Assembly (NCBI GenBank): GCA_029961745.1
Contig: CP124680.1
Location: 558,001-622,000, forward strand
Source: Nocardioides sp. L-11A
GTDB lineage: Bacteria; Actinomycetota; Actinomycetes; Propionibacteriales; Nocardioidaceae
Reading direction: 5' to 3'
Length of the DNA: 64,000 nucleotides
Of this stretch, positions 1 to 64,000 are shown one piece after another. The position numbers were made by a program, and so were the translations under genes. Under the pieces are notes generated by a model. The model ran no database searches. It saw only the letters and a program-made list of their open reading frames with translations, and had not been told where the DNA came from. The first letter of the stretch is position 1; each line of letters begins with the position of its first letter.

Positions 1-41
1 GGCAGCTGACGGGCTCGACGACGGCGGGGCCGGGCCGGGCG

Positions 42-845
42 GTGACCGCCCTGCGGCGTACCGCGTCGGGCGTGGGCAACCTCTGGCTGCTGGCGCTCGT
101 GCTGGTGCTCTGGGAGGTCTACGGCCGGGTCAGCGGGTCGCTCTTCGTGCCGCCGATCTCGCGGATCCTCCAGAACTTCGGCGACGTCTGGCTCGGGGGA
201 CCGGCCTCGCAGCTCTTCCTCTCCGACCTGTTCTGGAGCGAGGTGACGACCAGCCTGTCGCGCTTCGCCCGCGGTTGGGGTCTGGCCGTCGTGGTCGGCA
301 TCGGATGCGGTGTCGTGCTCGGCCGGAGCCGGGTGATCGCCCAGATGTACGGCCCGGTCGTCCGCTTCTTCGCCGCGATCCCCAACACCGTGCTGCTGCC
401 GATCGCGGTCCAGATCTTCGGCGTCGCGAGCAACATGAACGTCTTCCTGATCTTCCTGGGCAGCGTCTGGGTGGTCATGATCAACACGGCCGACGGCGTC
501 GCCGGCGTCGACCCGATGTGGCTGCGCAGCGCCCGCAGTCTCCGCGTCCCGCACTGGGTGCTCTACCTCCGGGTGATCGTGCCGGCCGCGGCGCCGCAGA
601 TCCTCGCCGGCCTCCGGGTGAGCCTCGGGATCGGGCTGATCCTCATGGTGATCTCGGAGCTGTACGCCACCACCGAGGGTCTCGGCTTCCAGATCGTCGT
701 GGCCCAGTCGAGCTTCCGCTACCTCGACATGTGGTCCGCCTTCGTCCTGATCGGCCTGATCGGGATCGTCCTCAACCTGGCCTTCGGCAGGATCGAGACC
801 CGGCTGCTGCGTTGGCAGCGGCGCAGCGGTCTCGACGCACTGTGA
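42..845 (+). CDS. ABC transporter permease, SsuC/TauC type
   Basis: This is the membrane permease of a taurine/sulfonate/nitrate-type ABC importer. The 267-residue product has about six hydrophobic segments, and an EAA-type loop (around residues 165-200, ARSLRVPHWVLYLRVIVPAA) that docks on the ATPase. It is 29 bp upstream of the matching ATPase gene, and a substrate-binding lipoprotein follows, so the three form one importer operon. The GTG at 42 is the first plausible start, but the frame stays open to the window edge, so an earlier start cannot be excluded. A TGA at 7-9 in another frame may be the end of a preceding gene. The substrate cannot be told from sequence; family members carry taurine, alkanesulfonates, nitrate, riboflavin or pyrimidine precursors. 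Confidence 0.88.
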   Translation: MTALRRTASGVGNLWLLALVLVLWEVYGRVSGSLFVPPISRILQNFGDVWLGGPASQLFLSDLFWSEVTTSLSRFARGWGLAVVVGIGCGVVLGRSRVIAQMYGPVVRFFAAIPNTVLLPIAVQIFGVASNMNVFLIFLGSVWVVMINTADGVAGVDPMWLRSARSLRVPHWVLYLRVIVPAAAPQILAGLRVSLGIGLILMVISELYATTEGLGFQIVVAQSSFRYLDMWSAFVLIGLIGIVLNLAFGRIETRLLRWQRRSGLDAL

Positions 846-873
846 TCCACCGGCACCCACAGGGAGTGAACCG

Positions 874-1653
874 ATGAATGTCGTCGTCGACCGAGTCCGC
901 AAGTCCTACGGCCGCGGGGTCGAGGCTCGCGAGGTGCTCACCGAGACCTCGCTGACCATCCGGTCCCAGGAGTTCGTCAGCATCGTCGGGCCCTCGGGCT
1001 GCGGCAAGTCGACGCTGCTCATGATGATGGCCGGCCTGCTCAAGCCGTCCAGCGGCGAGATCCGGCTCGGCGACGATCCGATCACCGGGCCGCCGGAGGG
1101 ACTCTCCGTCGTCTTCCAGGACTACAGCCGCTCGCTGTTCCCGTGGATGAGCGTGCGTCGCAACCTCACGACCGCCCTGACCGCGTCGCGCCTGTCCAAG
1201 GAGGAGCAGCGCTCCCGCGTGGAGCACGCGCTCGCGTCCGTGGGCCTGGCGGGCAAGGGGGAGATGTACCCCTGGCAGATGTCGGGCGGCATGCAGCAGC
1301 GGGTCGCCATCGCCCGGGCGCTGGTCACCGAGCCGACGGTGATGCTGATGGACGAGCCCTTCGCGGCCGTCGACGCCCAGACCCGCGCCGACCTCGAGGA
1401 CCTCGTCCTCCGGGTGCGCCACGAGTACGACGTGACCGTGGCGTTCGTGACCCACGACATCGACGAGTCGGTCTACATGGCCGACCGGATCGTCGTCCTG
1501 GCGGCGAACCCCGGCCGGATCGCAGCCGACCTGACCGTCGACCTGCCCCGGCCGCGGGACCAGGTCGAGACCAAGCTCGACGCCCGCTTCGCCAAGCTCC
1601 GCAGCGAGGTGTTCCGCCTGGTGATGCGGCCCGACACCCCGGCGACGGCCTGA
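874..1653 (+). CDS. ABC transporter ATP-binding protein, SsuB/TauB type
   Basis: This is the cytoplasmic ATPase that powers the importer encoded on either side of it. The 259-residue protein has a Walker A motif GPSGCGKST at residues 39-47, the ABC signature MSGGMQQRVAIA near 136-147, Walker B VMLMDEP at 156-162 and an H-loop histidine at 194 (FVTHD). The length is normal for the nitrate/sulfonate/taurine subfamily. The ATG at 874 follows a gggagtgaa-type ribosome site. It is co-directional with the permease (29-bp gap) and the lipoprotein gene (95-bp gap). The family assignment is firm and the substrate unknown. Confidence 0.92.
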   Translation: MNVVVDRVRKSYGRGVEAREVLTETSLTIRSQEFVSIVGPSGCGKSTLLMMMAGLLKPSSGEIRLGDDPITGPPEGLSVVFQDYSRSLFPWMSVRRNLTTALTASRLSKEEQRSRVEHALASVGLAGKGEMYPWQMSGGMQQRVAIARALVTEPTVMLMDEPFAAVDAQTRADLEDLVLRVRHEYDVTVAFVTHDIDESVYMADRIVVLAANPGRIAADLTVDLPRPRDQVETKLDARFAKLRSEVFRLVMRPDTPATA

Positions 1654-1748
1654 CCCGCCGAGTGTCGCCCCCAGCTCGCCCGCGGCACCCGTCGCGGGGC
1701 GATGTCCCCTCCCCTCCCATCGAATCCCTCCCAACGAAAGGGCGCGCC

Positions 1749-2753
1749 ATGAGAGCTCGTCATGCATTCCCTCTGCGTCGCCGGCTGGCGGTCGCCGGCG
1801 TCCTCGGTCTCGGCCTCGGTACGACGCTGGCCGCGTGCGGGTCGTCGTCGGACGACGACGCCGGTGCCGACGGCGGCAGCCTGCGGGTCACCACGCTGGG
1901 CCTGTGCAACGAGGTCGTCTACTGGGCCCAGGAGAAGGGCCTGTTCGCCGACCACGGCGTCGACGTCGAGCTGGTGAAGTCGACCGGCGGCGCCGCGGCC
2001 CTGACCGCCCTGCAGAGCGGCGACATCGACCTGGCCTTCGCCAACCCCTTCTCCACGATGATCGCCATCGACCAGGGCCTGGACCTCAAGTGGATCGCCA
2101 CCGCCTACGAGACCACCAGCGTGGAGGCGGACGCCGCCAACGCCATGGTCGTGGCCAAGGACGCCGGGATCACCGACGCCGCCGGCCTGAACGGCAAGAC
2201 GATCGGCGTCAACGAGGTCGGCGGCATCAACCAGATCGCGTCGAGCCAGTGGATGAAGCTGAAGGGCGGTGACCCGAGCTCGGTCAAGTTCGTGGCGCTG
2301 CCGTTCAACGAGCTGGCCTCCGCTGTCGCCTCGGGCAAGGTCGCCGCGGCGCAGGTACCGGCCCAGAACGTCGACCCGGAGCTCGGGCTGGTCAGCCTCG
2401 GCGACCCCTATGTCGTCGCGGGCGAGGGCAGCAACCTGGTCTTCGCCGGCTATGTCGCGACCGGCAAGGAGGCGAAGGACAAGGAGAAGGAGCTCAAGGC
2501 CTTCCAGGACGCGCTGATCGAGACCAACGAGGCGTTCAACGACCCGGCCAACGACGACGAGCGCTTCAAGCTCGCCTCGGCCCAGTGCAAGCAGGACGCC
2601 GCCGTGCTGAAGACCCTGCCGGAGAACATCTACGAGGCCAGGGTCGACACCGGCGCCCTCGAGCGGATGGGCGAGATCCTCGTGGGCCAGGACCGCCTCG
2701 ACGACCCGCCCTCGCCCGAGGACTTCGTGCCGTCGTACGTGACGACGAAGTAG
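1749..2753 (+). CDS. ABC substrate-binding lipoprotein, NMT1/SsuA-like
   Basis: This is the extracellular solute-binding lipoprotein of the same importer. The 334-residue product has a basic N-terminus, a hydrophobic stretch and a lipobox ending in LAAC with the lipidated cysteine at residue 30. It then has the periplasmic-binding type II fold typical of NMT1/SsuA proteins (for example VYWAQEKGLFADHGVDVELV, then a GDIDLAFANP strand). The ATG at 1749 is preceded by aaaggg with good spacing, whereas an upstream extension of the frame runs through the ATPase gene in another frame and is rejected. A strong bidirectional hairpin follows the stop. The ligand is unknown; the NMT1-like fold suits pyrimidine, sulfonate or aromatic ligands. 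Confidence 0.9.
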   Translation: MRARHAFPLRRRLAVAGVLGLGLGTTLAACGSSSDDDAGADGGSLRVTTLGLCNEVVYWAQEKGLFADHGVDVELVKSTGGAAALTALQSGDIDLAFANPFSTMIAIDQGLDLKWIATAYETTSVEADAANAMVVAKDAGITDAAGLNGKTIGVNEVGGINQIASSQWMKLKGGDPSSVKFVALPFNELASAVASGKVAAAQVPAQNVDPELGLVSLGDPYVVAGEGSNLVFAGYVATGKEAKDKEKELKAFQDALIETNEAFNDPANDDERFKLASAQCKQDAAVLKTLPENIYEARVDTGALERMGEILVGQDRLDDPPSPEDFVPSYVTTK

Positions 2754-2793
2754 CGGAGCGCGCCTGTCTGGCGCGGCTCCCGAGGACGAACGA

Positions 2794-2823
2794 GGGCGCC
2801 CGGACCGGTTGGTCCGGGCGCCC
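2794..2823. terminator. bidirectional hairpin terminator between convergent genes
   Basis: A perfect 13-bp stem (GGGCGCCCGGACC with its complement) closes a four-base GGTT loop. It lies between the stops of the converging lipoprotein and aldehyde dehydrogenase genes, so it can serve both. There is no long U-tract, as is common in high-GC actinobacteria. Confidence 0.8.
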
Positions 2824-2845
2824 GTTCGGGTGTGGCGCGGCGGTG

Positions 2846-4333
2846 TCAGCCCAGCAGCTTGACCGCGACGGCCTTCTCCCGCGTGAACTCGTAGAGTCCG
2901 CGGTAGCCGTTGCCGGAGGAGAACCCGCTCTGCTTGGCCATGTTGAACGGCATGCCGATCACGCCGGCGTCGGAGAACTGGTTGACCGAGATCTGCCCGG
3001 CGTCGATCTCGGCGGACATGCGCAGCGCGCGGGAGACGTCGCTGGTCCAGATGCAGGCGAGCAGGCCGAAGTCGGTGCCGTTGGCCAGGGCGATGGCGTC
3101 GTCGTCGCCGGCGAAGGTCTCGACGGTGAGCACCGGTCCGAAGATCTCCTGGCCGACGATGGCGGCGTTGCGGTCGGTCACCTCGAGCACGGTGGGGGAC
3201 AGGAAGTTGCCGGCGTCGCGCCCCTCGGGGCGGGTGCCGCCGAGGAGGAGCTCGACGCCGTCGCCGAGCGCGCCCTCGACCAGGCTGCTCACGCGGGCGT
3301 GCTGGGCCTGGTTGACCAGGGGGCCCATGTCGAGGTCGTCGTCCCAGGCGCCGATCCGGATCTCGCCCATCGCGGCGAGCACGCGGGCGCGGACCTCGTC
3401 CGCGATCCCGGCCTCGACGAGGAGGCGCGAGCCGGCGTTGCAGTTCTGGCCGGCGTTCTCGGTGATCGACCGCACGATGGCAGGTACCGCGACGTCCAGG
3501 TCGGCGTCCGCGAAGACGACGTTCGGCGACTTGCCGCCGAGCTCGACCTTGATCGGGATCAGGTTCCGGGCGGCGGCCTGCATGACCAGGCGGCCGGTCG
3601 CGACGGACCCGACGAAGCTGATGTGGTCGATGCCGGGGTGGCTGACCAGGGTGGCGCCGAGCTCGACGCCGACGCCGGTGAGGACGTTGAGGACGCCGGC
3701 GGGCAGGCCGGCCTCCTCCGCGAGCTCGACGAGCGCGTGGATCACCAGCGGGGCGACCTCGGACGGCTTCAGCACGACCGTGTTGCCCGCGGCCAGCGCC
3801 GGCGCGAGGTTGGCGGCGCACAGGACCGCGGGGACGTTCCAGGGCAGCACGATCGCGCACACGCCGTGCGGCTCGCGACGGGTGAAGCCGAAGTAGTCGG
3901 GCGAGCGGGTCGGCAGCGTCGCGCCGGTCAGCTTGTCGGCGCCGCCGGCGGTGAACTGCAGGATCGAGCCGGCGATCTGGACGTTCAGGAGCCCGCCGGA
4001 GAGCGGCTTTCCGACGTTGCGCGCCTCGAGCGCCGCCAGGCGGTGCTGGTGCTGGAAGACCAGGCCCGCCCAGCGGCCGAGGATCGCGCCGCGCTCGGAG
4101 GGTGAGCGCCGGGACCAGTCGCGCGCGGCGGCGCGGGCGGCGGACACGGCACGGTCGACGTCGGCGACCTCGCTGGCCGAGATCCGGCCGAAGGTCTCGC
4201 CCGTCGCGGGGTCGACGGAGGGGAACGCGGAGTCCCGCTCGAGCCAGCTGCCGCCGATGAAGGTGCCGGGGTGATCGCCGCTCGGAGCGGAGCTCGGGGC
4301 GGGTGTCGCGGGGGTCGTTGTGTCCGTGGTCAC
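2846..4333 (-). CDS. NAD(P)+-dependent aldehyde dehydrogenase
   Basis: This enzyme oxidises an aldehyde to the carboxylic acid with NAD(P)+. The 495-residue product has the usual family length and motifs: PWNVPA and KPSE in the cofactor domain, the VELGGKSPN glutamate loop, the catalytic cysteine in GQNCNAGSRL, and EIFGPVL near the end. A longer upstream reading is possible, but the GTG at 4333 gives a family-length protein. It also leaves a candidate promoter (TTGACT, 18 bp, GACGAT) that would produce a nearly leaderless transcript. The gene is divergent from the BMP lipoprotein gene, and a TGCGAGACGG motif lies in the shared control region. This ties it to the catabolic island, though its aldehyde substrate is unknown. 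Confidence 0.92.
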   Translation of the reverse strand: MTTDTTTPATPAPSSAPSGDHPGTFIGGSWLERDSAFPSVDPATGETFGRISASEVADVDRAVSAARAAARDWSRRSPSERGAILGRWAGLVFQHQHRLAALEARNVGKPLSGGLLNVQIAGSILQFTAGGADKLTGATLPTRSPDYFGFTRREPHGVCAIVLPWNVPAVLCAANLAPALAAGNTVVLKPSEVAPLVIHALVELAEEAGLPAGVLNVLTGVGVELGATLVSHPGIDHISFVGSVATGRLVMQAAARNLIPIKVELGGKSPNVVFADADLDVAVPAIVRSITENAGQNCNAGSRLLVEAGIADEVRARVLAAMGEIRIGAWDDDLDMGPLVNQAQHARVSSLVEGALGDGVELLLGGTRPEGRDAGNFLSPTVLEVTDRNAAIVGQEIFGPVLTVETFAGDDDAIALANGTDFGLLACIWTSDVSRALRMSAEIDAGQISVNQFSDAGVIGMPFNMAKQSGFSSGNGYRGLYEFTREKAVAVKLLG

Positions 4334-4370
4334 AGCCCTATCGTCCGGCCCGCTGATCACAATAGTCAAG

Positions 4371-4407
4371 ATGATGTGTTGCATTGCGAGACGGGCTGGT
4401 GCATGCT
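4371..4407. promoter_or_regulatory. shared control region with TGCGAGAY motif, copy 1
   Basis: The motif ATTGCGAGACGG occupies 4383-4394 in the divergent region between the aldehyde dehydrogenase and the BMP lipoprotein genes. In the rightward direction it falls between a weak TTGCAT (4379-4384) and CATGCT (4402-4407), spaced 17 bp. The same core recurs at 10927, 10947, 13367 and 13398 in control regions of neighbouring catabolic genes. The motif is seen directly; its function as an operator is inferred. Confidence 0.55.
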
Positions 4408-4503
4408 GGCGCAGTTCCCGGGGCTCGGCCGGCAGGCACTCGGACCAGGTCGGAACGACCCGCAAAGTCACGCACTACTCGGATGGATCGAGGGCGGAGA
4501 AAC

Positions 4504-5655
4504 ATGCGAATCCAGAAGTTCTCAGCAGCCTGCGTTGCTGTCGCCATGCTCGCGCTGGCCGGTTGCGGCTCCAGCGACGAGCCGAAGAAGGAGAAGGGCT
4601 TCGACGGCCCCGACCCGTTCGCGGTCGCGCGCGGGGAGGCCATCGGCGAGCCCGGTACGGCGACCGCACCCCAGTGGGCGGGCGAGGGCGCCGTCCCGAA
4701 GAGCCAGCCGGACCAGAACGGCGACGGCAAGGTGTCCATCGGCGTCATCACCTCGGGCGACACCAATGACGGCACCTACTACCAGAGCACGGCGGACGCG
4801 GTGGCCTACGCCGCGGACCAGCACGACTGGGAGTACACCGTCCAGGGCCTGGTCCCGCTGACCCAGGCGGTCACCGCGGCGGAGAACCTGTGCCGCCAGA
4901 AGGTCGACCTGATCGTGATCAGCGACGCCCAGCTCGCCCAGGGCGTCACCGCGGCGTCCAACCCGCTGTGCAAGGACACCTTCTTCTACCTGCAGGGCGG
5001 CTACGGCTCGCCGGAGCAGGACGAGACCTTCACGCAGTCCTACGACGTCGGCCTCGACTACGCGTACGTCGCGGGCATCGCCATGGGCGCGTACATGAAG
5101 GCCAACGACATCAAGAAGACCGGCTTCCTGTCCGGCATCGCTGCCCCGTTCAACACCACCATCGGCAAGGTGTTCTCCGAGGGCGTGAAGGCCCAGGTGC
5201 CCGACGCCGAGGTCGTGGAGACCTACACCGGCGACCAGATCGACGTCGGCAAGGCCGTCGAGGGCTTCAACGCCCAGGCCTCCCAGGGCATCGGCGCGGT
5301 CTACCCGTACTTCGGCGCCCCGACCGTCGCGGTCGCCAAGAAGGCGAAGGAGGCCGGCATCCCGGTGCTCGGCTCGCCGAAGACCTTCTGCGACTCCAGC
5401 GACGCCGACTTCATCGGCGAGGTCGTCTTCGCCCCCGGCTACTACCTGGCTCCGATGCTCGACCTCTTCGCCGAGGGCAAGCTCGAGCTCGGTGTGACCC
5501 GCAACTGGCGCCTCGGTGTCGACCCGGTCCCCGCGGTCCACGCGTGCGACAGTGCGGGCGACGGCAAGGACGCCATGAGCCAGGCGATCGAGCAGGCGCA
5601 GGCGGACATCAACGCCGGCAAGATCGACCTGTTCGGCATGGCCGGCGCGTCCTGA
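4504..5655 (+). CDS. BMP-family ABC substrate-binding lipoprotein
   Basis: This is the solute-binding lipoprotein of a BMP/Med-family importer, a family best known for purine nucleosides. The 383-residue protein starts MRIQKFS, has a lipobox (LALAGC, cysteine 21), then alternating alpha/beta segments with the BMP-type GVITSGDTNDG and DQIDVGKAVEGFNAQ regions. The ATG at 4504 follows ggcggagaa and puts the signal peptide at the N-terminus; earlier in-frame ATGs would bury it. It heads an operon with a double ATPase and two permeases (gap to the ATPase gene 7 bp). The ligand might be a nucleoside-like or other nitrogen heterocycle, but the sequence does not decide this. Confidence 0.88.
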   Translation: MRIQKFSAACVAVAMLALAGCGSSDEPKKEKGFDGPDPFAVARGEAIGEPGTATAPQWAGEGAVPKSQPDQNGDGKVSIGVITSGDTNDGTYYQSTADAVAYAADQHDWEYTVQGLVPLTQAVTAAENLCRQKVDLIVISDAQLAQGVTAASNPLCKDTFFYLQGGYGSPEQDETFTQSYDVGLDYAYVAGIAMGAYMKANDIKKTGFLSGIAAPFNTTIGKVFSEGVKAQVPDAEVVETYTGDQIDVGKAVEGFNAQASQGIGAVYPYFGAPTVAVAKKAKEAGIPVLGSPKTFCDSSDADFIGEVVFAPGYYLAPMLDLFAEGKLELGVTRNWRLGVDPVPAVHACDSAGDGKDAMSQAIEQAQADINAGKIDLFGMAGAS

Positions 5656-5662
5656 TCCGACG

Positions 5663-7276
5663 ATGATGAGTGAGGCTGCAGCTTCCCGACCGGAGGTGGA
5701 GACGGTGGCGCCGGCGCTCCGCATGGCCGGCATCACCAAGCACTTCAACGGGGTCCCGGCCTGTTTCGACGTCGACTTCGAGGTCGCGCCGGGGGAGATC
5801 CACGGCCTGCTGGGGCAGAACGGCGCCGGCAAGTCGACCCTGATGAACATCCTCCTCGGGCTGGTCCGCCCGGACCGCGGAGAGGTGACCCTGGCCGGTG
5901 AGCCGACGGTCATCCGCGACCCGAACGCGGCCCGCGCCCTCGGCGTACGGATGGTGCACCAGCACTACAGCCTCATCCCGACGCTGTCGGTCTGGGAGAA
6001 CGTGGTCCTCAGCGGCGAGGGTCGGGTCGACCGGGACCACACGATCGCGCAGATCGAGGAGGTCAGCGAGCGCTTCGGCCTCGAGGTCTCCCCGCGGGCG
6101 ATGGTCGGCGACCTCAGTGTCGGGGAGCAGCAGCGCGTCGAGCTGGTCACCTGCCTGATCGACCGGCCGCGGCTGCTCGTCCTCGACGAGCCGACCGCGG
6201 TCCTCACCCGGCAGGAGTCCCGCTCGCTGTTCACCATGCTCCGCCGGCTGGTCGACCAGGACGGCTGCTCGGTCGTCCTGATCAGCCACAACCTGGCCGA
6301 GATCACCGCGGTCGCCCATCGCGCCACGGTGATGCGAGGCGGTCGCGTCGTCTCCCGGGTGATCCCCGCGGAGACGCCGGTGGCCGACCTCGCCCGCCAC
6401 ATGATCGGGCGCGACTTGCCCGGTACGGCGGACGTGGCCGCCGCGATCGGCGCCGACCCGGCGCCGGTCGCGGCCGAGCCGGCGGGGAACCCGGAGCCGG
6501 TGGCGCCCTTGGGTCCGGCCGGACGGGCGGACGGCGAGCCGGTGCTGCGCATCGTCGGCGCCACCGCCACCCACGAGGGCACTCGCGCACTCGACGCGCT
6601 CGACCTCGAGATCCGGGCGGGCGAGATCGTCGGCGTCGCCGGCGTCGAGGGCAACGGCCAGCAGTGGCTGTCCGCGCTGCTCGCCGGCTCGCTCTCGCTG
6701 CAGGACGGCGAGGTCCGGGTGCACGGGCAGCGGGTTCCGGTCGGTCGACCGGGCTCGACGCGCAAGGCCGGCGTGGGCGTCGTACCGGAGGACCGGAAGA
6801 CGTCCGGCTGCATCCTCGACATGTCCGTCGCGGACAACCTGGCGCTGGCCGGGCTGAAGTCGCTCTCGCGTGCCGGGATCGTCTCCCGGCGCAGACTGCA
6901 CGGCCTGGCAGAGCGACTCGTCGAGGAGTTCGACATCGCCGTCGCCTCGGTCGACCAGCCGATGCGCTCGCTCTCGGGCGGCAATCAACAGAAGGTCGTC
7001 CTCGCTCGGGAGATGTCCGCGGGGCCGGCGGTCCTCGTGCTCGCCCAGCCCACCCGCGGCCTGGACGTCGGCGCGGTCGCCGACCTGCACGAGCGGATGC
7101 GCCAGGCGGCCGCCGCCGGCGTGGCCGTGCTGCTCATCTCGTCCGACCTGAACGAGATCATGCAGCTCTCCGACCGCATCGCCGTGATCTACCGGGGCCG
7201 GATCCAGGGTGAGCTGGCCCGAGCCGAGGCCGACCCCGAGAAGCTCGGCCTGTTGATGGGAGGAGTGTCCGCATGA
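5663..7276 (+). CDS. nucleoside-type ABC transporter, double ATPase
   Basis: This 537-residue protein holds two tandem ABC ATPase domains and energises the BMP-type importer. Domain one has Walker A GQNGAGKSTL near residue 50 and signature LSVGEQQRVEL. Domain two has a degenerate Walker A (GVEGNGQQWL, lacking the lysine), signature LSGGNQQKVVLARE and Walker B LVLAQPTRGLD. A degenerate second site and the AQPTRGLD form are normal for the YufO/NupO and RbsA-like families. An alanine/proline-rich linker joins the domains around residues 255-290. It starts 7 bp after the lipoprotein stop and overlaps the next permease by 4 bp (ATGA), so translation is likely coupled. Confidence 0.92.
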   Translation: MMSEAAASRPEVETVAPALRMAGITKHFNGVPACFDVDFEVAPGEIHGLLGQNGAGKSTLMNILLGLVRPDRGEVTLAGEPTVIRDPNAARALGVRMVHQHYSLIPTLSVWENVVLSGEGRVDRDHTIAQIEEVSERFGLEVSPRAMVGDLSVGEQQRVELVTCLIDRPRLLVLDEPTAVLTRQESRSLFTMLRRLVDQDGCSVVLISHNLAEITAVAHRATVMRGGRVVSRVIPAETPVADLARHMIGRDLPGTADVAAAIGADPAPVAAEPAGNPEPVAPLGPAGRADGEPVLRIVGATATHEGTRALDALDLEIRAGEIVGVAGVEGNGQQWLSALLAGSLSLQDGEVRVHGQRVPVGRPGSTRKAGVGVVPEDRKTSGCILDMSVADNLALAGLKSLSRAGIVSRRRLHGLAERLVEEFDIAVASVDQPMRSLSGGNQQKVVLAREMSAGPAVLVLAQPTRGLDVGAVADLHERMRQAAAAGVAVLLISSDLNEIMQLSDRIAVIYRGRIQGELARAEADPEKLGLLMGGVSA

Positions 7277-8529
7277 ACACCCCAAGTCCTTCTTCTCCTC
7301 CGCTTCGCTCCCCCGAACAAGCACCCGGGGACCCCGTTCAGAGCACCGACGTCTCGGAGTCGCCGGTCCAGGAGGACGCGACCCCACCCCCGCCGCGCGG
7401 TGGCGCCCGCCGCGGCCCCGATGCCGCGATGGGCGGCCTGGTCGGGATGCTGCGCTCGAGCACCCGGCCGGCGACCGAGCAGGTCCTCGCCTTCCTGACC
7501 TTCCTGTCGCTGGGCATCGGGGTCGGGCTGCTGCTGGGCTGGGCGACCGGTCACGACCCGGGCGTCATCCTCGGCAACCTGTTCGAGGGCAGCGTCGGCA
7601 GCAGCATCTCGATCGGCTACATGCTCACCGCCGCCGCACCACTCCTGCTGGTCGCCGTCGGTGCGGTGATCTGCATGCGGGCCGGGCAGTTCAACATCGG
7701 CCAGGAGGGCCAGGTCACCCTCGGCGCGATCGGCGCCGGATTCGTCGTCTTCCACGTCGACGCCTCCGGGCCGGTCACCATCGTGCTGGCCTTCGCCGGC
7801 GCCGCGGTGGCCGGTGCGGGCTGGGCCCTGCTGGCCGCCCTGCTGAAGTTCGGGCGCGGCGTCGACATCGTGGTCAGCTCGCTGCTCCTCGTGTTCCTCG
7901 CCGAACAGCTCCTCACCGCGCTGATCAGCGGCGACGGTCCGCTGCACGACGACGGTGACGGCGTCCTCGGCGGCGGGACGGCGTCGCAGTCGCCGCGGGT
8001 GCCCGAGAAGGCGATGCTGCCGACGATCCACATCCTCGGCGTCGACGTACCGCTGGCGTTCGTGCTGGCGCTCGTCGCCGCCGTCCTGGTCGCCTGGTTC
8101 CTCGCCTCCGCGCACGCCGGCTACCGGCTGCGGATCCTCGGCCAGAACCCGGCCGTCGCCGGCACGATCGGCATCAGTGCACCCCGGCTGGGCTCGCTGG
8201 CCGTCGCGGCCTCCGGCGCCTTCGCCGGCGCGGCGGGCGCGGCGATCCTGATGGGCCAGAGCTTCCAGCTCAACCCCGGTGTCTCCAGCTCGATCGGGTG
8301 GAGCGGCCTGCTCATCGCCCTCGCCGCGCGGACCAACGCCGGCGTGAGCGTCCTGCTGGCCCTCGTGTTCGGCGCGATGGTCGCCGGCGGCGGACTGCTC
8401 GGCGGCGACGGCATCCCCGTCGACATCGTCAACGTCATCACCGCCGCCATCGTGGTCGCCCTGCTGTGTCCCCCCGTCCTGCTCGCGGCCGTGCGCCGGC
8501 GCCGGATCCGTCGCTCCGTGGAGGCCTGA
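7273..8529 (+). CDS. nucleoside-type ABC transporter permease, NupP-like
   Basis: This is one of two paired membrane permeases of the BMP-type importer. The 418-residue product has a proline-rich, hydrophilic N-terminal tail of about 60 residues. About eight to ten membrane segments follow, with the family-typical stretch MRAGQFNIGQEGQ and the later YRLRILGQNPAVAGTIGI loop. It overlaps the ATPase gene by 4 bp and is followed after 1 bp by the second permease gene. The long low-complexity tail is unusual for the family and may be lineage-specific. Confidence 0.9.
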   Translation: MNTPSPSSPPLRSPEQAPGDPVQSTDVSESPVQEDATPPPPRGGARRGPDAAMGGLVGMLRSSTRPATEQVLAFLTFLSLGIGVGLLLGWATGHDPGVILGNLFEGSVGSSISIGYMLTAAAPLLLVAVGAVICMRAGQFNIGQEGQVTLGAIGAGFVVFHVDASGPVTIVLAFAGAAVAGAGWALLAALLKFGRGVDIVVSSLLLVFLAEQLLTALISGDGPLHDDGDGVLGGGTASQSPRVPEKAMLPTIHILGVDVPLAFVLALVAAVLVAWFLASAHAGYRLRILGQNPAVAGTIGISAPRLGSLAVAASGAFAGAAGAAILMGQSFQLNPGVSSSIGWSGLLIALAARTNAGVSVLLALVFGAMVAGGGLLGGDGIPVDIVNVITAAIVVALLCPPVLLAAVRRRRIRRSVEA

Positions 8530-8530
8530 G

Positions 8531-9439
8531 ATGAATCTGACGACGGATCTCGAGACGATCCTGACCGCGTCGGTGCCGCTGATGGTGCCGTTGCTCTTCG
8601 CCGGCCTGGGGGAGTACGTCGCCCAGCGGGCCGGCACCTTCAACCTCTCGGTCGAGGGGATGATGCTCGGCTCCGCCTTCGCGGCGGCGTACGGCGCCTC
8701 GGCGTCCGGCTCGCCCGTCGTGGGGCTGCTGTGCGGCATGCTCGCCGGGTTGGCGGTGGCCTTCGTGCACGGCAACCTGAGCCACCGGCTGCAGCTCAAC
8801 ACCTATGTCGTGGGCCTCTCGCTCAACGTGCTGGTGCTCGGCGTGACCAACTACCTGCTGTCCACGACGATGCTCGACATCCCCGGCAGCTCGGCCTGGC
8901 GGATCCCGCTGCTGTCCGACCTGCCGATCATCGGGAAGGCGTTCTTCGTACAGCCCTGGGTGGTCTACCTGCTGCTGCCGCTGCTGTTCGTCATCTGGTG
9001 GGTCCGCCGCCGTCGGGTCGGCCTCGAGCTCCGCGCGGCCGGCGACGACCCGGTCGCCGGCGACCTGACCGGCATCGACGTCAACGCCCGGCGGCGCCAG
9101 GCCCTGCTCTTCTGCGGTCTGTGCTCGGGCGTCGGCGGCGCCTACCTGTCGGTCTTCCAGTCCGGCTCGTTCACCTCCGGCATGACCGCGGGACGCGGCT
9201 ACATCGTGATCGCGGCGGTGATCTTCGGCGGCTGGATGCTGCGCGGCGTGATCGGCGCGTGCGCGGTCTTCGGCATCGCCCAGGGCCTGCAGCTGGCACT
9301 GCCCGCGATCGGGTACTCCGTGTCGCCGCAGCTGCTCGCGGCCACGCCGTACCTGCTGGCGCTGGTGTCGCTCGCCCTCCTCGGCGCCCGGTCCAAACGA
9401 CCACTGGCGCTGGGGCAGCCGTTCGCGCCGGCGAGATAG
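8531..9439 (+). CDS. nucleoside-type ABC transporter permease, NupQ-like
   Basis: This is the second membrane permease of the BMP-type importer, 302 residues, with about eight hydrophobic segments. Its first conserved loop (YVAQRAGTFNLSVEGMM) parallels the one in the partner permease, and VGLELRAAGDDPVAGDLTGI is the family-typical cytoplasmic loop. It begins 1 bp after the partner stop, so the four transport genes are one operon. The operon ends at a repeat-bearing intergenic region with a strong hairpin. Confidence 0.9.
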   Translation: MNLTTDLETILTASVPLMVPLLFAGLGEYVAQRAGTFNLSVEGMMLGSAFAAAYGASASGSPVVGLLCGMLAGLAVAFVHGNLSHRLQLNTYVVGLSLNVLVLGVTNYLLSTTMLDIPGSSAWRIPLLSDLPIIGKAFFVQPWVVYLLLPLLFVIWWVRRRRVGLELRAAGDDPVAGDLTGIDVNARRRQALLFCGLCSGVGGAYLSVFQSGSFTSGMTAGRGYIVIAAVIFGGWMLRGVIGACAVFGIAQGLQLALPAIGYSVSPQLLAATPYLLALVSLALLGARSKRPLALGQPFAPAR

Positions 9440-9490
9440 CGCGCTGTACCGGTCGGCCGGCGGGCCGGTCGTGTGGGGGCCGGTCCGCGC

Positions 9491-9642
9491 CCAAGCAACA
9501 CGCTGTTCACGTAGGCCGGCCCTGCTCCCAAGTAACACGCTGTCCATCGCACTACCCGACGGTTCTCGTACGAGATCCCGGCCCTTTCAGCCCCTTTCGC
9601 GCTGAGAACCGTCGCCCAGTCGGGTGGACGGCGTGTTACTTG
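9491..9642. repeat. imperfect 39-bp inverted repeat plus extra half-copy
   Basis: The 309-bp gap between the permease and alcohol dehydrogenase genes shows no gene. It holds CAAGTAACACGC at 9529, a near copy CAAGCAACACGC at 9492, and the reverse complement at 9631-9642. Arms 9529-9567 and 9604-9642 are both 39 nt. They match over about the outer 18 positions (one mismatch) and the inner 10 positions (ACGGTTCTC with its complement), separated by 36 nt. This resembles a small palindromic mobile or REP-like element rather than an operator. No transposase is nearby. Confidence 0.6.
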
Positions 9643-9696
9643 CCCGCCCGACGCCAGCCGCCCGACCGGCGAGGCGAGCACGACCCGGCACGACAA

Positions 9697-9726
9697 CGGG
9701 GCCGCATCCGATCGGATGCGGCCCCG
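9697..9726. terminator. bidirectional hairpin terminator
   Basis: A perfect 14-bp inverted repeat (CGGGGCCGCATCCG and complement) with an AT centre lies just beyond the stop of the alcohol dehydrogenase gene, between it and the converging permease operon. It probably ends transcription from both sides. Confidence 0.8.
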
Positions 9727-9748
9727 TCGCCGTGCGTGTGCTGCTGCG

Positions 9749-10858
9749 TCAGTCGAAGAGGACGACCCCGCGCAGGTTGCGGCCCGCGTGCATGTCCTCG
9801 TAGCCCTGGCCGATCTCGTCGAGCGCGTAGGTGCGGGTGACGATCTCGTCGAGCTTGAGGACGCCGGCGCGGTACAGGTCGAGCAGCGCCGGGATGTCGG
9901 CGGTCGGGTTGCACTGGCCGAAGAGCGAGCCCTGGATGCGCTTCTGGTAGAGCGTGAGCTCGGTCAGGCTGATCGGGGCGCCGATGGCGGCGTTGTTGCC
10001 CAGGCCGGTGACGACGGCGGTGCCGCCCTTGCGGATGGCCGCGAAGGCCTCGCCGACGTGCTCGCCCGTGACCACGCCGACCGTGACGATGGCGGCGTCG
10101 GCGCCCTGGCCGTTGCTGTGCTGGCGGGCGATCTCGGCGGCCTCCTCCATCGTGGCGAAGGCGTGCGTGGCGCCGAAGCGCTTGGCCTCCTCGCGCTTGA
10201 ACTCGACGGGGTCGACGGCGATGACCGTGGTGGCGCCGGCGTGGACGGCACCCTGGACGGCGTTGATGCCGATGCCGCCGATGCCCATCACGATCACGAT
10301 ATGGCCGGGCCGGACGGCGCCGGAGTTGACTGCCGCGCCCCAGCCGGTCGCGACGCCGCAACCGACGAGGCAGGCCTTGTCGAGGGGGAGGTCGTCGCCG
10401 ATCCGCACGACGGAGCGGGCGTCGACCGTGGTGGTCTCCACGAAGGCGGACACGCCGCACATCTGGCCGACCGGGTCGCCGCCGTCGGCGAGGTGGAGGC
10501 GGGGCACCTCGGGTGCCATCCAGACCTTGCCGCCCTCGTCGCAGAGGTTCTGCATCCCGCTGGCGCACCAGCGGCAACGGCCGCAGGCGGGCAGGAAGGA
10601 GAAGATGACGTGGTCGCCCTCGGTCAGGTCGGTGACACCGCGACCGACCTTGGTCACGACGCCCGCGCCCTCGTGGCCGAGAGCGAAGGGGTAGATCGCG
10701 ACGGGGGAGTCGCCGACGGCGATGTGGTCGTCGGAATGGCACAGGCCGGCGGCGGCCAGGCGCACCTGGACCTCGCCCTCGGCCGGGTCGGAGACCTCCA
10801 GGTCGACCACCTCGTAGGGGCCGGGAGCCGTCCGGACGATCGCGCCTCTGGTTCGCAT
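9749..10858 (-). CDS. NDMA-dependent-type zinc alcohol dehydrogenase
   Basis: This zinc-containing medium-chain alcohol dehydrogenase probably oxidises a primary alcohol with tightly bound NAD(H). The 369-residue protein has the catalytic zinc site GLCHSDDH (Cys40), LGHEGAG, the structural zinc cysteines in PACGRCRWCASG, and the dinucleotide fold VMGIGGIGINAVQ. The actinobacterial NDMA-dependent subgroup is suggested by overall similarity (for example LVGCGVATGWGAAVNSG). It is divergent from the P450-reductase gene, and the 153-bp region between them carries two TGCGAGACG motifs. This suggests joint control: P450 hydroxylation, then alcohol and aldehyde oxidation. Confidence 0.9.
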   Translation of the reverse strand: MRTRGAIVRTAPGPYEVVDLEVSDPAEGEVQVRLAAAGLCHSDDHIAVGDSPVAIYPFALGHEGAGVVTKVGRGVTDLTEGDHVIFSFLPACGRCRWCASGMQNLCDEGGKVWMAPEVPRLHLADGGDPVGQMCGVSAFVETTTVDARSVVRIGDDLPLDKACLVGCGVATGWGAAVNSGAVRPGHIVIVMGIGGIGINAVQGAVHAGATTVIAVDPVEFKREEAKRFGATHAFATMEEAAEIARQHSNGQGADAAIVTVGVVTGEHVGEAFAAIRKGGTAVVTGLGNNAAIGAPISLTELTLYQKRIQGSLFGQCNPTADIPALLDLYRAGVLKLDEIVTRTYALDEIGQGYEDMHAGRNLRGVVLFD

Positions 10859-10926
10859 GAGCAGATCCTTCTCGTGTCCTCGCAGGTGCTGTCCACCTGA
10901 CCGTAAGGGACGTCGGATGATTGCGC

Positions 10927-10971
10927 AATGCGAGACGTTGACTCGCCTTGCGAGACGGTCTAGTCTCGCTT
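10927..10971. promoter_or_regulatory. P450/ADH divergent promoter with two TGCGAGACG motifs
   Basis: A good rightward promoter is visible: TTGACT at 10938-10943, a 17-bp spacer and TAGTCT at 10961-10966. One motif copy, CTTGCGAGACGG (10947-10958), lies inside the spacer. Another, AATGCGAGACG (10927-10937), is exactly 20 bp upstream in the same orientation, two helical turns away. A partial inverted copy, AGTCTCGCTT, lies at 10962-10971. Copies within the spacer suggest repression. The promoter and motif are seen; the regulator is not in the window. Confidence 0.6.
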
Positions 10972-11011
10972 GAGAGTTCGCTCACACAGGTACGGCCGAT
11001 GAGGACGGGGT

Positions 11012-13234
11012 ATGTCAACCTACGAGAAATTCGACCACCACTCGCCCGAATGCCGCGATGACATCGTCGGCTACTACGCGGCGTTCCGAGACAAGTGTCC
11101 GGTGGGCCGGTCGGATGCGCACGAGAACGGATACGTCTATCTCACGCGGTACGCCGACGTCTTCCACGTCGCGCGCAACGACGCGCTGTTCTCCTCCACG
11201 CGAGCGGCGGGCAACCTCGAGGGCACCGCGATCGTCATCCCGAGCGGTCCGTTCGGCGGCAACATGCAGCAGCCCCTCGAGCTGGACCCGCCGGACAACG
11301 TGGAGTACCGCCGGCTCCTCGACCTGATCCTGTCGCCGGCCGCCGTCGACGGGCTGCGCCCGATGATCGCGCGGCACGCCTCGCGGATCGTCGACGAGTT
11401 CATCGAGTCCGGCAGCGTCGACCTGGTCGAGGTGCTCACCAACCCGCTGCCCAGCGCGGTCACCCTCGACTGGATCGGCTTCCCCGAGGAGGACTGGATG
11501 CGGATCGGTCGACCGATCCACGACGTCTTCACCTCCGAGCCCGGCAGTGAGCGCGCGCAGCGCGCCTACGAGGGCATGGCCTATATGGAGAAGCGCCTTG
11601 CCGAGCTGATCGCCGAGCGGCGCGCCCGCCCGCAGGACGACGTGATCAGCATGCTCCTCAAGGAGCGCAAGGCCGACGGCAGCGAGTTCACCGACGCCGA
11701 GCTGTTCTCGGTGATCGGCATCGCGATCACCGGCGGCGTCGACACCACGACCTCGCTGACCGGCTCCGTGCTCGTCCACCTCGACGAGCACCCCGAGATG
11801 CGCCAGCAGCTCATCGACGCGCCCGACCTGCTGGTCGACGGCACCGACGAGTTCCTGCGCCGCTACGGCTCGGTGACGGCGATGTCGCGGACCACGACCA
11901 CCGACACCGAGATCGGCGGCTGCCCGGTCAAGGCCGGCGAGCGGGTGCTCGTGCCCTGGTTCGCGGCCAACCACGACCCCGAGGTGTTCAGCGAGCCGCA
12001 GGAGGTCCGTCTCGACCGCGACGCCAGCCGGCACCTGACCTTCGGCATCGGCACGCACCGCTGCCCGGGCGCGCACCTGGCCCGCGCGATGTTCCAGGAG
12101 ATGATCCACCAGGTCCTCACCCGGCTGCCCGACTACAAGGTCGACCGCGAGAACGTCGTCGGCTATGCCTCACGCGGCAACCACATGGGCTGGGACGTCA
12201 TCCCCGCGACCTTCACGCCCGGTCCGCGGGTCGGCGACCGGGTCGACCAGTTCCAGGGCGCGAGCCACGGCAGCGAGACCTACGAGGTGGTCCTCGACGC
12301 GGCCGACCTCGTCGCCGAGGACGTCCTGGCCGTCACCGTCCGCGCGACCGACGGTGGCGCGCTGCCCCGCTGGCAGCCGGGCGCCCACCTCGAGGTGCGG
12401 CTGCCCTCCGGCCGGTTGCGGCAGTACTCCCTGTGTGGCCCGCTCGACGACCGCTCGTCGTACCGCGTCGCGGTCCTGCGCGAGCGCGCCGGCCGCGGCG
12501 GCTCGGAGGAGCTGCACGACATCGCGGTCGCCGGCCGAGAGCTGACCGTCCGAGGCCCGCGCAACCACTTCCCGCTCGTCGACGCCGACGGGCACCTGCT
12601 CATCGCCGGCGGCATCGGGGTCACGCCGATCCTGGCCATGGCCCGCTCGCTCGCCGCGCGCGGCCGGCCCGCCCGGGTCGTGTACGGCGGCCGCTCGCGC
12701 GCGACGATGGCGTTCGCGGATGAGCTGACCGCCCTGCCCGGCATCGACGTCGACCTGGTGCCCCAGGACGAGCACGGCTTCCCCGACCTGCAGGCGGCCA
12801 TCGCGGCGACGCCGCCCGGTACGGCCGTCTACTGCTGTGGTCCCGGCGCCATGATCGCGGAGGTCCAGCGGATCTGCGACGAGCTCGGCCGCCGGGCCGA
12901 TCTCCACGTCGAGCGGTTCGCCGCGAGCGACGAGATGGAGGCGCGGCTGACCTCGACCGAGGGCAACACCCCGTTCCAGGCCGAGCTGCGGCGCTCGGGC
13001 GTCACTGTCGACGTCCCCGTCGACAAGCGCCTGATCGAGGTGATCCGCGAGGCGGTGCCGGGCATCGCCTACGACTGCGAGAAGGGCTTCTGCGGCTCCT
13101 GCGAGACGCGGGTGCTCGAGGGGACGCCCGACCACCGCGACGAGGTCCTCAGCGAGACCGAGCAGGCCAACGGGCGGTCGATGATGATCTGCGTCAGCCG
13201 GTCCTGCACGCCGAAGCTGGTCCTCGACCTGTAG
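11012..13234 (+). CDS. self-sufficient cytochrome P450-reductase fusion (class VII-like)
   Basis: This 740-residue protein joins a P450 to its own phthalate-dioxygenase-reductase-type electron supply, so NAD(P)H can drive hydroxylation in one chain. The P450 part (about 1-400) has the oxygen-binding I-helix GIAITGGVDTTTS, an EFLR ExxR motif and heme loop FGIGTHRCPG with cysteine 351. The reductase part has the FMN motif RQYSL, a nucleotide-binding GGIGVTPILAMA and a C-terminal 2Fe-2S ferredoxin domain with Cys689, 694, 697 and about 727. The order matches P450RhF/CYP116B enzymes, of similar length. It is monocistronic, followed by a strong terminator, and its promoter carries the island's shared motif. 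Confidence 0.92.
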   Translation: MSTYEKFDHHSPECRDDIVGYYAAFRDKCPVGRSDAHENGYVYLTRYADVFHVARNDALFSSTRAAGNLEGTAIVIPSGPFGGNMQQPLELDPPDNVEYRRLLDLILSPAAVDGLRPMIARHASRIVDEFIESGSVDLVEVLTNPLPSAVTLDWIGFPEEDWMRIGRPIHDVFTSEPGSERAQRAYEGMAYMEKRLAELIAERRARPQDDVISMLLKERKADGSEFTDAELFSVIGIAITGGVDTTTSLTGSVLVHLDEHPEMRQQLIDAPDLLVDGTDEFLRRYGSVTAMSRTTTTDTEIGGCPVKAGERVLVPWFAANHDPEVFSEPQEVRLDRDASRHLTFGIGTHRCPGAHLARAMFQEMIHQVLTRLPDYKVDRENVVGYASRGNHMGWDVIPATFTPGPRVGDRVDQFQGASHGSETYEVVLDAADLVAEDVLAVTVRATDGGALPRWQPGAHLEVRLPSGRLRQYSLCGPLDDRSSYRVAVLRERAGRGGSEELHDIAVAGRELTVRGPRNHFPLVDADGHLLIAGGIGVTPILAMARSLAARGRPARVVYGGRSRATMAFADELTALPGIDVDLVPQDEHGFPDLQAAIAATPPGTAVYCCGPGAMIAEVQRICDELGRRADLHVERFAASDEMEARLTSTEGNTPFQAELRRSGVTVDVPVDKRLIEVIREAVPGIAYDCEKGFCGSCETRVLEGTPDHRDEVLSETEQANGRSMMICVSRSCTPKLVLDL

Positions 13235-13264
13235 GCCTGCCTTCGGCGTGATCTGACCCACGCG

Positions 13265-13296
13265 ACACCCGGCACCGGACACCCGGTGCCGGGTGT
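13265..13296 (+). terminator. hairpin terminator after P450 gene
   Basis: A perfect 14-bp stem (ACACCCGGCACCGG and complement) with loop ACAC lies 30 bp after the P450 fusion stop and separates it from the following promoter. Confidence 0.8.
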
Positions 13297-13366
13297 TCGT
13301 GCTGCCCGAAAACCCTGTTCCCATGGGGGTTCTGAGGTCGTGAAGTGCGGCTGATGCTGAGCCCCG

Positions 13367-13416
13367 CCATCTCGCATGCGTATCGCTTGACATGATGCCA
13401 TCTCGCAATAAAAGAT
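13367..13416 (+). promoter_or_regulatory. FAA-hydrolase operon promoter with two TGCGAGATGG motifs
   Basis: TTGACA (13387-13392) is followed by a 17-18-bp spacer and a weak A-rich -10 (about 13410-13416). The ATG at 13424 would then give an almost leaderless mRNA. Two motif copies lie here in reverse orientation: CCATCTCGCAT (13367-13377), upstream of the -35, and CCATCTCGCAA (13398-13408), inside the spacer. They are 31 bp apart, three helical turns. The placement resembles that at the P450 promoter. Confidence 0.6.
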
Positions 13417-13423
13417 AGCCGTC

Positions 13424-14248
13424 ATGCACGCGGTCACTACCGAACACGGGATCGGACGAGTCGAGGGCGACGAGATCGCCCTCCTCGCGACCCCGTTCCC
13501 CGATCTCGGCGCGGTCGTCGAGGCGACCGGCTCGCTCGCCTGTCTCGACGACTGCGCCGTCACCGGTCGGGTCCCGACCGACGGCACCCGGCTGCTCGCG
13601 CCGCTGGGCCGGCCCCGGGCGATGTGGGGCGTCGGACTCAACTACCGCTCCAAGGCGGCCAAGGCCGGGCGGGACCTGCCGGCCGAGCCGATCCTCTACC
13701 TGGCGGCGTCCTCGGCGATGCTCTCGCCGGACGCGGAGGTCCCGTTCCCGGCGGACGCGACCGAGCAGCTCGACTACGAGGGCGAGATCGCCGTCGTCAT
13801 CGGCAGCCGCCTCCACCGCGCCGGACCGGACCAGGTCTGGCCGGCCGTCGCCGGCATCACCGCCGCCAACGACATGACGGCACGCGACGTGATGAAGCGG
13901 ACGGCGACGCCGACGCTCGCGAAGAGCTTCCCCGGATGCAACCCGCTCGGCAGCTCGGTCTGTTCGGTCGACGAGCTCGCGGATGCCGACGCGATCCCCG
14001 TGCGGACCTGGGTCAACGACGACCTGCGCCAGGAGGACACCAGCGCCGGGATGATCTTCGCGATCCCCGACCTGGTCTCCCGCATCTCCTGGTACGCCGC
14101 GCTCGAGCCGGGCGACGTCGTGCTCACCGGCACCCCGGCCGGCACCGGCCAGGACCTCGACCTCTTCCTCGCCCCGGGCGACCGGATCCGGATCGAGGTC
14201 GGACCGGTGCTGCCGCTCGTCACCACCGTGGGCGCGTCGACCGGCTGA
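13424..14248 (+). CDS. fumarylacetoacetate hydrolase (FAH) family protein
   Basis: This belongs to the FAH superfamily, metal-dependent hydrolases, hydratases or decarboxylases acting on 2-oxo acids or acylpyruvates in catabolic pathways. The 274-residue protein has the family core: VGLNYRSKAAKAG, the metal-binding DYEGEIAVVIG pair of acidic residues, a NDMTARD segment and DVVLTGTPAGTG near the end. It is the first gene of a four-gene operon with an amidohydrolase, an HpcH/HpaI-type aldolase and a cupin. The start is close to a candidate promoter. The exact reaction cannot be told from sequence. Confidence 0.88.
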   Translation: MHAVTTEHGIGRVEGDEIALLATPFPDLGAVVEATGSLACLDDCAVTGRVPTDGTRLLAPLGRPRAMWGVGLNYRSKAAKAGRDLPAEPILYLAASSAMLSPDAEVPFPADATEQLDYEGEIAVVIGSRLHRAGPDQVWPAVAGITAANDMTARDVMKRTATPTLAKSFPGCNPLGSSVCSVDELADADAIPVRTWVNDDLRQEDTSAGMIFAIPDLVSRISWYAALEPGDVVLTGTPAGTGQDLDLFLAPGDRIRIEVGPVLPLVTTVGASTG

Positions 14249-14334
14249 GCCGAATCGCCCAACCGCCGGGCGATCCGTCCCGGATCCGCCCGTTCCCTCC
14301 GGCCCAGCCACGACCTTCACAAGGAGCCAGCAGA

Positions 14335-15495
14335 ATGTCCGACAAGCAGGGGTACGACCTCGTTCTCCAGGGCGGCACCGTCCTCGATCCGGCCAACGGC
14401 CGCAACGAGCCCGCCGACGTCGCGATCAGCGGCGGCACGATCGCCGCGATCGGCCCGGACCTGGCCACCGACGGCGCGCAGGTCGTCGACTGCGCCGGCT
14501 CCACCGTGGTGCCCGGTCTCGTCGAGGGGCACAGCCACATCTTCCAGGACGTCTCGAAGGTCGGCGCTCCCGCCGACGAGGCCCACCTGCGCCGCGGCGT
14601 CGTCGCGGTCGCCGACGCCGGCACCGCGGGCGCCTCGACGTTCGACGCCTTCCGCAAGGTCGTGGTCGACGCCAACGCGATCCGCGTCGTCAACTTCCTC
14701 AACGTCTCGGTGCTCGGCCTGATCGACTTCCGCTTCGGCGAGCTGCTCAACCCCGACACCCTCGTCGTCGAGGACGCGCTCGAGGCCGCCGCCGACCACC
14801 CCGGCATCGTCCGTGGCTTCAAGATCCGGCTCTCCGAGGACGTCGTCGGCCACCACTGGCAGGCCCTGCTGAAGAAGTCGGTCAGCCTGGCCGAGCAGGC
14901 CGGTCTGCCGCTGATGGTGCACATCGGCGAGACCGAGGAGCCGGTGCCCGCCGTCCTCGACTACCTGCGCGCCGGCGACATCGTCGCCCACTGCTACACC
15001 GGCAAGCCGCACGGCATCCTCGACGAGAACGGCAAGGTGCTCCCGGGCGTCAACGCCGCCCGCGAGCGCGGCGTCCTCTTCGACTCGGCCCACGGCAAGA
15101 GCAACCTGAGCTTCGACGTCGCCCGCGAGGCCATCGCCGACGGCTTCCTGCCCGACATCCTCAGCTCCGACACGAGTGCCCGGAACTGGCGCGGCCCGGT
15201 CTTCGACCTGGTCACCAGCATCTCCAAGCTGCGCGCGCTCGGCGCACCGCTCGACGAGTGCATCCGCCGCGCGACCATCGTGCCGGCGCAGGTCCTCGGC
15301 CTCGACGGCGAGGGCTACGGCCGCCTCGACGTCGGGGGGATGGCGAACGTCACCGTCCTCACCGAGACCGCCGAGGTCACCCTGCCCGACGCCTCGGGCA
15401 ACTCCATCGTCGCGCCGCGCCTCGAGCCGACCACCGTCGTGCACAAGGGCGCCCTCGTCGAGACCACGCCGTGGCGGGGTGGCGCGTCGGCGTGA
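14335..15495 (+). CDS. amidohydrolase / deacetylase-like metallohydrolase
   Basis: This 386-residue metal-dependent hydrolase has the amidohydrolase fold and probably opens a cyclic amide or removes an acyl group. Visible ligands are the HxH pair in VEGHSHIFQD, a likely carbamylated lysine in GFKIRLSEDV, histidines in VHIGETEE and AHCYTGKPHG, and the aspartate in LSSDTSARN. An N-terminal beta domain (QGGTVLDPANG) is typical. The start is set by AAGGAG at 14321-14326, 8 bp before the ATG. It overlaps the next gene by 4 bp (GTGA). The subgroup resembles dihydroorotase/deacetylase-like enzymes; the substrate is unknown. Confidence 0.87.
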   Translation: MSDKQGYDLVLQGGTVLDPANGRNEPADVAISGGTIAAIGPDLATDGAQVVDCAGSTVVPGLVEGHSHIFQDVSKVGAPADEAHLRRGVVAVADAGTAGASTFDAFRKVVVDANAIRVVNFLNVSVLGLIDFRFGELLNPDTLVVEDALEAAADHPGIVRGFKIRLSEDVVGHHWQALLKKSVSLAEQAGLPLMVHIGETEEPVPAVLDYLRAGDIVAHCYTGKPHGILDENGKVLPGVNAARERGVLFDSAHGKSNLSFDVAREAIADGFLPDILSSDTSARNWRGPVFDLVTSISKLRALGAPLDECIRRATIVPAQVLGLDGEGYGRLDVGGMANVTVLTETAEVTLPDASGNSIVAPRLEPTTVVHKGALVETTPWRGGASA

Positions 15496-16274
15496 GGACC
15501 GTCCACCAGCTGCGGCGACAGGTCCGCGAGGGGCTGACGAGCGGGCGCCGACAGGTCGGCACCTTCGTCAAGCTCGCCTCCCCGGACGTCGTCGAGCTGG
15601 CCGGGCGCGCCGGGCTCGACCTCGTCGTGGTCGACCTGGAGCACTCGACGCTCACCGAGCCGGACGCGATCGGCCTGGTCCGGCACGCCGCCCTGTGCGG
15701 GATCCCCGCGCTGGTGCGGCTGCCGGAGGTCGACGCCCCGCTCGTCGCGCGCCTGCTGGAGAACGGCGCCGCCGGGATCCAGCTCTCCACCCTGCGCTCG
15801 GCGGCCGAGGCCGCGCGGCTGCGGGACGCCTGCCGCTTCGCGCCGGCGGGCTCCCGCTCGGTCAGCCTGGCCAACCGCGCGGCGGGCTTCGGGGAGGTCC
15901 CGCTCGCGGACTTCCTGCAGATCGAGGCCGCCGACCCGCCGCTCCTCGTCGGCCAGATCGAGACCCCCGTCGAGGAGGCCCTCGCCGACGTGGTCCGCGG
16001 CCTCGACGTCGCCTTCGTCGGCACGACCGACCTCGCCGTCAGCCTCGGCCTGCCCGCGCCCGCGGAGCTGGCGGACGCCGTCGGCGCCGTCCGCTCGGCC
16101 GCGGCCGAGGCGGGCGTGGCCTTCGGTGGCTGGACCGGCACCCTCGCCGACGCCGATCGGCTGGGCCTGGCCGCGGCGTCGTACGTGCTCGTGAGCTCGG
16201 ACCTGCAGCTGCTCGCCCACGGCCTGATTTCCCTGGGGGCCGTCGTACCTGTCGCATCTGAGGAGGAAGCGTGA
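15492..16274 (+). CDS. HpcH/HpaI-type aldolase
   Basis: This metal-dependent class II aldolase probably splits a 4-hydroxy-2-oxo acid into pyruvate (or another oxo-acid) and an aldehyde. The 260-residue protein shows the family order: DLVVVDLEHS, the active-site arginine in LVRLP, metal-binding QIETP and GTTDLAVSLG. The GTG at 15492 overlaps the amidohydrolase stop (GTGA), and the cupin gene overlaps its own stop the same way. This is tight coupling and a strong sign of one pathway. The aldehyde product would suit the island's aldehyde dehydrogenase. Confidence 0.88.
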   Translation: MRTVHQLRRQVREGLTSGRRQVGTFVKLASPDVVELAGRAGLDLVVVDLEHSTLTEPDAIGLVRHAALCGIPALVRLPEVDAPLVARLLENGAAGIQLSTLRSAAEAARLRDACRFAPAGSRSVSLANRAAGFGEVPLADFLQIEAADPPLLVGQIETPVEEALADVVRGLDVAFVGTTDLAVSLGLPAPAELADAVGAVRSAAAEAGVAFGGWTGTLADADRLGLAAASYVLVSSDLQLLAHGLISLGAVVPVASEEEA

Positions 16275-16645
16275 CCGCACTCAACCCGTCGCTGTTCGGC
16301 AAGGTCGTCAACTGGGACGACCTCCCCCAGCGGGAGATCCGCCCCGGTGTCCGGCGCCGGATCTTCGCCACCGACGAGGTCCTGATCGCCCATCACGAGC
16401 TCGAGGTGGGGATGACGCTCAACCCCCACACGCACGAGGACTTCGACCAGCTGGTCTTCATCGCCTCGGGGCGCTGCCACTACTACGTCGCCGGTACGCC
16501 GCACGAGATGGGCCCGGGTTCGTTCCTGCTCGTCCCGCGGGGCGCCGAGCACTACGTCGAGCCCACCGAGGGACCCTGCGTCAACATCGACTACTTCGTG
16601 CCGCCCCGCGCGGACCTGCTGGAGAAGCTCGAGCTGCCGATCTGA
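16271..16645 (+). CDS. small cupin-domain protein
   Basis: This 124-residue single-domain cupin is the last gene of the catabolic operon. It has the first cupin motif (HTHEDFDQLVFIASGRC) and the second (GSFLLVPRGAEHYVE), with the histidines and glutamate or aspartate that usually hold a metal. Such small cupins act as isomerases, dioxygenases or binding proteins in degradation pathways, and the reaction here is not predictable. It starts at a GTG overlapping the aldolase stop by 4 bp. Confidence 0.85.
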   Translation: MTALNPSLFGKVVNWDDLPQREIRPGVRRRIFATDEVLIAHHELEVGMTLNPHTHEDFDQLVFIASGRCHYYVAGTPHEMGPGSFLLVPRGAEHYVEPTEGPCVNIDYFVPPRADLLEKLELPI

Positions 16646-16726
16646 CCCGGTCGCCCTCGTTGCGTGAGGCCGAGCTGCTGCGCGAACTCGATCGCGCGGC
16701 AGCCGGTCCTGGGGGATGATGAGGAC

Positions 16727-17461
16727 GTGGTCGATGCGGACGTGACAGGACAGGCGATCGGGCCCCACGGGGACGAACCCCACGAGCAGGGCTTCAACGA
16801 CCGGCTCAACTGGCTCCGTGCCGGTGTGCTCGGGGCCAACGACGGCATCGTGTCGACGGCCGGCATCGTGCTCGGCGTCGCCGGCGCCACGAGCGACCGC
16901 TCGGCCATCCTGGTGGCGGGCATCGCAGGACTGGCCGCGGGCGCGATGAGCATGGCCGCCGGCGAGTATGTCTCGGTCAGCACCCAGCGCGACTCCGAGG
17001 AGGCGCTGCTGGCCAAGGAGCGCCGCGAGCTGCGCGAGGACCCCGACGAGGAGCTCGCCGAGCTCGCCGGCCTGTACGTCGACAAGGGGCTCGACCCCGA
17101 CCTGGCACTCCAGGTGGCGCGCCAGCTCACCGCCAACGACGCGCTGGCGGCGCACGCCGAGGTCGAGCTCGGCATCGACCCTGACGACCTCACCAGCCCG
17201 TGGAAGGCCGCCTTCGCGTCGATGCTGTCCTTCACCATCGGCGCGCTGCTGCCGCTGCTGACCATCGTCCTGGTGACCGCCGAGGCGCGGGTCCCCGTCA
17301 CGGTCGTGGCGGTGGTCGCCGCGCTGGTGCTCACCGGCTGGCTGAGTGCCCGGTTCGGCTACGGCTCGCCCGGCCGCGCCGTGCTGCGCAACGTCCTCGG
17401 CGGCCTGCTCGCGATGGCGGTCACCCACGGCATCGGTCAGCTGGTCGGGACCCAGGTCTAG
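16727..17461 (+). CDS. VIT1/CCC1-family membrane protein
   Basis: This is a predicted membrane transporter of the VIT1/CCC1 family, whose members move Fe2+ or Mn2+. The 244-residue protein has the signature LRAGVLGANDGIVSTAGIVL, a following glycine/alanine helix AAGAMSMAAGEYVSVS, an acidic cytoplasmic helical stretch (about 90-140), and three more hydrophobic segments at the C-terminus. The GTG at 16727 follows a gaggac site; an upstream start would extend into non-hydrophobic, unconserved sequence. It is 3 bp before the thpR gene, with which it probably shares a transcript. Confidence 0.85.
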   Translation: MVDADVTGQAIGPHGDEPHEQGFNDRLNWLRAGVLGANDGIVSTAGIVLGVAGATSDRSAILVAGIAGLAAGAMSMAAGEYVSVSTQRDSEEALLAKERRELREDPDEELAELAGLYVDKGLDPDLALQVARQLTANDALAAHAEVELGIDPDDLTSPWKAAFASMLSFTIGALLPLLTIVLVTAEARVPVTVVAVVAALVLTGWLSARFGYGSPGRAVLRNVLGGLLAMAVTHGIGQLVGTQV

Positions 17462-17464
17462 CCC

Positions 17465-18022
17465 ATGCCGCGGATCTTCACCGCCGTCGTCCCTCCGGAC
17501 GACGCCGTCGAGCATCTCGACGCCTTCCTCGAGCCCCGCCGCGCCGCGGCGCCCTTCCGCTGGACCCGGCCCGAGCACCTGCACGTCACCCTCGCCTTCA
17601 TGCCGGCAGCGGCCGAGCACCGCATCGACGGGTACGTCGACCGGCTGGCCGAGGTCCTCGACGGCATCGCGCCCGCGGAGCTGTCGCTCGCCGGTGCCGT
17701 CGTCTTCCCGAACGTCGCCGAGGGCCGGGTGCTCGCCACCGGTGTCGCGGGTGGGACCGACATCCTCGCCACCGCCTCGGTCCGGGCGCGCAATGCCGCC
17801 GTGGCCTGCGGCATCGAGGTCGACGGCCAGCAGTTCCGGCCACACGTCACCGTCGCGCGCACGGGCGGGCGGCCCACCGAGCTGACCAGCTGGGTCCGAT
17901 TGCTGGACGCCTACGCCGGACCGGCATGGCCGCTCGGGTCGGTCCGGGTGGTCGCCTCCCACCTCGGTGAGGGCCCGCGCCGCTCGCCGCGCTACGAGAT
18001 CCTCGCCGAGATCGTCCTCTGA
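17465..18022 (+). CDS. thpR: RNA 2',3'-cyclic phosphodiesterase
   Basis: This 2H-phosphoesterase opens 2',3'-cyclic phosphate ends of RNA. The 185-residue protein has two HxT motifs, H40-V-T42 in HLHVTLAF and H127-V-T129 in FRPHVTVAR, the catalytic pair of the LigT/ThpR family. Length and spacing are normal. It starts 3 bp after the VIT1-type gene. The physiological substrate of bacterial ThpR is not clear. A large nested hairpin follows its stop. Confidence 0.87.
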   Translation: MPRIFTAVVPPDDAVEHLDAFLEPRRAAAPFRWTRPEHLHVTLAFMPAAAEHRIDGYVDRLAEVLDGIAPAELSLAGAVVFPNVAEGRVLATGVAGGTDILATASVRARNAAVACGIEVDGQQFRPHVTVARTGGRPTELTSWVRLLDAYAGPAWPLGSVRVVASHLGEGPRRSPRYEILAEIVL

Positions 18023-18048
18023 GGTCAGGGTGGCTGTCGCGCTGCGGC

Positions 18049-18132
18049 TTCATCACGGGATGTAGCTGAATCACCACTTCTGTAGCGGAGCTCCGCTACA
18101 GAAGCGCGGCCTCGCCTACATCCCGTGATGAA
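18049..18132. repeat. nested double palindrome between convergent genes
   Basis: Outer arms 18049-18065 and 18116-18132 are perfect 17-bp complements. Inside lies a perfect 28-bp palindrome with no loop, CTTCTGTAGCGGAG at 18077-18090 followed by its complement to 18104. The element of 84 nt is less GC-rich than its surroundings. It can fold as a cruciform with two stacked stems and may act as a bidirectional terminator or be a palindromic repeat element. Confidence 0.7.
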
Positions 18133-18137
18133 TCCGG

Positions 18138-18193
18138 CACCGGCCGACCGGCACCGGCCGACCCGCACCGGCCGACCCGCACCGGCCGCCCGG
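18138..18193. repeat. four tandem 14-bp repeats
   Basis: Four head-to-tail units of CACCGGCCGACCCG (small variations in the first and last) run right after the nested palindrome and end 25 bp before the stop of the response regulator gene. They may be slippage-prone. The spacing and lack of spacers rule out a CRISPR array. Confidence 0.75.
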
Positions 18194-18217
18194 CCGCGAC
18201 ACCCGGAGCGGCGGGAC

Positions 18218-18835
18218 TCAGTTGGTGAGATGCCCCTGCTCCCGGGCCAGCCGGATCAGGTCGTTGGAGTTGCCCGCCTCGATCCCGATGCTCCGGAACT
18301 TCTCCCGGGTGCGGGCCAGGTGGGTGCGCAGGGTGCCCTCGCTGATGTCGAGCAGCTGCGCCGCCTTCGGATAGGGCAGTCCGTCGGCCAGCGCCTGCAG
18401 GATGTCGACCTGCCGGGCGGACAGGTCCGCGACGGCGGCGTCGGTGAGCAGCGCGTGGGCGAGCGGGCCCGAGCAGCAGAACTCGCCCTCCGCCGCGGCC
18501 GAGACCGCGGCCACCAGGGTGCTCAGCGGGTCGGACTTGAGCAGCACTCCCGCGGCGCCGAGGGCGACGGCGCGGCGGAGGGGGACCGCGGTCTGCTCGC
18601 TGGTGTAGAGCAGCACTGCGGCACCGGCCCGGGCCAGTAGCGGGATGGCGTCGTACGACGCGCCGTCCTCGAGCCAGAGGTCGAGGATCACCACGTCCGC
18701 CCCCACGCCGGACGTGGCGAACTCCTCGACGGTGGTGCAGGACGCGACGACCTCGAGCCCGTCCTGGGCGAGGACGCGGCTGACCACGCCCTCGCGGACG
18801 GACTCGTGGTTGTCGATGACGGCCACCCGGATCAC
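18218..18835 (-). CDS. NarL/LuxR-family response regulator
   Basis: This 205-residue transcription regulator has a receiver domain (VIRVAVIDNHE, phospho-acceptor Asp52 in VVILDLW, lysine in GVLLKSDP) and a C-terminal LuxR-type helix-turn-helix (LSARQVDILQALADGLPYPKAAQLL, then GTLRTHLARTREKF). It starts at a GTG overlapping the stop of the upstream histidine kinase gene (GTGA), so kinase and regulator are translationally coupled and should be partners. Targets are unknown. Confidence 0.9.
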   Translation of the reverse strand: MIRVAVIDNHESVREGVVSRVLAQDGLEVVASCTTVEEFATSGVGADVVILDLWLEDGASYDAIPLLARAGAAVLLYTSEQTAVPLRRAVALGAAGVLLKSDPLSTLVAAVSAAAEGEFCCSGPLAHALLTDAAVADLSARQVDILQALADGLPYPKAAQLLDISEGTLRTHLARTREKFRSIGIEAGNSNDLIRLAREQGHLTN

Positions 18836-21021
18836 GGGACCGACTCCATCGGGTGCCGGGCCTCGGCGCCAGTCGGCGGATCCGGCCACACCAGGACCAG
18901 GGTCCGGACCTCGTCCTGGAGGACCGACCCCCGGCCACCGTCGAGCCGGAGCGGCGGGATGCACACGATCCGGACCGCCTCGCCGGGGCGATGGGGTGGG
19001 ACCACCGTGACCACGTGCTGGTCCGTCGCCGCCCGCAGCACGGTGTCGAGGCTGTGCCAGGCCGCGACCGGGATCTGCCCGGGGCCGGAGGTGCTGCGGA
19101 TGCTCAGCGTGACGCCGCGGGTACGGGCGGCGCGCGCGAGCTCGCGGGTCGACTCGGGAAGGGGCTCGGCGACACCGAGCTCGTCGCGGCATTGCGCCGA
19201 CAGGACGGCGGCGGTCCGGGGCGCATCGGCCGCGGTGCCGGCGAGCACCGCCTCCAGGTAGGGCACCACGTCGTCGTCCAGCCGGGCCAGGAACCGGTCC
19301 CGGGCCTCGGCGAGCTCGGTGCGCCAGCCCAGGTCCTCGTCCTGGGCGGTCTGGACGGCGACCGTCCGGGCGATCGCGCGGCCGGCCCGGCGGAACACCA
19401 CCGCGGCGACGATGGCGGTGCCGCCGTTGACCAGGCAGGTGGTGAACGCGCCGACCGGCTCGAGGACGCCGAGGGAGGGATCCCGTCCCGCGCACCAGGC
19501 CACGGTTCCGGCCAGCCCGACGATCGCGAGGACGGCGAGGGCGGGCCGGGCGCCGAAGGCGATCAGGAGGAGCCCGACCGAGGCGTAGCCGACCACCCAC
19601 GACTCGGCGGAGAGGAGTGCGCCGTCCGGCTGCCGGGCGAGGTCCAGGACGACGAGGGCGTAGGTCGCGAGGGCGAACCCGGTGACGAGCAGCGGCCCCA
19701 GCACCACCTCGCCGAAGCTGGCCGAGCGTCGGCCGAGACGGACCGCCAGCAGCACGATGAGGAGGGTGAGGGCGAGCCAGACCAGGGCGCTGCGCCAGGC
19801 CGATGTCTCCGGGAAGCGGGCCGCCAGGTAGGCGTTGGCCAGGATCGAGGGGAGCACCGTCAGGACGTAGACCCGCCGGTGGGGCAGTGGCCGTACCCGC
19901 CCCTTCGGCCCGGGCGGCTCGGCGGGCGTGATGGCCGCCGGCCAGCTCAGCCGGACCCTCGTCCCCGAGACGTCGCTCTCCACGATGCCGACGCCGCCCA
20001 CGTCGTCCATCCGTGCGAGGACGGACTCGCGGATCCCGAAGCCCGGCACCGATCCGGCGGGCATGCCGCGCCCCCGGTCCGTGATCTCGAGCCGGTGGGT
20101 CCCCTCGAGCTCGTCGACCGTCACGGTCGCCGCCGCCACGCCCGCGTGCCGGTCCACATTGCGCAGCGCCTCGGCCGCGGCGCCACGGAAGGCGTCGACG
20201 ACCCGGGGCGGCGGGGCCGAGCGCCAGCCGCGGCCGTCGGCGGTCACCGTCGCTCGCGCGTCGCGCTGCAGGTCGGCGGCGATGTCTCCCGGAGCGGTCG
20301 GGGTGCCTGCCAGGGCGCCGAGCGCCCGCCGGACGTCGTACGCGACCGTCTCCGGCGGGCGCTCGAGCTCGATGGCGCGCAGGGCGGTGATGATCTCGTC
20401 ATGGACGAGCCGTCGCGCCTCGTCCTGAGCGTGCTCCGCATTGCTCGCCGTCCGGGCCGTCGCCGCGGCCGCCCGGGTCTGCGCCGCGAGCAGGTCGGCC
20501 CGACCGGCGGCCGCCCGCATGTGGCTGAGGACGACGAGGACCGTGATCGAGGATGCGGCGGGCAGGATCCACCTGTCGACCGACTCCGCGAAGGTCAGGT
20601 CCGTCGCGGCGGTCATCGCGGCCACCGCGACGGGGCCGGTGGCCACGATCGCGGCCACGCCGGCGAGGGTGCGCAGGCCGAAGCCGATCACCGCGAGGTG
20701 GATGAGCTGGATGCCGTTCGCGGGGAGTGTGTGGCGGGCGTAGGAGGGGACGTCGGCGCTGGCGACGAGGACGACGGACGCCAGCAGCGCCAGTCCGGCG
20801 GGGGCCAGGGCCGCGGCCGTCAGCCCGGTCGCCCCGCCGCCGCGCATGCCGAGCAGGCACAGCAGGACCACTCCGGCCTGGGCGCCGAGCAGGACGGCGA
20901 CCCACGGCCGGCCGCCCGCCGCGTCCACGCTCCCCGCCGTCGCCATCATCATGACGAGGCCGGCGAAGGCGATGCAGACGAGCACCGCCCGGTCGACGGA
21001 GGTTCGCCAGGATCGCTGCAC
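18832..21021 (-). CDS. large two-module sensor histidine kinase
   Basis: This 729-residue membrane protein is probably the kinase for the coupled response regulator. It has about five N-terminal membrane segments (residues 11-165), a HisKA_3-like helix with H-box LVHDEIITAL (His207), and a HATPase domain with N-box EALRNVDRHAG (near 285-294), DRGRGMP (315-321) and GFGIRESV. Unusually, a second set of about five membrane segments follows (385-545), then a 180-residue cytoplasmic module. In the paralogues at 21181, 44971 and 63251 this tail has a conserved DPGD..VR..C..EE block; here it is more divergent (AVLSAQCRDELGV). It is divergent from a paralogous kinase 159 bp away. Confidence 0.85.
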   Translation of the reverse strand: MQRSWRTSVDRAVLVCIAFAGLVMMMATAGSVDAAGGRPWVAVLLGAQAGVVLLCLLGMRGGGATGLTAAALAPAGLALLASVVLVASADVPSYARHTLPANGIQLIHLAVIGFGLRTLAGVAAIVATGPVAVAAMTAATDLTFAESVDRWILPAASSITVLVVLSHMRAAAGRADLLAAQTRAAAATARTASNAEHAQDEARRLVHDEIITALRAIELERPPETVAYDVRRALGALAGTPTAPGDIAADLQRDARATVTADGRGWRSAPPPRVVDAFRGAAAEALRNVDRHAGVAAATVTVDELEGTHRLEITDRGRGMPAGSVPGFGIRESVLARMDDVGGVGIVESDVSGTRVRLSWPAAITPAEPPGPKGRVRPLPHRRVYVLTVLPSILANAYLAARFPETSAWRSALVWLALTLLIVLLAVRLGRRSASFGEVVLGPLLVTGFALATYALVVLDLARQPDGALLSAESWVVGYASVGLLLIAFGARPALAVLAIVGLAGTVAWCAGRDPSLGVLEPVGAFTTCLVNGGTAIVAAVVFRRAGRAIARTVAVQTAQDEDLGWRTELAEARDRFLARLDDDVVPYLEAVLAGTAADAPRTAAVLSAQCRDELGVAEPLPESTRELARAARTRGVTLSIRSTSGPGQIPVAAWHSLDTVLRAATDQHVVTVVPPHRPGEAVRIVCIPPLRLDGGRGSVLQDEVRTLVLVWPDPPTGAEARHPMESVP

Positions 21022-21180
21022 TCCCGCACCCTAGGGATCGGCCGCGATCGACGCCGGATGTTTCAGTGTTCTCGACCGTTGAAACGGCCCAGCCGTGTCC
21101 GGCGGGGGAGGGGCGGCGGCGCACGCCCCGCCGTGAGACGGTGGGCCCCGTCGTGCGGTGACCGAGGGGCAGGAGAGGCT
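21022..21180. promoter_or_regulatory. divergent control region between two kinases
   Basis: This 159-bp region separates the divergent kinase genes. A short inverted repeat, GTTTCA (21060-21065) and TGAAAC (21080-21085), may be an operator. The right-hand gene has a clear aggaga ribosome site. No convincing -35/-10 pair was picked out. Confidence 0.35.
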
Positions 21181-23487
21181 GTGCTCGACGGGGCGAGGGC
21201 GAGGCGGCTCGGGAGATACTTCGTCGACGGCATCGTGCCGTCGCCGCAGGCGCGCTGGGCTACGACGAGCCTCTACCTGGCGCTGCGGAACGCGTTCTTG
21301 ATGGGGGCCATCGGGTTCGACGTGCTGCTCGCGGTCAGTGTCGTGGTCGAGGGGGCCGGGCACCGTTGGCTGGCGCCGGTGCTGGCGCTGACCGCGCTCG
21401 CCACCTGGCTGGCGTGGGCCGGCATCGTCGACAGGGTGCCGGCCTGGACCTCGGTCTGGGCGACCTTCGCGGTCTCGACGGCTGCAGCGTGCGTGACGAG
21501 CTCGGCCGAGAGCGTGCTGCTCTTCGTCTCCATCTGGATGGTGCACCTCGCGACCGCGCTGCCTGCCGTACTGCTGCGCGGCTGGAACGCCTTCGCCACG
21601 CACTTCGTGGGTTGCGTCGGGTACTCGGTCGCGGTGGCGATCGTCCATCCCTCGTGGGGTCCGGTGATCCCGCAGGGTCAGGTCGTCGCCGGCTACGGGA
21701 TCATGCTGGCGCTGCGCGCCGGTGTGGCGGTCCTCGCCGAGCTGGCCGCCGGCGCCGATGCCCGCGCCGCCGCCGACGAGGAGCAGTTCGCCCGTCTGGC
21801 CCAACGCCGCGTGCATGGGCGCGAGGTCGCCGAGAACGCCCGGATCCTGCACGACACGGCGATCAACACCCTGGCTGCCATCGCCAGTGGCGGCGGCGCG
21901 ACGCGCGATCTCGCCCTGGTCCGAGAGCGCTGTGCCGGCGACCACCGGGTTCTGGCCGCGCTGCGTGCGGGCGCCGTCGGCGACGCGCAGCGGCCGTTCG
22001 CCGCCGTCGACCGGATCGGCATCGCGGTGGAGCGCAGCGGCCTCGACGAGACCGCGCTGGCCGCAGAGCTGGCGGGCTGCTCGCCGGTCGTGCGTACGGC
22101 GCTGGACCGGGCGGCGTTCGAGCTCGTCCAGAACGCCGCGAAGCACGCGGGCACCGGGTCGGTCCGCCTCGAGATCCACACGGTGGACGGTCGGCTCGAG
22201 ATCGTGATCGCCGACGACGGCGTCGGCTTCGACCCGGACATGACACCGCGCCGTGGCCTGGCGAGCTCGGTGTTCGCACGCGCCGCCGACGCCGGCGTCG
22301 AGGTCGAGCTCCGCTCGTCGCCCGGCCGGGGAACGACCGTCGTGCTGCGCCCGCCGCGCCCCGCGACGGCGTCTCGAAGCGGCATCGCCGAGTCCGTCGA
22401 CGCCGACGCGCTGCTGGCGGTCGTCAGGTCGGTGCGCGCGGGTGCGGTCTGGTTGTGGGCGACCGGCCTGCTACTGGTCGGTCTGTGCCTCGAGCTGACC
22501 AACCTCGCCGGACGGCTGACTCCGACGTACGGTGCGCTGGGCCTCGGCGCGGTGGGCGTGGTCCTCGGGTGGGCGACCCGACGGGTTCGGACCGGTCCGG
22601 TGCGCCTGCTCGTCGACGGGATCCTGGTGGGCGTGGTCGTGGCGTCCTTCGCGCTGGCCGTCGCGACCTCGGAGCTGGGGCGGGTCGAGCCGGCGCTGTG
22701 GCAGGTGCTGGCGGACACCGGCACGCTGGTCCTGCTCCGCGGCGTGGGTGGACCGCACGCGTTGCGCGTGGGCCTGGTCGCGCACCTGACGACCGGCGTC
22801 GTGCTCGGCGGCGTCGTGTGGCCCGACTCCGGCACGGCGGCGCTGATCGTGGTCGCCGGCGCTGCCATCGGCGCGTACTTCCTCGCCGGCTGGCTGCGCT
22901 TCGACCGGGCCCTGGGCGCGATCGGACGCCGGCTGGCCGAGAACCAGCGGACCGTCCTGCGGGCGCGCGTCGAGGAGGACCTGCGGGTGCGCTCGGAGGA
23001 GCTGCGGGAGAGCTGGCGCCGGGCCGGCCTGGAGCGGGTCGAAGTGCTGCTCGCCGGCCTCGCCTCGGGCGAGCTCGACCCCGGTGACGAGCAGGTCCGT
23101 CAGGACTGCGGCGACGAGGAGTTCCAGCTCCGCAAGCTCATCCAGCTGGACCCCGAGCTGATCCGGTTGATGCCCTGGCTGCTCCAGGCGGTGGGCGCCG
23201 CCCGCGAGCGCGGCGTCGACCTGAACGTCCGCAGCGGTGCCATCGAGCCCTCGGACCAGGCGACGGTGGAAGGGATCGGGACGACGATCCTCGCGGCGGT
23301 GCGCTCCGCCGAGCGCGGTGAGGGGGTGACGGCCTCGCTGTACCAGCTCGACAGCGGGAAGCTCTCGCTGATCCTGGTCGCCCCGCACCCGCTGTTCGCG
23401 GCCGCCCCGGCTGATCTCGGCGGCGCGCCGGTGTCGGTGACGACCGTCGGTGGCATGGACATGCTCGAGGCGCGGCTGCCCGTGTGA
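21181..23487 (+). CDS. large two-module sensor histidine kinase
   Basis: This 768-residue protein is a second member of the large-kinase family. It has membrane segments from about residue 35 to 190, an H-box RILHDTAINTLAAIAS (His224), a HATPase domain with N-box FELVQNAAKHAG (Asn318) and DDGVGFDPD. Another membrane region (about 415-590) follows, then a C-terminal module with the conserved DPGDEQVRQDC block, LRKLIQLDPELIRLMPWLL and ARERGVDLNVR. The GTG at 21181 follows aggaga and is supported by the homologous N-terminus. There is no adjacent regulator on this strand; it may share the divergent one. The H-box is almost identical to that of the kinase at 42629-44971. Confidence 0.85.
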   Translation: MLDGARARRLGRYFVDGIVPSPQARWATTSLYLALRNAFLMGAIGFDVLLAVSVVVEGAGHRWLAPVLALTALATWLAWAGIVDRVPAWTSVWATFAVSTAAACVTSSAESVLLFVSIWMVHLATALPAVLLRGWNAFATHFVGCVGYSVAVAIVHPSWGPVIPQGQVVAGYGIMLALRAGVAVLAELAAGADARAAADEEQFARLAQRRVHGREVAENARILHDTAINTLAAIASGGGATRDLALVRERCAGDHRVLAALRAGAVGDAQRPFAAVDRIGIAVERSGLDETALAAELAGCSPVVRTALDRAAFELVQNAAKHAGTGSVRLEIHTVDGRLEIVIADDGVGFDPDMTPRRGLASSVFARAADAGVEVELRSSPGRGTTVVLRPPRPATASRSGIAESVDADALLAVVRSVRAGAVWLWATGLLLVGLCLELTNLAGRLTPTYGALGLGAVGVVLGWATRRVRTGPVRLLVDGILVGVVVASFALAVATSELGRVEPALWQVLADTGTLVLLRGVGGPHALRVGLVAHLTTGVVLGGVVWPDSGTAALIVVAGAAIGAYFLAGWLRFDRALGAIGRRLAENQRTVLRARVEEDLRVRSEELRESWRRAGLERVEVLLAGLASGELDPGDEQVRQDCGDEEFQLRKLIQLDPELIRLMPWLLQAVGAARERGVDLNVRSGAIEPSDQATVEGIGTTILAAVRSAERGEGVTASLYQLDSGKLSLILVAPHPLFAAAPADLGGAPVSVTTVGGMDMLEARLPV

Positions 23488-23510
23488 GCGGTCGGCGGCG
23501 GCTCACCTGC

Positions 23511-23545
23511 CGAGGGCCGGCCCCGCGGTGCGGAGCCGGCCCTCG
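23511..23545. terminator. bidirectional hairpin terminator
   Basis: An 11-bp perfect stem (CGAGGGCCGGC and complement) with a 13-nt loop lies between the kinase gene and the converging pntB gene. Confidence 0.7.
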
Positions 23546-23569
23546 TTGTACTGCTGGGTACGACAGGTG

Positions 23570-24994
23570 TCAGCCGAGTGCCTTGACGATGTCCTCGACG
23601 CGGTCCTTGGCGTCGCCGAACAGCATCTGGCTGTTGTCGCGGAAGAACAGCGGGTTCTGCACACCCGCGTAGCCGGCGGCCATGGAGCGCTTGAAGACGA
23701 TGACGTCCTTGGCGTTCCAGACCTCGAGGACCGGCATGCCGGCGATCGGCGAGGACGGGTCCTCCGACGCGGCCGGGTTGACCGTGTCGTTGGCACCGAT
23801 GACCAGGACGACGTCCGTCTCCGGGAAGTCGTCGTTGATCTCGTCCATCTCGAGCACGATGTCGTAGGGCAGCTTCGCCTCGGCGAGCAGCACGTTCATG
23901 TGGCCCGGGAGACGCCCCGCGACAGGGTGGATGCCGAACCGGACGTCGATGCCCTTGGCCCGCAGCTTCGCGGTCAGGTCGGCGACCGGGTACTGCGCCT
24001 GCGCCACCGCCATGCCGTAGCCCGGCGTGATGACGACCGAGGACGCGCCGGAGAGCAGCTCCGCGACGGCGTCGGCCTGGATCTCGCGGTGCTCGCCGTA
24101 GTCCTTGTCGTCGCCCGCGGGGGCCTCGATGCCGAAGCCGCCGGCGATGACGGAGATGAACGAGCGGTTCATCGCCTTGCACATGATGTAGGACAGGTAG
24201 GCACCGGAGGAGCCGACGAGCGCACCGGTGACGATGAGCAGGTCGTTGCCGAGCAGGAAGCCCGACGCGGCCGCGGCCCAGCCGGAGTACGAGTTCAGCA
24301 TGGAGACCACGACCGGCATGTCGCCGCCGCCGATGGAGGCGACCAGGTGCCAGCCCAGCGCCAGTGCCAGGAGGGTGAGGACGCCCAGCAGGATGTCCGC
24401 CGAGGTGTTGTCGTGGGTGTCCATCGAGACGTAGATCGCGGTCAGGATCGCGAACAGCACCAGCGAGCCGATGTTGATGACGTTCTTGCCCGGCAGCATG
24501 AGCGGGGCGGACTTCATCTTCGCCGACAGCTTGAGGTTGGCGACGATCGAGCCGGTGAAGGTGACCGCACCGATGAAGATGCCGATCGCGACCTCGGCCT
24601 CGTGGATGTTGACCAGGCTGTCCATCGACTCGTGCGAGCCGAGGATGTGGCCGTTCCAGCCGATGGCGACGGCCGCGAGACCGACGAACGAGTGCAGGAG
24701 CGCGATGAGCTCGGGCATCCCGGTCATCTCGACGATCTTCGCGCGCCACAGGCCGATCGCGCCGCCGATGGCGATGGCGGCGAGCATCAGGACGATGACC
24801 AGCGCGCGGTCGTCGATGAACTCGCTGACGTCGATGACGGCAGCCACGGTCGCGACGAGGGCGACGGCCATGCCGACGATGCCGAAGGTCAGACCGCTGC
24901 GCGCCGACTCGTGCTTCGACAGGCCCGCCAGCGACAGGATGAACAGCAGCGCCGCGACGATATAGGCCGCGCCGGTGATGGAGAGGATGTCCAT
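23570..24994 (-). CDS. pntB: NAD(P) transhydrogenase subunit beta
   Basis: PntB is the membrane subunit that binds NADP(H) and translocates protons, letting the complex make NADPH from NADH. The 474-residue protein has about eight to nine hydrophobic segments in its first 290 residues. The NADP-binding domain III follows, with [30 protein letters not shown] and [14 protein letters not shown], all family signatures. It starts 3 bp after the stop of pntA, in the same operon. Length and motifs are typical. Confidence 0.95.
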
Positions 24995-24997
24995 GGA

Positions 24998-26548
24998 TCA
25001 GGCTCCCTTGCTGAACATCGAGAGCATGCGGCGCGTGACCGCGAACCCACCGAACACGTTGATCGAGGCCAGCAGGATCGCGACCACGGACAGGCCGACG
25101 ACCAGCTTGTCGTCACTGGCGACCTGGACCAGGGCGCCGACCACGACGACACCGGAGATGGCGTTGGTGACCGACATCAGCGGCGTGTGCAGGGCGTGCG
25201 CGACCTTGCCGATGACGTAGTAGCCGATCACGATCGACAGCATCAGCACCGTGAAGTGGCGACGCAGGTCCTCGGTCGGGGCGAGGGCGTTGATCAGCCA
25301 GAACACGCCGATCGCGCCCAGGACCCAGCCGACCTTGGCGCCGGCCGACATCGGCGGCTTGGCCTCCTTGACGGGGGCAGCGGCGGCAGGCGCGGCGGCC
25401 GGAGCGGCGGAGACCTGCACGGCCGGCGGCGGCCAGGTGATCTGCGCAGCCGCGCCGTCCCGGCCATCGACGACCGTGATCCCGCGCTGGACGACGTCGT
25501 CGAAGTCCAGGCCCAGGCTGCCGTCCTTCTCCGGGGTCAGCAGCTTGAGCAGGTTGACGATATTGGTGCCGTAGAGCTGCGACGTCTGCGCGGCCAGGCG
25601 GCCGGCGAGGTCGGTGTAGCCGAGGATCGTGACGCCGTTGGCGGTGACGACCTTCTGGTCGGCGACCGTGCCGGCGGCGTTGCCGCCGTTGGCCGCGGCC
25701 ATGTCGACGATCACGGAGCCGTTGCGCATGCCCGCAACCGTCTCGGCGGTGAGCAGGCTGGGAGCCGGGCGCCCGGGGATCAGCGCGGTGGTGATGACGA
25801 TGTCGGCGGCGCGCGCCTCCTCGTCGTACATCGCGGCGGTCGCGGCGACCTGGGCGGCGGACATCTCCTTGGCGTAGCCGTCGGAGGAGACCTCCTGCTC
25901 CATGTCGACGTGGACGAACTGCGCGCCCATCGACTCGACCTGCTCGGCGACCTCGGGACGCACGTCGAACGCGCGGACGACGGCGCCCATCGCGGACGCG
26001 GCGCCGATCGCGGCGAGGCCGGCGACACCGGCACCGACGACGAAGACGCGGGCCGGCGGGATCTTGCCGGCCGCGGTGACCTGACCGGTGAACATCCGGC
26101 CGAACTCGTGGGCCGACTCGACGACGGCGCGGTAGCCCGCGACGTTCGCCATCGAGGACAGCACGTCCATCGACTGCGCGCGCGAGATCCGCGGCACGGC
26201 GTCCATGGCCAGCGCGGTCACGCCCTGCGCCTGCAGCTTCTCGAGCAGCTCGGGGCTGCGGCCCGGCGCCATCATCGAGATGATCGTGGCGCCGCGGCGG
26301 AGCCGGCCGATCTCCTCGTCGGTGGGAGCGTTGACCTTGACGACGACGTCGGCGGCCCACACCTCCTGCGTCGTCCCGACCCGCACGCCGGCCTCGGTGA
26401 ACGCACTGTCGGGCTGGTCGGCGAGGTCGCCGGCGCCTGACTCGACGATCACGTCGTAGCCGAGGTTGGTCAGTTGGGTTACGGTCTTTGCGGTCGCCGC
26501 TACCAGGGTTTCGCCCTGTTTCGACTCGCGCGGGATGCCGATCAGCAT
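24998..26548 (-). CDS. pntA: NAD(P) transhydrogenase subunit alpha
   Basis: PntA binds NAD(H) and passes hydride to PntB. The 516-residue product has the full alpha1 and alpha2 parts in one chain: the N-terminal [33 protein letters not shown], the dinucleotide fold [20 protein letters not shown], then an alanine/proline linker and membrane segments near 400-510. Some actinobacteria split this subunit; here it is fused. The ATG at 26548 is set by the conserved start. It is upstream of pntB by 3 bp. Confidence 0.95.
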
Positions 26549-26738
26549 CGAGCCTCCAGCCCTTCTGTGGATAAACGCGAGCCAACCTACACAGAGCGCA
26601 CCCCCTCGCGGGGGGCGTCTTACGTGTGACGTACGTCTAGGGGACGCACGCTTGCGCCGGACCGCTCCGGGGTGCCTCGTGGCTGCCTCGCGGGGTGTCC
26701 GGCCGGGGTGTCCGGCCGGGGTCGTGGGGGTCGGCGGA

Positions 26739-27383
26739 TCAGCCGGCGGCGATCCCGTACATCCGGTCGCCGGCGTCGCCGAGGCCCGGGACGATATAGC
26801 CCTTCTCGTTGAGCCGCTCGTCCATCGCCGCGGTCACGATCGTCACCGGGATCTCCAGGTCGCCCAGCTCCTGCTCGAGCCGGGCGCAGCCCTCGGGCGC
26901 CGCGAGCAGGCAGACCGCCGTGATGTGGTCGGCGCCGCGGTCGACCAGGAACCGGATCGCCGCCGCCAGGGTGCCGCCGGTGGCCAGCATCGGGTCGACG
27001 ACATAGCACTGGCGGCCGGACAGGTCGTCGGGCAGCCGCTCGGCGTAGGTCGTCGCCTCGAGCGTCTCCTCGTTGCGGACCATCCCGAGGAAGCCGACCT
27101 CCGCGGTCGGGAGCAGCCGGACCATGCCGTCCAGCATGCCGAGGCCGGCGCGCAGGATGGGCACCACCAGCGGGCGCGGCGTCGCAAGGCGGGTGCCGGT
27201 CGTCGGCGCGACCGGGGTCTCGATCTGCGTCGGCTCGACCCGGACGTCGCGGGTGGCCTCGTAGGCCAGCAGGGTCACCAGCTCGTCGGCGAGGGAGCGG
27301 AAGGTCGGCGAGTCGGTCTCCTTGTTGCGGAGCACGGTCAGCTTGTGGGCGACGAGGGGGTGGTCCACGACGAGGGTGCGCAT
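26739..27383 (-). CDS. upp: uracil phosphoribosyltransferase
   Basis: Upp makes UMP from uracil and PRPP in pyrimidine salvage. The 214-residue protein has the normal length and starts [16 protein letters not shown]. It has [10 protein letters not shown] and the PRPP-binding [14 protein letters not shown], and ends with GDAGDRMYG, as in known Upp. The frame continues upstream, but the ATG at 27383 matches the family start. It is divergent from the tadA pair. The 190-bp gap on its downstream side holds no gene. Confidence 0.95.
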
Positions 27384-27609
27384 GCACGGGAGCCTAGTGC
27401 CGTCGTCGGGATCACGGGACGTCACCCGACAGGGGGAGAAGTCGGGCGACCAGCGGGCTCCGCCCTGCCGGCGCGAGCGTCTCGGGGTCCGTGACGCAGG
27501 TGGCCACGACCCGACGCGGAGGACGTATCCCTCCCCCGGAGTGGAGGGCGGGCAGGGACGTCGGCAAATCCTCTGGCCCTGCGGGGGTCCACGTGTCACG
27601 CTTGATGTC

Positions 27610-28104
27610 ATGACCGCTAGCGGGACGGCCATCGAGTCGGTCGACTTCGCCCTCGCCGCCTACCGCGAGGAGGGCGTGTGGCAGGTCGCCGAGCTGGCGC
27701 CCGACCATGCCCTCGACGTCGAGACCCTGGCCGGCGCGCTGCGCCGGTTCCCCGGTGACGGCGGAGCTGTCGGGCTGGTCGCGGTCGAGGAGGACTTCTT
27801 CGTCGTGGTCCGGGTCGCCGGTCCCCGCACGCGGGTGATGCTCTCCGACGTCACCGCGGCGACCGAGTGGGAGCTGGCCGCGATCGTGGTCGAACACCTC
27901 GGCCTGCCGGCCGTCGATGACGACGACGACCCCGAGCCCGCCGGCGATCTCGAGCTGCTCAGCGACCTCGGCGTCGACGCGATGGATCTCGCCGCGATCC
28001 TCGACGACGACGAGCTCTACCCCGACGAGATGCTGTCCGAGATCGCCCGCGGCCTCGGCTTCGGCGACCTCTTCGACGACGCCGTCGGCCTCACCTCCGC
28101 GTGA
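27610..28104 (+). CDS. tRNA adenosine deaminase-associated protein
   Basis: This 164-residue acidic protein belongs to the actinobacterial family found next to tadA; its function is not known. It has a globular first part ([21 protein letters not shown]) and a very acidic C-terminal half ([19 protein letters not shown]). The ATG at 27610 is chosen because upstream sequence in this frame is not conserved. It overlaps tadA by 4 bp (GTGA), so translational coupling is likely. A regulatory or scaffold role for TadA is an inference from this pairing only. Confidence 0.85.
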
Positions 28105-28574
28105 GGGCGCCGATCCCGGTCGCCCGCTGGGAGGAGCCGATGCGGGCCGCGCTCGCCGAGGCATCCGCCGCGCTCCACACGGGCGACGTCCCGATCGGCG
28201 CGGTCGTCGTCGACGGCTCGGGGGCTGTCCTCGGCACCGGCCGCAACGTCCGGGAGCGGGACGCCGACCCGACCGGCCACGCCGAGGTGGTCGCCCTGCG
28301 ACAGGCCGCGGCGGCGCGGGGCGAGTGGCGGCTGTCCGGCTGCACCCTCGTCGTCACCCTCGAGCCCTGCACCATGTGCGCCGGCGCCGCCGTCCTGGCC
28401 CGGATCGACCGGCTCGTCTTCGGCGCCTACGACGACAGGGCCGGGGCGGTGGGCTCGCTGTGGGACGTCGTCCGGGACCGCCGGCTCAACCACCGGCCCG
28501 AAGTCGTCGCCGGCGTCCTGGCCGTGGAGTCCACCGCGCTGCTGGACGGCTTCTTCGCCGGCCGGCGCCGATGA
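28101..28574 (+). CDS. tadA: tRNA-specific adenosine deaminase
   Basis: TadA converts A34 to inosine in tRNA-Arg(ACG). The 157-residue zinc deaminase has the catalytic H60-A-E62 motif and zinc cysteines in P-C90-x-x-C93 (LEPCTMC), plus GARNV-like GTGRNVRERDADPTGHAE. Length is normal. It starts at a GTG overlapping the associated-protein gene by 4 bp. Confidence 0.93.
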   Translation: MRAPIPVARWEEPMRAALAEASAALHTGDVPIGAVVVDGSGAVLGTGRNVRERDADPTGHAEVVALRQAAAARGEWRLSGCTLVVTLEPCTMCAGAAVLARIDRLVFGAYDDRAGAVGSLWDVVRDRRLNHRPEVVAGVLAVESTALLDGFFAGRRR

Positions 28575-28605
28575 GTCCGGGCCTGGCCGCCGGTCCGTAC
28601 CCCGT

Positions 28606-29181
28606 ATGACGACACTCGACCTCGGCCCTGCCACCACCACCCTGCGCGACCTGGTGACCTCGGTGGGCGACGACCAGCTCGCCCTCCCGACGCCGTGCTC
28701 GGCGTACTCCGTCGGCGACCTGGTCGACCACGTCGGCGGCCTCGCCATCGCGTTCACGGGCGCCGCCCGCAAGGAGCCGGTGCCCGGTGCCGAGCAGGGC
28801 GGCAGCGGCGACGCCTCCCGGCTCGAGCCCGGCTGGCGGGATCGGATCGACCGGAGCCTGGCGGAGCTCGCTGAGGCATGGCGCGACCCCGCGGCGTACG
28901 ACGGCGACACCCTGGCCGGACCGGTCGAGATGTCCGGTGCCGAGGCCGCGGCGGTCGCCCTCAACGAGGTGGTCGTGCACGGCTGGGACCTCGCGATCGC
29001 CCTCGGCGTGCCGTTCACCGTGCGGGAGGAGGACGTCGCCGCGTGTCTCGCCTTCGCGGAGCCGTTCTCCACGCCCGAGGCCGCGGCCTTCCGCGGTGAC
29101 GCCTTCGGCGAGGTGCTGCCCGTCCCGGCCGGGGCCCCGCCGCTGGTGCGGCTGCTCGCGCTGCTCGGCCGCCGCGCCTGA
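28606..29181 (+). CDS. TIGR03086-type metal-binding protein (DinB-like fold)
   Basis: This 191-residue protein resembles the actinobacterial TIGR03086/mycothiol-maleylpyruvate isomerase N-terminal family, a four-helix bundle that binds a metal through histidines. Visible candidates are VDHVGGLA near residue 45 and VHGWDLAIALG near 125. The family includes mycothiol-dependent enzymes, but many members have no known reaction, and neither does this one. It is co-directional with tadA with a 31-bp gap. Confidence 0.7.
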   Translation: MTTLDLGPATTTLRDLVTSVGDDQLALPTPCSAYSVGDLVDHVGGLAIAFTGAARKEPVPGAEQGGSGDASRLEPGWRDRIDRSLAELAEAWRDPAAYDGDTLAGPVEMSGAEAAAVALNEVVVHGWDLAIALGVPFTVREEDVAACLAFAEPFSTPEAAAFRGDAFGEVLPVPAGAPPLVRLLALLGRRA

Positions 29182-29187
29182 CCGCGC

Positions 29188-29556
29188 TCAGAGCTCGGCG
29201 GCGGCCTCGTCGGCTCCGGCCACGCAGAACTCGTTGCCGGCGGGATCCTTCAGCGTGACCCAGGAGAAGCCCTCCTCGCCGCGCCGTCCGACCATCGTGG
29301 CCCCGGCCGCGACCAGCCGCTCGACCTCGGCGGCCGGGTCGGACGCGGCGAGGTCGAGGTGGAGGCGGTTCTTGCCCGGCGTCGGGTCGTCGACCTTCTG
29401 GAAGGCGAGCGCGACCGGCAGGGAGCCCCCGCGCACGAAGACGAACTCGCCGCCGTAGGGGTCGTCGACCTCGGCGCCGAACTGGCCGGCCCACCACGCC
29501 GCGAGCGGAGCGGGGTCGGTGGAGTCGGTCGTGATCATGCCCAGGGTCAGTGCCAT
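29188..29556 (-). CDS. VOC-family (glyoxalase-like) protein
   Basis: This 122-residue single-unit vicinal-oxygen-chelate protein has two beta-alpha-beta-beta-beta halves, with LGMITTDSTDPAPLAAWWA at the start, RLHLDLA in the middle and FSWVTLKDPAGNEFCV at the end. Such proteins are dimeric and include lyases, dioxygenases and antibiotic-binding proteins; the function here is unknown. The ATG at 29556 is favoured over 29586 because MALTLG matches the first beta strand. It converges on the TIGR03086 gene with a 6-bp gap. Confidence 0.75.
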   Translation of the reverse strand: MALTLGMITTDSTDPAPLAAWWAGQFGAEVDDPYGGEFVFVRGGSLPVALAFQKVDDPTPGKNRLHLDLAASDPAAEVERLVAAGATMVGRRGEEGFSWVTLKDPAGNEFCVAGADEAAAEL

Positions 29557-29566
29557 GCCCGGGACG

Positions 29567-29974
29567 CTAGACCGCGCCACCGACACCCGGCCCCGGGAGC
29601 GCGCGCAGCTCCTCGTCGGTGAGCAGCCGCGACCGGATGAGGAAGCGCACGCCGTACGGCGCCTCCAGGGAGAAGCCGGCCCCGCGCCCGGTCACCACGT
29701 CGATCGTCAGGTGGGTGTGCGACCAGTAGGCGAACTGGGCCTTCGACATCCAGACCGGCACCGCCCGGTCCAGGCCGATGTCGAGGTCGCCGAGGCGGAC
29801 GTCGGCATCGCCGAGCAGCAGGTCGCCGTCGGGGTAGCACATCGGCGCCGAGCCGTCGCAGCAGCCGCCGGACTGGTGGAACAGCAGCGGACCGTGGGCC
29901 GCGGTGAGGCGGCGGAGCAGGTCCACCGCCTCACCCGTGACGTCCACCCGCCGTACCCCGCGGGTCGGGGCCAT
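29567..29974 (-). CDS. DUF779 protein, partner of aldehyde dehydrogenase
   Basis: This 135-residue protein has the DUF779 signature GGCCDGSAPMC, with three cysteines that could hold metal. Members of this family often sit next to acetaldehyde-type dehydrogenases, as here, where its start codon overlaps the dehydrogenase stop by 1 bp. The biochemical role is not known; a link to the dehydrogenase is inferred from gene order. Confidence 0.82.
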   Translation of the reverse strand: MAPTRGVRRVDVTGEAVDLLRRLTAAHGPLLFHQSGGCCDGSAPMCYPDGDLLLGDADVRLGDLDIGLDRAVPVWMSKAQFAYWSHTHLTIDVVTGRGAGFSLEAPYGVRFLIRSRLLTDEELRALPGPGVGGAV

Positions 29975-31497
29975 CAGAAGAAGCCGAGCGCGTCCGGGCT
30001 GTAGGACACGAGCAGGTTCTTCGTCTGCTGGTAGTGCTTGAGCATCATCTTGTGGTTCTCACGGCCGATGCCCGATTGCTTGTAGCCGCCGAAGGCCGCG
30101 TGCGCGGGATAGGCGTGGTAGTTGTTCGTCCACACCCGGCCGGCCTGGATCTCCCGGCCCGCGCGGAAGGCCTGGGACCCGTCGCGCGACCACACGCCGG
30201 CGCCGAGACCGTAGAGCGTGTCGTTGGCGATCTTCAGGGCGTCGGCCTCGTCGTCGAAGCTGGTCAGCGACACGACCGGGCCGAAGATCTCCTCCTGGAA
30301 GATCCGCATCGAGTTGTCGCCCTCGAACACGGTCGGCTGCACGTAGTAGCCCTCGGCGAGGTCGCCGTCGAGGACCAGCCGGTCGCCGCCGGCGAGGACG
30401 CGAGCGCCCTCCTGCCGGCCGATCTCGAGGTAGGAGAGGATCTTCTCCAGCTGGTCGTTCGACGCCTGAGCGCCCATCATCGTCGTGTCGTCGAGCGGGT
30501 TGCCCTGCTTGATCGCCTTCACCCGCTCGATCGCGTCGGGGACGAACCGGTCGTACATGCTGCGCTGCACGAGCGCCCGCGACGGGCAGGTGCAGACCTC
30601 GCCCTGGTTGAGCGCGAACATCGTGAAGCCCTCGAGCGCCTTGTCGTAGAAGGCGTCGCGCTCGGCGGAGACGGAGTCGAAGAAGATGTTCGGGCTCTTG
30701 CCGCCGAGCTCCAGGGTCACCGGGATGATGTTCTGGCTGGCGTACTGCATGATCAGCCGGCCGGTGGTGGTCTCGCCGGTGAACGCGATCTTGGCGATGC
30801 GGGAGCTCGACGCGAGGGGCTTGCCGGCCTCGACGCCGAATCCGTTGACGACGTTGACGACGCCGGCGGGCAGCAGGTCGCCGATGACCTCCATCAGCTT
30901 GAGGATCGACCACGGCGTCTGCTCGGCCGGCTTGAGGACGACCGCGTTGCCCGCGGCGAGCGCCGGAGCCAGCTTCCAGACGGCCATCAGGATCGGGAAG
31001 TTCCACGGGATGATCTGGCCGACCACGCCGAGCGGCTCGTGGAAGTGGTACGCATAGGTGTTCGCGTCGATCTCCGAGATCCCGCCCTCCTGGGCGCGGA
31101 CGCAGCCGGCGAAGTAGCGGAAGTGGTCCACCGCCAGTGGCAGGTCGGCGTTGAGGGTCTCCCGGACCGCCTTGCCGTTGTCCCAGGTCTCGGCCACGGC
31201 CAGCGCGGCGAGGTTCTCCTCGATCCGGTCCGCGATCCGGTTGAGGACGTTCGCGCGCTCGGCCGGTGAGGTCCGGCCCCACGCCGGCGCGGCGGCGTGG
31301 GCGGCATCGAGGGCGGCCTCCACGTCCTCCGCGGTGCCGCGGGCGATCTCGGTGAAGGCCTTGCCGTTCACCGGCGAGACGTTCTCGAAGTAGTCGCCCT
31401 TGATCGGGTCGACCCACTGGCCGCCGATGAAATGGCCGTAGCGGCTCTCGACGGCGACCAGCGAGTCGGGCTGTCCGGGCGCGGCGTAGACGGTCAT
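29974..31497 (-). CDS. aldehyde dehydrogenase, ExaC/acetaldehyde type
   Basis: This 507-residue NAD+-dependent dehydrogenase oxidises small aldehydes such as acetaldehyde to the acid. It has the family motifs [16 protein letters not shown], the glutamate loop LELGGKSPN, a catalytic cysteine in [11 protein letters not shown] and EIFGPVVSL. Close relatives are ExaC-type enzymes that work with alcohol dehydrogenases. AAGGGAG precedes the ATG. A DUF779 gene follows and a GAF regulator gene lies upstream, a common three-gene set in actinobacteria. It is not part of the TGCGAGAY regulon as far as can be seen. Confidence 0.92.
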
Positions 31498-31599
31498 GTC
31501 TGCTCCCTTGGAGGTGTCGGGACCGTCGGTGTGACGGCGATCACGACGCTAGGGAGCGCGACGTTGCAGGTTCGTTGCGCGGACCGCGGCCTCGTTTCC

Positions 31600-32826
31600 T
31601 CAGGCGAGTTCCGCGTCGAGTCGGGCGACCTGCCCGTCGACGAGGGCCCGCATCGGCGACGCCGCCGGTACGACGGCCCGCTGGGCCAGCCACATCTCGT
31701 AGTCGTCGCGTCCCCACCCGGACCGGGTCCAGGTCGACATCAGGTCCGGCGCCTTCGAGCGGAGCAGTGCCTGGCGCAGCGAGGCGGCCAGGCCCTCGCG
31801 CAGCCGCACGACACCGGGCGCCGTGGACCGGGGGAGCACCGGCCCGGCGTACCCGCGCATGGCGCCGCGCAGGTCGCCGGCCGCGAGCTGGGCCTCGACA
31901 GCCAGCCAGTCGCCGCTGACCGGCGCGCCGAGCCGGTAGGGACGCGAGGCGAGGAGCTCGTCGCCCAGCAGCCCGCGCAGCCGGTTCAGCTCGGCACGCA
32001 GGGTCGAGGTACCGCCGTCGGCCTCGTAGAGCAGCACGCCCAGCTCGTCGCCGGTCAGGCCGGCGGGGGAGGCGGCGAGGAGCGCGACGATCTCGCTGTG
32101 GCGGCGTGAGAGCCGCAGCCGGGTGGGCCGTCCCCGCCCGTCGTCGACGCTGACCAGCGCCTCGTCGTGGCCCAGCAGCTCGAGCACCAGCCGCAGCCCG
32201 GTGTCGCGGTCGGTGCGCGCCGGCGGCGGCGCCTGCCGAGCGAGCTCGGCCTCGGCCAGGCGGGCGGCGGCCCGCACCATCGCCATCGTCTGGGGTACGA
32301 CGATCGCGTCGCCGCCGGTCACGTCCAGCACGCCCAACAGCCGGCTGGTCCCCGGGTCGTGGATGGGCGTCGCGGCGCAGCTCCACGAGCGCACCGACGA
32401 GCGGAAGTGCTCGTCGCGGGTGATCAGTGCCTCGCGGCCGGTCGCGAGCGCGAGCCCCGGCGCGTTGGTGCCGGCCAGTCGCTCGTCCCAGTTGCTCCCC
32501 TCGACGAAGCCGATCCGCTCCGCCTCGCGCAGTCGCTCCGGCGTACCGCACACCCAGAGCAGGGTGCCCTCCGCGTCGGCCAGCGCCATCACCGCACCGC
32601 AGGCCCGCACCTCCCGCCCGAGCACGTCGTCGAGCAGCGGGAACACCCGCGCCAGCGGATGCGCCTCCCGCTGGCCCCGCAGGTCGGGGATGTCCAGCGC
32701 GATCGGAGCCTCCCGCAGGGTGACATCCACCCCGGCGGCCGCCGACCGCTCCCACGACGCCGCGACCTCCGCGCGCATCCCGCCGCCTCGGCGCGGTCCG
32801 GCGGTGGTAGTCGTGAGTCCGGGCAC
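31600..32826 (-). CDS. GAF-domain transcriptional regulator
   Basis: This 408-residue protein resembles the sensory half of AcoR-type regulators but lacks a sigma54-AAA domain. It has an N-terminal helical and GAF-like part (about 55-210, with GSNWDERLAGTNAPGLALAT and SCAATPIHDP). The C-terminal half has a winged-helix-like part (LSRRHSEIVALLAASPAGLTGDEL). The GTG at 32826 is preceded by GGGGAGAG and is preferred over a GTG at 32841 with weaker spacing. It is upstream of, and co-directional with, the acetaldehyde-type dehydrogenase genes, which it probably controls. Confidence 0.75.
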   Translation of the reverse strand: MPGLTTTTAGPRRGGGMRAEVAASWERSAAAGVDVTLREAPIALDIPDLRGQREAHPLARVFPLLDDVLGREVRACGAVMALADAEGTLLWVCGTPERLREAERIGFVEGSNWDERLAGTNAPGLALATGREALITRDEHFRSSVRSWSCAATPIHDPGTSRLLGVLDVTGGDAIVVPQTMAMVRAAARLAEAELARQAPPPARTDRDTGLRLVLELLGHDEALVSVDDGRGRPTRLRLSRRHSEIVALLAASPAGLTGDELGVLLYEADGGTSTLRAELNRLRGLLGDELLASRPYRLGAPVSGDWLAVEAQLAAGDLRGAMRGYAGPVLPRSTAPGVVRLREGLAASLRQALLRSKAPDLMSTWTRSGWGRDDYEMWLAQRAVVPAASPMRALVDGQVARLDAELA

Positions 32827-33009
32827 GGCGTCTCTCCCCACATGATGAGCCTCTCTCGCGCCGACGATCCCGCACAGAGGTTGCCATCAGGTTGCATCGG
32901 CGCGCTGCGCCCCGGGCCCACGGGCTGCCCGAGCGTCGGCCGGACCTGCCGTACGCCGTGGTCCCGGGCGATTTCGGGCCCGCCCCGCCGCTCCGGTAAG
33001 GTCTCCCGC

Positions 33010-33099
33010 GGTGGCGTGTCCGAGCGGCCTAAGGAGAACGCCTCGAAAGCGTTTGTGGGCGCAAGTCCACCGAGGGTTCAAATCCCTCCGCCACCGCCA
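33010..33099 (+). tRNA. tRNA-Ser (CGA anticodon)
   Basis: The sequence folds as a class II tRNA: a 7-bp acceptor GGTGGCG/CGCCACC, an anticodon arm AACGC/GCGTT with loop CTCGAAA (anticodon CGA at 33044-33046), a long variable arm (GTGGGCGCAAGTCCAC) and a T loop GGTTCAAATCC. It decodes UCG. CCA is encoded at 33097-33099. Confidence 0.95.
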
Positions 33100-33122
33100 T
33101 GTGATGTCGCACGACATCGGCG

Positions 33123-33148
33123 ACGGACCCACGGAAACGTGGGTCCGT
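33123..33148 (+). terminator. GNRA-loop hairpin after tRNA-Ser
   Basis: An 11-bp perfect stem (ACGGACCCACG and complement) closed by a GAAA tetraloop, followed by a T-rich stretch, lies 23 bp after the tRNA. Confidence 0.75.
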
Positions 33149-33203
33149 TCGTCGTTCTGGGACGTCCGGGTCCGCGTCGGCGCGCGCGGCGCCGCCTCCG
33201 GGA

Positions 33204-33866
33204 TCAGTACGCTGCGGCGGGCGAACCGCCCTCGAACCCGTGGCTGCGCGCCTGGTGGCGCTCGAGCAGGTCGGCGAACCGGGCGCTGTCGCCGGCGAGG
33301 GCGGCGTCGAGCAGCCCGCGGTGCTCGGCGAGGACCTGTTGCGGCTCACCGGCGATGCGGCCCGCGCTCTGATTGATCGACAGCAGCTGGCGATCCTGGA
33401 GGCGGTCGTACATCGCGAGCATGAGGTCGTTGTCGGCGAGCGCCACGAAGGTGCGATGGAACCGCAGTGCCAGGCGGGCGAACGCCGGGACGTCGCCGGC
33501 GTCGAGGGCTCGCTCCTGCTCGTCGAGGTTCTCCCGCTGCCGGCTCTCGATCTCCTGGCGCGCGGGCGCGGTGGACCGGCTGACGCCCGCTGTCTCGAGA
33601 GCGTGGCGGACCTCGGCGGACTGCTGCACCTCGCGCGCGCTGAGGCCGTTGACCAGCGCCCCGCGCTGGGCGTAGATGGTGACCCAGCCCTCCTCCTGCA
33701 GGCGCACGAGGGCCGCGCGCACCGGAGTCCGGCTCATCGCCAGCGTCGCGGCGAGCTCGTTCTCGCTCAGCATGGTGCCGACGGCGAGCTCACCGCCGAG
33801 GATCGCCTCCCGGATGTGCGCGTAGGCGCGCTCGCCCGCGCTCGGGCCCGTCCCCCGACCGCTCAT
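33204..33866 (-). CDS. GntR-family regulator with FCD domain
   Basis: This 220-residue transcription factor has an N-terminal GntR winged helix (AYAHIREAILGGELAVG, SENELAATLAMSRTPVRAAL) and a helical FCD ligand domain with histidines (RFHRTF, EHRGLL, RHQARSH) that usually bind a metal and an organic acid. It is divergent from the DsbA-like gene, and the 137-bp region between them has the motif CTAGGATACAAGT. A related palindrome lies 3 kb away upstream of an MFS gene. It probably controls this small group. Confidence 0.85.
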   Translation of the reverse strand: MSGRGTGPSAGERAYAHIREAILGGELAVGTMLSENELAATLAMSRTPVRAALVRLQEEGWVTIYAQRGALVNGLSAREVQQSAEVRHALETAGVSRSTAPARQEIESRQRENLDEQERALDAGDVPAFARLALRFHRTFVALADNDLMLAMYDRLQDRQLLSINQSAGRIAGEPQQVLAEHRGLLDAALAGDSARFADLLERHQARSHGFEGGSPAAAY

Positions 33867-33952
33867 GGCGTCTCCTTCCGCTCACCGTGCCGGTGTCCGA
33901 CGTGATCCTAGGGACCGCCGCGGGCCGACTGCTCGGCACGACTGGGATGCAT

Positions 33953-33965
33953 CTAGGATACAAGT
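33953..33965. promoter_or_regulatory. GntR-type half operator / -10-like element
   Basis: The sequence CTAGGATACAAGT lies in the GntR/DsbA divergent region. TAGGAT could itself be a -10 element. GGATACAAGT recurs inverted at 37007-37016 upstream of the MFS gene, consistent with one regulator acting on both. Confidence 0.5.
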
Positions 33966-34003
33966 CTCCTGACCCATGCCTGCTCGAATGCGGAGGATCT
34001 CCT

Positions 34004-34810
34004 GTGCCACCCCTCGACCGCCCCGACCTCACCCGGCCGAGCGGGGGCCGCCGTCGCGGCGTACTCCTCGTCGTGGCACTGGCGGTCGTCGGTGTGCTCG
34101 GGGTCGCGCTCCTCGTCTCCGGCCTGCGCGACGACGGAGGCGGCGGCGACGGCGGCGACGGCGGCGACCGGGCGGCCGGCAGCGAGCGGGACGCCCAAAG
34201 CGAGGACGGCGCGTCCACGGAGCCGGCGGCGCGGGACGACGACCCCGGCCTGGCGCGCCGGCTGCCCGGCGACCCGATGGCGGTCGGCGACCCGCGGGCA
34301 CCGGTGGCGATCGTGGAGTACGCCGACTTCCGCTGCCCCTTCTGTGCCAAGTACGCGCGGGAGACGCTGCCGCGGCTGGTCGAGAAGTACGTCGACGCCG
34401 GTCTGGTGCGCTACGAGTTCCGTGACCTGCCGATGTTCGGGGAGGACTCGGAGAATGCCGCCCTCGCCGGCCGCGCCGCGGGCAGCCAGGGCCGGTTCTG
34501 GGAGTTCTTCGACGCGCTCTACGGGGCGGCGCCGGACTCGGGCCACCCGCCCCTGCCGCGGCAGCGCCTCCTCGAGCTCGCGGAGGAGGCGGGGGTGCCC
34601 GATCTCGGTCGGTTCGAACGGGAGATGGACGACCCGGCCACCCGGCGCGCGGTCGAGGCCGATCTCGCCGAGGCCCGGGAGCTGGGGCTCACGTCGGTGC
34701 CCTTCTTCGTGATCGACGACGTCGCCCTCTCCGGTGCGCAGCCGTGGGAGGTGTTCGAGCAGGTCATCGACGAGCAGCTCCAGGAGCGTGGCCTCCCGGA
34801 GGGGGACTGA
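34004..34810 (+). CDS. membrane-anchored DsbA-like thiol oxidoreductase
   Basis: This 268-residue protein has one N-terminal membrane segment (about 25-45), a glycine/aspartate-rich linker, then a DsbA/thioredoxin-fold domain outside the cell with active site C-P-F-C (YADFRCPFCAKYA) and the cis-proline LTSVPFFVIDD. It probably oxidises or reduces disulfides of secreted proteins. The GTG at 34004 follows GGAGG with 7-bp spacing. The CcdA-like gene starts 5 bp after its stop; such proteins may feed or drain electrons to it. Confidence 0.83.
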   Translation: MPPLDRPDLTRPSGGRRRGVLLVVALAVVGVLGVALLVSGLRDDGGGGDGGDGGDRAAGSERDAQSEDGASTEPAARDDDPGLARRLPGDPMAVGDPRAPVAIVEYADFRCPFCAKYARETLPRLVEKYVDAGLVRYEFRDLPMFGEDSENAALAGRAAGSQGRFWEFFDALYGAAPDSGHPPLPRQRLLELAEEAGVPDLGRFEREMDDPATRRAVEADLAEARELGLTSVPFFVIDDVALSGAQPWEVFEQVIDEQLQERGLPEGD

Positions 34811-34815
34811 GGACC

Positions 34816-35652
34816 GTGCAGCTCCAGGCCGGCGTCGACGTCGGGCTCGTCGCCGCCCTGCTCGCGGGACTGCTCACGCTGCTGAGCCCCTGCTCGGTCA
34901 TGCTCCTGCCCGCCTTCTTCTCCGCCGCCTTCGGGGACCCGCGTCGCCTCCTCGGGCGCACAGCGGTCTTCTATCTGGGCCTCGCGACAGTGCTGGTGCC
35001 GATGGGCGTGGCGGCCGCGACGCTGGGCGGCGTCCTGGTCGAGCACCGCTCGACGATCGTCGCCGTCACCGCGGTCGTGCTGGTGCTGCTCGGCTGTGGG
35101 CAGGCGCTGTCCCTGCGGCTGCCCGGACGGACGGCGGGGCCGGCCAGGTCCACCTCGGCCGTCTCGGTCTACCTGCTCGGCACGGTGTACGGCGTCAGCG
35201 GTGCCTGCTCCGGTCCGCTGCTCGGCGCAGTGCTGGCCTACGCCGCCTTCGGTGCGGGCCCGGCGTACGGCGGCACGCTGATGGCCTTCTTCGCGGCGGG
35301 CATGGCGATCCCCCTGCTGCTCCTGGCCCTGGTCTGGCGACGCTCCCCGGGTGCGCGGGTCGCCGTACGGCCGCGGCCGTTGGTCGTCGGCCCGGTGCGG
35401 ACGACCTGGGCGCAGGTGGCCGGCGGCACGGTCACGATCGCGATCGGCGTCGTGCTCCTTCTCACCGACGGCTTCGCCGAGGTCGGCGGGCTCGGCTCGG
35501 TCGGAACCCAGGCCTGGTTCGAGGAGCGGGCCTCGGACCTCGCCAGGCACGCGTCGGACCGCACCCTGCTGGGGGCGCTCCTGATCCTCGTCGCGCTCCT
35601 CGGCATCATCCGGTTCCTGCGCTCGGCGCCCCACCGCGATCCGGACGCGTAG
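34816..35652 (+). CDS. CcdA/DsbD-like membrane protein
   Basis: This 278-residue protein has about six to seven membrane segments and the two conserved membrane cysteines of CcdA/DsbD: SPCSVMLLP in the first segment and GACSGP in the fourth. It would carry electrons from cytoplasmic thioredoxin to a partner such as the DsbA-like protein 5 bp upstream. The GTG at 34816 gives the family start. Its last 47 bp overlap, antisense, the end of the MFS gene, so the two transcripts collide. Confidence 0.85.
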   Translation: MQLQAGVDVGLVAALLAGLLTLLSPCSVMLLPAFFSAAFGDPRRLLGRTAVFYLGLATVLVPMGVAAATLGGVLVEHRSTIVAVTAVVLVLLGCGQALSLRLPGRTAGPARSTSAVSVYLLGTVYGVSGACSGPLLGAVLAYAAFGAGPAYGGTLMAFFAAGMAIPLLLLALVWRRSPGARVAVRPRPLVVGPVRTTWAQVAGGTVTIAIGVVLLLTDGFAEVGGLGSVGTQAWFEERASDLARHASDRTLLGALLILVALLGIIRFLRSAPHRDPDA

Positions 35653-36949
35653 CCGCGCGCCGGCCGGCCGCGTACCAGAGGACGACCGGGACGAGGGCGA
35701 GGGCGAGCATGCCCCCGCCGAGGGCGAGGGTGGGGAAGCCCGTCAGTCGGACCACGAGCCCGGACGCGGCGCCGCCGGTGGCGCCGGCGAGGGCGATGAG
35801 GACGTCGACCGTGCCCTGGGTGCGGGCCCGGTCGTGCCACGTGGTCGCGTCGACGATCAGGGTGGTACCGGCGAGCAGGCCGAAGTTCCAGCCCAGGCCG
35901 AGCAGGACCAGTGCGACCGTCAGCCAGGTCATCGACGTCGGAGGCGCAGCCGCGGCGACGATGCCCGCGGCGAGGAGCGTGGCCCCGGCGGCGGCCGCCA
36001 TCGGCAGCCGGCCCACCCGGTCGACGAGGCGGCCGGTGAGCAGGGACGGCAGGTACATCGCGGCGATGTGAAGGCTGATCACCAGCCCGACGGCCTGCAG
36101 CCCGTGATCGTGGTGGCGCATGTGGATCGGCGTCATCGTCATGATCGCGGTCATCGTGCACTGGGTCAGCACCATGACGGTCGCGCCGACGACGACCCCC
36201 GGGGCGATTCCGCGCCGGCGGGGAGCCCCTCCGGGCACGGCCTGCTCGCTCGTCGGCGCACTCGGCTCGACGGCCAGGGTGCGCGCCACGTGCAGCGGAT
36301 CGGGGCGCAGCAGGACGAGGAGGCACAGCCCGGCGGCGCCGTACGCGACCGCCGCGAGCAGGAACGGACCCGCCAGGCGGGGTACGCCGACGGCACCGGC
36401 GAGCTCGCCCAGCGGGCCCACCAGGTTGGGGCCGGCGACCGCGCCGAAGGTGGTCGCCACCATGGCTGCCGCGGCGGCCGTCGCACGCGTCGCCGGTGTC
36501 GCCAGGTCCGTCCCGGCGTACCGGGCCTGCAGATTGGTCGCCGTCCCCGACCCGTAGACCAGCAGGGATGCGAAGAGGAGCACCGGATTCTCGATCACGG
36601 CGGCGGCGACGATGCCGACCGCGCCGGCGGCTCCGGCGAGGAAGCCTGCGGCCAGTCCGAGGCGGCGACCGGCGCGCTGCGAGTAGCGCCCGATCGAGAA
36701 CGCGGCCACCGCCGACCCGAGCGTGAAGACGCCGGAAGGCAGTCCGGCGACGCCCTCGCTGCCGAGCATGTCCTCGGCGATGAGCCCGCCGACGGTGACT
36801 CCGGCCGCGAGGCCGGCACCGCCGAAGACCTGGGAGGTGATGACGACGGCCAGCGTCCGACGCTGGATCGCGCGGACCGCCGGGTCATCGGCCGTGGCCC
36901 CGCGAAGCGGTGGGGCTGCGTGTGTGGAACGCGAAGCGAAGGGGTCCAC
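35606..36949 (-). CDS. major facilitator superfamily exporter
   Basis: This 447-residue protein has about 12 hydrophobic segments, with an MFS loop GRYSQRAGRRLGLAAG between segments 2 and 3 and a parallel TGRLVDRVGRLPMA in the second half. A histidine-rich stretch (HMRHHDHG) lies near the centre. The GTG at 36949 has an AGGAAG site; an ATG at 36991 is also possible. Its 3' end overlaps the CcdA-like gene. The GGATACAAG-like palindrome lies 51-68 bp upstream. The cargo is unknown. Confidence 0.85.
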   Translation of the reverse strand: MDPFASRSTHAAPPLRGATADDPAVRAIQRRTLAVVITSQVFGGAGLAAGVTVGGLIAEDMLGSEGVAGLPSGVFTLGSAVAAFSIGRYSQRAGRRLGLAAGFLAGAAGAVGIVAAAVIENPVLLFASLLVYGSGTATNLQARYAGTDLATPATRATAAAAAMVATTFGAVAGPNLVGPLGELAGAVGVPRLAGPFLLAAVAYGAAGLCLLVLLRPDPLHVARTLAVEPSAPTSEQAVPGGAPRRRGIAPGVVVGATVMVLTQCTMTAIMTMTPIHMRHHDHGLQAVGLVISLHIAAMYLPSLLTGRLVDRVGRLPMAAAAGATLLAAGIVAAAAPPTSMTWLTVALVLLGLGWNFGLLAGTTLIVDATTWHDRARTQGTVDVLIALAGATGGAASGLVVRLTGFPTLALGGGMLALALVPVVLWYAAGRRAATRPDRGGAPSAGTG

Positions 36950-36999
36950 GTGACTGCGCTTCCTGTCGTGGTGCGGCCGCGGCCGCGGCATCGCGACTA

Positions 37000-37017
37000 G
37001 GGTACAACTTGTATCCC
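37000..37017. promoter_or_regulatory. GntR-type near-palindromic operator
   Basis: GGGTACAACTTGTATCCC is an inverted repeat with a one-base gap. Its right arm is the reverse complement of GGGATACAAG, also found at 33956. It lies between the divergent MFS and GNAT genes. TAGGGT at 36998-37003 could be a -10 for the GNAT gene. Confidence 0.55.
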
Positions 37018-37062
37018 AGTGTCCGTACCGAGCCCGGCGAAGGCCCGGGAGAGGATGGGGCC

Positions 37063-37593
37063 ATGCGCCCGGAGTTCCGCACCGCCACGCCCGACGACGT
37101 CCCCGCGCTGGTGGCACTGGTGGAGTCGGCGTACCGCGGCGACGCGTCGCGCGCGGGCTGGACCACCGAGGCGGACCTGTTGCACGGCCAGCGCACCGAC
37201 GTCGACGACGTCGCGCGGGTGGTCGAGGCGGCGGACAGCGTGGTGCTGGTCGCCGTCGCGCCCGAGGACGGTCGCCTCGTGGCCTGCTGCCATGTGGAGC
37301 GGCGGGGCGAGCGCGCGTACTTCGGACTGTTCGCGGTGGACCCGACCAGCCAGGGCGGTGGCCTGGGCCGGCAGATGATGGAGCGTGCCGAGGAGGTCGC
37401 CCGGACGACCTGGGGGAGCAGCCACCTGGAGATGACGGTGATCCGCCAGCGCACCGACCTGATCGCCTACTACCTGCGCCGCGGGTACGTCGACACGCAG
37501 GTGCGCTCGCCGTTCCCGTACGGCGACGAGCGGTTCGGGCTGCCCCAGCGCGACGACCTGGAGTTCACGCTGCTGGAGAAGCTGCTCGGCTGA
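37063..37593 (+). CDS. GNAT-family N-acetyltransferase
   Basis: This 176-residue acetyl-CoA-dependent acetyltransferase has the family order of strands and the pyrophosphate-binding loop SQGGGLGRQMMERAE, followed by a conserved YYLRRGYVDTQ near the end. The substrate (a small molecule or protein amine) is unknown. GAGAGG precedes the ATG at 37063. It is divergent from the MFS exporter with the operator-like palindrome between them. Confidence 0.83.
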   Translation: MRPEFRTATPDDVPALVALVESAYRGDASRAGWTTEADLLHGQRTDVDDVARVVEAADSVVLVAVAPEDGRLVACCHVERRGERAYFGLFAVDPTSQGGGLGRQMMERAEEVARTTWGSSHLEMTVIRQRTDLIAYYLRRGYVDTQVRSPFPYGDERFGLPQRDDLEFTLLEKLLG

Positions 37594-37608
37594 CCCCCGG
37601 TGCGTCCG

Positions 37609-37628
37609 TGTCCCCCGTTCGGGTGACA
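37609..37628. promoter_or_regulatory. surface-locus palindrome, copy A
   Basis: TGTCCCCCGTTCGGGTGACA, two mismatches from the perfect palindrome at 39778, lies 142 bp before the ECF sigma gene. It is one of five related copies in the surface locus. Confidence 0.6.
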
Positions 37629-37769
37629 AACGCCGGCCCAGGACGGCGTTCGCCCGCCCGAGGCGGGACGTTCGACCTAGCCTGCGGGAGGGACAGGTCT
37701 ACGGCCACGGGCCGTACGGGTGACCGGCGAGATGCCGCAGCGCGGCCAGGGCCGGGCTCAGGGGGGAAG

Positions 37770-39356
37770 ATGGAGCCTTGCTCCGAGGAAGAGCTGTTGG
37801 ACCGGGTTCGTCGGGGGGACGAGCCCGCGTTCGACGTGCTGTTCGTGCGGCACCGCGCCTATGCGCTGGGCGTGGCACGACGCGTCGTCGGTCACCGGGA
37901 CGCGGAGGACGCGGTCGCCGATGCCTTCGCCCGGATCTTCGCCATCATCAAGAACGGTGGAGGGCCGACGACGACGTTCCGGCCGTACCTGAGCGTCACG
38001 GTCCACAACGTCGCCGTCAACCGACTGCGGGGGCAGAGCCGTGAGCTGACCACGGAGCCGAACGATCTGATCCCGCTGCTGATCGAGGACGACGCCTCCG
38101 GCCAGCACCTCACCAACCGGGTGGTGCGTGACGCGTTCACGACGCTGCCCGCCCGTTGGCAGCAGGTGCTGTGGCTCTGCGAGGTCGACCGGGTCCCGCA
38201 CGAGGAGGTCGGCGACCTCCTCGGCATCAAGCCCAACGCTGTCGCCGCGCTGGCCCTGCGGGCCCGACGCGGGCTCGCGGACGCCTACCTCGCCCAGTAC
38301 GCGCAGGCTGCCGGCGCGGCCGAGTGCACGAAGGTCGTCAGCTACCTGCCCGGGTATGTCAACGGCCACCTCGCCCGGTCGCGACGGGAGGTCGTCGACC
38401 GGCACGTGCGGGACTGCGGCTCCTGTGCCGTCGCGATCATCGAGCTCGGCGAGGCGCGCCGCGACGTCAGCGCGCTGCTCGCTCCGCTCGCGCTGTCGGT
38501 GGCCGCGTCGGGAGCGGCGGGGACGGCGGCGGCCGGTGGGATCGGCGCCGTCCTCGGCGGTTCGACGGGCAAGTCGCTCACGGCCGTCCTCGCCTCGACG
38601 GCCGTCGCCGGCGCGGTGGTCGGCGTCGCGCTGGCGGCGGTCCGCATGGCCGCGCCGGACGTGACCGACGTGCCGGTCACGACGGCGCGGACCCAGACCG
38701 GCGCGGCGGCGTCTCCGGCCCCCTCCGTGCACCCCCGAACGGACCGTCGGCCTCCGCGGGCCGCCTCCCGAGCGGCACCCCGGGTCGCTGCGCCGGTCGG
38801 CCCCTCGGGGCGCGACCGCTCCGTCGACGAGCTGGACGGCGCTCTCGGCTCGGCGGCCGCGGAGCCGACGCCCTTGCCGCCACGGGCCGAGGCGCCCGCG
38901 GTCCCGCCGAGCAGCACGCTGCCCTCGCCGACGGACACCCCGACCGACACCCCGACCGCCGGCGCCGGCGACCCGCGCCTCGCCGTCCCGGCCTGGGGCA
39001 CGTCGCCCGCCGGCCCCGCGTGGCGGCGGGTCACGGTCCGGGTGGACGGGGACGGACATCCCGTCCAGGTCGTGATCAGCGGCGTCGGCGCGACCCGCTA
39101 CTGCCTGGCCGTCGGCGACGCGGCGGCGGACGCCTGCGCCTCCCGACCCGGGAACGCGCTGTGGGTCGACACGGTCCTGGCCGGGTCCGGGACCACGCAG
39201 CTGACGGTCGACGTCAAGGCCGCGCAGGCGACGTACCTCAGCTTCGGCATCGTCGGGGTCGAGGGTCGCGACGCCGACCCGGGCAACAACGAGCGGGCGA
39301 TCTCGGTGCCCTCGCCAGGACGCGACGACGCGGAGACGACCGGCTCCGTCGACTGA
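37770..39356 (+). CDS. membrane-tethered ECF sigma factor fused to zinc finger and outer domain
   Basis: This 528-residue protein joins four parts. It has an ECF sigma region 2 (about 15-60, AEDAVADAFARIF) and region 4 (about 120-175, LPARWQQVLWLCEVDRVPHEEVGDLLG). An anti-sigma-type zinc finger follows (Cys186, His212-x3-Cys216-x2-Cys219), then one membrane segment (about 268-291). The last part is an extracellular proline/threonine-rich linker with a C-terminal beta domain (about 400-510) containing two cysteines. Most ECF factors are 170-200 residues and have a separate anti-sigma partner. Some actinobacterial ECF groups have such C-terminal extensions. It likely senses the envelope and controls nearby surface genes. 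Confidence 0.85.
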   Translation: MEPCSEEELLDRVRRGDEPAFDVLFVRHRAYALGVARRVVGHRDAEDAVADAFARIFAIIKNGGGPTTTFRPYLSVTVHNVAVNRLRGQSRELTTEPNDLIPLLIEDDASGQHLTNRVVRDAFTTLPARWQQVLWLCEVDRVPHEEVGDLLGIKPNAVAALALRARRGLADAYLAQYAQAAGAAECTKVVSYLPGYVNGHLARSRREVVDRHVRDCGSCAVAIIELGEARRDVSALLAPLALSVAASGAAGTAAAGGIGAVLGGSTGKSLTAVLASTAVAGAVVGVALAAVRMAAPDVTDVPVTTARTQTGAAASPAPSVHPRTDRRPPRAASRAAPRVAAPVGPSGRDRSVDELDGALGSAAAEPTPLPPRAEAPAVPPSSTLPSPTDTPTDTPTAGAGDPRLAVPAWGTSPAGPAWRRVTVRVDGDGHPVQVVISGVGATRYCLAVGDAAADACASRPGNALWVDTVLAGSGTTQLTVDVKAAQATYLSFGIVGVEGRDADPGNNERAISVPSPGRDDAETTGSVD

Positions 39357-39405
39357 TCCGGCGCCCGTCCCGGGATGGTCAGAACTTTTTCTTCCGAGTC
39401 GCGTC

Positions 39406-39765
39406 ATGTCGGCCGAGCACGGGTGTCTCCCGGGCATGGGAGCAGTCACCACGAACCGCTGGTCGGACGATCCGTCGCCCGAACGGGCCGACGATCCTCG
39501 GACCGAGGCGGCCTTGCAGCTGTTGCTCGATCACGTCATCAGCGAGAGCGTCGCCGACCTCGACCGGCCGCACGTCCTGACCATCACCGAGGCCGGTTCC
39601 ACCTACGTCTCGGGTCCGTACGCCGACGCCCAGGCGGCGTTGTGCGCATCGGAGGACGACCGACGGGTCAACGCCGACGTGGAGGGAGAGCGCAGCTATC
39701 GCGTCACGCCGCTGCTGCCGCCGTTCTGCCGCCACCTGGTGGAGCGATCGAGGGGACGCGGATGA
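39406..39765 (+). CDS. small hypothetical protein
   Basis: I do not recognise this 119-residue protein (109 if the ATG at 39436 is used). It is acidic in its first half, has no membrane segment or signal, and contains DRPHVLTITEAGSTYVSGPY and ERSYRVTPLLPP. Neither start has a good ribosome site. It lies between the ECF sigma and adhesin-sortase genes. A run of five T at 39384 may end the sigma transcript. It may encode an unrelated small cytoplasmic protein. Confidence 0.5.
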   Translation: MSAEHGCLPGMGAVTTNRWSDDPSPERADDPRTEAALQLLLDHVISESVADLDRPHVLTITEAGSTYVSGPYADAQAALCASEDDRRVNADVEGERSYRVTPLLPPFCRHLVERSRGRG

Positions 39766-39777
39766 GCGGCCCGTTCC

Positions 39778-39797
39778 TGTCCCCCGTACGGGGGACA
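39778..39797. promoter_or_regulatory. surface-locus palindrome, copy B (perfect)
   Basis: TGTCCCCCGTACGGGGGACA is a perfect 20-bp palindrome followed by TTCGG. It lies 165 bp before the adhesin-sortase gene at 39962. Four diverged copies lie upstream of other surface-locus genes. A site for a dimeric regulator is the simplest reading. Confidence 0.7.
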
Positions 39798-39961
39798 TTC
39801 GGCCGTGGCACCGGCGCTCCCGACCTCATGGCTCGTTTCGGTTCATACGAGATCCCGGCGCCCCGGGTGCCGTCCCGGGACCGGGCCGGAGACGTGCGGA
39901 TCCATGTCGAACGACCTGTTCGTCGCGCACCACGCGACGTCGAGATGAAGGGGACAGATCA

Positions 39962-42520
39962 GTGAGCAGACGGAGTTGGGGCCACCGAGCGTGGCGGATC
40001 TGGGTGGTGGGCCTGGCCCTCGCCCTGGGTGCGGTGGCGATGCCGTCGATGACGCCTTCCGCGTCAGCCGGCGTCGTGCCGGGAGACACGCTGTGGGTCG
40101 GCCCGAAGATGCAGGGCTACCCGGGCACGGGTATCCACGGCATCTTCAAGGAGACCCCTCCCGACATCACCAACCTGGGGACGCCGGACTACTGGGGCTA
40201 CTGCATCGAGCAGCCCGTCTCGGCCAAGTCCTACCGGAACGGCGAGGTCGTCGATCCCTCGGAGTATCTCGGCAGCAACCACTTCAACGATCCCGCCATC
40301 CAGGAGAAGGTCCGGTGGGTGCTGGCGCACAGCTATCCGTACCTGAGCCTGGCGGAGTTCGCGGCCGCCTCCGGTGTCGCGAACATCTCGGTCGACGACG
40401 CGATCGAGGCCGCCCAGTACGCCATCTGGCGCTACACCGACCTCACCTTCGACGCCGCCTGGGACTGGGAGACTCCGGACTCGGAGGCCGCCTACTGGTA
40501 TCTCGTCAACGGCGCCAACGCCAGCACCGGCACGACCACCTTCCCGTCCGTCACCGCGTCCGTCACCGCCCCGGCCGGCGCGCAGCAGGCGGGCACCCTG
40601 GTCGGCCCGTTCACGGTGCACACCAACCAGCCGACGGTCAGCCTCACCGTCGCTCCCGACGTCGCCGTGACCGACGCGTCGGGCACGCCGGTCAACGACG
40701 CGGCCGTCACCGACGGCCAGCAGATCTACCTCGACCTGCGGGGTTCGACGACCGCCGGCGCCGCCACGGTCACCGTGACCGCCCAGGGCGCCGGCGGCAG
40801 CGGGAACATCATCTCGGTGCCCAACACGGCCGGCGGTACGCCGACGGCCGGCGACCACGCCCAGACGCTGATCCTGATCGAGCCGAGCACCGCCACCACC
40901 ACCGGATCGGCAACCGTCACCTGGACCGCCGCCCAGGCTCCGTCGATCGGGACCACGCTGGTCGACAAGGCCGACGGCGACCACACCATCCCCGCCGGGG
41001 GTGGCACGGTCGTGGACACCATCGCCTACCAGGGCCTGACCCCCGGCGCGACGTACACCGTCACGGGAGAGCTGATGAGGAAGTCGGACGGCTTCCCGAC
41101 CGGGATCACCGGCACCAGGACCTTCACCCCGACGTCGGCCGAGGGCAGCGTCGAGGTCGAGTTCACGGTTCCGTCGGGCTATGCCGGTGAGTCGCTGGTG
41201 GCCTTCGAAGAGCTGTGGGTGACGGTCGACGGCGAGGACATGTTCCTCGTCGATCACAAGGACATCGATGACGACGCGCAGACGGTGGCGGTCGCCAAGG
41301 GTGCGCCGACCGTCAACACCCAGGCCTCCGGGGCCACCGCCACGGTCGGCACGGCCCTGCACGACGTCGTGACCATCACCGGGTTCGTCCCGGGTGGCAA
41401 CGCCACGGGCACCGCGGTCCTCTACGGCCCGGTCTCCGCGGTCGACGACACCGTCTGCACCCCGGCGAACGTGGCCGGCACGGTCACCTTCACCCCTCAG
41501 AACGGGACGCTCTCGACCCCGACCGTCACTGTCACCCAGCCGGGTCTCTACACCTGGCAGGTCACCGTGAGCGCGGACAACCGCAATGACAAGGCCACCC
41601 ACGCCTGCGGTCTGGCGGCCGAGACGACCAAGGTCGTGCAGCCGGACACCGGCGCGGGCGGTCAGTCGACGGTCTCGCTGACGACGGAGACCTCACACGA
41701 CCAGGCCAAGCCCGGCGTCCACCTCTTCGACAAGGTCACCATCACCGGCTTCGTGCCAGGACACGGCGCCACCGGCTCGGCCACCCTGTACGGACCGTTC
41801 GCGTCGCGCGACGAGATCACCTGCACCGCGGCCACGGCTGTCGGGACGGTCAGCTTCACGCCCGGCAACGGACTCGTCCAGACGCCGACGGTCCAGGTGA
41901 ACCGGACGGGCTACTACACCTGGGTCGCGTCGACGACGGCCGACAGCCGCAACACGGCCGCGTCGCACGCCTGCGGCCTGGAGTCGGAGACGACCCTGGT
42001 GCGCAAGCCGGCCTACCCGGCGCCCGTGGTCAGCACGGGCTTCAGCGCCGCCGGAGCGGATGTCGCCGGACGCCGTGGCATCGAGCGGATCCGCATCCCG
42101 TCGCTGGGCGTCGACGCCCGCACGTCGCCGGTCGGCATCAAGCGCGGCACGATGCAGGTGCCCGGCAATGTCGCCCGCACCGGCCGGCTCCGGCAGTCCG
42201 CCGCCGTCGGTGACCTGATCGGTACGACGGTCATCGCCGGCCACGTCTCCGACCGCCACGACCGGCCGGGTGCGTTCTGGAAGCTCGCCAAGGCCCGCAA
42301 GGGCAAGGTCGTCACGGTGCGCCAGGGCGGCATGAAGGTGCGCTACCGGGTCACCTCGGTCGAGAGGTTCTCGCGGGCCTCGACGCTGCCCGACCGGTTC
42401 TTCTCGACGACCGGTGAGCACCAGCTCGTGCTGATCAGCTGCGCCGGAAAGGTGACGACGCCGGGCGGTGGGTTCCACTACCGCCAGAACGTCGTGGTCA
42501 CCGCGGTCCCGCTCCGCTGA
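39962..42520 (+). CDS. thioester/VaFE adhesin fused to a sortase domain
   Basis: This 852-residue secreted protein has, in order: a signal peptide (to about residue 36); a TQXA thioester domain with Cys81 (GYCIEQ) and Gln152 (AAQYAIW) able to form an internal thioester; a linker domain; a VaFE/T-Q ester-type domain (TTLVDKADGDH to LVAFEELWV); and two similar domains of about 105 residues with two cysteines each. It ends in a complete sortase domain with His761 (IAGHVSD), Cys827 (LISCAG) and Arg841 (HYRQN). Adhesins normally end in a sorting signal and are attached by a separate sortase. The GTG at 39962 follows AAGGGGACAG. A palindrome lies 165 bp upstream. Confidence 0.88.
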   Translation: MSRRSWGHRAWRIWVVGLALALGAVAMPSMTPSASAGVVPGDTLWVGPKMQGYPGTGIHGIFKETPPDITNLGTPDYWGYCIEQPVSAKSYRNGEVVDPSEYLGSNHFNDPAIQEKVRWVLAHSYPYLSLAEFAAASGVANISVDDAIEAAQYAIWRYTDLTFDAAWDWETPDSEAAYWYLVNGANASTGTTTFPSVTASVTAPAGAQQAGTLVGPFTVHTNQPTVSLTVAPDVAVTDASGTPVNDAAVTDGQQIYLDLRGSTTAGAATVTVTAQGAGGSGNIISVPNTAGGTPTAGDHAQTLILIEPSTATTTGSATVTWTAAQAPSIGTTLVDKADGDHTIPAGGGTVVDTIAYQGLTPGATYTVTGELMRKSDGFPTGITGTRTFTPTSAEGSVEVEFTVPSGYAGESLVAFEELWVTVDGEDMFLVDHKDIDDDAQTVAVAKGAPTVNTQASGATATVGTALHDVVTITGFVPGGNATGTAVLYGPVSAVDDTVCTPANVAGTVTFTPQNGTLSTPTVTVTQPGLYTWQVTVSADNRNDKATHACGLAAETTKVVQPDTGAGGQSTVSLTTETSHDQAKPGVHLFDKVTITGFVPGHGATGSATLYGPFASRDEITCTAATAVGTVSFTPGNGLVQTPTVQVNRTGYYTWVASTTADSRNTAASHACGLESETTLVRKPAYPAPVVSTGFSAAGADVAGRRGIERIRIPSLGVDARTSPVGIKRGTMQVPGNVARTGRLRQSAAVGDLIGTTVIAGHVSDRHDRPGAFWKLAKARKGKVVTVRQGGMKVRYRVTSVERFSRASTLPDRFFSTTGEHQLVLISCAGKVTTPGGGFHYRQNVVVTAVPLR

Positions 42521-42628
42521 GGTCCCGCGAGCAGGTCCCGGCGGCGGTGGTTGCGTTCTCGACCACCGTCGCCGGGCCCCCTGTCCGGGTGCCACGGGAT
42601 CGGGGCCGCCGTCGCGTGCCCGAGCGGG

Positions 42629-44971
42629 TCAGGACCGGGGACCGACGACGATCTGGGCGACGTCCTGGTCGGCGACCGACAGCACGGTCGCGCTGGTGGC
42701 CAGCGGGCCGGACGCCGCCCGGACGCCGTCGCGCAGGTGCGGGTGGGCGCCCACCAGGGTCGCGCGCGCTCCGGTGGGCCCGGGGAAGAGGGTGACGGTC
42801 AGCTCCGTGCCGGACGGCGTACCGGCCACGACGGTGAGCAGCAGACCGCCGAGGTCGGCTGCCACGTCGGCGGGCAGATCGTCGCCGCCCGCCCGCACGA
42901 CCAGGCGTACGCCGTGGTCGTGGGCGTCGCTCAGGGCCTGGGCGAACCAGTGGCCCATGTGCACCAGGTCCGGGTGGAGCAGGGTGAGCTGACGCAGGTA
43001 GGCCTCCTCCACGGCGCACTGCGCGCGCAGCACGGGGTCGCCGGGGTCGGTGGCACCGCGGGCGTTCTCCAGCAGGCCGAGGGAGCGGTTCAGTCCGGCC
43101 GCGCGCCATCGGGCCCGGGTCCGGTCGGCGGCCGCGCGTGCCGCCAGCTCGGTCCGCGCGGCCCAGGCGGCGCGCTGGTCGGCGGCGGCGCGGGCGCCGA
43201 TCGCGCCGATCGCGTGCTGGAACCGCCGCCACGCGGCGACCAGGCCCAGGGCCGCCGCGCCCGCCATCAGCACGATCGTCTGGGCCGAGGTGGAGGAGCG
43301 CCCGACGGCGACGGCGACGGCGAGCACCACGACGGCGTACCCGACGCCGGCCCAGACGACGGTCGTCGGTCGGGGGCCCAACTCGGCGAGGATGACGAGG
43401 AGACCGGTGGCGCCGACGGCCTGCCACAGCACCGGATCGTCGCGGCCGTAGTCGACGGCGGCGGCGGAGAGCACGAAGGCGGCGGCTGCCGCCACGGCGA
43501 TCAGGACCACGCTTCCGAGCGGGAGGGTGCGCCGGTTCCGCGTGGTCCACCAGGCCAGGGCGGCGCCGAGGGCGGCGACGGTCGCCATGAGGTACTCCGT
43601 GGTGGGCTCACCGGGGTGGTTGCCCACGGCGAGGACGAAGCCGACAGCCGCCACCCCGGCGCCGTACAGAAGGCAGGCGCGTCGGCGCAGGACCCGGACC
43701 ACGCGGGCGAGATCGCCCCGGCCGCCGTGTGGGCGCCGCTCAGGGGCGGAGGGCCGGCGCACGGTGAGGGTCACCCGGGTGCCGAGGCCCGGGGCGGTGT
43801 CGAGCGCGACATCGATGTCGGCCTGCGCGGCCCGCTCGACGACCGAGGTCGCCAGGCCGCCGGACAGTCCGGCACCGCTCTCGAAGCCGACCCCGTCGTC
43901 GGACACCGTGACCACGAGGTCGCCGTTCCGCATCTCGGCATGCACCCGGACCTCGTCGACGCCGGCGTGCTTCGCGGCGTTCTGGACCAGCTCGGTCGTC
44001 GCGCGCCGCAGCGCCCGCAGCCGCTGGGGGGCGAGCCGGCCCTCGAGGTCGGCGAGGGTGTCGTCATCCAGGCCGAGGTGGCGAACCCGGACCCGCGCGT
44101 CGTACGACGCCGCTCGGATCCCGCCCTCGTCGGCCACCGGCTCGGCGCCGGCCTGCAGCGCCGCGACGGTCGCGATGTCGCGGGCACAGCGTTGCCGGAC
44201 CGCCTCGGGATCGCGGACCGCGCCGCCCCCGCTGGCGATGGCGGCGAGGGTGTTGATCACGGTGTCGTGGAGGACCCGGGCGTCCTCGGCCGCGGCCTGG
44301 CTGGCGGCCGCGTGGGCGACGACAGCGGCCTGGTCGCGGTGTGCCGCCGCCCCCTCCTCGTCGGCCCGGGCCGCGAACTCGAAGAGATAGGACTGCCCGA
44401 TCCGGGTGGCCAGCACGATCGACCACTGGGTCACGAACACGGCCACCGGCAGCGTCGGGGGCAGGTCGGGCCGCAGGAGCAGCATCGCCGTCGGCACCGA
44501 CACCGAGGCGAGCGCGGGCAGCACCAGGGCGGTGCGGCCACGCAGGACGAATGTCGGCGCGCCCCCGCCGAGATTCATCATCCAGCAGGACGCGAACAGC
44601 AGCGGGTCGTCCATGGAGTCGGCCGCGGCCCAGTCGGCCACGAAGAGCAGGTAGACCGCGACGACCGGGACCCAGGCCGGCAGCCGTCCCGCGCGCGCGA
44701 CCAGGGTCGCCGCCAACGCGACCGCGTGGGCGGCGAGGAGTGGCAGCAGCGGCGGCAGCGGGCCCGGCGACGCGACGACGGCGAGGAGCATGACGACCTG
44801 CCAGCCGGCGGTCGCCGTCAGGAGAGCGCGGACCAGCGCGTCCGTCAGCGTGCGGGTCGCCCAGCCCTCCGTCGCGGGGACGAAGGGGGCGGCACGGCCG
44901 ATCAGGTCACGGGCCACGTCGACGGCGCGCTCCCGTCCCGGGTTCCCGCCGGGCACTCGGACGGTCTGCAC
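42629..44971 (-). CDS. large two-module sensor histidine kinase
   Basis: This 780-residue kinase is a third member of the large family. It has membrane segments (about 45-195), an H-box RVLHDTVINTLAAIASGG (His235), a HATPase domain with N-box ELVQNAAKHAG and DDGVGFESG, a second membrane region (about 440-580), and a C-terminal module with DPGDPVLRAQCAVEEAYLRQ, LTLLHPDLVHMGHWF and HDHGVRLVVR. The GTG at 44971 follows agggtga. It is divergent from the response regulator gene at 45092, its likely partner. Confidence 0.86.
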   Translation of the reverse strand: MQTVRVPGGNPGRERAVDVARDLIGRAAPFVPATEGWATRTLTDALVRALLTATAGWQVVMLLAVVASPGPLPPLLPLLAAHAVALAATLVARAGRLPAWVPVVAVYLLFVADWAAADSMDDPLLFASCWMMNLGGGAPTFVLRGRTALVLPALASVSVPTAMLLLRPDLPPTLPVAVFVTQWSIVLATRIGQSYLFEFAARADEEGAAAHRDQAAVVAHAAASQAAAEDARVLHDTVINTLAAIASGGGAVRDPEAVRQRCARDIATVAALQAGAEPVADEGGIRAASYDARVRVRHLGLDDDTLADLEGRLAPQRLRALRRATTELVQNAAKHAGVDEVRVHAEMRNGDLVVTVSDDGVGFESGAGLSGGLATSVVERAAQADIDVALDTAPGLGTRVTLTVRRPSAPERRPHGGRGDLARVVRVLRRRACLLYGAGVAAVGFVLAVGNHPGEPTTEYLMATVAALGAALAWWTTRNRRTLPLGSVVLIAVAAAAAFVLSAAAVDYGRDDPVLWQAVGATGLLVILAELGPRPTTVVWAGVGYAVVVLAVAVAVGRSSTSAQTIVLMAGAAALGLVAAWRRFQHAIGAIGARAAADQRAAWAARTELAARAAADRTRARWRAAGLNRSLGLLENARGATDPGDPVLRAQCAVEEAYLRQLTLLHPDLVHMGHWFAQALSDAHDHGVRLVVRAGGDDLPADVAADLGGLLLTVVAGTPSGTELTVTLFPGPTGARATLVGAHPHLRDGVRAASGPLATSATVLSVADQDVAQIVVGPRS

Positions 44972-45002
44972 CGGATCACCCTGCCGTACGCCGCGTGCGG
45001 TC

Positions 45003-45058
45003 GTGGCGGAAGTCGCCACTTTCGCCCCGGAGCGCACCGCCGCCGGCGCTCCGGGGCG
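45003..45058. promoter_or_regulatory. two inverted repeats between kinase and regulator genes
   Basis: GTGGCG/CGCCAC (45003-45008, 45014-45019) and a perfect 12-bp repeat CGCCCCGGAGCG/CGCTCCGGGGCG (45023-45034, 45047-45058) lie in the 120-bp divergent region. They may be operators. They do not match the CCCCCG palindromes found elsewhere in the locus. Confidence 0.45.
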
Positions 45059-45091
45059 GACGAGTTCGACTCACCCGCACACAACCGACCG

Positions 45092-45784
45092 ATGAACTGC
45101 CACAATGCCCCTGTGGCAGCTGGGGAGGCGGCGTCCGAGGTCTGGCGTGTGGCATTGGTGGAGGACCACCTGCTGCAGCGCCGTCGTACCGAGGAGATTC
45201 TCGGCCACCAGTCAGGGCTGGTGGTGGTGGCGAGCTGCAGCACGCTCCCGGAGTTCCTGGCCTGGGTCCAGCGGGCGCCTGCCCACACCCGCCCCCACCT
45301 GCTCGTCCTCGACCTCAGCGTCGACCGGGGGCCGAGTGTCGACCCCGACGTCGTCGGACGACTCGTCGACGCCGGCCTGCGGATCCTCGTGCTCTCGGCG
45401 CTCGCCTCGCCCGGTCTGGTCCGCTCGGTGATCAAGGCCGGGGTGTCCGGCATCGTGGGCAAGCGCGACTCGGAGCAGGACGTCATCGAGGCCGTGTGGA
45501 CGGTGCTCCGGCAGGGCGAGTGGATGACGCCCGACCTGGCGGCCGTCATCGCCGCCGACGCCGACCGCCCCCAGCTCAGCGACCAGGAGGAGCGGGCCCT
45601 GGTGCTCTATGCCTCCGGGCTCACCCTCGGTGCGGTCGCCGAGGCGCTGGGGGTCAAGCCCGAGTCGGCGAAGACCTATATCGGCCGGGTGAAGGGCAAG
45701 TACGCCGCGGCGGGGCGGCCGGTGCGCTCGAAGGTCGAGCTCAGCCGGATCGCGGTGGACGACGGGTACGTCGAGCGCGGGTGA
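45092..45784 (+). CDS. LuxR-family response regulator, twin 1
   Basis: This 230-residue regulator has a receiver domain (ALVEDH, phospho-acceptor Asp74 in LVLDLS, Lys124 in VGKRDSE) and a LuxR-type DNA-binding domain (LSDQEERALVLYASGLTLGA, then KTYIGRVKGKYA). The DNA-binding part is nearly the same as in the regulator at 48160, which is 231 residues. The ATG at 45092 gives matching length; a GTG at 45113 is possible. Its divergent neighbour is a large kinase, its probable partner. Confidence 0.88.
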   Translation: MNCHNAPVAAGEAASEVWRVALVEDHLLQRRRTEEILGHQSGLVVVASCSTLPEFLAWVQRAPAHTRPHLLVLDLSVDRGPSVDPDVVGRLVDAGLRILVLSALASPGLVRSVIKAGVSGIVGKRDSEQDVIEAVWTVLRQGEWMTPDLAAVIAADADRPQLSDQEERALVLYASGLTLGAVAEALGVKPESAKTYIGRVKGKYAAAGRPVRSKVELSRIAVDDGYVERG

Positions 45785-45890
45785 CGATGCCCCGGGCCGA
45801 GGGCCGGCGCGGCCGCCGCCGGATGCCCGCCTGACCGCGTCCGTCGACCGGCGGTGCGGCGCGCCTCCTGCGCCTGGTCCACCTACGACG

Positions 45891-45922
45891 AAGGGGCCGC
45901 ACCCCGTCGGGTGCGGCCCCTT
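45891..45922. terminator. bidirectional hairpin terminator
   Basis: A perfect 14-bp stem (AAGGGGCCGCACCC and complement) with loop CGTC lies between the convergent regulator and glycine-rich surface protein genes. Confidence 0.8.
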
Positions 45923-45961
45923 CACCTTCGACATCCTCCCCCCGGGAGATGTCTGTCTGAC

Positions 45962-47803
45962 TCAGCGTCCGGACAGGCTCCGGGCGCCGGTGGCGGGCGT
46001 ACCCGCCAGCTTCTTCTTGGTCTTCTTCACCTTGGGCGTCTTGACCTTGGCCTTCGACGGCAGCGACTGGACCGGGTTGCCGGCGGGGGTGGTGCCGGTG
46101 GCCGTGGCGACGTTGACGACCTTGCCGGCGACCAGGTCACGCTTGTGGACCTTGTAGGTGGCCGTGCAGGTGATCGAGGCGCCCGGCGCGAGGCCGGTGG
46201 CCGCGAGGGCCGGGCACTTCGGGGTCAGGGTGCCCTTGCCGCTGAACTGCTGCTCGGCGATCGAGATGGTCTTCAGCGCGATGTTGCCGGTGTTGGTCAC
46301 CGTGAAGGTGTACTTGATCTTCTGACCGAGCTTGGCGACCTTCTTGGGCTTCGCCTTCTTGACCAGCGCGACGCTGGGTGCCGCCGGCTGCACGGTGGCC
46401 GCCGCGGAGTTGTTGGCCTGGTTGCCGCGGTCGGTGACGCCCACGTTGTTGAGGACGGGGGCGGAGCCGGTGAGGACCTTGCTGTAGACCAGGGTCAGCT
46501 TCTCGCCGTTGTCGAGACCACGGACGGCGTCGTCGCCGACCGGCCGCGAGCAGTCGAGCTCGCCGTCGGCGGGGATCGCCGACCCGACCGCGGTGTCACA
46601 GGTGAACGGCGTGCCGCCGCCGCTGGCCTGCACCGACACCAGGGTGCCGCCGCCGGCCTTGTCGTCGGTGACGGTGACCGTGTCGTCGATGCCCATCAGG
46701 TCGGGACCGTTGTTGGTGATCACCAGGGTGTAGGTCACCGGCGTGCCGGACTCGAACACCTCGGCCGCGGCCGTCTTGGTGACGGACAGGTCGTAGTCGC
46801 ACGGCACCCACTCGATCTCGCCGGTGCCGTCGCGGCTCGGCTCGTCGTCGGCCAGCGCCTCGCCCTCGGCCTGCGGGATGAAGACAGCACCCTGGGCCGC
46901 GTCGAAGAAGCTGGACCCGCCGCCGCCTCCGCCGCCAATGATCAGGCCGTTCGGGCCGTTCACGTCGCCGATGGTGGTGGCACCGCCGCCGCCGCCGTAG
47001 TAGCCGGCACCACCGCCGCCGCCCTGGTCGGCGCCGTTCGGACCGCCGCCGTCGCCACCGTTGCGACCGTCGCCGGGCAGGCCGTTGTTGTCGGCGTCGG
47101 ACGCGTGGACACCGCCCGCGCCGGGTGCGCCGGTGTCGCCGCCGGCGCCGCCGCCGGGTGCGCCGGGCGTCTCGGCGGTGGCGTCGTTGCCGGCCGCGCC
47201 CTCCTGGCCGGCCCAGACGCCCGCACCGTCGATGACGCCGGCGTGACCGCCGCCGCCCGCGTCCGGGTTGTGGCCGCCGCCGGAGCCGCCACCGCCGCCG
47301 GCGAGTGCGACGAGAGTGCCGTTGAGGAGGAAGCTGGTGTAACCGCCGCCACCACCACCGGTGTGGCCGCCCGGCCCGCCGTTGCCGCCCTTGTCGTCAC
47401 CGGCCGCGCCGCCGACGCCGCCGCCGGATCCGCCGTCGCCGATCACGCCGGTGAGCACGTCGGTGGGCGCGACCGGGATCCGGAACTGGACCCGGGCGCC
47501 CTGGCCGCCGCCGATCTGGATCGGGTCGTCCGGGTCCTCGGTCTCCGGGTCGTCGTCGCCGCCGGAGACGGCCGTGCCGCCGTTGGCGCCCTCGAGGGTC
47601 ACCACCGCGGCGCACGAGCCGGGAGCGGCAGCCTCCTCGAAGTCGCCGACCTCGAGGAGGGTCGGCCCCTCGGGCTCGGGGGCGGGGTCGGCGTGCGAGC
47701 TCGGCACGCTGCCGAAGATGCTGATCGTGGCGGTCGCGGTGGCCAGCGCGGCGATGCCGGCGAGCCTCACGCGACGACGGGGGTGCGTAGTCAATGCGGA
47801 CAT
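45962..47803 (-). CDS. glycine-rich surface protein with DUF11 domains
   Basis: This 613-residue secreted protein has a signal peptide (to about residue 38), a short acidic part, and a very glycine-rich region (about 110-300, with GGGGGGYTSFL, GGGGGGSSFF). Two DUF11-like beta domains follow (YDLSVTKTAAAEVFESGTPV and VALVKKAKPKKVAKLGQKIK). The basic C-terminal tail has LAGTPATGARSLSGR. TPATG recalls an LPxTG sorting motif, but the hydrophobic anchor that should follow is missing. The ATG at 47803 puts the signal peptide at the N-terminus. Copy C of the palindrome is 63 bp upstream. Confidence 0.82.
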   Translation of the reverse strand: MSALTTHPRRRVRLAGIAALATATATISIFGSVPSSHADPAPEPEGPTLLEVGDFEEAAAPGSCAAVVTLEGANGGTAVSGGDDDPETEDPDDPIQIGGGQGARVQFRIPVAPTDVLTGVIGDGGSGGGVGGAAGDDKGGNGGPGGHTGGGGGGYTSFLLNGTLVALAGGGGGSGGGHNPDAGGGGHAGVIDGAGVWAGQEGAAGNDATAETPGAPGGGAGGDTGAPGAGGVHASDADNNGLPGDGRNGGDGGGPNGADQGGGGGAGYYGGGGGATTIGDVNGPNGLIIGGGGGGGSSFFDAAQGAVFIPQAEGEALADDEPSRDGTGEIEWVPCDYDLSVTKTAAAEVFESGTPVTYTLVITNNGPDLMGIDDTVTVTDDKAGGGTLVSVQASGGGTPFTCDTAVGSAIPADGELDCSRPVGDDAVRGLDNGEKLTLVYSKVLTGSAPVLNNVGVTDRGNQANNSAAATVQPAAPSVALVKKAKPKKVAKLGQKIKYTFTVTNTGNIALKTISIAEQQFSGKGTLTPKCPALAATGLAPGASITCTATYKVHKRDLVAGKVVNVATATGTTPAGNPVQSLPSKAKVKTPKVKKTKKKLAGTPATGARSLSGR

Positions 47804-47865
47804 GGTCGGCTTTCTATCGGCCTCCCGGCGCCTGGGTCCCCCTCCGAGAGTCAACTCGGCTCAAA

Positions 47866-47885
47866 TGCCCCCCGAACGGGTGACA
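47866..47885. promoter_or_regulatory. surface-locus palindrome, copy C
   Basis: On the minus strand this reads TGTCACCCGTTCGGGGGGCA followed by TTTG. It is 63 bp before the start of the glycine-rich surface protein gene. Confidence 0.6.
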
Positions 47886-47924
47886 GGTGGTGGGCGGCCG
47901 ATACCAGCCGCGGCGAGGGCGGGA

Positions 47925-47951
47925 CCGAGGACGAGGGGCCCTCATCCTCGG
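47925..47951. promoter_or_regulatory. 13-bp inverted repeat in divergent region
   Basis: CCGAGGACGAGGG (47925-47937) and CCCTCATCCTCGG (47939-47951) are complementary with one wobble around a single central base. Its place between two divergent starts favours an operator over a terminator. Confidence 0.45.
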
Positions 47952-48159
47952 GGCGATGGGATTCGGTCGTGTCGGCCACCGGGGTCGAGCACCCGCGGCC
48001 CCGACACCCGGGCGGTCCGACACTCTCGCCCTGGCGCGCCGTCCCGGGTTCCCCCCATCCTTCCACCGGGTCGAGCCCGGGGTCGGCGTCACCGTTGCGC
48101 CCGAGACCTCGGAGGGACGCAGGTGATGGACCGCGGAGAATCAGGAAGGCTCGGAGCCA

Positions 48160-48855
48160 GTGACACACGTGCAGGACGGCGGGCCGGCGTATTGGCGCGT
48201 CGCGATCGTCGAGGACCACCGGTTGCAGCGGTTGCGTACCGAGGAGCTGGTCGGCCGGCAGCCCGGCCTGCGGGTGGTGCGCTCCTGCGAGACGCTCGAC
48301 GAGCTGATGGCCTGGATGGCGGGCGGGTCGCCGCAGTCACTGCCGCACGTCGTCGTCCTCGACCTCGTCGTCGACCGTGGTCGCGACGCGGACCCGGCCG
48401 TCGTCGAGCGGCTGGTGCGCTCCGGGATGCGCGTCCTGGTGCTCTCCGCGATGGCCTCGGTGCCGCTCGTGCGTGCCATGATCCGCGCCGGAGTCACCGG
48501 TTTCGTGGGCAAGCGGGACACCGAGGAGGACATCGTCGCCGCGCTCTGGGCGGTGCTCCGGCGCCGGCAGTGGATCACCCCGGAGCTGGCGAGCGTGATG
48601 GCGGGAGACGCTCAGCGACCCCGGCTCAGCGATCAGGAGGAGCGCGCGCTGGTTCTCTACGCGTCCGGCCTGACCCTCGACGCGGTCGCCGTCGCGCTCG
48701 GGGTGAAGCGCGACACCGTCAAGAAGTACCTCGAGCGGGTCAAGACCAAGTACGCCGACGTCGGGCGTCCCGTGCGGACCAAGATCGACCTCAACCGGGA
48801 GGCGATCCGAGACGGCCTGATGACTGCCTCTACCGTCGAGAACGACCGCAGGTAG
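48160..48855 (+). CDS. LuxR-family response regulator, twin 2
   Basis: This 231-residue regulator has a receiver domain (AIVEDH, phospho-acceptor Asp68 in VVLDLV, VGKRDTE) and a LuxR-type DNA-binding domain nearly identical to that of the regulator at 45092 (LSDQEERALVLYASGLTLDA). The GTG at 48160 follows aggaagg at long spacing. No kinase gene is adjacent, so it is either an orphan or shares the kinase at 42629-44971. The two probably bind similar sites. Confidence 0.88.
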   Translation: MTHVQDGGPAYWRVAIVEDHRLQRLRTEELVGRQPGLRVVRSCETLDELMAWMAGGSPQSLPHVVVLDLVVDRGRDADPAVVERLVRSGMRVLVLSAMASVPLVRAMIRAGVTGFVGKRDTEEDIVAALWAVLRRRQWITPELASVMAGDAQRPRLSDQEERALVLYASGLTLDAVAVALGVKRDTVKKYLERVKTKYADVGRPVRTKIDLNREAIRDGLMTASTVENDRR

Positions 48856-49175
48856 CCGAGCCCCTCGCCCGATGAGGCTCGAGCGCCCGGGTCGCCCGGC
48901 CTCCCATGACCCGGCTCTGCCCCCTTTACGGGGGACATTCGTCAACCGGATCTGCCGAAGCGTGGAGTGGGTCTCGATCGCGCCGCTAGCGTCCAGGTCG
49001 ATGGACGGGATCGACGACTCGCGCCCTCCGGCAGTGGGAGAAGCGAGGAACGCGGCGCGACGTGGCGACCGTCGGTGCGCGTCCTGGTTCAGCGCCGCGC
49101 GGCCGTAGCCCCGGTGGCCCCGACGTGACCCGCGCGGCGACCGCGCCCGCAGGCATCAGCTTCCTGGAGGTACGC
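48856..49175. other. 320-bp upstream region of sortase gene
   Basis: This holds palindrome copy D (48918-48937) and no convincing gene. A 78-codon open frame at 48872-49108 has arginine-rich, low-complexity content with no ribosome site. Confidence 0.6.
48918..48937. promoter_or_regulatory. surface-locus palindrome, copy D
   Basis: TGCCCCCTTTACGGGGGACA followed by TTCG. It is 239 bp before the stand-alone sortase gene. Confidence 0.55.
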
Positions 49176-49871
49176 ATGCCCATGCCCCCCCGAACCAGCC
49201 CGACCGCAGGGGGTCGAGCAGGCGCCCGGTCCGCTGCGGCCCGCAGGAACGGCACGACCGGCCTGCGTGCCGTCGCCCACGCAGGCGTCGCTGCGGCGCT
49301 GACCGTCAGCCTCGCCGCCGCGCTGGGCGGGGTCGTCGTCCCCGGCGCGGACGCGACCACCGCCGAGCGGGTGCGCGTCGCCGCGGCCTGCGCCACGCCG
49401 GCCGGCCCCTTCTCGCCGACGACCACCAGCATCCCCGCGATCGGCCGGTCCGTGGGCGTCGTCCGCGTGCGCCGTACCCCCTCGGGTGCGGTCGGCACGC
49501 CGCCGGTCACCAAGCGCGGCAAGTGGCTGATGGGCCTCGACCCGCAGGTCCGGCCGGGCGGCGGGAAGGGCACCGTGATCCTGGCGGCGCACACCTGGCC
49601 CGACAACTCGGCGCTCGGCAATGCGCTGCTCCGCTCGTTCGCCGTGGGTGACCGGCTTCTGCTCGCCAACGGCTCCGCCACTGCCTGTTACCAGGTCACC
49701 AAGCGCAAGAAGTACCGCGCCACCAAGGTCCCCCGTAAGAAGGCATTCCGTTGGTGGGGGCCGGAACAGCTGGTGATCGTGGTGTGCTCGGGCAAGCGGC
49801 TCGGCCCGGGACGCTGGACGCACCGCACGATCTGGTACGCGACGCCCGTCGATGGTGCGGCGACGGGATGA
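49176..49871 (+). CDS. stand-alone sortase, class F-like
   Basis: This 231-residue protein has a signal or anchor segment (about 35-60) and a sortase domain with catalytic His139 (AAHTWPD), Cys204 (IVVCSGK) and Arg217 (WTHRTIW). Short single-domain sortases with this look are common in actinobacteria (class F). Its product would attach surface proteins, but no classical LPxTG protein lies in the window. The ATG at 49176 follows GGAGG with 5-bp spacing; an upstream extension has no signal-like features. Confidence 0.82.
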   Translation: MPMPPRTSPTAGGRAGARSAAARRNGTTGLRAVAHAGVAAALTVSLAAALGGVVVPGADATTAERVRVAAACATPAGPFSPTTTSIPAIGRSVGVVRVRRTPSGAVGTPPVTKRGKWLMGLDPQVRPGGGKGTVILAAHTWPDNSALGNALLRSFAVGDRLLLANGSATACYQVTKRKKYRATKVPRKKAFRWWGPEQLVIVVCSGKRLGPGRWTHRTIWYATPVDGAATG

Positions 49872-49921
49872 GTGGACCACCCCACCACTGAGGGCCGTCG
49901 ACTCGAGCGCGGGTGATGCCG

Positions 49922-49963
49922 CGTCCCCCGATCGGGGGGCAAAACCGCCCCCTGCAGGGGACA
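49922..49963. promoter_or_regulatory. surface-locus palindromes, copies E and F
   Basis: Copy E, CGTCCCCCGATCGGGGGGCA (49922-49941), is followed by a shorter relative, GCCCCCTGCAGGGGACA (49947-49963). They are 104-145 bp before the LuxR gene at 50067. Confidence 0.55.
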
Positions 49964-50066
49964 TCCGGCCACCCCGGGTGCGCCACTGCGCCACGCTGCA
50001 TCGCGACGCACTGTGCGTGCCCCGGTACTCGGCCGGGGACGAGCCCCGGCAAGGAGAGTCCGCCCG

Positions 50067-51647
50067 ATGTCCACGGTCAGCTCCGCCGACACCCTCGGCG
50101 CGTTGGTCGCGGGTGGCCGGCTGGACGAGGCGACCGACGCCTTCGAGGCCGACTGGGTGGAGCTCTGGTACACGACCGAGCCCGAGGTCCTGCGCGCCGT
50201 CCTCGCGGCGCTGCCGGCCGAGACGGTCGCCCGCAACCCGGGCATGCGGTTCGTCGCGGTCGCCAGCGGCCTGACGACGGGGGCCGACGCCTGGGCGCTG
50301 GTCGACGAGGCCATGGCGCAGGTCCGTCGCGGACATCGGCCGGACGAGGAGATCCTGCTCGCCCACCTGCTGTCCGGTCTCCAGCACCGCGCGGCCGGAC
50401 AGGTCCTCCAGGCCCGCCTGGTCCTGGACGGTGCCCGGTCCGCCGCCGCACGGATCGCGGTCGTGCCCGAGGGCGACGTGGACCCGGCCCTGGTCGCCTT
50501 CTCCCGACTGCAGCACGGGCTCACCGCGCTGCTGGGCGGTGACGTGGCCGGCGCCCGCAACCTGCTCCAGACGGCGTACGACGCCGAGGGGCTGCACGGC
50601 TCGCCGGCCGGCCGGGCACATGTCGGCGCCCACCTCGCGCTGGTGTGTGCCGTCGCCGGAGAGCTGCTCACGGCTGAGGAGCACCTCGCGCGGGCCGAGG
50701 AGTTCGCCGCCGCTCCCGGCCCGCTGGTCGCGGCGACCGCCGACGCGTTGCGGCTGACCCGGCTGATCCTGCTCGTCGACCGGCGCGCCCTGCCCGGGGC
50801 CGGGAGACTGGTGCAGGCGCGGCCGCCCGGCTCCTACGGCACCCTGTGGCCGCTCGCGCTCTGGTCGCACGCGCAGCTCCACCTGCTCACGGGCCAGTAC
50901 GAGCGTGGCCTGCGTCTGCTGGCCCGGTCCGTGACGGGCCTGCCCGCCGGGGCCGAAGCCGAGGACGGCATCGCGGGGGAGGTGACGCGGGCGGCGCGCG
51001 CCGACCTCAACCTCGCCGTCGGCAACGTCCGGGAGGCCTGGGTCGCCGTCGAGCCGGGCAGCTCCCGGTCGCCGTGGTCGGCGGTCGCGGAGGCGACGGT
51101 GCTCTACGTCAGCGGCGAGTTCGAGACGGTCCGGTACGCCGCGCGCGTGGCCCGGGCCGCCCACGACCTCACCCTGCGCGAGTCGGTCCGGCTCCGTGGC
51201 CTGGAGGCGGCGGCCTGCCTCGCCGCCGGCGACGAGGACAGTGCGCGGCGGCTCCTGGGGGTAGTCGTCGACCTGGCCCGGCGGCAGGGGTGGCGCTCGT
51301 TCGTCTCGTACCTGCCCCGCCCGCTCGTCGCCTTCGCGCTCCGCGAGGGGCGGCTGCCCGCCGAGCTCGCCGAGGCGCCTCGGGACGCGGTGGGGGTGTG
51401 GGTGCCGGGTCCGGCCCTCTCGGCACCCCTGTCGCCCCGGGAGCGGGAGGTCTTCCGGTTGCTGCTCGAGGGCGTGGCCCGTGCCGAGATCGCCGAGCGG
51501 CTGGGCGTCTCGATCAACACGGTGAAGACCCAGATCCGCAGCCTGTACGCCAAGCTCGGCGTCTCCAGCCGCGGCGAGGTCCTGCAGAAGGTCGCCCTGA
51601 TGCCGCCCGAATGGACCTACGACGTGCCCGACTGGTCGGGGGCCTGA
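50067..51647 (+). CDS. TPR-like LuxR-family regulator without ATPase domain
   Basis: This 526-residue protein has a long alpha-helical repeat region (about 1-440, with many A/L/E/R helices such as AEEHLARAEEFAAAPGPL) that resembles the TPR part of MalT-type regulators. A C-terminal LuxR helix-turn-helix follows (LSPREREVFRLLLEGVARAEIA, INTVKTQIRSLYAKLG). The nucleotide-binding domain of MalT/LAL regulators is absent. AAGGAG lies about 10 bp before the ATG. Palindrome copies E and F lie upstream, and the giant repeat protein gene follows 168 bp after it. Confidence 0.85.
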   Translation: MSTVSSADTLGALVAGGRLDEATDAFEADWVELWYTTEPEVLRAVLAALPAETVARNPGMRFVAVASGLTTGADAWALVDEAMAQVRRGHRPDEEILLAHLLSGLQHRAAGQVLQARLVLDGARSAAARIAVVPEGDVDPALVAFSRLQHGLTALLGGDVAGARNLLQTAYDAEGLHGSPAGRAHVGAHLALVCAVAGELLTAEEHLARAEEFAAAPGPLVAATADALRLTRLILLVDRRALPGAGRLVQARPPGSYGTLWPLALWSHAQLHLLTGQYERGLRLLARSVTGLPAGAEAEDGIAGEVTRAARADLNLAVGNVREAWVAVEPGSSRSPWSAVAEATVLYVSGEFETVRYAARVARAAHDLTLRESVRLRGLEAAACLAAGDEDSARRLLGVVVDLARRQGWRSFVSYLPRPLVAFALREGRLPAELAEAPRDAVGVWVPGPALSAPLSPREREVFRLLLEGVARAEIAERLGVSINTVKTQIRSLYAKLGVSSRGEVLQKVALMPPEWTYDVPDWSGA

Positions 51648-51815
51648 GGTGGCGCGACCAGCCGATCCGTCCTGTCTGGTGGTCCTCGTCCGGGGCTCCG
51701 GGGTGAGTGCATCTCATCCCCGTTCATCTCTTTTAACCGAAGCCGTCCGAGCGCTCCCGCTCGGAAATACGATCGCGCGCATGTCCACGGCATGCCCCGA
51801 CCGAGGAGTGACACG

Positions 51816-54800
51816 TTGAAGAAGCGCTGGTTCGCACAGATGGCGCCACCCGTGCCCAGATACACGACCCGACGTCTGACGGCCCTGGCCGTGGCGGCGT
51901 CGGGGATGGCTGTGCTGGGCGGCACCCAGCTGGCGGCTCCGGCCCTGGCGGCGCCGGGTGACGGCACCATCAAGGTCCGCGTCGTCCAGGACTACAACGG
52001 CGACGGCGGATGGGACGACCCGTTCATCGAGCCGGGCCTGGCCGGCGTGACCGTCCGGGTCACCGACCAGGCCGGGGCGACCCAGGACCTGACGACCGAC
52101 GCCGACGGCCTTGTCGACATCGTGGGCCCGCCGGGCTCCTACCGGATCGTGGCGATCAACCCCGATCCGGCCACCCTCGAACCCGCGCCGGCGCACGAGA
52201 AGACGGGCACGGCCGAGACCCCGGCGAAGAAGTGGCTCTCCCCGAACGAGGAGTTCGTCACCGTCAACGCCAACCAGACCGTGGAGATGACCACGGCCTT
52301 CTGGGACTCCAGCGACTACTGCCAGTCGAACCCCCTCATCGTCACGGCCTGCCAGCCGCCGATGTTCAACAGCGGCGGTGGCCTGGCCGACAACGCCGAC
52401 GGCGACACGCTCGTCACCGCTCCCTACCGCGCAGAGGGTGCGGACCTGGGCAAGACCACGCTGTCCGACAAGGCGGAGACCGGCGCCCTCTACGGCATCG
52501 GCTACCGCAAGCAGGACCGGCGGGTCTTCGCGGGCGCCTTCGCCAAGCGCGGCAGCGCCTACGGACCCGGCGGTGCCGGTGCGATCTACGTGACCGACGC
52601 GAGCGGCGGTCCCGCCACGCTGTGGGGCACGGTGCCGAACGTCGGCACGCGCGCGCACACCAACGACACGCTGCCGGGCGGACGCCTGGACTGGAACTTC
52701 GCGCCCGCCGTCGGCAAGGAGTCGCTCGGCGACCTCGACGTCAGCGAGGACGGCGACGACCTCCAGGTGATCAACCTGTTCGAGCGCAAGCTCTACGTGT
52801 ACGACGCGTCCGCCGCCACGATGGGCGCCCCGACGCACGTCGTGGACCTGTCCGCGAACCCCGGTTGCGCCGCGGCGTCCGACTGGCGCCCGGCCGCCCT
52901 GGGCGAGCGCAAGGGTGTGCTCTACGTCGGCGGCGTCTGCTCGGCCGAGTCCAGCCAGGCTCCCGCCGACATGAAGGCGATCGTGCTGACCTACGACGCC
53001 GACACCTACGCGCCGATCGGTACGGTCATGGACCAGCCGCTCACCGCGCGCCGGCAGGGCAACGGCGGCTCCGGATGCTGGGGCCGGGACAACACGACCT
53101 ACCGGCCGTGGAACGACGAGGGCATCACCTGCGGCAACAAGTCGGGCCAGATCCCGGACCCGCAGGCGTGGCTGACCGACATCGTCGTCGAGAACGACGG
53201 CAGCCTGATCGTGGGCTTCCGCGACCGCACCGGCGACCAGATGCTCGGTGTCAACTCGACCTACTTCGCCGACACCACGGGCACCGGTGGCTCGTCCATC
53301 GGGCTGGTCAACTACAACGTCACCGGTGACATCAACAAGGCCTGCATCGAGCCCGGGGACACCACCTTCACGCTGGACATGAACGGTGCCTGCGGTGTCG
53401 CGCCGGTCGCGACCGGCCAGGTGGCCGGCGAGTACTTCCAGGGCGACGCCACGATCCACGCCGAGGCGGCCTTCGGCGGCATGGCGCTGAGCCGCGGCGA
53501 GCGCGGTGTCGCGACCAACATCATGGACCCGGCGGGCATCTTCACCCAGGGCTACGCCTCGATCTCGCGCGGTACGGGCAACGCCCTGCAGACCGTGGGC
53601 AGCGGCGCCACGGGCGACCCGGACGAGGTCGACACCGGCGGCGGTGGCAACACCGGCAACCGGCTGACCGGGGCCGACGGCTTCGGCAAGGGCCAGGGCA
53701 TGGCCGACATGGAGGTGCTCTGCGACTTCGCGCCGATCCAGATCGGCAACCGGGTCTGGGACGACCAGAACGGCGACGGCATCCAGGACCCGGGCGAGGC
53801 AGGCATCGCCGGTGTCACCGTCAACCTCTACGACGACCAGGGCAACCTCGTCGCCACCAAGGTCACCAACTCGCGCGGTGAGTACTACTTCGACTCCGTC
53901 ACCGACGGTGTCGGGTTCAACACCGACTACGTCATCCGCCTCGACAAGCCGGCCGACTACACGGGCAGCGGCAAGCTGGCGGGCGTCACTCTCAGCGACG
54001 AGGACCAGGGCGCCGGCCCGGAGCAGGACCGCCTCGACTCCGACGGCACGATCGTCGCCAGCTATCCGCAGGCGTCGATCACCACGGGCAACCGCGGCGA
54101 GAACGACCACAGCATCGACTTCGGCTTCAGCCCGGCGTCGGTGTCGGTGGGCAACTACGTGTGGATCGACAGCGACGGCGACGGCATCCAGGACCCAGGC
54201 GAGTCCGGCATCGAGGGCGTCGTGCTGAAGCTGACCGACGCGAACGGTGACCCGGTCGTCGACGTGAACGGCGCCCCGGTCGGACCGGTGACCACGGACG
54301 CGAACGGCCACTACCTGTTCGACAAGCTGCCGGTCCTGCCGGCCGGTGAGCACTACACGGTGACCATCGACCAGACGGCGGCGTCGACGCAGACCGCCCT
54401 CGCGCCGTACAACCCGACCCAGGCCGGTCAGGGCGGCGACCCCGCGCTCGACTCGTCCCTGTGGACGGCGGACTCCACCGAGCTGACCACCGCGGGGGCG
54501 AAGGACCTCACGCTCGACTTCGGGTTCACCCCGAAGCCGGTCGCGGTCGGTGACTTCGTGTGGGTCGACACCGACGGTGACGGCGTCCAGGACCCGGGTG
54601 AGCCCGGCATCCCCGGAGTCACGCTCACGCTGGTGGGCCCCGACGGCAACCCGGTTCCCGGCGTCGGGCCGGTCGTGACGGACGCGAACGGCTTCTACAG
54701 CTTCACCGACCTGCCGGTCCTCACCGATCCGGATGATCGCTACACCGTCCGGATCGACAACAGCCAGCCGGCGCTCGCGCCGTACGTCCCGACCCAGGCC

Positions 54801-56573
54801 GGTCAGGGCGGCGACCCCGCGAAGGACTCGTCGACCGGCAGCGCCACCTCCGGGCCGCTCACGCAGCCCCAGGACCGCGACATGACCCTGGACTTCGGCT
54901 TCGTGCCGGCGAAGGTGTCGGTCGGCGACCTGGTGTGGGCGGACACGGACCGCGACGGTGTCCAGGACGGCGGCGAGCCGGGGATCGAGGGCGTGGTGCT
55001 CACGATCGAGGGTCCGAACGGCGACCCGGTGACCGACATCCATGGCAACGTGGTGGGCCCGGTGACCACCGGACCCGACGGCGGCTACTCGTTCGACGAC
55101 CTGCCGATCCTGCCGGCCGGTCAGCACTACACGGTGAAGATCGACCGGAACCACCCGTCGACGGTCGCGGCACTGGCCGACTACATCCCGACCCAGACCG
55201 GGCAGGGCACGCCGGCCACGGACTCCTCGACCTGGGAGGCGGAGTCGGGCGACCTGACCGGTGACGGCGACCGCGACCCGACGCTCGACTTCGGGTTCGT
55301 GCGGCCGGCGGTCTCGGTCGGCGACCTGGTGTGGGTCGACGCGGACCGCGACGGCGTCCAGGACGCGGGCGAGGCCGGAATCCCCGGTGTCGTGCTGGTC
55401 CTGACCGGACCCGACGGCAACCCGGTGACCGACGTCTACGGCAACCCCGTGGGCCCGGTGACCACCGACGCCAACGGTGCCTACCTGTTCGACGGGCTGC
55501 CGCTGCTTCCCTCCGGCCAGACCTACACGGTCTCGATCGACCGCGACGCGGCGTCGACCAAGACGGCGCTGGCGCCGTACGAGCCGACGCAGGCCGGGGC
55601 CGGCAACGACCGGGGGGCGGACTCCTCGACCTGGAGCGCGGAGTCCAAGAGCCTCTTCGAGGACGGCGACAGCGACCGGAGCCTGGACTTCGGGTTCGTC
55701 CTGCTGCCGGCGGCGGTCACGCTGACGACGGAGACGTCGAAGGCCGTGGCCAAGGTGGGCGTGGCGCTGTCGGACATCGTCACCATCAGCGGCTTCCGCG
55801 CCGGTGGCACCGCCACCGGGTCGGCGACGCTGTACGGACCGTTCAGCAGCCGGGCCGCCGCGACCTGCACGCCCGCGACCGCGGTCGGCACGGTGGCGTT
55901 CACGCCCCAGAACGGCCGGGTGACCACCCCGTCGATCACGGTCAACGCCCCGGGCTACTACACCTGGGTCGCCAGCACCACGGCCGACGACCTCAACAAG
56001 GCCGCCACCCACGCGTGCGGACTCAGCGAGGAGACCACCCTGGTCCACCGTGGCGTCAACCCGGTCCGGGTGATCGACACCGGCTTCGAGGGCAGCGCCG
56101 ACCGCAGCGGCACGGCCCGCACGACGCGGCCGGCCAAGCTCGGGTTCGCCAAGCTCGGCATCCAGGCCAAGGTCAAGCCGATCGGACTGACCGGCAAGAA
56201 GGCCAACGTCCCCGGCAACCGGAACCTCACCGGCTGGCTGCGGACCTCGGCCGAGCTGGGTGACGTCATCGGTACGGCGGTCATCGTCGGTCACGTCTCC
56301 GACAACCACGACCGGCCGGGCGCGTTCTTCGACCTCAAGAAGGCGAAGAAGGGCCAGACCGTCGAGTTGACCGACAAGGCCGGCGTGGTCCGGACGTACC
56401 AGGTCGTCAAGACCAAGCGGTACCTCCGGTCCAAGCTGCTGCCGAAGAAGCTGTTCTCCATGACGAGCAAGTCGCGGGTCCAGCTGGTCACCTGCACCGA
56501 CAAGGTGACCTACGGCAACGGCCGGTTCCACTACCGCAAGAACCTGGTGGTGACGCTGGTCCCCGTGAGCTGA
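51816..56573 (+). CDS. giant SdrD-repeat surface protein fused to a sortase domain
   Basis: This secreted 1585-residue protein has a signal peptide (to about residue 48), a Cna-B-like domain, a large unknown N-terminal domain of about 500 residues, then five SdrD B-like repeats of about 125 residues. Each repeat starts like VSVGNYVWIDSDGDGIQDPG and has calcium-binding-like aspartates. Next come a 105-residue domain with paired cysteines, shared with the protein at 39962, and a complete sortase domain with His1493 (VGHVSD), Cys1560 (VTCTDK) and Arg1574 (HYRKN). The TTG at 51816 follows GAGGAG with good spacing; an ATG at 51792 is also in frame. It lacks an LPxTG tail. Confidence 0.87.
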   Translation: MKKRWFAQMAPPVPRYTTRRLTALAVAASGMAVLGGTQLAAPALAAPGDGTIKVRVVQDYNGDGGWDDPFIEPGLAGVTVRVTDQAGATQDLTTDADGLVDIVGPPGSYRIVAINPDPATLEPAPAHEKTGTAETPAKKWLSPNEEFVTVNANQTVEMTTAFWDSSDYCQSNPLIVTACQPPMFNSGGGLADNADGDTLVTAPYRAEGADLGKTTLSDKAETGALYGIGYRKQDRRVFAGAFAKRGSAYGPGGAGAIYVTDASGGPATLWGTVPNVGTRAHTNDTLPGGRLDWNFAPAVGKESLGDLDVSEDGDDLQVINLFERKLYVYDASAATMGAPTHVVDLSANPGCAAASDWRPAALGERKGVLYVGGVCSAESSQAPADMKAIVLTYDADTYAPIGTVMDQPLTARRQGNGGSGCWGRDNTTYRPWNDEGITCGNKSGQIPDPQAWLTDIVVENDGSLIVGFRDRTGDQMLGVNSTYFADTTGTGGSSIGLVNYNVTGDINKACIEPGDTTFTLDMNGACGVAPVATGQVAGEYFQGDATIHAEAAFGGMALSRGERGVATNIMDPAGIFTQGYASISRGTGNALQTVGSGATGDPDEVDTGGGGNTGNRLTGADGFGKGQGMADMEVLCDFAPIQIGNRVWDDQNGDGIQDPGEAGIAGVTVNLYDDQGNLVATKVTNSRGEYYFDSVTDGVGFNTDYVIRLDKPADYTGSGKLAGVTLSDEDQGAGPEQDRLDSDGTIVASYPQASITTGNRGENDHSIDFGFSPASVSVGNYVWIDSDGDGIQDPGESGIEGVVLKLTDANGDPVVDVNGAPVGPVTTDANGHYLFDKLPVLPAGEHYTVTIDQTAASTQTALAPYNPTQAGQGGDPALDSSLWTADSTELTTAGAKDLTLDFGFTPKPVAVGDFVWVDTDGDGVQDPGEPGIPGVTLTLVGPDGNPVPGVGPVVTDANGFYSFTDLPVLTDPDDRYTVRIDNSQPALAPYVPTQAGQGGDPAKDSSTGSATSGPLTQPQDRDMTLDFGFVPAKVSVGDLVWADTDRDGVQDGGEPGIEGVVLTIEGPNGDPVTDIHGNVVGPVTTGPDGGYSFDDLPILPAGQHYTVKIDRNHPSTVAALADYIPTQTGQGTPATDSSTWEAESGDLTGDGDRDPTLDFGFVRPAVSVGDLVWVDADRDGVQDAGEAGIPGVVLVLTGPDGNPVTDVYGNPVGPVTTDANGAYLFDGLPLLPSGQTYTVSIDRDAASTKTALAPYEPTQAGAGNDRGADSSTWSAESKSLFEDGDSDRSLDFGFVLLPAAVTLTTETSKAVAKVGVALSDIVTISGFRAGGTATGSATLYGPFSSRAAATCTPATAVGTVAFTPQNGRVTTPSITVNAPGYYTWVASTTADDLNKAATHACGLSEETTLVHRGVNPVRVIDTGFEGSADRSGTARTTRPAKLGFAKLGIQAKVKPIGLTGKKANVPGNRNLTGWLRTSAELGDVIGTAVIVGHVSDNHDRPGAFFDLKKAKKGQTVELTDKAGVVRTYQVVKTKRYLRSKLLPKKLFSMTSKSRVQLVTCTDKVTYGNGRFHYRKNLVVTLVPVS

Positions 56574-56599
56574 GCCGGGGGCTCGGCAGCACGGACGAA

Positions 56600-56640
56600 C
56601 CGCACCCCGGGTTCCCGCGTGAGCGGGACCCGGGGTGCGG
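56600..56640 (+). terminator. long hairpin terminator after giant surface protein gene
   Basis: CCGCACCCCGGGTTCCCGC (56600-56618) pairs with GCGGGACCCGGGGTGCGG (56623-56640) with one bulged base and loop GTGA. Confidence 0.8.
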
Positions 56641-56698
56641 CTCGTCGGTGGGGTTCCGGGAGCATGGGCCGGATCGGATCAGGACGGAGAGACAGCGG

Positions 56699-57511
56699 AT
56701 GACGGTGCGAGCACAGCGCAGGACCCTGCTCGGCGGCGCGCTCGGCGTCCTCGGCCTGGCCATGGCGGCGACCGGCTGCGGGTCGGACGACGCGGCGCCG
56801 GCTCCCGAGAAGCCGCGGGCACTGACCGGCGAGGAGGCCGAGCTGCTGGCGCTGGTGCGCTTCCAGCTGTACTCCGCGTCCCCGATCCGGGTCGCGATGG
56901 CCTGGCCCGGCTCGCCCACGATCTCGTACGCCATCACCCTCGACCTGCGCGAGCACCGGGCGTACGGCACCTTCGCGACCCGTGAGGACGCCAGCGAGGA
57001 CGACACGGACACCGGCTTCGCCGCCTGGGACCTCGCCACGGTCGCGACGGCCCCTGGGGCGGTCGGCGACCCGCCACCCGACCTGGGCGCCTGGACCCAG
57101 CGGGCGATGTCGCGACAGTATCCCCACGACATCTTCCTGGCGCTCGCCCTCAACCTGGGCAGCGACCGGCCGGAGAACCCGGCGCTGCTGAGGCAGAGCA
57201 CAGCGCGCTACCTGCGCGCCGACGAGCTGGACGGCACCAGGGTCTCCGTCCTCGAAGGTCCCCAGCCGGCGTCGGCGACGGCGTCGCCGTCCGCCGGGGG
57301 TGGATCGACCGAGTCCGGCCGCACCCGGTACTGGATCGACGCCGAAGGCTCGCTGCTCCGCTTCGAGGCCTACCTCGGCCAGGCCCAGGGCGAGTTCGCT
57401 CGCATCGATGTGGTCCGTGACGACGCCGATACTGACGCCGGTGACGACTCCGGGGGAGCCGACGCGGCCCTGCGCAACCGGGCCACCGAGGTGCTGGCGT
57501 CCCGGCGCTGA
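56699..57511 (+). CDS. hypothetical lipoprotein
   Basis: I do not recognise this 270-residue protein. It has twin arginines followed by a hydrophobic segment and a lipobox (GLAMAATGCGS), so it is probably a lipoprotein outside the membrane. The remainder is a beta-rich domain with YWIDAEGSLLRFEAYLGQ, a pattern seen in LppX/LprG-like or similar lipoproteins. The C-terminal tail is acidic. The ATG at 56699 follows ggagag. It is between two strong hairpins and converges on the DyP operon. Confidence 0.65.
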   Translation: MTVRAQRRTLLGGALGVLGLAMAATGCGSDDAAPAPEKPRALTGEEAELLALVRFQLYSASPIRVAMAWPGSPTISYAITLDLREHRAYGTFATREDASEDDTDTGFAAWDLATVATAPGAVGDPPPDLGAWTQRAMSRQYPHDIFLALALNLGSDRPENPALLRQSTARYLRADELDGTRVSVLEGPQPASATASPSAGGGSTESGRTRYWIDAEGSLLRFEAYLGQAQGEFARIDVVRDDADTDAGDDSGGADAALRNRATEVLASRR

Positions 57512-57545
57512 ATCGACCCGGCGCGTTCAAACGCGCCGGGTCGAT
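57512..57545. terminator. bidirectional hairpin terminator
   Basis: A perfect 16-bp stem, ATCGACCCGGCGCGTT (57512-57527) and its complement (57530-57545), with loop CA. It begins at the lipoprotein stop and ends at the DyP stop codon, so it serves both convergent genes. Confidence 0.85.
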
Positions 57546-58744
57546 CAGGAGCCGAAGAGACCCGCCCCGAGCGCCCGGTCCGCGGTGAACCCCGGCAGCA
57601 CCAGGTAGCCCAGCTCGGCGGTCGGTGTCGCGAAGTCCATCAGCCGGTCGACCCGATCCATCCGCTGCTGGGTGCGAGCGAAGATCCGTACGTCGTTCTG
57701 GAAGCTCCAGAACAGCAGCCCCGGCTGCGGTGCCGTGCCGTCGCCGTCGATCCGGATCGCATAGCTGCGCCGGGCCATCAGCGGGGAGCCGGTGAAGGAG
57801 GGGTGGGCGGCCCGGGCATGGGAGTCGGCCGGCACGAGGTACTCCCCGTGCGGGGTCTTCGCCGTCAGGTCGACCTCGCCGTCGGGGTCGCCGCCGCTCA
57901 GCGGCGTGCCGTCGGCGCGGCGCCCGATCACGGCCGCCCGGGCGTCGGCGTCGAGGGCGCCGAAGGCCGCGGCAGCCAGGGCGAATCGGCGGACCACGCC
58001 GATCGTCCCGCCCGCCGCGGGCCCGTCGGCGAGCCACACGCCCTCGTCCATCGCGGCCGCGTCCGCGGGCTGGACGATGCCGTCACGGAAGCCGAGCGGG
58101 TTGCGGACGACCGCGCCCTCCCCCGGTGAGCGGAACGCCCGCTGGACCCACCGCACCCGGAGGCCCTCGGGACCCGTCAGGCCCGCGAGGAGCAGGTCGA
58201 CGACGTGGTCGGGAAGCGCGGGATCGTCGGCGGCGACGGCCAGCACCAGGTCGCCGTCCCGGAGGTGGTCGGGCAGCGCGTCGCTGCCGCGGAAGGCGGG
58301 CAGCCGGACCCGGTCGCCGAGTCCCGGCGCGGCGAGGTCCGCCCAGGCGGCGCCGATCCCGACCTGGACCGTCAGGTTCCCCGGGCCGTCGGGCATCCGC
58401 GGGTCCGGTGTCCCGGCCGCGGTGAGGGCACGGATCTCCTCGCCGAGGCCGGCGAGGAGGGCGGCCACCGCGGCCCGGTCCAGACGCGTGCCCGCGGGCT
58501 CGCCGAGGACGACGAAGGACAGCTGGCGCGGCGGGGTGGCGGGGCGGTCGACGCCGGCCTGCCGGTTCCCGGTCGCCGCGACGGGGACGCCGCGCCCGTC
58601 GGCGGAGGCGTCGGGCGTCGTACCGGCGTCGTCGGCGGTCCGGCTCCCGGCCCAGAGGCCGCCCGCTCCGCCGACGGCCAGGCCGGCGGCGGACCCGGCC
58701 AGCAGTCGCCGGCGCGTCGTCGCCGGGCGCCGCTCCTCCTCCAC
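57545..58744 (-). CDS. Tat-exported DyP-type heme peroxidase
   Basis: This 399-residue heme peroxidase starts with a twin-arginine signal (TTRRRLLAGSAAGLAVGG). It has the DyP GxxDG motif (GFRDGIVQP), the heme-binding region SHARAAHPSFTGSPLMARRS and FWSFQNDVRIFARTQQRMD near the end. It probably acts outside the membrane on dyes, phenols or heme (EfeB-like). The GTG at 58744 begins 5 bp after the stop of the beta-helix lipoprotein gene, so the two form an operon. Confidence 0.9.
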   Translation of the reverse strand: MEEERRPATTRRRLLAGSAAGLAVGGAGGLWAGSRTADDAGTTPDASADGRGVPVAATGNRQAGVDRPATPPRQLSFVVLGEPAGTRLDRAAVAALLAGLGEEIRALTAAGTPDPRMPDGPGNLTVQVGIGAAWADLAAPGLGDRVRLPAFRGSDALPDHLRDGDLVLAVAADDPALPDHVVDLLLAGLTGPEGLRVRWVQRAFRSPGEGAVVRNPLGFRDGIVQPADAAAMDEGVWLADGPAAGGTIGVVRRFALAAAAFGALDADARAAVIGRRADGTPLSGGDPDGEVDLTAKTPHGEYLVPADSHARAAHPSFTGSPLMARRSYAIRIDGDGTAPQPGLLFWSFQNDVRIFARTQQRMDRVDRLMDFATPTAELGYLVLPGFTADRALGAGLFGS

Positions 58745-58749
58745 CGGAC

Positions 58750-60075
58750 CTAGCCTCGCCCGAGGTCGGCGAGCAGGGAGGCGGCGGGGACGGTGATCTG
58801 GGACAGGTCCGGGTGGATGATCGTGGCCGGCAGCGGCACCGGTACGTCGTCGCCGACGTCGAGCGAGGGCAGGTCGCCCGGCAGCGGCACCTCGAGGAAG
58901 CTCATCCCCTCGGGCGCCTGGCCGCCCGGCAGGTCGGCGGTGGTGGCGGCCGGCTGCGCGGCGCCGCAGCGGCCGAGGAGGTCGAGGGGGAGGAGGGACA
59001 GGCCGGCGGCGTCGGCGACGCAGTTGCCGCTGGCGGGGGTGAGCTCGGCGGAGGTGTTCGCGAGGTCGACACCGTTGTCGCGGAAGGTGTTGTCCTCCAG
59101 GGCGTTCCCGGTGCTCGGGACGTCCTCGACGCTGTCGATGAGCACGCCGGCGCGCAGGTTGCCGGCGACCAGGTTGCGCACCAGCCGGTTGTCCTGTCCG
59201 CCACCGATCCCGATGCCGATGCCCCAGCCGCCGTCGGCCTGGGAGGGCGACCGCTGCTCGCTGTTGTCGGTCACGACGTTCCCGGCCACCAGGTTGCCGC
59301 GCTGGGGGACGAACGCCTCCTGGTAGTTGGAGGTGAGCGTCATCCCGACCCGGTTGTCGCTGAACCGGTTGCCGACGATCGAGAGCGAGTCGGAGGCGTT
59401 GGCGTTCTCGAAGCCGACCGCGTTGCGGGCGGTGACATTGCCGGACACGACGGTGTCGCACTCGCGGCACTGGCCGACGTAGATCCCACTGTCGGCGGAC
59501 CCGGACGCCCAGGAGTCGACGATCACGCCGTGCCGGGTGTTGAAGGCGTAGATGCCGTAGAGCCCGTTGTTGGTGGCTGTCACGTGGTCGATCCGGAACC
59601 GCTCCAACGGCGGGAAGCGCTCGGGGTCGAACGACTCGTAGCCGTCCTGGCCCGGGGTCAGTACCTCGCGGCCCTCGTGCACGCCGGTGAACAGCACGCC
59701 GTAGAGCGTCGTACCGGTGACGGTGAGGTTCTCGACCGTGACGCCGTCGGCGATCACGACGATCCCGGAGGTCCGCCGGCCCTCGCCGGTGACCACGACG
59801 GCGTTGCGGTCGGTGCCGCGGATGGTCACGCCCGGCATCTCGACCAGCACCTGCTCCGGGTAAGTGCCCGGGCCGACGAGGACCAGTCCGTTCTCCGCGA
59901 CCGACTCCAGCGCCTCACCGAGCGTCGCCGCGTCCTCGGGGACCCGCACGACCTCGGACCGCTCGGCGGCGGGAGTCGCCGGCTCCGGCTCCTCGTCGGC
60001 AGAGGAGCACCCGCTCAGCCAGGCGGCTCCGAGGAGTACGGCGAGCAGCGTTGCGGCAGGTCGGACTGCGGACAC
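58750..60075 (-). CDS. right-handed beta-helix lipoprotein
   Basis: This 441-residue protein has a lipobox (LLGAAWLSGCSS) and then a series of NosD-like parallel beta-helix repeats (GVTVENLTVTGTTLYGVLFT, NRLVRNLVAGNLRAGVLIDS). A C-terminal part has GMSFLEVPLPGDLPSLDVGD. NosD-like proteins bind carbohydrates or take part in copper-site assembly; this one has no visible His/Met-rich tail. It is followed 5 bp later by a DyP peroxidase gene and is its likely functional partner. The GTG at 60075 is preceded by an AAGGAG at long spacing. Confidence 0.8.
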   Translation of the reverse strand: MSAVRPAATLLAVLLGAAWLSGCSSADEEPEPATPAAERSEVVRVPEDAATLGEALESVAENGLVLVGPGTYPEQVLVEMPGVTIRGTDRNAVVVTGEGRRTSGIVVIADGVTVENLTVTGTTLYGVLFTGVHEGREVLTPGQDGYESFDPERFPPLERFRIDHVTATNNGLYGIYAFNTRHGVIVDSWASGSADSGIYVGQCRECDTVVSGNVTARNAVGFENANASDSLSIVGNRFSDNRVGMTLTSNYQEAFVPQRGNLVAGNVVTDNSEQRSPSQADGGWGIGIGIGGGQDNRLVRNLVAGNLRAGVLIDSVEDVPSTGNALEDNTFRDNGVDLANTSAELTPASGNCVADAAGLSLLPLDLLGRCGAAQPAATTADLPGGQAPEGMSFLEVPLPGDLPSLDVGDDVPVPLPATIIHPDLSQITVPAASLLADLGRG

Positions 60076-60436
60076 GGGCGACCACTGCTCCTTCGTACGT
60101 CGGTGCGCACGCCAACGGTAGTCAGCCACGGGCTCTCGCGGCGCACGGCCCCGCCGGTCAGCTGCGGACGGGTGAATCCGGGTCACCCCGATGCGCCCGG
60201 GGCCAGGTGGCTGATCGGAACTGCGCGTCCGTGCAGATCAGTGGCGAAACAGGTCGATCCGCGTCGACTTTCTCCTTGTTCTGCGCGGACGCACAGAACA
60301 AGGAGGTCTCATGGCCGAGGAACGGAGATCCCGTGCTGATCTGCGTGGACGCGCGGATCAGCGCGGCGCGCTCGCCGCACCTCCAGGGCGCCTCCTGGCG
60401 CGCACTCCCTGAGCGGAATCCGGCCGGATGCCGAGG
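60076..60436. other. 361-bp region with three hairpins, no gene
   Basis: Three hairpin elements sharing a 13-bp core are described in the next entry. No coding frame with a ribosome site was found, and no promoter was picked out. Confidence 0.5.
60211..60362. repeat. three hairpins sharing GCGTCCRYGCAGA core
   Basis: Hairpin 1 (60211-60241) has arms CTGATC/GATCAG. Hairpin 2 (60272-60305) has perfect 12-bp arms CTCCTTGTTCTG/CAGAACAAGGAG. Hairpin 3 (60335-60362) has arms GCTGATC/GATCAGC. Read in one direction for hairpin 1 and the other for 2 and 3, all contain GCGTCCRYGCAGA in the loop or stem. This is a repeated structured element, not a simple terminator. Confidence 0.6.
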
Positions 60437-60817
60437 TCAGGGGAGGCGGGCGGCCGGAGCGACGTCGGGCCCCAGACAGACCGCGACCAGCTCGCCGGCG
60501 ACCTCGCCGCTGAACACGGCCCAGCCGCGGTCGAAGGAGACCAGCTCCGTGGTGCCCTGGGGGGTGCGGACGATCGCCTTGCTGGGAATCACGCTGCGGT
60601 CGAATCCGGTGACCGAGCAGCGGTTGGCCTGCATCATCGCGTCCAGCGGGCCCGACGACATGTCGAGATGCGGCGTCGGGCCGTACGGTCGCGGTGACGC
60701 CGAGGGGCTGATCGCGCCGAAGCCGACGAGCAGGGTGAGCGCGGCGATCGTGATCGCCGTCCGCACCGCGTGGACGCTCACCCGGACCCAGCCCGGGGAC
60801 GCGACGGAGTCGTTCAC
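60437..60817 (-). CDS. hypothetical membrane or secreted protein
   Basis: I do not recognise this 126-residue protein. It has one membrane or signal segment (AVRTAITIAALTLLVGFGA, about 18-36) and a small extracellular domain with two cysteines (NRCSVTG and VAVCLGPD) and DRGWAVFSGEVAGELV. The GTG at 60817 follows AAGGGGG. It is divergent from the MoxR gene with 130 bp between. Confidence 0.6.
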   Translation of the reverse strand: MNDSVASPGWVRVSVHAVRTAITIAALTLLVGFGAISPSASPRPYGPTPHLDMSSGPLDAMMQANRCSVTGFDRSVIPSKAIVRTPQGTTELVSFDRGWAVFSGEVAGELVAVCLGPDVAPAARLP

Positions 60818-60947
60818 GACGTCCCCCTTGCCAGCTCGCCGATCGCCCGGAACCGGGCCTTCCCCACTGCCGATCACAACGACCGCGGGCCGCTCGGGTC
60901 ACGACCGCGTGACGCGTCCGACACGCCCGCACGGCAGGATGGCGTCC

Positions 60948-61832
60948 ATGACCTGGTTCGATGCTCCGGCCGACGCGGCCGCCCGGCTCGCGACCGCGGG
61001 CTACCTCGCCGACGCCGCCACGGCGACCACCACCTACCTCGCCGGCGCGCTGGAGAAGCCGCTGCTGCTGGAGGGCCCCGCCGGTGTCGGCAAGACCGAG
61101 TTGGCCAAGGCGGTCTCGCGGGCGACGGGCGCCGAGTTGGTGCGGCTGCAGTGCTACGAGGGCCTCGACGAGGCGCGGGCGCTCTACGAGTGGAACTACA
61201 AGAAGCAGCTGCTCCGGATCCAGGCCGCCAACGCGGGCGGCGGGGACGGCGGGGGCGTCGACTGGGACGCGACCCACGACGACATCTTCTCCGAGGAGTT
61301 CCTGCTCACCCGGCCGCTGTTGACGGCGATCCGCCGCGAGGAGCCGACCGTGCTGCTCATCGACGAGGTCGACAAGACCGACATCGAGGTCGAGGGCCTG
61401 CTGCTCGAGGTGCTCAGCGACTTCCAGGTGACCATCCCCGAGCTCGGGACCGTCGCGGCCACCCGCCGCCCCTTCGTCGTCCTCACGTCGAACGCCAGCC
61501 GTGAGCTGTCCGAGGCGGTGAAGCGGCGCTGCCTGTACCTCCACATCGACTACCCCGACGCCGCGCGCGAGCGGCAGATCCTGCAGCAGCAGGTGCCCGG
61601 GCTCGACGACCGGATCGCCGAGCAGGTGGTGGCGACCATCGCCCGGCTGCGCGAGCTGGAGCTGAAGAAGGCGCCCTCGATCGCGGAGTCCGTCGACTGG
61701 GCGCGAACCCTGATCGCGCTGGAGATCCGCGACCTCGACGCGACGGCGATCGCCGACACCCTGGGGGCCGTCCTCAAGCACCAGTCCGACCACGAGCGTG
61801 CGGTCAAGGAGCTCAAGCTCGCCCGGGCTTGA
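60948..61832 (+). CDS. MoxR-family AAA+ ATPase
   Basis: This 294-residue MoxR-type AAA+ ATPase has Walker A GPAGVGKTELAKAV, Walker B VLLIDEVDK, sensor 1 VLTSNASRELS and an arginine-finger region RRCLYLHIDYPDAARE. It works with a VWA-domain partner, whose gene follows after 7 bp, in chaperone-like insertion of cofactors or remodelling of protein complexes. The ATG at 60948 is better spaced from AGG than the ATG at 60939. In CoxD/CoxE pairs such proteins mature a molybdenum enzyme, but none is seen nearby. Confidence 0.88.
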   Translation: MTWFDAPADAAARLATAGYLADAATATTTYLAGALEKPLLLEGPAGVGKTELAKAVSRATGAELVRLQCYEGLDEARALYEWNYKKQLLRIQAANAGGGDGGGVDWDATHDDIFSEEFLLTRPLLTAIRREEPTVLLIDEVDKTDIEVEGLLLEVLSDFQVTIPELGTVAATRRPFVVLTSNASRELSEAVKRRCLYLHIDYPDAARERQILQQQVPGLDDRIAEQVVATIARLRELELKKAPSIAESVDWARTLIALEIRDLDATAIADTLGAVLKHQSDHERAVKELKLARA

Positions 61833-61839
61833 GAACGCC

Positions 61840-63282
61840 GTGACGGAGTACGCCGAGCAGTCCGGTCTCCTCGAGCGCCAGCTGGCCTTCGTCGAGGCGC
61901 TGCGCGGGGCCGGGCTCTCGGTGTCGCTGGCCGAGGACATCGACGCCGTGGCCGCGCTCGGCGCGCTGAGCCGCAACGACGAGGGTTGGGGCGAGCGGGC
62001 GACGGTGCGCGACGCGTTCGCGGCCACCCTGGTCAAGAAGCAGGCGCAGCGCACGACCTTCGACGCGCTCTTCGACGTCTACTTCCCCGCGATGATGGGC
62101 GACGGGGCGGCTGCCGAGGCCGGGGACGGCGACGCGGCCGGGTCCGGCGAGGGCGCCGAGACCGGGGTCCGGGACAACGCCGCCGCGCTGGCGGACTTCC
62201 GCGACCGTCTCGCCGAGGCGCTGGAGGCGGCGCAGCCCGACGAGGCCGAGCTGCGCCGGATGGCTGCCGAGATGGTCGGTGTCTTCGGCGCGATGCCCGG
62301 CCGGGGGCCGGGCCTGTCGTCGTGGTCGGCCTACACCGCGCTCCAGCGGGTCGCGCCCCAGGAGCTGGTCGACCGGCTGGTCGCCGGTCTGATGGGCGAG
62401 GGCGCCGACGAGGAGGAGGCCCGGCGTCGGGCCCACGGCCGGATCGGCTCGTTCACGGCACTGGTGGAGCAGGACGCCCGCCGCCGGATCGCGGAGGAGA
62501 AGGGCCCCGACCACGTCGCCGACGTCGCGATCCGCCCGAGCATCGACAAGCTCGCGTTCATGGCCGCCCGCCGTGCCGACCTGGACGAGATGCGCAAGGA
62601 GATCTTCCCGCTCGCCCGCCGGCTCGCGACCCGGCTCGCCAAGGAGCAGCACTCCCGTCATGCGCGCACGGCCCCGCTGGACTTCCGGCGTACCGTCCGG
62701 GCCTCGATCGCGACCGGCGGCGTCCCGATCACCACCCACCACCGGCCCAGGCGCCCGCACCGCACGGACCTCGTCGTGCTCTGCGACGTCAGCGGCTCGG
62801 TGGCCAACTTCGCGCAGTTCACGCTGCTCTTCGTCTTCGCGTTGCGTGAGGTCTTCCAGAGCATGCGGGCGTTCACCTTCATCGACCACGTGCACGAGGT
62901 CACCGGCCACTTCCGGCCCGGCGCCGACCCGGTCGACGTGCTCGGCGACCTCGCCGCGGCGACCTCACACGCCGCGCTGTGGGGCCGGACCAACTACGGT
63001 CGGGCGTTCACGAAGTTCGAGGAGGCGCACCTCGACGCGCTCACCCCGAAGACCACGCTGCTCATCCTCGGCGACGCCCGCTCCAACTACAGCGACCTGC
63101 ACGAGGACACCCTGAAGCGGTTGGCCGGCTCGGTGAAGCGGGCGTTCTGGCTCAACCCCGAGCACGAGCGCAACTGGGGCACCGGCGACTCCGCCGCTCC
63201 GGCGTACGGCGAGATCGTGCGGATGATCGAGTGCCGCAACCTCACCCAGCTCAGCGAGTTCGTGCACGACCTGGCCTGGTGA
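61840..63282 (+). CDS. CoxE-like VWA-domain protein
   Basis: This 480-residue protein is a CoxE-type partner of the MoxR ATPase. The N-terminal half is helical (about 1-290), and the C-terminal half has a von Willebrand A domain with a MIDAS-like DVSGSVANF (DxSxS) and LLILGDARSNYSD. The GTG at 61840 lies 7 bp after the MoxR stop. It overlaps, antisense, the last 32 bp of the kinase fragment. Confidence 0.88.
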   Translation: MTEYAEQSGLLERQLAFVEALRGAGLSVSLAEDIDAVAALGALSRNDEGWGERATVRDAFAATLVKKQAQRTTFDALFDVYFPAMMGDGAAAEAGDGDAAGSGEGAETGVRDNAAALADFRDRLAEALEAAQPDEAELRRMAAEMVGVFGAMPGRGPGLSSWSAYTALQRVAPQELVDRLVAGLMGEGADEEEARRRAHGRIGSFTALVEQDARRRIAEEKGPDHVADVAIRPSIDKLAFMAARRADLDEMRKEIFPLARRLATRLAKEQHSRHARTAPLDFRRTVRASIATGGVPITTHHRPRRPHRTDLVVLCDVSGSVANFAQFTLLFVFALREVFQSMRAFTFIDHVHEVTGHFRPGADPVDVLGDLAAATSHAALWGRTNYGRAFTKFEEAHLDALTPKTTLLILGDARSNYSDLHEDTLKRLAGSVKRAFWLNPEHERNWGTGDSAAPAYGEIVRMIECRNLTQLSEFVHDLAW

Positions 63283-64000
63283 GGATCAGCTCGCGGGCCC
63301 GAAGCAGGTCGATGCGCCGAGAGCTCCGCGCGAGCCGGGCAGGAGGGGCGAGGGGATCCACCGGCGCTCGGGGGAGTGCGGCGGCCGTCGTGGACGCGGG
63401 GAGGTGCAGCTCCAGCACGTCCTGGGCACCGAGGGACCGGTGGGACACCGTCCACCCCGGTGGCAGGGGAAGCGCGGCCCAGGGCGCGAGCGACCATTGC
63501 TCGGACACCAGGAAGGTCCGCAGGCCGCTGGCCGTGTGGAGGACGGTGACCTGGAGCCGGGTGCCGCGGGGAGCATTGCCGACGATCCGCAGGACGGCGG
63601 CGCCCCCGGTGGCCGCCTCCGCCTCGGAGACGGTGGCGGTGTCGTCGATCCTGACCGTGAGGATCACGGAGCGGGATCGCGCGTCGGCCATGGCTCGCGC
63701 CAACCACGGGTTCAGGTGAGGCTGCATCGCGCTGAGTGAGATGACCTGTCGTAGGTGGTGCTCCTCGCGCCCGCACCGCTCGCGGACGGCCGGATCGCCG
63801 GGGTCGTCGATCCCGGCGCCGATCCGCTTCAACACCTCCAGGGATGCATGGAGCTCCGCGGCCGTCCAGCGGCGGCGGGCCGTCGTCCGGGCCCGTACGG
63901 CCGCCGTCGCCAGGCGCAGCCGCAGGATCTCGCGCTGCTCGCGGCGCAGCTGCGCGGTCATGGTGCCGAAGAGCCGGTGCAGCTCTGCCATGCCCGCGAA
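63251..64000 (-). CDS. C-terminal part of a large kinase relative (runs off window)
   Basis: This frame is open to the right edge, so only about the last 250 residues are seen. They match the C-terminal module of the kinases at 21181 and 44971: a coiled segment, TARRRWTAAELHASL, DPGDPAVRERCGREEHHLRQ, PHLNPWLARAMADARSRSVIL. An ATG at 63991 exists, but homologues continue into membrane and kinase domains upstream, so it is probably internal. Its stop overlaps the CoxE-like gene by 32 bp. Confidence 0.7.
   Translation of the reverse strand, partial: FAGMAELHRLFGTMTAQLRREQREILRLRLATAAVRARTTARRRWTAAELHASLEVLKRIGAGIDDPGDPAVRERCGREEHHLRQVISLSAMQPHLNPWLARAMADARSRSVILTVRIDDTATVSEAEAATGGAAVLRIVGNAPRGTRLQVTVLHTASGLRTFLVSEQWSLAPWAALPLPPGWTVSHRSLGAQDVLELHLPASTTAAALPRAPVDPLAPPARLARSSRRIDLLRARELILTRPGRARTR

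What the first reader, a model, noticed from the sequence alone, without database searches (positions are those of the whole stretch)
39962..56573. Two surface adhesins carry their own C-terminal sortase domain
The proteins at 39962-42520 and 51816-56573 have adhesin-type domains (thioester and VaFE in one, SdrD repeats in the other) and both end in a full sortase domain with His, Cys and Arg in order. Sortases are normally separate enzymes and adhesins end in an LPxTG signal. A fusion could mean self-attachment, attachment of other proteins to the adhesin, or an enzyme displayed on a stalk. The two N-terminal parts differ but the C-terminal portions are related.
Basis: partly seen in the sequence, partly recalled or inferred. 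Interest (0 to 1): 0.85.

Follow-up and report, generated by a model that had tools for sequence, protein, structure and literature searches.

The report
Adhesins with a built-in anchoring enzyme
A family of bacterial surface proteins from soil actinobacteria carries, in one chain, an adhesive head, a short cutting-and-joining signal and the sortase enzyme that should act on that signal, which suggests that each protein fastens itself to the cell wall.

Summary
Both proteins end in a sortase domain after unrelated adhesin-type heads. They belong to a family: seven such fusions in this Nocardioides-type genome, over 100 relatives, mostly Nocardioides and Pimelobacter. The new point is the junction. 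Right after the last stalk domain the 144 fusions I could measure all have a sorting-signal-like motif, [VI]-x-[T/S/G/A]-G (VVSTGF and VIDTGF here; one has Phe first; Gly invariant). Internal stalk repeats match in 9 of 64. In gene pairs where adhesin and sortase are separate neighbouring genes, the motif stays near the adhesin's C-terminus (8 of 8 examined), not with the sortase. Relatives with the same stalk end in PE[IV]P[ST]G-, LAxTG- or LPxTG-type signals plus a membrane anchor, so the motif sits where a sorting signal sits. His and Cys are kept in 143 of 144, Arg in 42. By hydropathy 0 of 110 fusions have a membrane anchor besides the N-terminus. AlphaFold suggests the motif lies in the active-site groove. 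Best reading: self-sorting adhesins, in which the built-in class F-like sortase cuts its own junction motif and hands the adhesin to the wall. Cleavage and wall attachment are inferred. A lid-like inhibitory role of the motif is the main rival.

The parts
39962..42520 (+). Fusion 1: secreted thioester/VaFE adhesin ending in a sortase domain (852 aa)
40196..40519 (+). Thioester domain (PF08341) of fusion 1
   Evidence: coordinates
40940..41293 (+). Best T-Q ester/VaFE stretch (PF18202) of fusion 1
   Evidence: coordinates
41666..42001 (+). Last stalk (beta-rich, Ig-like by my reading) domain of fusion 1; another copy lies at about 41306-41638
42026..42043 (+). Junction motif VVSTGF (residues 689-694): proposed built-in sorting motif, cut expected between T and G
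42089..42508 (+). Class F-like sortase domain of fusion 1; His761 at 42242-42244, Cys827 at 42440-42442, Arg841 at 42482-42484, Asn843 at 42488-42490
51816..56573 (+). Fusion 2: SdrD-repeat adhesin ending in a sortase domain (1585 aa)
53739..55706 (+). SdrD_B repeat region of fusion 2 (six stretches; start, end by eye)
55710..56045 (+). Stalk domain before the sortase in fusion 2
56070..56087 (+). Junction motif VIDTGF (residues 1419-1424) of fusion 2
56217..56555 (+). Class F-like sortase domain of fusion 2; His1493 at 56292-56294, Cys1560 at 56493-56495, Arg1574 at 56535-56537, Asn1576 at 56541-56543

Best explanation
These are self-sorting adhesins. The protein is exported with its signal peptide. 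The C-terminal class F-like sortase folds, and its Cys attacks the T-G (or S/G/A-G) bond of the motif that joins it to the last stalk domain. This makes an adhesin-enzyme thioester. An amine on the wall precursor then takes over the adhesin, so the adhesin ends up covalently in the cell wall and the used sortase is released. The built-in sortase replaces both the usual separate enzyme and the usual hydrophobic C-terminal tail. Shown here: the fusion architecture, the junction motif and its position, His/Cys conservation, no other membrane anchor by hydropathy, the split gene pairs and repeated switching between fused and split. Predicted: the motif sits in the active-site groove. Inferred: cleavage, wall attachment, single use, and action on its own chain rather than on a neighbour.
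For: Motif after the terminal stalk domain in 144 of 144 fusions with a locatable domain end (143 with [VILA] first; one Phe); Gly 144, V/I 143; shuffled linkers give 46 on average, 69 at most; 44 of 44 after clustering at 60% identity. The four dropped for want of a located end (L074, P0081, P0082, P0106) show RIPTGF, HIATGF, RIPTGF and HVPTGF by eye. Internal repeats of the same proteins: 9 of 64, eight of them at the start of the next repeat. A later search with fusion 2: 26 of 26 fusions, of which 7 were already among the 144 and 3 are close to one. The motif goes with the adhesin when the genes are separate: within 80 residues before the barrel, 94 of 94 fused, 1 of 8 split and 9 of 21 standalone class F-like sortases match the loose pattern (strict [VI]x[TS]G: 62, 0, 3); within 30 residues 79, 0 and 2. 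The 8 split adhesins all have it near their C-terminus. An adhesin-only query gave 18 strong loci; all 18 have a sortase, 10 fused and 8 as next gene. Same stalk with sorting-signal-type ends (motif, membrane segment, basic tail): P0131, P0136, P0159, P0160, P0162, P0163 (PE[IV]P[ST]G or VP[AT]G type), P0158, P0172, P0173 (LAxTG), P0202, P0204 (LPxTG). His and Cys 143 of 144 each. 0 of 110 fusions have a hydrophobic C-terminus or another membrane segment by a hydropathy window; 91 of 110 have a hydrophobic N-terminus. In the alignment of AlphaFold model 1 with SrtE1 5cuw the first aligned residues are V122 (first of VVSTGF) and Ala168; Ala168-Ala170 of 5cuw are described as lying in the active site beside Cys320 and Arg329 (PMC5148588, passages). 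The split label needs at least four changes on supported branches of the tree.
Against: No cleavage, acyl-enzyme or wall linkage has been measured. 40 of 144 fusions have Gly and 9 Ala at the place of the Thr; the strict [VI]x[TS]G form is in 94 of 144. Most lack the Leu-Pro of LPxTG. The classical Arg is missing in 102 of 144. The loose pattern was shaped on the data, and in the 80-residue window 9 of 21 standalone sortases also match it. A few members have weaker forms (P0084 VLTGK, P0107 VVTGR, P0115 IVAGR). Structural placement rests on reported alignment ranges, no coordinates; the second model did not align the motif with 5cuw. The 5cuw peptide itself is said to be perhaps not fully occupied. 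An N-terminal segment in the groove is also what class C lids and the SrtE1 linker do. One fusion (L075) has lost both His and Cys and still has a TTG.
Confidence: 0.62

Rival explanations
1. The junction motif is a lid or pseudo-substrate, as in class C pilus sortases: it blocks the active site until something moves it, and the enzyme, displayed on a stalk, joins other proteins.
For: Best structural matches are lid-bearing class C sortases, and the alignments to them often start in or before the linker (model 1 at 78-80 or 115, model 2 mostly at 143-145 or earlier). In SrtE1 a piece of its own linker lies in the active site (PMC5148588, passages).
Against: In split pairs the motif is near the C-terminus of the adhesin and absent from 7 of 8 sortases. 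Relatives have it before a membrane anchor, as a sorting signal. Two thirds keep a scissile-like [T/S]-G.
Confidence: 0.17
2. The sortase domain works in trans: it links separate proteins, or neighbouring copies of the same adhesin, to one another (pilus-like polymer) or to the fusion.
For: If the motif is a substrate, the split pairs mean that recognition in trans must be possible. Top fold match is a pilus sortase.
Against: One sortase with each adhesin in the 18 loci and seven separate fused copies in one genome, which a trans enzyme would not need. All listed stalk matches in the own genome lie in the fusions, though only 12 of 56 and 4 of 29 first-look candidates were scored there.
Confidence: 0.11
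3. Cleavage happens but water, not the wall, takes over: the enzyme sheds the adhesin into the medium.
For: No membrane anchor other than the N-terminus was seen.
Against: Relatives with the same stalk carry wall-anchoring signals at the same place.
Confidence: 0.05
4. The sortase domain is a non-catalytic binding or structural domain.
For: One fusion, L075, has neither His nor Cys.
Against: His and Cys are each kept in 143 of 144 diverse sequences.
Confidence: 0.05

Closest known systems
Class F sortases (NCBIfam NF033748; PDB entry 5uus is titled SrtF of Corynebacterium diphtheriae)
   Different: Scores 72-73 bits against a cut-off of 166 and against 113-167 bits for three standalone class F proteins tested; fused to an adhesin; no own membrane anchor
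[quoted passage not shown]
   Same: Secreted adhesin with a short motif ending in T/S-G (or G/A-G) right after the last stalk domain
   Different: No hydrophobic segment and basic tail; a sortase domain stands there instead
Class C pilus sortases with a lid (2xwg, 3tbe)
   Different: Lid belongs to the enzyme; here the motif belongs to the adhesin in split pairs
Engineered sortase self-cleavage tags (Mao; BISOP, PMC2901362, abstract read)
   Same: Sortase and its motif in one chain, cutting itself free
   Different: Man-made, sortase at the N-terminal end, used for purification

Membership tests
Class F sortase | Score above NCBIfam NF033748 cut-off (166 bits) | tested here: not met
   72.5 and 72.9 bits; two of three standalone class F proteins tested also fall below it
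Class F sortase | Conserved His and Cys of the sortase site | tested here: met
   present in both; 143 of 144 relatives each
Class F sortase | Asn in place of Arg (described for Actinobacteria in PMC6998099, passage) | tested here: inconclusive
   Asn843 and Asn1576 are there, but an Arg stands two residues before; Asn in 97 of 144, Tyr in 41; which column the paper means was not seen
Class F sortase | Own N-terminal membrane anchor (usual for sortases; recalled) | tested here: not met
   only the adhesin's N-terminal hydrophobic stretch; 0 of 110 fusions have another membrane segment by hydropathy
Sortase superfamily (PF04203) | Pfam gathering score and sortase fold | tested here: met
   53.6 and 46.3 bits against 26.6; Foldseek and VIA matches of the model of the first protein
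LPxTG cell-wall-anchored protein | Pentapeptide motif near the C-terminus | tested here: inconclusive
   [VI]x[T/S/G/A]G at the junction, not LPxTG
LPxTG cell-wall-anchored protein | C-terminal hydrophobic segment and basic tail | tested here: not met
Class C (pilus) sortase | Lid over the active site belonging to the enzyme | tested here: inconclusive
   alignment ranges reach the linker; in split pairs the motif is not in the enzyme
Self-cleaving sortase fusion | Autocatalytic cleavage at the internal motif | not testable with these tools
   needs protein

The most novel reading that the evidence does not exclude
A new way to anchor surface proteins: each adhesin brings a disposable sortase as its own C-terminal domain, which cuts its own junction, hands the adhesin to the wall in a single turnover and falls away. 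The module is portable and has been put behind many unrelated heads, and lineages switch between this one-chain form and a two-gene form.
Probability: 0.58. Interest if true: 0.88.

Novelty: new variant of a known kind. Interest (0 to 1): 0.76.

Why it matters
The papers seen here state that class F sortases have no known physiological role or function (PMC13251363, passages; PMC6998099, passages), and deletion of all four in Actinoplanes missouriensis gave no phenotypic change in that study. The fusions suggest directly which substrate and which motif a class F-like sortase is meant for, so the question can be tested with one recombinant protein. If true, they are a natural self-ligating anchoring module, of use for display and protein ligation, and they explain how adhesins with no recognisable anchor stay on the cell. 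PMC9210967 (passages) found a known anchor or sortase motif in 846 of 1,666 fibrillar-adhesin-like proteins and looked only for listed LPxTG-type motifs within the last 50 residues.

Tried and rejected
Mis-assembly or frameshift fusion: rejected, since the module recurs as one open frame in many genomes.

Motif as part of the sortase fold: rejected as the main reading, because split sortases and most standalone class F-like sortases lack it. The aromatic residue after the Gly lines up roughly with a Tyr in split sortases (by eye), so the aromatic may be structural.

Chance motif: rejected by internal repeats and shuffles. The loose pattern was shaped on the data. The later set is only partly independent: 7 of its 26 were already among the 144 and 3 are close to one.

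PDB sequence searches gave only weak hits. The stalk domain was not tested against folds in its own right; 'Ig-like' is my label. An unusual-class check: a family absent from the VIA list is not excluded by it.

Literature: nothing on natural self-sorting adhesins or adhesin-sortase fusions appeared in the listings; of these, one search showed 25 of 60 papers and 12 of 206. Searches were on lids and on class F catalysis. Only open PMC papers are covered. The J Microbiol 2019 sortase survey (Malik and Kim) is known to me only through a citation and could describe fusions.

Rows dropped: 183 full-length hits were reduced to 148 by removing identical ends, and 144 of these had a locatable end of the last stalk domain (the four dropped are named). 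Of stalk copies, only those matched to within 12 positions of the model's end were counted. In one search only the 18 strongest of the 41 matching genomes were examined for a neighbouring sortase. For hydropathy 110 of the 113 proteins passed a sortase pattern; P0095 and P0109 have no sortase, P0116 has one but failed the pattern. Of the 57 proteins new, sorted 36 as motif without membrane anchor, 9 as motif with anchor, 6 as fused and 6 as none; two of the last (P0167, P0171) are fused by their C-termini, one (P0156) ends inside a domain, and P0166, P0170 and P0174 have a membrane-type end without the motif. The tree has few columns (143) and its bootstrap had not settled, so deep forks are unresolved.

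Full report
What is there. The two reading frames are real and intact. Fusion 1 has a thioester domain, T-Q ester (VaFE) stretches, two copies of a beta-rich stalk domain and a sortase domain. Fusion 2 has SdrD_B repeats, a stalk domain and a sortase domain. The heads differ, but the stalk-plus-sortase modules are 53% identical. The genome (5.68 Mb, one contig) holds 11 sortase-like places in two searches. Reading them out gives seven long fusions with the same C-terminal module, three others that look like ordinary separate sortases, and one sortase-like protein without the catalytic His and Cys. The genome also has ordinary sorting signals: three Gram_pos_anchor matches above the cut-off, one of them beside a separate sortase.

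How widespread. With an alignment of the module as query, 155 of 198 family genomes match at E up to 1e-3. This includes plain sortases; by my count of the listed rows at least 22, own genome included, have the whole module in one frame. In 394 genomes spread over the class, the full-length matches listed were all in the same family. Named records in the genome collection are Nocardioides, Pimelobacter and Janibacter. The protein search gave 113 relatives with heads as different as thioester/VaFE, SdrD, DUF11/DUF7507, VWA and lectin-like domains, and a second one 50, partly the same. The C-terminal module therefore behaves as a portable unit.

The junction motif. Between the last stalk domain and the sortase lies a linker that varies in length and sequence but holds a constant element: VVSTGF and VIDTGF in the window, elsewhere KIETGY, VVNGGF, RIPTGF, VPEVPTGF, VPEIPSGP, SVDTGG. 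In 144 fusions with a locatable end of the last stalk domain the pattern [VIF]-x-[T/S/G/A]-G was found in all. The Gly is invariant, the residue three before it is V 92, I 51, F 1, and the residue before Gly is T 79, G 40, S 16, A 9. The strict form [VI]x[TS]G is in 94. Shuffled linkers gave 46 on average and 69 at most for the loose form, 8 on average and 15 at most for the strict form. After clustering at 60% identity, 44 of 44 keep the loose form and 29 the strict one. Internal stalk repeats in the same proteins match in 9 of 64, eight of these at positions 15-16 where the next repeat begins. A later search with fusion 2 brought 26 fusions, 26 of 26 with the motif; 7 of them were already among the 144 and 3 are close to one of them.

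The split gene pairs. Some relatives have the adhesin and the sortase as two neighbouring genes. Their adhesins mostly stop 3 to about 20 residues after a VPEIPSGP-type motif with no membrane anchor, and the sortase gene follows; one (L135, protein P0136) has a membrane-type tail of 51 residues after the motif. To avoid selecting for the sortase I searched 294 family genomes with a split adhesin alone. Of 41 matching genomes I examined the 18 strongest loci (E below 1e-50). All 18 have a sortase: 10 fused, 8 as the next gene on the same strand. All 18 adhesin parts carry the motif, at the junction or near the end; 16 by pattern and two (EVATGR, DIPTGP) by eye. The split sortases mostly do not carry it: within 80 residues before the barrel the loose pattern is found in 94 of 94 fused, 1 of 8 split and 9 of 21 standalone class F-like sortases, and the strict form in 62, 0 and 3; within 30 residues the loose counts are 79, 0 and 2. 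So the motif belongs to the adhesin. Among 57 new relatives of the split adhesin, 36 end in the motif plus a short tail, 9 in a motif plus membrane segment and basic tail, as in textbook sorting signals, and 8 are fused; the remaining four are a fragment and three without the motif (two sorted by hand). Two more proteins with the same stalk end in LPRTG or LPKTG plus a membrane anchor. On a tree of 123 sortase domains supported branches force at least four changes of the split label, with one fusion (P0105) as supported sister of a split sortase; few columns make the deep order unsure.

The active site. His and Cys are each kept in 143 of 144; the one exception (L075) has lost both. Arg at the position where both window proteins have it occurs in only 42 of 144. 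A paper reports that class F sortases of Actinobacteria have Asn for Arg (PMC6998099, passage); Asn follows two residues on in both window proteins and in 97 of 144. The NCBIfam class F model is the best class-specific match but stays far below its cut-off. Two split sortases and two further fusions score 57-65 bits, three standalone class F proteins 113-167. I call the domain class F-like.

Structure. AlphaFold of the window module of fusion 1 (285 residues, 37 sequences) has pLDDT 91.7 and pTM 0.87. The motif (122-127) begins with a short strand, and the chain after it is poorly defined. The best solved folds are class C and class A sortases. In the alignment with SrtE1 (5cuw) the first aligned residues are V122 and Ala168. 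In that crystal structure Ala168 to Ala170, assigned to the enzyme's own linker, lie in the active site beside Cys320 and Arg329 with Ala168 farthest out (PMC5148588, passages). This suggests that the model puts the motif in the groove in the direction of a substrate. A second model, of a fusion with PEIPSG and a long linker, has pLDDT 84.8 and pTM 0.78. Its alignments with class C sortases mostly start at residues 143-145 or earlier, before the motif (152-157), but its alignment with 5cuw starts after it, at 190. Only ranges were available, no coordinates.

Mechanism. None of 110 fusions has a hydrophobic C-terminus or another membrane segment by a hydropathy window; 91 have a hydrophobic N-terminus. 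The fused sortase therefore stands in place of the hydrophobic tail that holds an ordinary substrate at the membrane. The simplest account is self-sorting: the sortase cuts its own junction motif between T and G, keeps the adhesin as thioester and passes it to the wall. Which wall amine accepts it was not tested. Engineered sortase fusions cut themselves free in the test tube (BISOP, abstract read). The main rival is that the motif is a lid, as in class C sortases (PMC3166054 and PMC5640630, passages). The split pairs speak against it.

What is known. In the listings of my searches of open papers (two of them only partly listed) I saw no description of natural adhesin-sortase fusions acting on themselves. 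A 2026 paper calls class F roles unknown, found no phenotypic change in a quadruple deletion, and set aside two neighbours of class F genes because they lacked known motifs (PMC13251363, passages). The motif found here gives a concrete pattern to look for in such neighbours.

Noticed in passing
window 49062-49871 (+): A separate sortase-like protein of another clade (class F model E 3.6e-8, His/Cys/Arg present by eye) lies between the two fusions.
   Followed up: partly
window 45962-47854 (-): Gly-rich DUF11/DUF7507 protein that ends in ...GTPATGARSLSGR with no membrane anchor by eye and no frameshift seen downstream; it looks like a substrate of the split type.
   Followed up: partly
L032 (G000:C1:1514614-1514925): A sortase-fold protein without catalytic His and Cys and with a C-terminal hydrophobic stretch (by eye).
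   Followed up: no
L033 (G000:C1:1765071-1766683): A separate sortase with one anchor-signal match above the cut-off on one side and one just below it on the other, i.e. an ordinary sortase cluster in the same genome.
   Followed up: no
L031 (G000:C1:872812-878788, -): Two long fusions in tandem with related repeat heads.
   Followed up: no
L075: A fusion whose sortase has lost both His and Cys (Q and K) while a TTG remains in the linker.
   Followed up: partly
window about 45.1-45.8, 48.2-48.9 and 50.0-51.6 kb: By eye, LuxR-type regulator genes stand beside the adhesin genes.
   Followed up: no
column 246 of the module alignment: Another Arg, 22 columns before the catalytic Cys, is kept in 140 of 144 and may take over the role of the missing Arg.
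   Followed up: no
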